Below, piece after piece: positions 1 through 16,588 of a DNA stretch of 16,588 nt. The stretch is taken from the NCBI GenBank assembly GCA_002428445.1, contig DIWJ01000030.1, forward strand, positions 1,217-17,804, in the 5' to 3' direction. Source of the stretch: Syntrophaceae bacterium UBA6109. Lineage in GTDB: Bacteria > Desulfobacterota > Syntrophia > Syntrophales > UBA6109. The notes under the pieces are model-generated. The model saw only the letters and a program-made list of their open reading frames with translations, was not told the origin of the DNA and did not search any database. Both the position numbers and the translations under genes were made by a program. Each line of letters opens with the position of its first letter. Within the stretch, counting starts at the first letter, position 1.

Positions 1-218
1 TTACCTGCCGGAATGCTTGCCTTTTCAAGAAATCCCCCGCCTCTTTTCTTCCAATTTTGTTATTTATTGACCAGTGTTTTCTTGCCTTGCGCCCCTGTTT
101 TTGCTACCTGCTGGCCCCTGGGCGGACTGAGCTGACATTTTTGTCTTCTCTCAACCGCTCTGGATTCCACATCTTTTCCAAAAACCGGCGATTCCGGGCC
201 GACCTTTTTGCAGGCGGC

Positions 219-265
219 CCGGGCGGGAAGCTGAAAACGCCCGGGGCACAAGGGTTCCCGGGCGC
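219..265 (+). promoter_or_regulatory. Two mutually exclusive hairpins in the amtB leader
   Basis: The 8-base arm CCCGGGCG occurs at 219-226 and again at 258-265, and its exact complement CGCCCGGG lies between them at 239-246. The middle arm can pair with the left arm (12-base loop) or the right arm (11-base loop) but not both. This is the geometry of an attenuator or switch. There is no U-tract, and the CCCGGG core is self-complementary in GC-rich DNA, so chance is quite possible. Confidence 0.25.
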
Positions 266-306
266 TCATCGCGCCTCCCGCCAGCGCCCAGACCGCGGCC
301 CGGGCA

Positions 307-324
307 GGGCCGGGGAGGAGGCCC
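307..324 (+). promoter_or_regulatory. amtB Shine-Dalgarno in a hairpin loop
   Basis: The ribosome binding sequence GGGGAGGA (312-319) is flanked by GGGCC (307-311) and GGCCC (320-324), which can pair into a 5-bp stem with the SD in the loop, directly before the ATG at 326. The SD supports the chosen start; a role for the stem is only inferred. Confidence 0.4.
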
Positions 325-325
325 C

Positions 326-1558
326 ATGGTTCAGGCTGGGGATACCGCGTTCGTGCTCGTCAGCGCCGCGCTCGTGCTGCTCATGACCCCGGGCCTGGCC
401 CTGTTCTACGGCGGCATGGTCCGCCGCAAGAACGTGCTCGGCACGCTCATGCAGAGCTTCATCATGATCTCCCTGGTCAGCCTGGAGTGGGTCTATCTCG
501 GCTACTCCATGAGCTTCGGCCCGGACGTGCGGGGCCTCATCGGCTCCCTGGCCTGGGCCGGGCTGTGCGGCGTGGGGCCCGCGCCCAACCCGGACTACGC
601 CGCGACCATCCCGCACCTGGTGTTCATGATCTACCAGTGCATGTTCGCGGTCATCACGCCCGCGCTGATCGCCGGCGCGTTCGCCGAGCGCGTGCGCTTC
701 CCGGGCTTCCTGGCCTTCAGCCTGCTCTGGACCGTGCTCGTGTACAACCCGGTCTGCCACTGGGTCTGGGGCGCGGGCGGCTGGCTCAAGCAGCTCGGCG
801 TGCTGGACTTCGCCGGGGGCCTGGTGGTGCACCTCACCTGCGGGGCCGCGGCCCTGGCCTCGGTGCTGGTCATCGGCCCGCGCAAGGACCACGAGAAGCG
901 CCAGTTCTTCCCGCACAACCTGCCCATGACCCTGCTCGGCACGGGCCTCTTGTGGTTCGGCTGGTTCGGGTTCAACGCAGGGAGCGCACTGGGGGCAAAT
1001 GAGCTGGCCGCCAACGCCTTCGTGACCACCCATGTCGCCACGGCAGCCGCCGGACTGACCTGGGCGCTGATCGAATGGCGCCATCACGGCGCCCCGACCG
1101 TTCTCGGCGTCGTAACGGGCGCCGTCGCGGGACTGGTGGCGATCACGCCGGCCTGCGGTTTCGTGAATCCGATGAACGCGATCTTCATCGGGATCCTGGT
1201 TGCGCTGTTCTGCTACATCGCCGTTGTCTGGATCAAAGGAAGACTCGGCTACGACGACTCCCTCGATGCCTTCGGCGTCCACGGGGTGGGCGGCATCTGG
1301 GGAACCATCGCCACAGGCCTCTTCGCGGAGAAGGCAGTCAACGCTGCTGGGGCGGACGGCCTGTTTTTCGGGAACCCCAAACAGTTTCTCATCCAGTTTT
1401 TGCTCATCGTGATCACGCCGATTTTCGCCGCAGGGATGACCTGGATCATCTTCAAGGCCGTGGACGGCCTGGTCGGAATGAGGGTGGATAAGAGGGATGA
1501 AATCGTCGGTCTCGACCTGACCCAACAGAGCGAATCGGCCTATACGGTCGTTGAATAG
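326..1558 (+). CDS. amtB: Ammonium transporter AmtB
   Basis: A 410-residue inner-membrane ammonium channel of the Amt/MEP/Rh family. Family marks are visible along the whole length: TPGLALFYGG (21-30), a Phe in the gate region (F107), D161 in LDFAGG, the first pore histidine H169 in VVH, WFGWFGFNAGS (210-220) and the second pore histidine H319 in DAFGVHG. These match the conserved Asp and twin-His of E. coli AmtB. The protein is very hydrophobic, with about eleven membrane segments expected, and ends in a cytoplasmic tail (DKRDEIVGLD) of the type PII proteins contact. The ATG at 326 has a strong SD. The PII gene follows after 12 nt, the usual amtB-glnK pair. Odd point: codons 7-217 contain a single codon ending in A or T, while from codon 218 to the end about 41 of 192 do, so the gene appears mosaic. 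Confidence 0.95.
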   Translation: MVQAGDTAFVLVSAALVLLMTPGLALFYGGMVRRKNVLGTLMQSFIMISLVSLEWVYLGYSMSFGPDVRGLIGSLAWAGLCGVGPAPNPDYAATIPHLVFMIYQCMFAVITPALIAGAFAERVRFPGFLAFSLLWTVLVYNPVCHWVWGAGGWLKQLGVLDFAGGLVVHLTCGAAALASVLVIGPRKDHEKRQFFPHNLPMTLLGTGLLWFGWFGFNAGSALGANELAANAFVTTHVATAAAGLTWALIEWRHHGAPTVLGVVTGAVAGLVAITPACGFVNPMNAIFIGILVALFCYIAVVWIKGRLGYDDSLDAFGVHGVGGIWGTIATGLFAEKAVNAAGADGLFFGNPKQFLIQFLLIVITPIFAAGMTWIIFKAVDGLVGMRVDKRDEIVGLDLTQQSESAYTVVE

Positions 1559-1570
1559 GAGGAACGGATC

Positions 1571-1918
1571 ATGAAATATATCGTTGCCATCATTCAGCCG
1601 CACAAGCTGGAGGAGGTCAAACAGGAGCTCGAAGCGGTGGACGTGAATCTGATGACCGTCTCCAACGTCCTCGGACAGGGGAGGCAGAAAGGGCTCACGG
1701 AGATCTACCGCGGGGCGAAGGAGGTCGGCGGTCTCCTCAGGAAGGTCCGTCTCGACATCGCCGTGAACGAGGATTTCGTCGAGCCGACCATCGCCGCGAT
1801 CAACAAGGGGGCCCGGAGCGGCAAGGGTGAAGTGGGGGACGGGAAGATCTTCGTCCTGGACCTGGCCGACTGCATCCGGATCAGCTCCGGGGAACGGGGC
1901 GGGAAGGCCATCGGCTGA
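1571..1918 (+). CDS. glnK: PII nitrogen regulatory protein (GlnK/GlnB type)
   Basis: A 115-residue PII signal protein. PII trimers bind ATP/ADP and 2-oxoglutarate and, when encoded with amtB, normally gate the ammonium channel through the T-loop. Visible family features are the N-terminal beta strand (MKYIVAIIQP), the T-loop region GRQKGLTEIYRGA (37-49), and the ATP-binding GDGKIFVL (89-96) followed by CIRISSGE. Compared with E. coli GlnB there is a two-residue insertion before GDGKIF. The residue equivalent to Tyr51, the uridylylation site, is Glu51 here (YRGAKEVGG), so control by UMP addition at that site is not possible; Tyr46 is kept. The SD AGGAGGA overlaps the amtB stop codon, so the two genes are translationally close. 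The symbol glnK rests on linkage to amtB. Confidence 0.93.
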   Translation: MKYIVAIIQPHKLEEVKQELEAVDVNLMTVSNVLGQGRQKGLTEIYRGAKEVGGLLRKVRLDIAVNEDFVEPTIAAINKGARSGKGEVGDGKIFVLDLADCIRISSGERGGKAIG

Positions 1919-1924
1919 TCATCG

Positions 1925-1986
1925 GGTGTCAGGTCTTGCAATTTAGCGTTTTCCCGGAAAACCGCTAAATTGCAAGACCTGACACC
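1925..1986. repeat. Long perfect inverted repeat, REP-like
   Basis: Arms of 24 nt at 1925-1948 and 1963-1986 are exact reverse complements; the arms include GTCAGGTCTTGCAATTTAGC and its complement. The 14-nt centre (TTTTCCCGGAAAAC) is itself nearly palindromic. The element starts 6 nt after the PII stop and lies between convergent transcription units, so it could act as a bidirectional terminator or RNA stabiliser, although there is no T-run after either arm. From memory, GTCAGGTCTTGCAATTTAGC-type palindromes recur in deltaproteobacterial genomes and resemble REP/RAYT-mobilised elements; this was not checked by search. No second copy was seen in the window. Confidence 0.85.
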
Positions 1987-2278
1987 GCTTACTTTCACTG
2001 GATCATCAATAGATGGCATCTCCTGCGCCACAGATTATTCGATCTGTCCGACGGTTATTGGGCTCGCGCTCAGGCTGCATAAGACACGGAGGTCGCAGAG
2101 CGGAAACTGGGTCCGGAACTCACAAAAATCAGACCGTGGGCAACGGTCGTGGCCCAACGGCATGCACCGGATCGGCCATAAATCGGCCCCCTGCGGCCAT
2201 CCGGACCGGCGCCAAGGCGGAGAGGCGCGGCGATCCGGAGTTGCCGGCTTCACCCGGTGAGCCCTCCCATTCGCCCGG
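1987..2278. other. Non-coding gap between convergent units
   Basis: I see no supportable gene here. The short open frames have no SD or recognisable family. The 3' end carries the small tandem repeat described next. A stretch near 2083-2100 (ACACGGAGGTCGCAGAG) resembles a type of scattered intergenic repeat, but this is only an impression. Confidence 0.5.
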
Positions 2279-2290
2279 TCAACCCTCCCA
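2253..2290. repeat. 21-nt-period tandem duplication at the aconitase X stop codon
   Basis: A 17-nt unit at 2253-2269 recurs at 2274-2290 with two mismatches and a period of exactly 21 nt (seven codons). On the minus strand both copies read WEG-x-PGE in the aconitase X frame. The first copy has TGA at x, the actual stop, and the second has TCA (Ser). Confidence 0.7.
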
Positions 2291-3523
2291 CTTCTTCGCG
2301 ATGGCGGCGGCGATGACCTTGTCCGTGCTGCCGTAATGGGTGGGAAATCCCTCCTCTCCCGCGACGTAATGGGCCATTTTCGCCGAATCGGTGGTCAGGG
2401 TCCGGTACCCCTGCTTCTTGGCCATCTCCTTGCTGGGGGTGTGGGCCGGACAGGTGTCGCAGACGATCATGCCCCCCGCCTCCTCGATCGCCCTGGCATA
2501 GCCCATGTGTTGGGCAAGGGTCCTGACGGCAGTGGAGGTATTGACCCAGAGCTCCACGTCCCGGTGGACCTTCTTTCCGGCCAGGGCCCGCGCGATATCC
2601 CGCACCTCCAGGATGGAACAGTGCGGGCAGCCGAGGTAGACCCAGTCCACGTGGTCCGACTTCTCCAGGTTCAGGTGTTCGCTCGCCGCCTGTTCGTCCC
2701 CGGCGGTGTACTCCAGGGTCGCCTCCGGCTTTTTCCCCCCGAAGGCCGCCTCGAGCGTTGGGGCCTCCGGGGTCGCCCCGACCACGTGGAAGAGCGAGAC
2801 CGCGCCGGATGTGGCCAGGGCGGAACCCAGGGCCTTGAGTTCGTCGAAAGAGACGTTTGCGGGAATTCCGGTGAAGACCGGGGTGGCCTGCTTGGCAATG
2901 GCCCCCACGTGATACCCCAGTGCGCCATATTCGAAATTGCCGCAAAGGGGCCGCGGCACGTGGATCAACAGTTTTCCGCAGCGGTTTTCCGTAAGGTGCA
3001 TGCCGTAGGCCGGGGCTTTGCCGGTCAGGGATGAGGCCAGGGCCGTGGGGCCTCCTTCCCGGTTCGTCCGTGCCCCCAGGACGGAATTGGCGTAGACCAC
3101 GGCGGAGGATTCCCCCCAGGCGGCATGCTCGCCGAGCCGCGGCGCATTGCCGATGAAATAGGGCGTGCAGGTAGCGCAGGTGATGGCGCCCAGTTGCTGG
3201 TAGGCGGCGGTGAGCCGGGTCTGGAGATCCACGATCTCCTTGCTGATCCCCAGCTTCTCCCACAGGGTGTCGTCGCAGGAGGTGGGGTTGGTCGTCGTGA
3301 AGGTGCGGAATTGTCCACCCTTGGCAGCCATCTCCTCGACGAACATCATCCCCGCCCTCCCCAGCAGCATGATGGAGGCGCCGGGCATGTGGGCGCTGGC
3401 CACGTCGACCATCCGCTCGGCGCCGAAGCTCTCCCCGAGGACCGTCATGATCTGCATGCCCTTCTGGATCGGGTAGCCCATTTTGCCGTCGAGCATCCGC
3501 TTTTCCTGGTCCGTCAGAAACAT
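2279..3523 (-). CDS. Aconitase X large (catalytic) subunit
   Basis: A 414-residue aconitase X catalytic subunit (formerly DUF521). The aconitase superfamily performs dehydration or hydration with an Fe-S cluster. Known members of this branch include cis-3-hydroxy-L-proline dehydratase and archaeal phosphomevalonate dehydratase. Visible motifs are CATCTPY (116-121), GARTNREGGP (150-159), LGCPHCS (297-303) and CDTCPAHTP (355-363). The cysteines in these motifs are the expected cluster ligands, and GARTNREG is the substrate-binding signature. The ATG at 3523 is chosen because AAGGAG lies 7 nt upstream; the frame stays open to a GTG at 3565 that overlaps the preceding stop but has a poorly placed SD. 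The small subunit is encoded just upstream (38-nt gap), so this is the two-subunit form. It is the last gene of the operon. The exact substrate is unknown. Confidence 0.9.
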   Translation of the reverse strand: MFLTDQEKRMLDGKMGYPIQKGMQIMTVLGESFGAERMVDVASAHMPGASIMLLGRAGMMFVEEMAAKGGQFRTFTTTNPTSCDDTLWEKLGISKEIVDLQTRLTAAYQQLGAITCATCTPYFIGNAPRLGEHAAWGESSAVVYANSVLGARTNREGGPTALASSLTGKAPAYGMHLTENRCGKLLIHVPRPLCGNFEYGALGYHVGAIAKQATPVFTGIPANVSFDELKALGSALATSGAVSLFHVVGATPEAPTLEAAFGGKKPEATLEYTAGDEQAASEHLNLEKSDHVDWVYLGCPHCSILEVRDIARALAGKKVHRDVELWVNTSTAVRTLAQHMGYARAIEEAGGMIVCDTCPAHTPSKEMAKKQGYRTLTTDSAKMAHYVAGEEGFPTHYGSTDKVIAAAIAKKWEG

Positions 3524-3561
3524 TCCTTCTCTCCTTACCCGGCTGTGCCGATACCCGGCGA

Positions 3562-3978
3562 TCACCCCTTCGGGGTCACGATGACCAGGCCCTGATCGGC
3601 GTCGACTTCAACCGTGTCGCCGGTCGCGATGACTTCCAGGGGATTCCTGTCCAGGCCGTCGACCACCGGCATGTCGCCCATGATGGCGCCGATTGTGGCA
3701 ATGGGTTCCGATTGGAGCTGGACAAAGGCGATCGGTCCCGTGTGATGGACAGCCATGTCGTAGATGCGGTAGGAGCCGCCCGTCGAACCCTTGCCCGTCG
3801 GATAAACCAGAACCTTCCCGGCCAGGCACACCCCTTCCAGCGGATGTCCGGGTTCGGTCACCACCCCGGTGAGGGGATCGACCCCGCCGATGAAGCTGAT
3901 GGGCTCGCCGGTGACCACGGCTTCACCCTTGGCATGGCCGGGCACGACTTTCCGTCCTTTCAAGGTGATACTCTTCAT
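3562..3978 (-). CDS. Aconitase X small (swivel) subunit
   Basis: A 138-residue protein of the aconitase X swivel-domain family (formerly DUF126), which forms the mobile fourth domain of the enzyme and supplies a catalytic serine to the large subunit. Visible features are GGVDPLTGVV (31-40), HPLEG (45-49) and the glycine/serine loop GKGSTGGS (62-69), where S65 or S66 is the expected catalytic residue. The length is normal for the separate subunit. The ATG is preceded by AGGGAA, and the gene starts 8 nt after the upstream RraA-like gene ends, so translation is probably coupled. With the large subunit next to it, the pair should form an active heteromeric hydro-lyase in the cytoplasm. Confidence 0.92.
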   Translation of the reverse strand: MKSITLKGRKVVPGHAKGEAVVTGEPISFIGGVDPLTGVVTEPGHPLEGVCLAGKVLVYPTGKGSTGGSYRIYDMAVHHTGPIAFVQLQSEPIATIGAIMGDMPVVDGLDRNPLEVIATGDTVEVDADQGLVIVTPKG

Positions 3979-3986
3979 ATAGTTCC

Positions 3987-4664
3987 CTATTTCTTGTTGA
4001 GCATCGTGTCGTACCCGGAGGCCTTGTCCACGTCCCTAAAGGAGACGCCCGCCTTGATCCTTTCGATCAGTCCGTTCTCCTTCTCGACCAGTTCCCTGGC
4101 GATCTTCAGGACCTCTTCGGCCCGGTCGATGGGGATGACGCAGATGCCGTTCACGTCGGCCACCACGATCTCGCCGGGATTGACCTGTAGATTGCCGATC
4201 TTCACGGGACAGTTGAAATCGCCCTGGACGTTGCGGTTGCGCGCCGTCAGGGGCACGATGCCGCGGGCGAAGACGGGAAATCCCATCTCCTCGGTCACGT
4301 CCACGTCGCGGGCGGCCCCGTCGATGACGACGCCGACCACCCCCTTCTGCAGCGCCGCATAGGTGACGATCTCGCCCCAGCAGTTCTGATCCACCCGTCC
4401 CCCGTTGTCGATCACCAGCACGTCGCCCGACTGGGCGGCGTCCAGGGGATCGGCGCCCATATGGCCGCTGGTGCGCAGGGAACCGAAGGGCACGACCTTC
4501 ATGGTGACGGCTGTTCCGGCGATCCTGGCACAGCGGTAGAGAGGCCGGATCCCGAAGGTTCCGCAGGGAAGACCGAGCTTGTCCAACGCATCGGATATGT
4601 TGCAGGTGGAAATCGCTTTGAAAGCCTCTGCCAACTGTTTCGGCGCACGCCTGATTTCACTCAT
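3987..4664 (-). CDS. RraA-like aldolase, copy 1 (HMG/CHA aldolase family)
   Basis: A 225-residue member of the RraA / 4-hydroxy-4-methyl-2-oxoglutarate aldolase family. Enzymes of this group split 4-hydroxy-2-oxo dicarboxylates to pyruvate plus a second oxo acid and often decarboxylate oxaloacetate; others (RraA proper) only inhibit RNase E. The metal/substrate motif is intact: GDVLVIDNGG (80-89) and DGAARD (115-120), with R119 and D120 matching the catalytic Arg-Asp pair that RraA proper tends to lack. This supports a real lyase. The start is set by AGGAGG 8 nt before the ATG; a much longer upstream extension of the frame overlaps the aldolase gene and is not protein-like. It lies between the HpcH/HpaI aldolase (26 nt) and the aconitase X small subunit (8 nt). 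The true substrate is unknown. Confidence 0.9.
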   Translation of the reverse strand: MSEIRRAPKQLAEAFKAISTCNISDALDKLGLPCGTFGIRPLYRCARIAGTAVTMKVVPFGSLRTSGHMGADPLDAAQSGDVLVIDNGGRVDQNCWGEIVTYAALQKGVVGVVIDGAARDVDVTEEMGFPVFARGIVPLTARNRNVQGDFNCPVKIGNLQVNPGEIVVADVNGICVIPIDRAEEVLKIARELVEKENGLIERIKAGVSFRDVDKASGYDTMLNKK

Positions 4665-4690
4665 TTCAATACCTCCTGTTATCGATAAGT

Positions 4691-5554
4691 TTAGGTCCGT
4701 CCTGCGAGCTGCCTGCCTTTGAGCAACGCCGGACGGGTGGTCACGTCGGACGGCATGAGCCAGGCATACCCCTCGGCGAGGATGCGTTCCACATTGTCGG
4801 CATCCACGTGCGGATGTCCGACGGTCACGTTGTAGTCTTTGCATATGGCGACGATGTCCGCCATCGCCGCCCTCAGGTCCGGATGGTCGTATTGTCGCGG
4901 GATGCCCATTTCCTGGGAGAGATCCCCTTCGCCGATGAGAACGGCGCTGATTCCGGGAACCTCTTCGAGGATTTTGGGAAGGTTCCTGATGGCCCGCAGC
5001 TCTTCGCACATGATGATGCACATGAGCTCCCCTTCCGGGACAAAGGGCCAGACATCGGCCCGTTTGTAGTACTCGGCGTTGGTGATGCCCCAGTATCGGG
5101 CCGCGGCGGTCGGAGCATCGCCCCGGATCCCCGGCGGGAAGTAGCGGGGCGCCGATTTCCGGCGGGGATAGCGGCAGGCGCCCACGGCGCTCACGGCCTC
5201 TTCCACGGTGCTGCAGTGCGGCCAGATGATGCCGTATACGCCGAGGTCCAGAACCTGCTTGGCGATCCAGCTGTTCTTCTCGATTCCGTTGGGCGGGACG
5301 CGGACAAGCGGCGTCACCTTGGTGGCCAGCGTGCCGCCGGCCACCAGTTGCCCGCGGCTCAGCATGAACTGCAGGGCAACCCGCAGGCTGTTGATGTCGT
5401 ATGCGCTGTGCTCCATCTCGAACACGCAGCCGTCGTAGTCGCTGGCGCTGACGGCGATTGCCGCTTCGATGGTGGGCATGATGAAGGGCAAAAATACGGG
5501 TCTTCCCTCGGCCCTCTGCCGGATGACCCCGTTAAGCCTGGGTATCTCTGTCAT
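4691..5554 (-). CDS. HpcH/HpaI-family class II aldolase
   Basis: A 287-residue metal-dependent aldolase of the HpcH/HpaI family, whose members cleave 4-hydroxy-2-oxo acids to pyruvate and an aldehyde (2-keto-3-deoxy sugar acids, 2,4-dihydroxyhept-2-enedioate). Visible landmarks are FEMEHSAYD (45-53) with the catalytic His H49, R85 in VRVP, KQVLDLGVYGIIWP (99-112), a Glu of the IIMCEE segment (E184/E185) as metal ligand, and GEGDLSQEMG (208-217) with D211 as the second metal ligand. It is about 30 residues longer than the usual 250-260, with extra residues between 130 and 175. The ATG has AAGGAG upstream. PanB ends 18 nt before it. It is probably the main pyruvate-releasing step; the exact substrate is not deducible. 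Confidence 0.88.
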   Translation of the reverse strand: MTEIPRLNGVIRQRAEGRPVFLPFIMPTIEAAIAVSASDYDGCVFEMEHSAYDINSLRVALQFMLSRGQLVAGGTLATKVTPLVRVPPNGIEKNSWIAKQVLDLGVYGIIWPHCSTVEEAVSAVGACRYPRRKSAPRYFPPGIRGDAPTAAARYWGITNAEYYKRADVWPFVPEGELMCIIMCEELRAIRNLPKILEEVPGISAVLIGEGDLSQEMGIPRQYDHPDLRAAMADIVAICKDYNVTVGHPHVDADNVERILAEGYAWLMPSDVTTRPALLKGRQLAGRT

Positions 5555-5572
5555 GGTCTCTTCTCTCCTTGT

Positions 5573-6418
5573 TCAGCCTTTCACGCTTTGGAGGAACTTC
5601 TCCTCTTCCCCGGCGAGCATGCTGTAGCAGTGTTCGGGTCCCGGGAAGGCCTTTGTCCGCACGTCCGCGACGTACTCCCTCATGGCATCGGTGATCACCC
5701 CGGCGACATTGCAGTACTTCTTGACGAATTTCGGCGAAAAGGCCTGGAACTGGCCGATGAGGTCCGACACGATCAGCAGTTGCCCGTCGCAATGGAGCCC
5801 GGCGCCGATGGACAGGACCGGAATTTTCAGACTCCCGGCAATGTACCGGCCGACTTCCGGTGGGATGGCCTCCAGCAGGAGCATGTGCGCTCCGGCCTCC
5901 TGCACGGCCAGAGCGTCCCTGACCAGGAGCCCGGCTGCCTCGGCCGTGCGGCCCTGCGCCTTGTGCCCGCCCAACTGGCCCGAGGACTGGGGGGTCAGGC
6001 CGATGTGCCCCATCACGACGATGCCGGCATCGACGATGGCCCGGATCTGCGGGACGATCCGGACGCCTCCCTCGAGCTTGATCGCGTCGCACCCACACTC
6101 CTTCAGGAAGCGTCCGGCATTGTCCACGGCCTTTTCCACCGAACTCTGATAGCTCAGAAACGGCATGTCCCCCACGATGAACGTATCGGGGGCGCCCCGG
6201 CGAACGGCCTCGGCGTGGAAAATCATCTGATCCATCACCACGGGATTCGTTCCCGGATAGCCGTAGACGCACATCCCCAGGGAATCGCCCACGAGCAGCA
6301 TGTCGAGCCCCGCCGCCTCGGCGAATTGGGCCGTGGGATAGTCGTAGGCCGTCAGAAAGGTGATTTTTTCGCCTTTCTTTTTCATCTCATAGAAATCATG
6401 AACCGTTTTTCTTTTCAT
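5573..6418 (-). CDS. panB: 3-methyl-2-oxobutanoate hydroxymethyltransferase (PanB) or catabolic paralogue
   Basis: A 281-residue protein with full PanB similarity. PanB transfers a hydroxymethyl group from methylene-tetrahydrofolate to 2-oxoisovalerate, giving ketopantoate for pantothenate and CoA synthesis. All catalytic and Mg2+ positions known from E. coli are present: D45 (VGDSLG), D84 (GDMPF), K114 and E116 (KLEGG), H138 (GHIGLTPQ) and E183 (LEAIP). GGHKAQGRT and SIGAGLHCDGQ are also standard. The ATG has GGAGAG upstream. What is odd is the place: no panC, panD or panE is nearby, and the gene is buried among catabolic lyases. It may be a misplaced biosynthetic gene, or a relative working in reverse that removes a hydroxymethyl group from a branched oxo acid and loads it on tetrahydrofolate. 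Sequence alone does not decide. Confidence 0.9.
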   Translation of the reverse strand: MKRKTVHDFYEMKKKGEKITFLTAYDYPTAQFAEAAGLDMLLVGDSLGMCVYGYPGTNPVVMDQMIFHAEAVRRGAPDTFIVGDMPFLSYQSSVEKAVDNAGRFLKECGCDAIKLEGGVRIVPQIRAIVDAGIVVMGHIGLTPQSSGQLGGHKAQGRTAEAAGLLVRDALAVQEAGAHMLLLEAIPPEVGRYIAGSLKIPVLSIGAGLHCDGQLLIVSDLIGQFQAFSPKFVKKYCNVAGVITDAMREYVADVRTKAFPGPEHCYSMLAGEEEKFLQSVKG

Positions 6419-6504
6419 CTTTTCTCTCCGTCAGGACAAATTCCGTCTCGTATTAAAAGTCGCAGGCATCTTGAACCTTGCCTGCTTTGCCTCAATCATG
6501 CCGG

Positions 6505-6522
6505 ATCGGGGCCGGACCCGAT
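6505..6522. other. GC-rich hairpin in the RraA2-panB gap
   Basis: ATCGGG (6505-6510) and CCCGAT (6517-6522) form a 6-bp stem with a 6-nt loop, inside the longest gap of the operon (6419-6549). No T-run follows, so it is not a clear terminator; it could act as an mRNA stabiliser or weak attenuator. Confidence 0.3.
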
Positions 6523-6549
6523 GCCCCCGGCCGCGCCCGGCGGGGCCCT

Positions 6550-7212
6550 TCAATCCTTGGCCCTTTGCAGGGCGTCGTAATTGAACCTCACCCGCGCCTC
6601 CTTCAGGGTCAGACCCTCCCGGATGGAAGCGACGATCTTCTGTTCCGCCGCGTCGATCTCCAGGGCCAGGGCCAGAACTTCCCCGGCGCGGCTCTGCGGG
6701 ATGACCAGCACGCCGGACTGGTCAGCCATCATCAGGTCGCCGGGGTGGACCTGAACGTCGCAGATGGCCACCGGCTTGTTGAAGGACTCCATCACGACGC
6801 GGTCCTTGCCGGTCACCATGAAGTGGCCGCGGGTGTACATCGGATAACCGAGCTCGCGGATGCCGTCCACGTCGCGGCAGACGCCGTCGATCACCGTGCC
6901 TGCAAGCTTCTTCTGGACAGCCATGTGGGTCAGGATGTCGCCCCATACGGTGCAGTACATCCTGCCCGCATTGTCGATGACGATCACGTCGCCTTCTTTG
7001 GCCTCGTCGATGAAATCCCCGGCCCCCGTCTTCACCTGGGCGATCGGAAGGAATTTGACCGTAAAGGCGGGGCCGACGATCTTCTTGCCTACGACAATGG
7101 GCGCCAGTCCCTGACAGCCGCAGCGGATTTTGAGCCTGTCCAGCGCATCGGACACGCTCGGGGTGGATAACGCCATGAAACCCTTGATGAGTTCATCTTT
7201 GTTCTCAGCCAT
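6550..7212 (-). CDS. RraA-like aldolase, copy 2 (HMG/CHA aldolase family)
   Basis: A 220-residue second member of the RraA / HMG-CHA aldolase family. The motif GDVIVIDNAGR (74-84) and VIDGVCRD (107-114), with R113 and D114, keeps the Arg-Asp pair needed for metal and substrate binding, so a lyase is likely. It is clearly diverged from the copy at 3987-4664 (compare NAGRMYCTVWGD with NGGRVDQNCWGE), so the two are not a recent duplication and may handle different substrates or form a mixed complex. The start is set by AAGGAG 7 nt before the ATG at 7212; in-frame upstream starts (ATG 7227, TTG 7275) lack an SD or run into the IlvD-like gene. The gap to the upstream gene is 31 nt. A 131-nt gap with a hairpin follows before panB. 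Confidence 0.9.
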   Translation of the reverse strand: MAENKDELIKGFMALSTPSVSDALDRLKIRCGCQGLAPIVVGKKIVGPAFTVKFLPIAQVKTGAGDFIDEAKEGDVIVIDNAGRMYCTVWGDILTHMAVQKKLAGTVIDGVCRDVDGIRELGYPMYTRGHFMVTGKDRVVMESFNKPVAICDVQVHPGDLMMADQSGVLVIPQSRAGEVLALALEIDAAEQKIVASIREGLTLKEARVRFNYDALQRAKD

Positions 7213-7243
7213 TCCATTCTCCTTCATATGACTCGAATCTGTC

Positions 7244-8902
7244 TCAATCCCGCCGCAGTACGGCGCCCTGTTCAACCGGCAGCATGGTTTTGGATATCCG
7301 TGACAGCAGCCCCTTGGTAAATTTCGCCGGGGCGGGCTGCCACGCCTTCCTGCGCATCTCGATGACCTGCTCGTCCACGAGCAGATCCACCCTTCTTTCG
7401 GGGATGTTCACCGAAATCAGGTCCCCGTCCCGAACCAGGGCGATGGGGCCTCCGGCGGCGGCCTCCGGCGAAACGTGGCAGATGGCCCCGCCCTTGTTCG
7501 TGCCCGAAAAACGGCCGTCGGAAATGAGGGTCACGGCCGCCTCCAGGTTCATCCCGGCCAGCAGCCAGAGGAACCGCGCCGTGATTCTCATTCCCGGATC
7601 GCCCTTGGGTCCGACGTTGCGGATCACGACCATGTCCCCCGGCTGGACAAGACCCGCCAGCAGCTTTTCGCAGGCCTCCTTTTCCGATTCGAAGACCCTG
7701 GCCCGGCCCTGGCGGGCGAACTGCTCCTCCACGAGCCCGGAGATCTTCACGGCCGCGCCGTTGGGGGCCAGGGTTCCCTGTAGAATCGCCACCCCGCCCT
7801 CGGGGGAAAGGGGCGTCGACAGGGGATGGATCACCTGGCGGTTCAACACCTCGGCCCCGGCGATATTCTCTCCCAGAGTCTTTCCCGTCACGGTCAGTGC
7901 CCCGGTGTGGAGAAGGGGCCTCAACTCCGCCAGGAGCGCGGGCAGGCCGCCCGCCTCGTCCAGCTCCTTCAGGGTGAACTTCCCCGAGGGCTTGACGTTG
8001 CAGATGAAGGGGGTCTGCCGGCTCAGCTCGTCGAAGAGGGCCAGGGGGAGGGCCATCCCGAGTTCGCCGGCGATGGCCGGCAGATGGATCAGGGCATTGG
8101 TCGAGCCGCCCACGGCCAGAAAAATCCGGATCGCGTTCTCGAAACCGGCCCGGGTCATGATGTCCGCGGGCCGGATCTGCCCCGCAAGCAGGGACATGAT
8201 CTGCACGCCCGCCTGATGGGCCATCCGCCCGATCAGCGGATCGGACCCGGAGACAGTGGCGTTTCCGGGCAGGGTCATGCCCAGGGTTTCGGCGATGACG
8301 CCCATGGTGTTGCCCGTCCCCATGACGGGGCAGGCCCCCAGGTTCCCGCAGGCCATATCGACCATCTCGTCGAACTCCCTGCGGGACAGCAAACCCTTCT
8401 CCATCTCGCCGTATCCCGTGCCCACCTGGATGGCGTGGCAGGTCCGCCCCTTGAACTGCTTGGGGGCCATGTAGCCGCCCAGCACGATGATCGACGGGAT
8501 GTTCAGCCTCGCCGCCGCCATGAGGTGGGCGGGGACCACATCGTCGCAGACGGTGGTGAACACCAGCGCGTCGAGCAGATTGACCTCCGCGATCAGCTCC
8601 ACGTAATCGACCACCACGTCCCTATAAGCCAGGGCATAGCTGCTTCCCCGGCTTCCGCCGGAGATCCCGCCGCAAAGGGAGCTGATGGAAAATTCGATCG
8701 GGCAGCCGCCGGCAGCCGCGATTCCCAGCTTGACCTGGCCCGCGAGTCTGCCCAGATGACCGGCAGCGGGATTGATCTCTCCCCAGCCGTTCAGGACGCC
8801 GATGAGCGGCTTTCGGAGCTGGTCCGTCGAGAACCCGATTCCCTTCATGAGGGTCTGCCGAAAAGGGAGACTCCAATGATCCAGCGTATCTTCCTTTTTC
8901 AT
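7244..8902 (-). CDS. IlvD/Edd-family dehydratase homologue with altered metal site
   Basis: A 552-residue protein collinear with dihydroxy-acid and sugar-acid dehydratases (IlvD/Edd), Fe-S and Mg2+ enzymes that convert 2,3-dihydroxy acids to 2-oxo acids. Family blocks kept are KPLIGVLNGWGEINP (31-45), HLMAAARLNIPSI (126-138), GNTMGVIAETLGM (197-209), LAVGGSTNALIHL (262-274), LTVTGKTL (336-343), SDGRFSGTNKGG (461-472) with the catalytic Ser S466, and SPEAAAGGPIALV (478-490). Cluster cysteines C119 and C191 are present; the first Cys of [2Fe-2S] members (NPC) is A46, as also absent in E. coli IlvD. Striking changes are G78 for the Asp of the usual SDGIS motif, D121 for the carbamylated Lys of CDK, and V430 for the Glu of the YEGPKG motif. 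All three normally bind Mg2+, so IlvD function is unlikely unless the site is rebuilt. The SD before the ATG is weak (GCAGAG). Confidence 0.88.
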   Translation of the reverse strand: MKKEDTLDHWSLPFRQTLMKGIGFSTDQLRKPLIGVLNGWGEINPAAGHLGRLAGQVKLGIAAAGGCPIEFSISSLCGGISGGSRGSSYALAYRDVVVDYVELIAEVNLLDALVFTTVCDDVVPAHLMAAARLNIPSIIVLGGYMAPKQFKGRTCHAIQVGTGYGEMEKGLLSRREFDEMVDMACGNLGACPVMGTGNTMGVIAETLGMTLPGNATVSGSDPLIGRMAHQAGVQIMSLLAGQIRPADIMTRAGFENAIRIFLAVGGSTNALIHLPAIAGELGMALPLALFDELSRQTPFICNVKPSGKFTLKELDEAGGLPALLAELRPLLHTGALTVTGKTLGENIAGAEVLNRQVIHPLSTPLSPEGGVAILQGTLAPNGAAVKISGLVEEQFARQGRARVFESEKEACEKLLAGLVQPGDMVVIRNVGPKGDPGMRITARFLWLLAGMNLEAAVTLISDGRFSGTNKGGAICHVSPEAAAGGPIALVRDGDLISVNIPERRVDLLVDEQVIEMRRKAWQPAPAKFTKGLLSRISKTMLPVEQGAVLRRD

Positions 8903-8918
8903 CTCTGCGCTTCACCCT

Positions 8919-8936
8919 GCCCGGCCAAGGCCGGGC
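8919..8936. other. Perfect GC-rich palindrome upstream of the ilvD-like gene
   Basis: GCCCGGCC (8919-8926) and GGCCGGGC (8929-8936) are exact complements separated by AA, giving a 7-bp stem with a 4-nt loop in RNA. It lies in the 96-nt gap between the LUD gene and the IlvD-like gene. No T-run follows; an mRNA processing or stability role is possible. Confidence 0.35.
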
Positions 8937-8998
8937 TCTATCCCTTCATTTCGAGTCTGCCTGATTTCGTCCGTCGGATCTCTGCCGGCGGGCGTTTC

Positions 8999-9682
8999 CT
9001 AAAATCCCAGTTCTTCCCCGACCAGGACGACCAGCATCTCGGCCCCTTTGGGCTTCCTATGCATGATCGTCATGACGCCGCAGGAGCGGTCGGGCGCTTC
9101 GCAGTCGTTGCACTCGCCCGATACGGCGCAGGGAACCTTGCCTCTGCCCCGATGGGCCGATATGGGCGCCGTCACGGTCTCGATCCTTTCCATGGCGGCA
9201 TTGACGTCCCTGACCGCCTTGTAAACCGAGACCACCACGATGGTCCGGCGCGGGCCGAAAATCATCGCCGCCACCCGGTTGCCGAAGCCGTCCATGTTGA
9301 CCAGCTTGCCGTCAAAGGTGACCGTGTTGGATGAACAGAGGTAGACGTCTGCCATCATTGCCTTCCGGCGCACGTCGAAATCGCGGCCCATCACGAACCC
9401 ATCCACCCTTCCGCCGTTGGCGCTGTGGCCCAGCTCCGCCTTCCAGTGGTGAAAAACAACGTGGCCGCGCTTCTCCAGTTCCTCGATCAGGCCCAATTGC
9501 CGTATGGTGACGGAACCTCCCACCCCGATCGCCGCCGCCTCGGGGATCTGCGAGAGCACGTGTTCCCTGGCCTCCCGGGCCGAGGGAAAGTAGATCGCGT
9601 CAAACCGGTTCTTTCGTAAGGCCGTTGTCAGCCTCTCTCCCAAGCTGTCCAGGTGCCATCGCTTCGAAGGATGCATCTCCAT
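8999..9682 (-). CDS. LUD-domain protein (LutC/YkgG type) with C-terminal Cys cluster
   Basis: A 227-residue LUD-domain protein. LutC/YkgG relatives take part in lactate oxidation as part of LutABC, but many stand-alone members of the family have no known role. Visible are GVGGSVTIRQLGL (53-65), the LUD core LCSSNTVTFDGKLVNMDGFG (115-134) and FGPRRTIVVV (142-151). Four cysteines near the end, C185-x5-C191-x2-C194-x6-C201, could hold a metal or Fe-S cluster. No lutA or lutB lies nearby, so a complete lactate dehydrogenase complex is not encoded here. The SD GAGGAG sits 6-7 nt before the ATG at 9682. The MmgE/PrpD gene ends 10 nt upstream, so the two are probably co-translated. Its job in this pathway is unknown; an electron-transfer or redox-partner role is a guess. 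Confidence 0.85.
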   Translation of the reverse strand: MEMHPSKRWHLDSLGERLTTALRKNRFDAIYFPSAREAREHVLSQIPEAAAIGVGGSVTIRQLGLIEELEKRGHVVFHHWKAELGHSANGGRVDGFVMGRDFDVRRKAMMADVYLCSSNTVTFDGKLVNMDGFGNRVAAMIFGPRRTIVVVSVYKAVRDVNAAMERIETVTAPISAHRGRGKVPCAVSGECNDCEAPDRSCGVMTIMHRKPKGAEMLVVLVGEELGF

Positions 9683-9692
9683 GGAAATCTCC

Positions 9693-11093
9693 TCACCCCC
9701 GGGCCGGGTCGGCCGGAGCCAGCAGGCCAGTCAGGGTTTTGATATCGTCCAGCGTTTCAAGCTTCCAGACGGTCTCGTAAATCTCTTCCGCCCGCTGCCG
9801 GGGAACCGCATCGCCCGCAAGGTCCATGAACTTGCGGATCACCTCTTCATCGGTCAGCGGCATTTCCGGCTCCCCCTTGGGCAGATCGCGCCGCGCCCGG
9901 AAGGTTTCGCCGTTTTTCATCGTCACCTCGACGATGCTCGGCCACATCTCGTCGTAGAGCTTGTCCAGTTCGGGATCCGCCCGGATCTCCACCTTGGCGG
10001 TCAAGTCCATGATCCTCCTGTCGGCGATCTTCTCGAGCGTGTAATCGTCACGCCAGGCCTGCCCCGCAATCAGGGCCGTGGCGATGCTGAAGGGGGCGCT
10101 GTACTTGGCCGCGGAGACGGTGGCCGGTGCGCGGTTGTTTCCGCGGCTCGCGATCCGGAAGGTCCGGTGAACGATCCGGTCGATCTGATCCGCTGCCGGG
10201 GCATGACGCTCGCGGATCTCCAGGGCCGCGTCGATGGCCGTGTGGTGCTGGCGGCAGCAGGCATAGGGTTTCATGCCGGCGTAGAGGATCTGGTATTCCT
10301 TCCCGAGTCCCGCGACCACCCGGTTCAGGTCGTATCGGTCCGCCGCGGCCTTGGCAAATCCCAGGGGCCCGTCCAGCCAACTGGGAGGTCCCTCGAATCC
10401 GTTGCAGGCGAGATTCACGGCATGGATTCCCGTTGCGGCGGCCCAGCCGATACAGAGCTCCTTGGAGGAAGAGCCCTCCCGGTAGTTTTCGTACTGTGAA
10501 ACCGGGGTCAAATAGGCCGCCGTGCCCAGGGCGCCCAGGAACCGGCCGGGGTCCAACCTATGGAGGCTGGCCGCGGCGCCGGCGGCCCCGAGCGTTCCAA
10601 GCGTCGCCGCCGGCAGAAAGACCCGGTCCAGGTAGATCGAGGGGCTGACGGCGTTCCCCACCCGGTTCTCCACCTCATACCCCGCAATGACGGCGCAGAT
10701 TACATCCTTTCCCCCCAGTCCCATCTCCTCGGCCAGAGCCAGGGCCGGGGGGATGGTCGTTGCAGCCGGATGGCAATGGGACGTGCGGTGAACGTCGTCC
10801 AGCTCCAGGTTGAAGATCATGGAGGCGTTGGCCAGGGTGGCCAGGGCCGCAGAAGTGGTCTCTTTCCGGCCCCAGAGCGAAGCCCGTCCCGGGGTCTTCT
10901 GCTGGAGAACGTATTGCGCCAGCCGAAGACCCGAGTCGGTCTTCGAAGCGGACAGGGCGATGCCCAGGATGTCGACCACGCGCCGCTTGACCTCGTGGAC
11001 GGCCGCGGAAGGGATCCTCTCGTAGACTGTGCTCGCCACGTCCTGCGCCAGGGCGCGGGTTTCTCCGTTCAAATTTTCGTTCACTTGAATCAT
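9693..11093 (-). CDS. MmgE/PrpD-family dehydratase
   Basis: A 466-residue cofactor-free hydro-lyase or isomerase of the MmgE/PrpD family (2-methylcitrate dehydratase, cis-aconitate decarboxylase, iminodisuccinate epimerase). Visible are ELDDVHRTSHCHPA (97-110), the usual acidic/His active-site stretch, SKELCIGWAA (210-219) and KPYACCRQHHTAID (275-288). Length is normal for the family. The ATG at 11093 is chosen over a GTG at 11147 because the family alignment starts here and GAGG lies about 8 nt upstream. It is the first enzyme after the transporter genes (123-nt gap from tctC) and ends 10 nt before the LUD gene. Neither prpB nor prpC is present, so a methylcitrate cycle is not supported; it more likely dehydrates the imported hydroxy acid. 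Confidence 0.9.
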   Translation of the reverse strand: MIQVNENLNGETRALAQDVASTVYERIPSAAVHEVKRRVVDILGIALSASKTDSGLRLAQYVLQQKTPGRASLWGRKETTSAALATLANASMIFNLELDDVHRTSHCHPAATTIPPALALAEEMGLGGKDVICAVIAGYEVENRVGNAVSPSIYLDRVFLPAATLGTLGAAGAAASLHRLDPGRFLGALGTAAYLTPVSQYENYREGSSSKELCIGWAAATGIHAVNLACNGFEGPPSWLDGPLGFAKAAADRYDLNRVVAGLGKEYQILYAGMKPYACCRQHHTAIDAALEIRERHAPAADQIDRIVHRTFRIASRGNNRAPATVSAAKYSAPFSIATALIAGQAWRDDYTLEKIADRRIMDLTAKVEIRADPELDKLYDEMWPSIVEVTMKNGETFRARRDLPKGEPEMPLTDEEVIRKFMDLAGDAVPRQRAEEIYETVWKLETLDDIKTLTGLLAPADPARG

Positions 11094-11216
11094 GGTCAAA
11101 CCTCGCTTCGGCCGTTCATGGTCCTTGGCCGCTTCCGGCAACACCACCCCGATACGCCTGCGTAAAAGCAGGTTTCACCGCGACAATCCGGAGGCGTTGC
11201 ACTCCCCTTAACCGCC

Positions 11217-12209
11217 TCAGTTCTTCTTCAGACCCAAGCCGGGCACGACCTTCTCGAAATTCCTTTCGTTCTGAGCCATGAGTTCCGCCGATTCGGCCGG
11301 CCCCAGGTACATCTGGCCGTAGCCGTTCTTGGTCATGAAATCGACGAATTTGGGGGTTGCCACGGCCTTTCGCGTCGACTGTTCCAGCCGGGCGATGATC
11401 TCCTTGGGCGTGGTCTTGGGCGCCGCCAGACAGCGCCACGTGCCGAAGACGAAATCGACGCCGGCTTCCCTGAAGGTCGGCACGTCCGGGAAGAGCGCGT
11501 CACGCTTGTTGTCCGAAATGGCCAGGATGCGCAGTTTTCCGCCGCGGACCAGGGCCGCGACCTCCGCCGGGCTCACCGTGGTGGCCTCGACGTGGCCGCC
11601 GGCCGTGGCTACGGCGGCGGGCCCGCCTCCGCCATAGGGAACGTGCGTAAACTGGATTCCGAGATTGTGTCCCAGCATGGCCGCCATGACGTGCCAGATG
11701 GCGCCGGTCCCGGAGTTGGCGATCCTCATTTTCATGGGATTGGCCTTCGCGAAATCCAGGGCCTCCTTCAGCGTCTTCCAGGGGGCGTCGGCCTTGACCG
11801 TAAAAGCCGCGGGATCATTGTTATGGACGGCAATGGGGGCCAGTTCCCGCCAGTCCAGGTAGCTCGACGCCGACCACTTCTGCAGGATCATCGAGGGGGT
11901 GGCGATGCCGATGGTGTACCCGTCGGGCTTGGCCGCGGCGATCTGGTTGAAGCCCAGCAGGCCGCCTCCGCCCGGCTTGTTGACCACAACGACCGGTTTC
12001 CCCAGGTCCGCCTTCATGACGTCCGCCAGGATGCGTGAAATCAAATCCGTTCCCCCGCCAGCGGCCCAGGGGACGATCAGGGTGATCTCCTTTTCCGGAT
12101 ACTCGGCCCAGGCGCGGGACATGCCGTCCATGACGACAAGGCTCAGGCTAAGACAAAGGATCATGACGAATTGAATCGATCTGCCGACGGCTCCACAATT
12201 TCTTTTCAT
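11217..12209 (-). CDS. tctC: Tripartite tricarboxylate transporter substrate-binding protein (TctC/Bug)
   Basis: A 330-residue periplasmic solute-binding protein of the TctC/Bug family. It has a Sec signal peptide: MKRN, a hydrophobic core (about 13-27) and a likely cleavage after AWA35. The mature part opens with the family hallmark YPEKEITLIVPWAAGGGTD and continues with NKPGGGGLLGFNQIAAAKPDG-type motifs, HVPYGGGGPA and the late segment LFPDVPTFREAG. The start at 12209 is favoured by an excellent SD (AAAGGAGGT) and the signal-peptide layout; an upstream in-frame extension to 12245 would bury the signal. It captures the carboxylate and delivers it to TctAB. The gene follows tctA after 32 nt. 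Bug proteins bind diverse acids, so specificity cannot be read. Confidence 0.95.
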   Translation of the reverse strand: MKRNCGAVGRSIQFVMILCLSLSLVVMDGMSRAWAEYPEKEITLIVPWAAGGGTDLISRILADVMKADLGKPVVVVNKPGGGGLLGFNQIAAAKPDGYTIGIATPSMILQKWSASSYLDWRELAPIAVHNNDPAAFTVKADAPWKTLKEALDFAKANPMKMRIANSGTGAIWHVMAAMLGHNLGIQFTHVPYGGGGPAAVATAGGHVEATTVSPAEVAALVRGGKLRILAISDNKRDALFPDVPTFREAGVDFVFGTWRCLAAPKTTPKEIIARLEQSTRKAVATPKFVDFMTKNGYGQMYLGPAESAELMAQNERNFEKVVPGLGLKKN

Positions 12210-12241
12210 TTTTGACCTCCTTTGATCAGTGTTGTCGGGCA

Positions 12242-13735
12242 TCACTGCACCGGACTCTTTCTTGCTTTGAACAGCGGGAAGAGCGAGACTCCTAACATCA
12301 CGATGGCGACAGCCAGGAACGTCAGAGAAATCGGTCTTTCAAAAAAGATGGAAAAAGAACCATAGGAGAGAACCAGGGACCGCCGGAAATGGTCTTCGAA
12401 CAGCGGCCCCAGGACAAAGGCCAGAATCAGGGGTGTGGTTTCATAGCGGAATTTGTGCATCAGGAAGCCCACGATGCCGAAAGCGATCATGATTCCGATG
12501 TCGAATGCCGCATTGGCTACGCTGTAACTCCCCAACAGACAGAATAGGAAAATGACGGGGAAGAAAAAGGCATAGGGGATCTTCAATATCTGCACCCACA
12601 GGCCGACCAGGGGCAGATTCAGCCCCAGCAGCATCGCGTTGCCGATGTACATGCTGGCGATGATGCTCCAGAAGATCTCGGGATTCTGGGCGATCAGGAG
12701 GGGGCCCGGGGTAATGCCGTGGATCATCAGGGAAGCCAGCAAGAGCGCCATGGTCGTGTTGGTCGGGATGCCGAGGGAAAGCAGGGGGATGAAGGAGGCG
12801 GAGGGACCGGCATTGTTCGCCGATTCGGGACCGGCAACGCCTTCGATCACCCCGGTGCCGAACTTTTCCGGATGCTTTGAAAGCTTCTTTTCCAGCGCAT
12901 AGGACATGGTGCTGGAGATGACGGTATTGCCGCCGGGAATCACGCCGATGATGAATCCCAGCACGGTTCCCCGGACGATGGGCCATGCCGAGTCGATCCA
13001 GTCCTGCACCGTCGGCAGGAGGTTCTTGATCTTTCCGGAAAGGATGCTCCGGAATTCATCCTCTTCGAGATTCTTGAAGATCTCCGCAACGCCCAGGAGC
13101 CCCATGATCACGGGGATCAACCCCAGGCCGTCCATCAGGGAGGGTATGCCGCAGGTAAACCGCTCCACCCCGTCGATGGAGTCCGTGCCGATCGTCCCCA
13201 GCATCAGCCCCAGGATGCCCATCATGTAGGCCTTCAGCTTGGAACCGGATCCCAGGAAACTTACCAGGATCAGCCCGCAGAAGATGAGGGATACGTACTC
13301 CGGGGAGGAAAACTGCAGGGCAAAGCTGGCAAAGGGCGGGGCCAGGAACAGGAGCCCGACCAGGCTGATCGTCCCGGCGATGAAGGAGCCGATGGCGGCC
13401 ATTCCCAGGGCCGGCCCGCCTCTGCCCTTGCGGGCCATCTGATAACCGTCGATGCAGGTGACGACGCTGGCCGCCTCCCCGGGGAGATTGATGAGGATGG
13501 AGGTGGTTGAGCCGCCGTACATAGCGCCGTAGTAGATCCCGGCGAGCATGATGATGGCCGTGGCCGGCGGAAGGGCAAAGGTGATCGGCAGGAGCAGGGC
13601 CAGGGCGCCGCTCGGCCCGAGGCCCGGCAGGACCCCGATCAGGGTTCCGACAAAGCAGCCCACGAAACAGAAGAGGATGTTTTGAGGTTGAAATGCGATG
13701 GTCAGCCCGTACCACAAACCCGATATTGAATCCAT
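12242..13735 (-). CDS. tctA: Tripartite tricarboxylate transporter large membrane subunit TctA
   Basis: A 497-residue inner-membrane protein, the large permease of the TTT family that moves carboxylates using an ion gradient. The N-terminal half carries the conserved glycine-rich segments GVLPGLGPSGALALLLP (34-50) and YYGAMYGGSTTSILINLPGE (68-87), followed by GYQMARKGRGGPALG; the repeated counterpart in the second half is GVIPGGNTVISS and GVAGPESANNAG, ending with SLGIPTNTTMALLLA. About twelve hydrophobic segments are visible. The ATG at 13735 has a weak GAGGGCGG upstream. tctB ends 16 nt before, tctC starts 32 nt after. Gene order B-A-C is one of the usual TTT arrangements. Confidence 0.96.
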   Translation of the reverse strand: MDSISGLWYGLTIAFQPQNILFCFVGCFVGTLIGVLPGLGPSGALALLLPITFALPPATAIIMLAGIYYGAMYGGSTTSILINLPGEAASVVTCIDGYQMARKGRGGPALGMAAIGSFIAGTISLVGLLFLAPPFASFALQFSSPEYVSLIFCGLILVSFLGSGSKLKAYMMGILGLMLGTIGTDSIDGVERFTCGIPSLMDGLGLIPVIMGLLGVAEIFKNLEEDEFRSILSGKIKNLLPTVQDWIDSAWPIVRGTVLGFIIGVIPGGNTVISSTMSYALEKKLSKHPEKFGTGVIEGVAGPESANNAGPSASFIPLLSLGIPTNTTMALLLASLMIHGITPGPLLIAQNPEIFWSIIASMYIGNAMLLGLNLPLVGLWVQILKIPYAFFFPVIFLFCLLGSYSVANAAFDIGIMIAFGIVGFLMHKFRYETTPLILAFVLGPLFEDHFRRSLVLSYGSFSIFFERPISLTFLAVAIVMLGVSLFPLFKARKSPVQ

Positions 13736-13751
13736 CGAACCGCCCTCAGTC

Positions 13752-14213
13752 TCAGAATTTGATCACGCCCGGCGGGAGAGAAACACCGAGGCCTGTCTTG
13801 AAGAGCAGATAACTGCCCATCGATAAAATGAGAGCCGCCAGCAGCGAAGTCGTCCATCTCTTGGCGCTGATCCACCGAAACAGGGAAAGGATGAAAATGA
13901 ACGTCGTGACAATGTATCCGAGGAAATCCAGGGCAATCAGATAGAAGACCAGGCAAGCCAGGGCGTTGAGGACTTTTCGCGAACTTGCCGGTCTGAGCCA
14001 GAAGTCCTCCCGTTGCCCGGCCCGATCCGGGTGCAGGATTGATTTCACGAGAAGCACGGCCGACAACAGGGATAGGACACCCCCCGTGAGCAGGGGGAAA
14101 AAGCCTGCGCCGGGCGAAGTCAACTGACCGAGGCTGCATCTGAGCCCTCCCGCGATGAAGCAGAGGCCGACCACGAGCATTACGGAACTGCTGACCAAAT
14201 CCCTGTTTTTCAC
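13752..14213 (-). CDS. tctB: Tripartite tricarboxylate transporter small membrane subunit TctB
   Basis: A 153-residue small membrane protein with four hydrophobic segments (about 8-24, 40-56, 83-112 partly split, 122-140), as expected for TctB, the small partner of TctA. The segment SPGAGFFPLLTGGVLSLLS (33-51) matches the family signature. The start is GTG at 14213, preceded by AGGAG at a good distance; an ATG seven bases upstream is in another frame. The gene lies 36 nt after the GntR regulator and 16 nt before tctA. Sequence conservation in this family is low, so the call rests on topology, signature and context. Confidence 0.9.
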   Translation of the reverse strand: MKNRDLVSSSVMLVVGLCFIAGGLRCSLGQLTSPGAGFFPLLTGGVLSLLSAVLLVKSILHPDRAGQREDFWLRPASSRKVLNALACLVFYLIALDFLGYIVTTFIFILSLFRWISAKRWTTSLLAALILSMGSYLLFKTGLGVSLPPGVIKF

Positions 14214-14249
14214 GCCTCATCTCCTGAAGGTCTGCTCGGCTGATATTCG

Positions 14250-14921
14250 TTACAGTGCGTGCAGCACGTTGTCCCGGACGTTGCGGATGTGGGTCTTGAG
14301 CAGATCGCTTGCAGAATCGAAATCCTTGCTCCTGATGGCATTGACAATGGCTCTGTGTTCCTGAATGGACCGTTTCGTCCTGCCGGTTACGGTTGTTCCC
14401 AGGTATCGGACCCGCAGCAGTTGCGTCTTCAGGATGTCGATGAACTGGGCCAGGCGACGGTATCCGGACTTCTCGATGATGAGTTCATGGAGCTTCACGT
14501 CGCTGATGACGGAGGTTTCGAAGTCGCCTCCGGCGATGTCTTTTTCCGCCTGAATGAGCAGCTGTTCCACTTCGTCCAGATCGCTTTCGCTGATCCTGGG
14601 GATCGCGGCCTTCAGGGCCGTGCATTCCAGAACCTCCCGTAGAACGAACATCTCCTCCACGTCTTCCTTCTTGACGTCCGCCACGAAGGCGCCTTTGGTC
14701 GGGATGATCCGGATCAGCCCCTCGTTGTGGAGCTTCTTGAAGGATTCGCGGATGGGCGTGCGGCTGATGTTGATCTGCTCCGCGATTTTCGCCTCCACCA
14801 GGGGCTCTCCCGGCTTGAGTCTGTACGAAATAATGGCGTCCTTGATCAGGCTGTACGCCTTGTCGCCGAGGGAAACCGCGGAGTTGCTGGTCAGTTCCTT
14901 TACGGTTTTTGGGGATTTCAT
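14250..14921 (-). CDS. GntR-family transcriptional regulator, FCD (FadR) subfamily
   Basis: A 223-residue regulator. The N-terminal winged helix-turn-helix spans about 18-82, with AEQINISRTPIRESFKKLHNEG (47-68) as the recognition region and the wing at IIPTKGAFV. The C-terminal all-helical FCD ligand-binding domain (about 88-220) keeps the metal-binding set D141 and H145 (DVKLH), H189 (EHR) and H211 (KTH); members with this set usually bind a carboxylate through the metal. It is the first gene of the minus-strand block, 36 nt before tctB, and probably controls the operon and itself, since a matching palindrome lies upstream. The SD GGAGGG stands 9 nt before the ATG. The effector is likely the imported acid or an intermediate. 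Confidence 0.93.
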   Translation of the reverse strand: MKSPKTVKELTSNSAVSLGDKAYSLIKDAIISYRLKPGEPLVEAKIAEQINISRTPIRESFKKLHNEGLIRIIPTKGAFVADVKKEDVEEMFVLREVLECTALKAAIPRISESDLDEVEQLLIQAEKDIAGGDFETSVISDVKLHELIIEKSGYRRLAQFIDILKTQLLRVRYLGTTVTGRTKRSIQEHRAIVNAIRSKDFDSASDLLKTHIRNVRDNVLHAL

Positions 14922-15029
14922 GATGCATTCCCTCCGATCAAGCGTTTACGGCAGGCACAATGTCGGCTCATGGCCTTTCCCGTGATTGCGGAATACCTTT
15001 AGTATACCGTCGGGATTCTGTCAAGCATT

Positions 15030-15057
15030 TTTATATGATCGCCGGATTGTGACACAA
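15030..15057 (-). promoter_or_regulatory. Candidate promoter for the regulator and operon
   Basis: Reading the minus strand, TTGTGT (15057-15052) and TATAAA (15035-15030) are separated by 16 nt. The -10 box is close to consensus, the -35 matches only at TTG. It lies about 110 nt upstream of the regulator start. A better -35 (TTGACA, 15024-15019) has no well-spaced -10. Confidence 0.4.
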
Positions 15058-15058
15058 T
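15046..15058. promoter_or_regulatory. Candidate GntR/FCD operator
   Basis: ATTGTGACACAAT is a perfect 13-bp odd palindrome. Its core TTGTGACACAA (15047-15057) fits the TNGTNNNACNA pattern described for FadR-subfamily GntR operators, and it exactly covers the candidate -35 box of the regulator promoter. Autorepression by the adjacent GntR protein is the simplest reading. Confidence 0.55.
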
Positions 15059-15074
15059 TGCCTTGACATACGCG

Positions 15075-15317
15075 ATGCCTTTCCCATATCTTCAAGTCAC
15101 CGGAAACAAGTTCATATCCATTCGGTCCGCCTCAGTCCGGCAGATGGGGATCATCGAGCCCATCGTCTGCCGCCAGGATGCGCAGACGGGCCGTCTCTAC
15201 GTCGTGGCCGCCGTTCCCGTTGTTTTCATCGAAGGGTCGAACTATGCCGAGATTGCCCTGGTGAAGAACCTCCTGCGCCAGGACCTCAATCCCGTGTCGG
15301 TCTGCAAGATCCGTTGA
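15075..15317 (+). pseudogene. Truncated ParB-like N-terminal domain remnant
   Basis: The open frame (80 residues from ATG 15075) shows two blocks typical of ParB/Spo0J N-terminal nuclease-like domains: SVRQMGIIEPIVCR, then VPVVFIEG with YAEIALVKNLLRQDLNPV, corresponding to the ...EIALIENLQREDLNP motif. The piece that should lie between them, containing the conserved GxRRxxAA box, is missing in frame after LYVVA, and the protein ends six residues after DLNPV instead of continuing into the helix-turn-helix domain. There is no SD. It is therefore a decayed fragment, probably left from a larger gene or mobile element. The stretch 15318-15471 that follows holds nothing recognisable. Confidence 0.65.
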
Positions 15318-15471
15318 GCGAATCCGGGACTCATGAACAGCCGGTTTGGGGATGGGAGTATGACCGGAACGATACCTTGTCCGAACAGGGAAGCCGCAGC
15401 ACCGTCCAGGCGGTCAAACCATCTTGGTGTGAGTGCCTCCACCGATGAAGTATGGATCGTCCCTCCCCCTA

Positions 15472-15948
15472 TCAGGGTAGACATTGATCTTTGCTGATCT
15501 TCACGACGACCTTTTTGACCCGGCCCCCTTCTCCGTAACGGCAGCCCGGCCGGTGTATATCCTGGGGGAACAGGATGGTGTACATCCCCTGGGTCAGGAT
15601 CAAATCCATCTCGTTCTGAACTGACTTGAAAAAGAGCAAATCCCGCTCAGCCAGGTGGTCTTCCAAAACCTCGTTCACCCGGTTTTCCAAGCTGTAACCG
15701 ATGATCTCGGAACCCTGGAAAACATATTGAATGTCCAGGTATTTCCCGTGAGCCTCCGGGTTCTTCTCCCCTTTGGGCACTGGAAGATATTCCTGAACCA
15801 AGGCGAAGATCGCGGCGCCGTCGATTTCATACCTTCCGGGTTCCAGCTTGTAAAAATCGGTGTCGCGCAGATATTCCAATCCCCTGACCAATGCCGCCGG
15901 TAGGACGCGCCGGTCCATCTCCAGATTGTGAATACTTCCAAAGATCAT
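15472..15948 (-). CDS. YhcH/YjgK/YiaL family protein (EbgC/NanQ-like)
   Basis: A 158-residue beta-sandwich protein of the YhcH/YjgK/YiaL family. Characterised relatives include YhcH/NanQ, a sialic acid anomerase, and the small subunit EbgC of evolved beta-galactosidase; several lie in sugar or sugar-acid operons. Visible are MIFGSI at the start, NPEAHGKYLDIQYVFQGSE (63-81) with the metal/substrate residues E65, H67 and D72, and FPQDIHRPG (127-135) with H132, followed by KKVVVKI. The ATG at 15948 is fixed by GGAGGT 8 nt upstream and by family length; the frame stays open to 16191 but that extension has no family resemblance. It stands apart from the operon, so a link to it is uncertain. Confidence 0.88.
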   Translation of the reverse strand: MIFGSIHNLEMDRRVLPAALVRGLEYLRDTDFYKLEPGRYEIDGAAIFALVQEYLPVPKGEKNPEAHGKYLDIQYVFQGSEIIGYSLENRVNEVLEDHLAERDLLFFKSVQNEMDLILTQGMYTILFPQDIHRPGCRYGEGGRVKKVVVKISKDQCLP

Positions 15949-16226
15949 TTGACTTACCTCCGATGATTTTGCCCGATCAGTCGCCTTGAAACTTTGTATT
16001 TCAGGAAGTTCTAAATACCTGCGATCATCGAAAAAACAACCTCTATTAATGCCACATTTGATACTGTTATCCATAAATTGCTCCGACAATCCCGACTCCA
16101 TCTTTGGATTGAGTAAGCGCAGGTCATGAAAACGGAACGATAAACTGTGTTTCTGTCTTTGACCGCCACATCCGCTATGACAAGCTGACATAAGGACGCA
16201 GCCTGTGGAATCGGATGACGGAAGCC
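15949..16226. other. Non-coding gap between dipeptidase and YhcH genes
   Basis: This stretch is more AT-rich than its surroundings and shows no recognisable gene. On the minus strand TTGTTT (16039-16034) and TATTTA (16017-16012) with a 16-nt spacer could be a weak promoter for the YhcH-like gene. Confidence 0.35.
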
Positions 16227-16588
16227 TTACTCTTTGCCGGGAGGCCGTTCATAGCTGGTGGGACCGTTTTCGTAACCCACAGCCTTAAGCCACCATGCAG
16301 GGTAGAACACGGGCTGGGCGATGCCCAGACTCGTGTTCACATACCCGTCGTTGTATTTGACGTAGAGGTGCCCGGCAAGTTTCCACCATTCGTTGAGCAC
16401 CTGCGCGGCGATCTCCTCCGAATGCCGTGTCAGAAGGGCACGGGCGCCGCCTTTGTCTCCCTGTTTCCAAAGGGCCGCCGCCCGTGCTTCAAGCTCCTGC
16501 TGCGCCCCGAAGGCGTTGGCTTCGAAGCGGTCCCTTACTGTGCGGATGTCTTGGATCATGTAGGAATACTTGAGCATGGCGTAGTTGG
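16227..16588 (-). CDS. C69-family dipeptidase, C-terminal part (runs off the window)
   Basis: About 120 codons of the 3' end of a gene whose start lies beyond the right edge; the frame is open to base 16588. The segments LNEWWKLAGHLYVKYNDGY, YPAWWLKAVGYENGP and the preceding helix ARALLTRHSEEIAAQVL resemble the C-terminal end of PepD-type (peptidase family C69) dipeptidases, N-terminal nucleophile hydrolases that cleave dipeptides. The catalytic N-terminal Cys is not in the window, so activity cannot be judged. An internal ATG at 16577 is not the true start. It ends in TAA with no clear terminator. Confidence 0.75.
   Translation of the reverse strand, partial: NYAMLKYSYMIQDIRTVRDRFEANAFGAQQELEARAAALWKQGDKGGARALLTRHSEEIAAQVLNEWWKLAGHLYVKYNDGYVNTSLGIAQPVFYPAWWLKAVGYENGPTSYERPPGKE

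What the first reader, a model, noticed from the sequence alone, without database searches (positions are those of the whole stretch)
2279..14921. Thirteen-gene catabolic operon of unassigned substrate
A GntR/FCD regulator, TctBAC importer, three hydro-lyase families (MmgE/PrpD, IlvD/Edd-like, aconitase X L+S), four C-C bond enzymes (RraA x2, HpcH/HpaI, PanB) and a LUD protein all run in one direction with mostly 8-40-nt gaps. I know no described pathway with this set. The lack of CoA-activating enzymes and the presence of pyruvate-type aldolases point to a branched or polyhydroxylated carboxylic acid cut to pyruvate units, perhaps with a C1 unit going to tetrahydrofolate through PanB.
Basis: inference. 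Interest (0 to 1): 0.7.

Follow-up and report, generated by a model that had tools for sequence, protein, structure and literature searches.

The report
Uncharted acid-breakdown operon
A real 13-gene bacterial operon, built around a little-known aconitase relative and two RraA enzymes that recur together in several bacterial phyla, probably imports and cuts up a branched organic acid whose identity is still unknown.

Summary
In detail: 13 same-strand genes of the families named, 9 of 12 spacings 8-38 nt. The likely host is a desulfobacterial anaerobe. Whether the genes travel together has a split answer. The core does: AcnX large and small subunits with RraA-type enzymes. Of 105 AcnX loci examined, 27 have an RraA gene within 10 kb, and all 27 carry one active-site signature (Val at TkAcnX position 53, Gly at small-subunit position 64). 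The 50 loci with the mevalonate-phosphate residue Asn53 have none. RraA1 and RraA2 belong to two (A, B) of three RraA groups in these clusters; [quoted passage not shown] PrpD, GntR and TctC recur; IlvD, HpcH, PanB and LUD occur in at most 1 of 27. The IlvD is non-canonical: in it and its best hits (120 entries) Asp/Glu replaces the carbamylated Mg-binding Lys, and none of 119 has Glu at the second ligand place. Best reading: catabolism of a branched hydroxy-polycarboxylate through a 4-hydroxy-4-substituted-2-oxo acid cut to pyruvate and a second oxo-acid. Substrate, reaction order and the roles of PanB and LUD are inference. The library searched gave no published description.

The parts
14250..14921 (-). 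GntR/FCD transcriptional regulator, first gene of the operon
   Evidence: PF00392 and PF07729; GntR relatives within 10 kb of AcnX in 9 of 27 RraA-linked loci
13752..14213 (-). TctB, small membrane subunit of the tripartite tricarboxylate transporter
   Evidence: PF07331, 79.8 bits
12242..13735 (-). TctA, large membrane subunit
   Evidence: PF01970, 522 bits
11217..12245 (-). TctC, solute-binding protein (start probably 12209)
   Evidence: PF03401, 202 bits; best solved chain 4x9t, also BugD and terephthalate-binding proteins; TctC relatives in 15 of 27 RraA-linked loci
9693..11147 (-). MmgE/PrpD-family enzyme (start uncertain, perhaps 11093)
   Evidence: PF03972 and PF19305; far under the PrpD cut-offs; solved relatives are cis-aconitate decarboxylases and iminodisuccinate epimerase
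8999..9682 (-). Stand-alone LUD-domain protein
   Evidence: PF02589, 122 bits; no NCBIfam hit; no PDB sequence match up to E 0.1
7244..8902 (-). Non-canonical IlvD/Edd dehydratase (Cys-Asp-Asp in place of Cys-Asp-Lys; second Glu Mg ligand replaced)
   Evidence: PF00920 and PF24877; under all 8 NCBIfam cut-offs listed; residue counts
6550..7212 (-). RraA1, group A of the RraA set
   Evidence: PF03737; tree of 60 RraA rows; 72% identical to the L001 and 61% to the L003 counterpart
5573..6418 (-). PanB, ketopantoate hydroxymethyltransferase family, kind common in Desulfobacterota
   Evidence: TIGR00222 317 bits against cut-off 207.55
4691..5554 (-). HpcH/HpaI-family aldolase of an uncharacterised subfamily
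   Evidence: PF03328; 74.4 bits against HpaI cut-off 368.8; 52-54% relatives near amidohydrolases in 4 of 4 plasmid loci opened
3987..4664 (-). RraA2, group B of the RraA set
   Evidence: PF03737; tree; R123, D124 and E199 of the 3NOJ aldolase kept (counted on the alignment)
3562..3978 (-). AcnX small (swivel) subunit
   Evidence: PF01989; motif GKGSTG with Gly where the mevalonate-phosphate type has Val
2279..3523 (-). AcnX large subunit (longest ORF starts 3565; 3523 more likely)
   Evidence: PF04412, 466 bits; iron-sulphur and catalytic residues kept, both known substrate signatures absent
2132..2148 (-). Terminator-like hairpin with T-rich tail past the last gene (weak)
   Evidence: number of such sites not above shuffles

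Best explanation
This is a GntR-controlled catabolic operon, probably of an anaerobic desulfobacterium. TctBAC imports a branched hydroxy-polycarboxylic acid. The old core is AcnX plus two RraA-family enzymes (groups A and B). AcnX adds or removes water at a tertiary beta-hydroxy acid, as it does with mevalonate 5-phosphate, here on a 4-oxalomesaconate- or aconitate-like molecule. That gives a 4-hydroxy-4-carboxy- or 4-hydroxy-4-methyl-2-oxo acid. HpcH, which takes the place of the missing third RraA (group C, which includes the known aldolase LigK), and/or the RraA proteins split this by retro-aldol reaction into pyruvate and a second oxo-acid such as oxaloacetate, which RraA can decarboxylate to pyruvate. 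PrpD and the unusual IlvD prepare the substrate by dehydration. PanB would, if used in reverse, hand a hydroxymethyl carbon to tetrahydrofolate. Shown here: gene content, the AcnX-RraA association, group membership and active-site residues. Inferred: host, substrate, reaction order, direction, and the roles of HpcH, PanB and LUD.
For: Core association: 27 of 105 AcnX loci have RraA within 10 kb, in Bacillota, Synergistota, Spirochaetota and Pseudomonadota; 27 of 27 have Val53/Gly64, and 0 of 50 loci with Asn53 have RraA. Fe-S ligands C133, C313, C372 and catalytic E152, S153, S154, K396, Y400 are kept in the window (roles from PMC8184944). Both RraA proteins keep the catalytic Arg/Asp/Glu of HMG/CHA aldolase (PMC5065237). 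Group C includes a protein that passes the LigK model (345.7 against 304.5 bits), lying with groups B and A beside a LigB-type ring-opening dioxygenase and 4-hydroxybenzoate 3-monooxygenase in Aminobacter. HpcH relatives lie near 335-350-residue amidohydrolases with no RraA in 4 of 4 loci opened. Among the 27 loci 1 has a glutamate symporter and 5 an aminotransferase relative, and RraA triads without AcnX sit beside aminotransferases, as expected for 2-oxoglutarate-like acids. The transporter is of the tricarboxylate class.
Against: No relative with the same full set was found; the best loci share 7 of the 13 families (L003, L048). No assay of an AcnX of this class is known to me. The known oxalomesaconate/CHA route is aerobic (recalled), and the window has no lactonase, dioxygenase or aldehyde dehydrogenase among the ORFs scanned, so the source of such an acid in an anaerobe is unexplained. 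An RraA relative is a dehydratase/decarboxylase rather than an aldolase (PMC8563752). PrpD, IlvD, LUD and PanB have no assigned step. Of the 27 loci 6 carry LeuB, 5 LeuD, 9 a dihydroorotate-dehydrogenase-like Fe-S protein and 5 UbiD relatives, which this window lacks, so the related pathways may differ. Window RraA1 and RraA2 score far under the LigK model (79.0 and 112.3 against 304.5).
Confidence: 0.42

Rival explanations
1. Sugar-acid operon: the main route is IlvD (aldonate or aldarate to 2-keto-3-deoxy acid) followed by HpcH retro-aldol to pyruvate and an aldehyde, with AcnX, RraA and PrpD serving a side branch.
For: IlvD/Edd plus HpaI-type aldolase is a common sugar-acid pair (recalled); [quoted passage not shown] a YhcH-family gene lies just upstream (sugar role recalled).
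Against: The IlvD has lost two of the four Mg ligands of the family (PMC5770437) and is under every sugar-acid dehydratase cut-off listed. In the four plasmid loci opened, HpcH relatives sit with aromatic/diacid-type genes, not sugar genes. The transporter is Tct. No sugar-acid dehydrogenase among the ORFs scanned.
Confidence: 0.2
2. Composite operon: two pathways share one regulator and importer; AcnX-RraA-PrpD handles one acid, and the inserted LUD-IlvD-PanB-HpcH genes handle another.
For: The core set stands alone in Paenibacillus L003 (TctC, RraA-B, AcnX-L, AcnX-S, RraA-A, PrpD). IlvD, HpcH, PanB and LUD occur in 1, 0, 1 and 1 of 27 related loci. Close relatives of this IlvD (41 entries at 63-100%, the first being the window itself) outnumber those of this AcnX-L (14 at 65-95%).
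Confidence: 0.2
3. Pantothenate or branched-chain supply: IlvD makes 2-oxoisovalerate and PanB converts it to ketopantoate; the rest is unrelated.
For: PanB passes its equivalog cut-off and is the kind common in Desulfobacterota; IlvD's best NCBIfam score is dihydroxy-acid dehydratase.
Against: No panC, panE, ilvC or ilvB among the window ORFs scanned; IlvD is under the cut-off (533.3 against 618.15) and lacks canonical Mg ligands; a solute importer and 2-oxo-acid lyases have no role in it.
Confidence: 0.06
4. A known AcnX pathway: cis-3-hydroxyproline breakdown or the modified mevalonate route.
For: These are the two AcnX functions described in PMC8184944.
Against: Residues that hold hydroxyproline (Asp203, Thr72) or the 5-phosphate (Asn53), and Val64, are replaced; NF051439 scores 297.7 against cut-off 700; no UbiD or kinase among the ORFs scanned.
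Confidence: 0.03

Closest known systems
[quoted passage not shown]
   Same: RraA-family aldolase chemistry; RraA groups A and B occur beside a LigK equivalog in Aminobacter; hydration of oxalomesaconate is the same type of chemistry as AcnX (inferred)
   Different: No dioxygenase, lactonase, LigJ or LigK in the window; likely anaerobic host; AcnX and HpcH would have to replace LigJ and LigK
AcnX-RraA clusters of Paenibacillus xerothermodurans (L003) and Bacillota Ch29 (L001)
   Same: L003: GntR, TctC, RraA-B, AcnX-L/S, RraA-A, PrpD; L001: RraA-B, AcnX-L/S, RraA-A, PanB
   Different: No IlvD, HpcH or LUD seen; L001 uses a branched-chain-type ABC importer and adds LeuB/C/D and a dihydroorotate-dehydrogenase-like Fe-S protein
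Mevalonate 5-phosphate dehydratase (archaeal AcnX type IIb)
   Same: Two subunits; Fe-S ligands and catalytic residues kept
   Different: Asn53 is Leu and small-subunit Val64 is Gly; no RraA in any of 50 loci with Asn53
IlvD/Edd dehydratases (dihydroxy-acid, pentonate, 6-phosphogluconate)
   Same: Pfam family, three Fe-S cysteines, catalytic Ser, two of four Mg ligands
   Different: Carbamylated Lys replaced by Asp/Glu in all 120 entries (window included) and second Glu ligand replaced in all 119 that have the residue

Membership tests
[quoted passage not shown] NF051439 cut-off | tested here: not met
   Pro61 and small-subunit Gly at the matching places (correspondence from PMC8184944); 297.7 against 700 bits
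Mevalonate 5-phosphate dehydratase (AcnX type IIb) | Asn53(L), which holds the phosphate, and Val64(S) (TkAcnX) | tested here: not met
   Leu67 and Gly at the matching places
Aconitase X, catalytic competence | Fe-S cysteines 110, 283, 342 and Glu129, Ser130, Lys361, Tyr365 of TkAcnX; catalytic Ser62(S) | tested here: met
   C133, C313, C372, E152, S153, K396, Y400; Ser in GKGSTG; the small subunit was matched by motif, not by alignment to the solved chain
HMG/CHA aldolase (LigK/GalC) | Catalytic Arg123, Asp124, Glu199 | tested here: met
   Kept in RraA2 on the alignment to 3NOJ and in RraA1 through the family alignment
HMG/CHA aldolase (LigK/GalC) | TIGR02798 equivalog cut-off | tested here: not met
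   112.3 (RraA2) and 79.0 (RraA1) against 304.5 bits; in the tree they fall in groups B and A, not with LigK
IlvD/Edd dehydratase | Three Fe-S cysteines and catalytic Ser | tested here: met
   C77, C119, C191, S466
IlvD/Edd dehydratase | Cys-Asp-Lys motif with carbamylated Lys, and Glu463 Mg ligand, called fully conserved in PMC5770437 | tested here: not met
   Cys-Asp-Asp and Ile440 where two annotated IlvD proteins have Lys and Glu; 120 entries: Asp 86, Glu 34 at the Lys place; Glu in 0 of 119 at the Glu place, two entries having Glu one residue earlier; mapping to Glu463 is by alignment
Ketopantoate hydroxymethyltransferase (PanB) | TIGR00222 cut-off | tested here: met
   317 against 207.55 bits
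HpaI, GarL and RhmA-type aldolases | NCBIfam equivalog cut-offs | tested here: not met
   74.4/368.8, 60.0/406.75 and 54.1/441 bits
2-methylcitrate dehydratase PrpD | TIGR02330, NF006943 and NF042438 cut-offs | tested here: not met
   28.7/458, 29.9/575 and 81.1/950 bits
LutABC lactate utilisation | LutA and LutB partners | tested here: not met
   None among the 20 window ORFs scanned with Pfam
Tripartite tricarboxylate transporter | TctA, TctB and TctC together | tested here: met
   the ligand is not testable here
Protocatechuate 4,5-cleavage pathway | LigAB, LigC, LigI, LigJ, LigK | tested here: not met
   No ring-opening dioxygenase or amidohydrolase family among the 20 window ORFs scanned; LigK model not passed

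The most novel reading that the evidence does not exclude
The operon encodes an undescribed anaerobic pathway in which a third functional class of AcnX (Val/Leu53, Gly64) is the hydratase of a citrate-like branched oxo-acid. An RraA pair plus a convergent HpcH aldolase cut it to pyruvate. An IlvD/Edd enzyme with a rebuilt metal site makes the 2-oxo group, and PanB runs backwards to feed a one-carbon unit into the folate/Wood-Ljungdahl route. The same AcnX-RraA core would then be a widespread, unrecognised catabolic module in bacteria.
Probability: 0.14. Interest if true: 0.75.

Novelty: new variant of a known kind. Interest (0 to 1): 0.5.

Why it matters
The bacterial AcnX subclasses IIc-IIf had no known function in PMC8184944 (2021). 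The residue rule found here may mark one or more of them (I did not match my class to their letters), and its RraA partners give a small set of substrates to test. The IlvD subfamily runs against the published suggestion that Mg binding through a carbamylated lysine is universal in IlvD/Edd enzymes (PMC5770437), which can be checked directly by metal analysis. Both open "hypothetical" annotations in anaerobes and soil bacteria to experiment.

Tried and rejected
Whole-genome search of the host: none held. PanB and AcnX-L in viral contigs: no relatives. The order-level search around G001 gave only itself (1 of 6 genomes). Rfam at gathering threshold: nothing. Sigma-70 promoter scan: 3 sites, chance level (2.8 +/- 1.6), none on the coding strand. 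Pantothenate synthesis, hydroxyproline and mevalonate routes: considered and set low (see rivals). PanB as proof of a one-carbon step: dropped. The tree shows only that it groups with Desulfobacterota proteins, the L001 cluster copy and a Synergistaceae copy. G001 carries one of this kind in its AcnX cluster and a PanB of the other kind elsewhere, but G005 also has two PanB genes, one of them 71% identical to the window's and outside its AcnX cluster among housekeeping-like genes (not in the tree), and the Synergistaceae copy is that genome's only PanB match. Structure prediction was not run. Paper searches listed no description of an AcnX-RraA operon; the library lacks most subscription papers.

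Against my reading: the RraA-linked AcnX proteins are not shown to be one clade. The 43-row group that holds all 27 has support 89/71, and the label needs 7 changes, partly because the window and 11 database proteins of unknown context were counted as unlinked. For that tree I kept 13 of the unlinked loci among L020-L080 and dropped the others, and dropped rows of 330 residues or fewer. Two loci with the same signature (L004, L112) have no RraA in the stretch held; L018 (Val53, no small subunit recovered) and L064 (large subunit truncated) are undecided. Position 53 is Leu in the window, not Val. 13 of the 27 loci are Pseudomonadota, 12 of them Burkholderiales. RraA group B has support 85/83 only. 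L109 was dropped from the counts as a duplicate of L001; L108 and L114-L118 hold no AcnX and do not enter the 105. Several contigs end close to AcnX, so counts of partners are lower bounds; L017 has a PrpD relative not counted.


Full report
1. What is there. The window holds 13 consecutive - strand genes whose families match the finding. Spacing is tight: 9 of 12 gaps are 8-38 nt with the most likely starts, and the other three are 69-123, 96 and 131 nt. No terminator-like site on the coding strand falls in an internal gap; one lies about 130 nt past the last gene, and such sites are no commoner than in shuffles. Downstream, in convergent orientation, are an ammonium transporter (326-1558) and a PII protein (1571-1918). 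Upstream on the same strand, 550 nt away, is a YhcH/DUF386 gene (15472-16191). Database relatives suggest a desulfobacterial host: the 5 of 120 listed PanB hits that carry an organism name are Deltaproteobacteria, Desulfobacterales, Desulfobacteraceae or Thermodesulfobacteriota, and the 87% IlvD relative is a "Deltaproteobacteria bacterium". This is inference from protein similarity.

2. Do the genes travel together? I took 80 AcnX-L loci from one-per-species genomes, added loci from searches in Bacillota and Synergistota groups and three from plasmids, and searched them with the window proteins and partner proteins. Of 105 loci with AcnX-L, 27 have an RraA-family gene within 10 kb. They span Bacillota, Synergistota, Spirochaetota and Pseudomonadota (13 of 27 are Pseudomonadota). 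Within those 27, relatives of TctC occur in 15, GntR in 9, PrpD in 5, PanB in 1, LUD in 1, IlvD in 1 and HpcH in 0; TctA and TctB were not seen at this threshold. The loci that share most families with the window share 7 of 13: Paenibacillus xerothermodurans L003 (divergent GntR, TctC 51%, RraA-B 59%, AcnX-L, AcnX-S, RraA-A 61%, PrpD 53%) and Dysosmobacter L048 (GntR, RraA-B, RraA-A, AcnX-L, AcnX-S, PrpD, LUD). Bacillota Ch29 L001 has the most similar RraA proteins and a PanB (RraA-B 63%, AcnX-L 57%, AcnX-S 67%, RraA-A 72%, LeuB-like, PanB 61%). So the operon is a recurrent core with additions.

3. A signature separates this AcnX class. I mapped residues described for TkAcnX and AtAcnX (PMC8184944; passages and sections 11 and 14 read) through the alignment to 7CNR and across all loci. 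Fe-S ligands and catalytic residues are kept in the window. The substrate positions differ: all 27 RraA-linked loci have Val at TkAcnX position 53 of the large subunit and Gly at position 64 of the small subunit (the window has Leu and Gly). The 50 loci with Asn53, the residue that holds the phosphate of mevalonate 5-phosphate, have no RraA; 47 of these have Val64 and in 3 the script recovered no small-subunit ORF. The other 28 loci have further combinations and no RraA within 10 kb; among them L004 and L112 carry the Val53/Gly64 signature. The same paper says that bacterial subclasses IIc-IIf have none of the known landmark residues and await characterisation; I did not match my class to those letters.

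4. RraA groups. A tree of 60 RraA rows (59 different) from these loci and from plasmids shows three groups: A (window RraA1; 22 rows, 100/99), B (window RraA2; 20 rows, 85/83) and C (18 rows, 100/99). 17 of the 27 RraA-linked AcnX loci have all three groups within 10 kb, 4 have A+B, 4 have B only and 2 have C only. The window has A+B. Group C includes an Aminobacter protein over the LigK_PcmE cut-off (345.7 against 304.5 bits), which lies directly after groups B and A, near a LigB-family dioxygenase and 4-hydroxybenzoate 3-monooxygenase. Both window RraA proteins keep the Arg and Asp and the distal Glu that are essential or metal-binding in the HMG/CHA aldolase (PMC5065237, passages read). RraA proteins are not always aldolases: FlDet dehydrates and decarboxylates 2-keto-3-deoxy-glucarate (PMC8563752, passages read).

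5. HpcH. I opened 4 of the 20 plasmid loci listed (492 records matched). In all 4 the 52-54% relative lies within 6 kb of a 335-350-residue amidohydrolase (60-88% identical to each other, 34-36% to the amidohydrolase near the Aminobacter RraA triad), and none of the four has an RraA in the stretch. I infer that this HpcH may do the job of the group C aldolase. Any LigJ/LigI reading of the amidohydrolases rests on recalled sizes and on Amidohydro_2 membership, not on a test.

6. IlvD. PMC5770437 (passages and section 10 read) states that the four Mg ligands, including carbamylated Lys130 of Cys-Asp-Lys and Glu463, are fully conserved, suggesting that Mg binding is universal. The window protein has Cys-Asp-Asp, and Ile where two proteins annotated IlvD have Glu. 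In the 120 best database entries, the first being the window protein itself, the Lys position is Asp in 86 and Glu in 34; the Glu position is Leu 43, Cys 32, Ile 26, Val 11, Thr 5, Gln 1, Met 1 and missing in 1 truncated entry, with Glu one residue earlier in two entries. The three cysteines, the first Glu and Asp ligands and the catalytic Ser are kept, apart from gaps in truncated entries. This is a selected set (best hits of one query), but it shows a sizeable subfamily with a rebuilt metal site. The five IlvD genes extracted from other AcnX loci are of different kinds (CDK in four, CDS in one).

7. PanB. The tree puts it with 10 sampled database proteins, the L001 cluster copy and a Synergistaceae copy, apart from six other Bacillota PanB proteins. 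G001 (the genome of L001) has one of each kind. G005 also has two, one of them 71% identical to the window's and away from its AcnX cluster. So a PanB of this kind sits in one other AcnX-RraA cluster, but the kind is not tied to AcnX, and nothing here shows the direction of the reaction.

8. Mechanism. AcnX chemistry (loss or gain of water at a beta-hydroxy acid, including tertiary ones), two RraA proteins with aldolase residues, a pyruvate-aldolase-like HpcH and a tricarboxylate importer together fit a citrate-like oxo-acid that is hydrated to a 4-hydroxy-4-substituted-2-oxo acid and split to pyruvate and oxaloacetate or pyruvate. Addition of water to oxalomesaconate is the textbook case (recalled). 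PrpD and IlvD would act earlier. Every step after gene identity and residue conservation is inference.

9. Novelty. Nine answered full-text searches listed no description of an AcnX-RraA operon; I judged by titles and abstract starts, and opened five papers. The parts belong to known families, so I rate the whole a new variant of a known kind (a Tct-fed organic-acid catabolic operon) with two features that a specialist may find new: the AcnX residue class tied to RraA, and the IlvD subfamily that lacks the Mg-binding lysine.

Noticed in passing
window 7244-8902 (-): IlvD/Edd protein with Cys-Asp-Asp in place of Cys-Asp-Lys and Ile in place of the second Glu Mg ligand; the Asp/Glu change is shared by all 120 best entries.
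   Followed up: yes
L118:7297-9277 (Aminobacter plasmid pSR1): RraA groups B, A and a LigK equivalog in a row behind a LigB-family dioxygenase, which suggests that RraA groups A and B have roles in aromatic lower pathways too.
   Followed up: partly
L114:7318-10491, L116:7293-10522: RraA triads without AcnX in the stretch but with a PLP aminotransferase and an alpha/beta hydrolase on Rhizobium and Burkholderia plasmids, possibly for 4-substituted glutamates.
   Followed up: no
L111, L017, L021, L024, L168, L170: Anaerobe-type AcnX-RraA clusters with various of LeuB/LeuD-like enzymes, a dihydroorotate-dehydrogenase-like Fe-S protein, UbiD/UbiX and aldehyde:ferredoxin oxidoreductase: related but different pathways.
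   Followed up: partly
L007:5964-7096, L013:13470-14612: Two-gene TPP-enzyme-like pairs near AcnX, RraA and TctC in Burkholderiales (5 of 27 RraA-linked loci).
   Followed up: no
window 14991-15018: Imperfect palindrome (GGAATAC/GTATACC arms) upstream of the GntR gene, a possible operator.
   Followed up: no
window 15472-16191 (-): YhcH/DUF386 family gene 550 nt upstream of the GntR gene, same strand, with a long N-terminal extension in the longest ORF.
   Followed up: no
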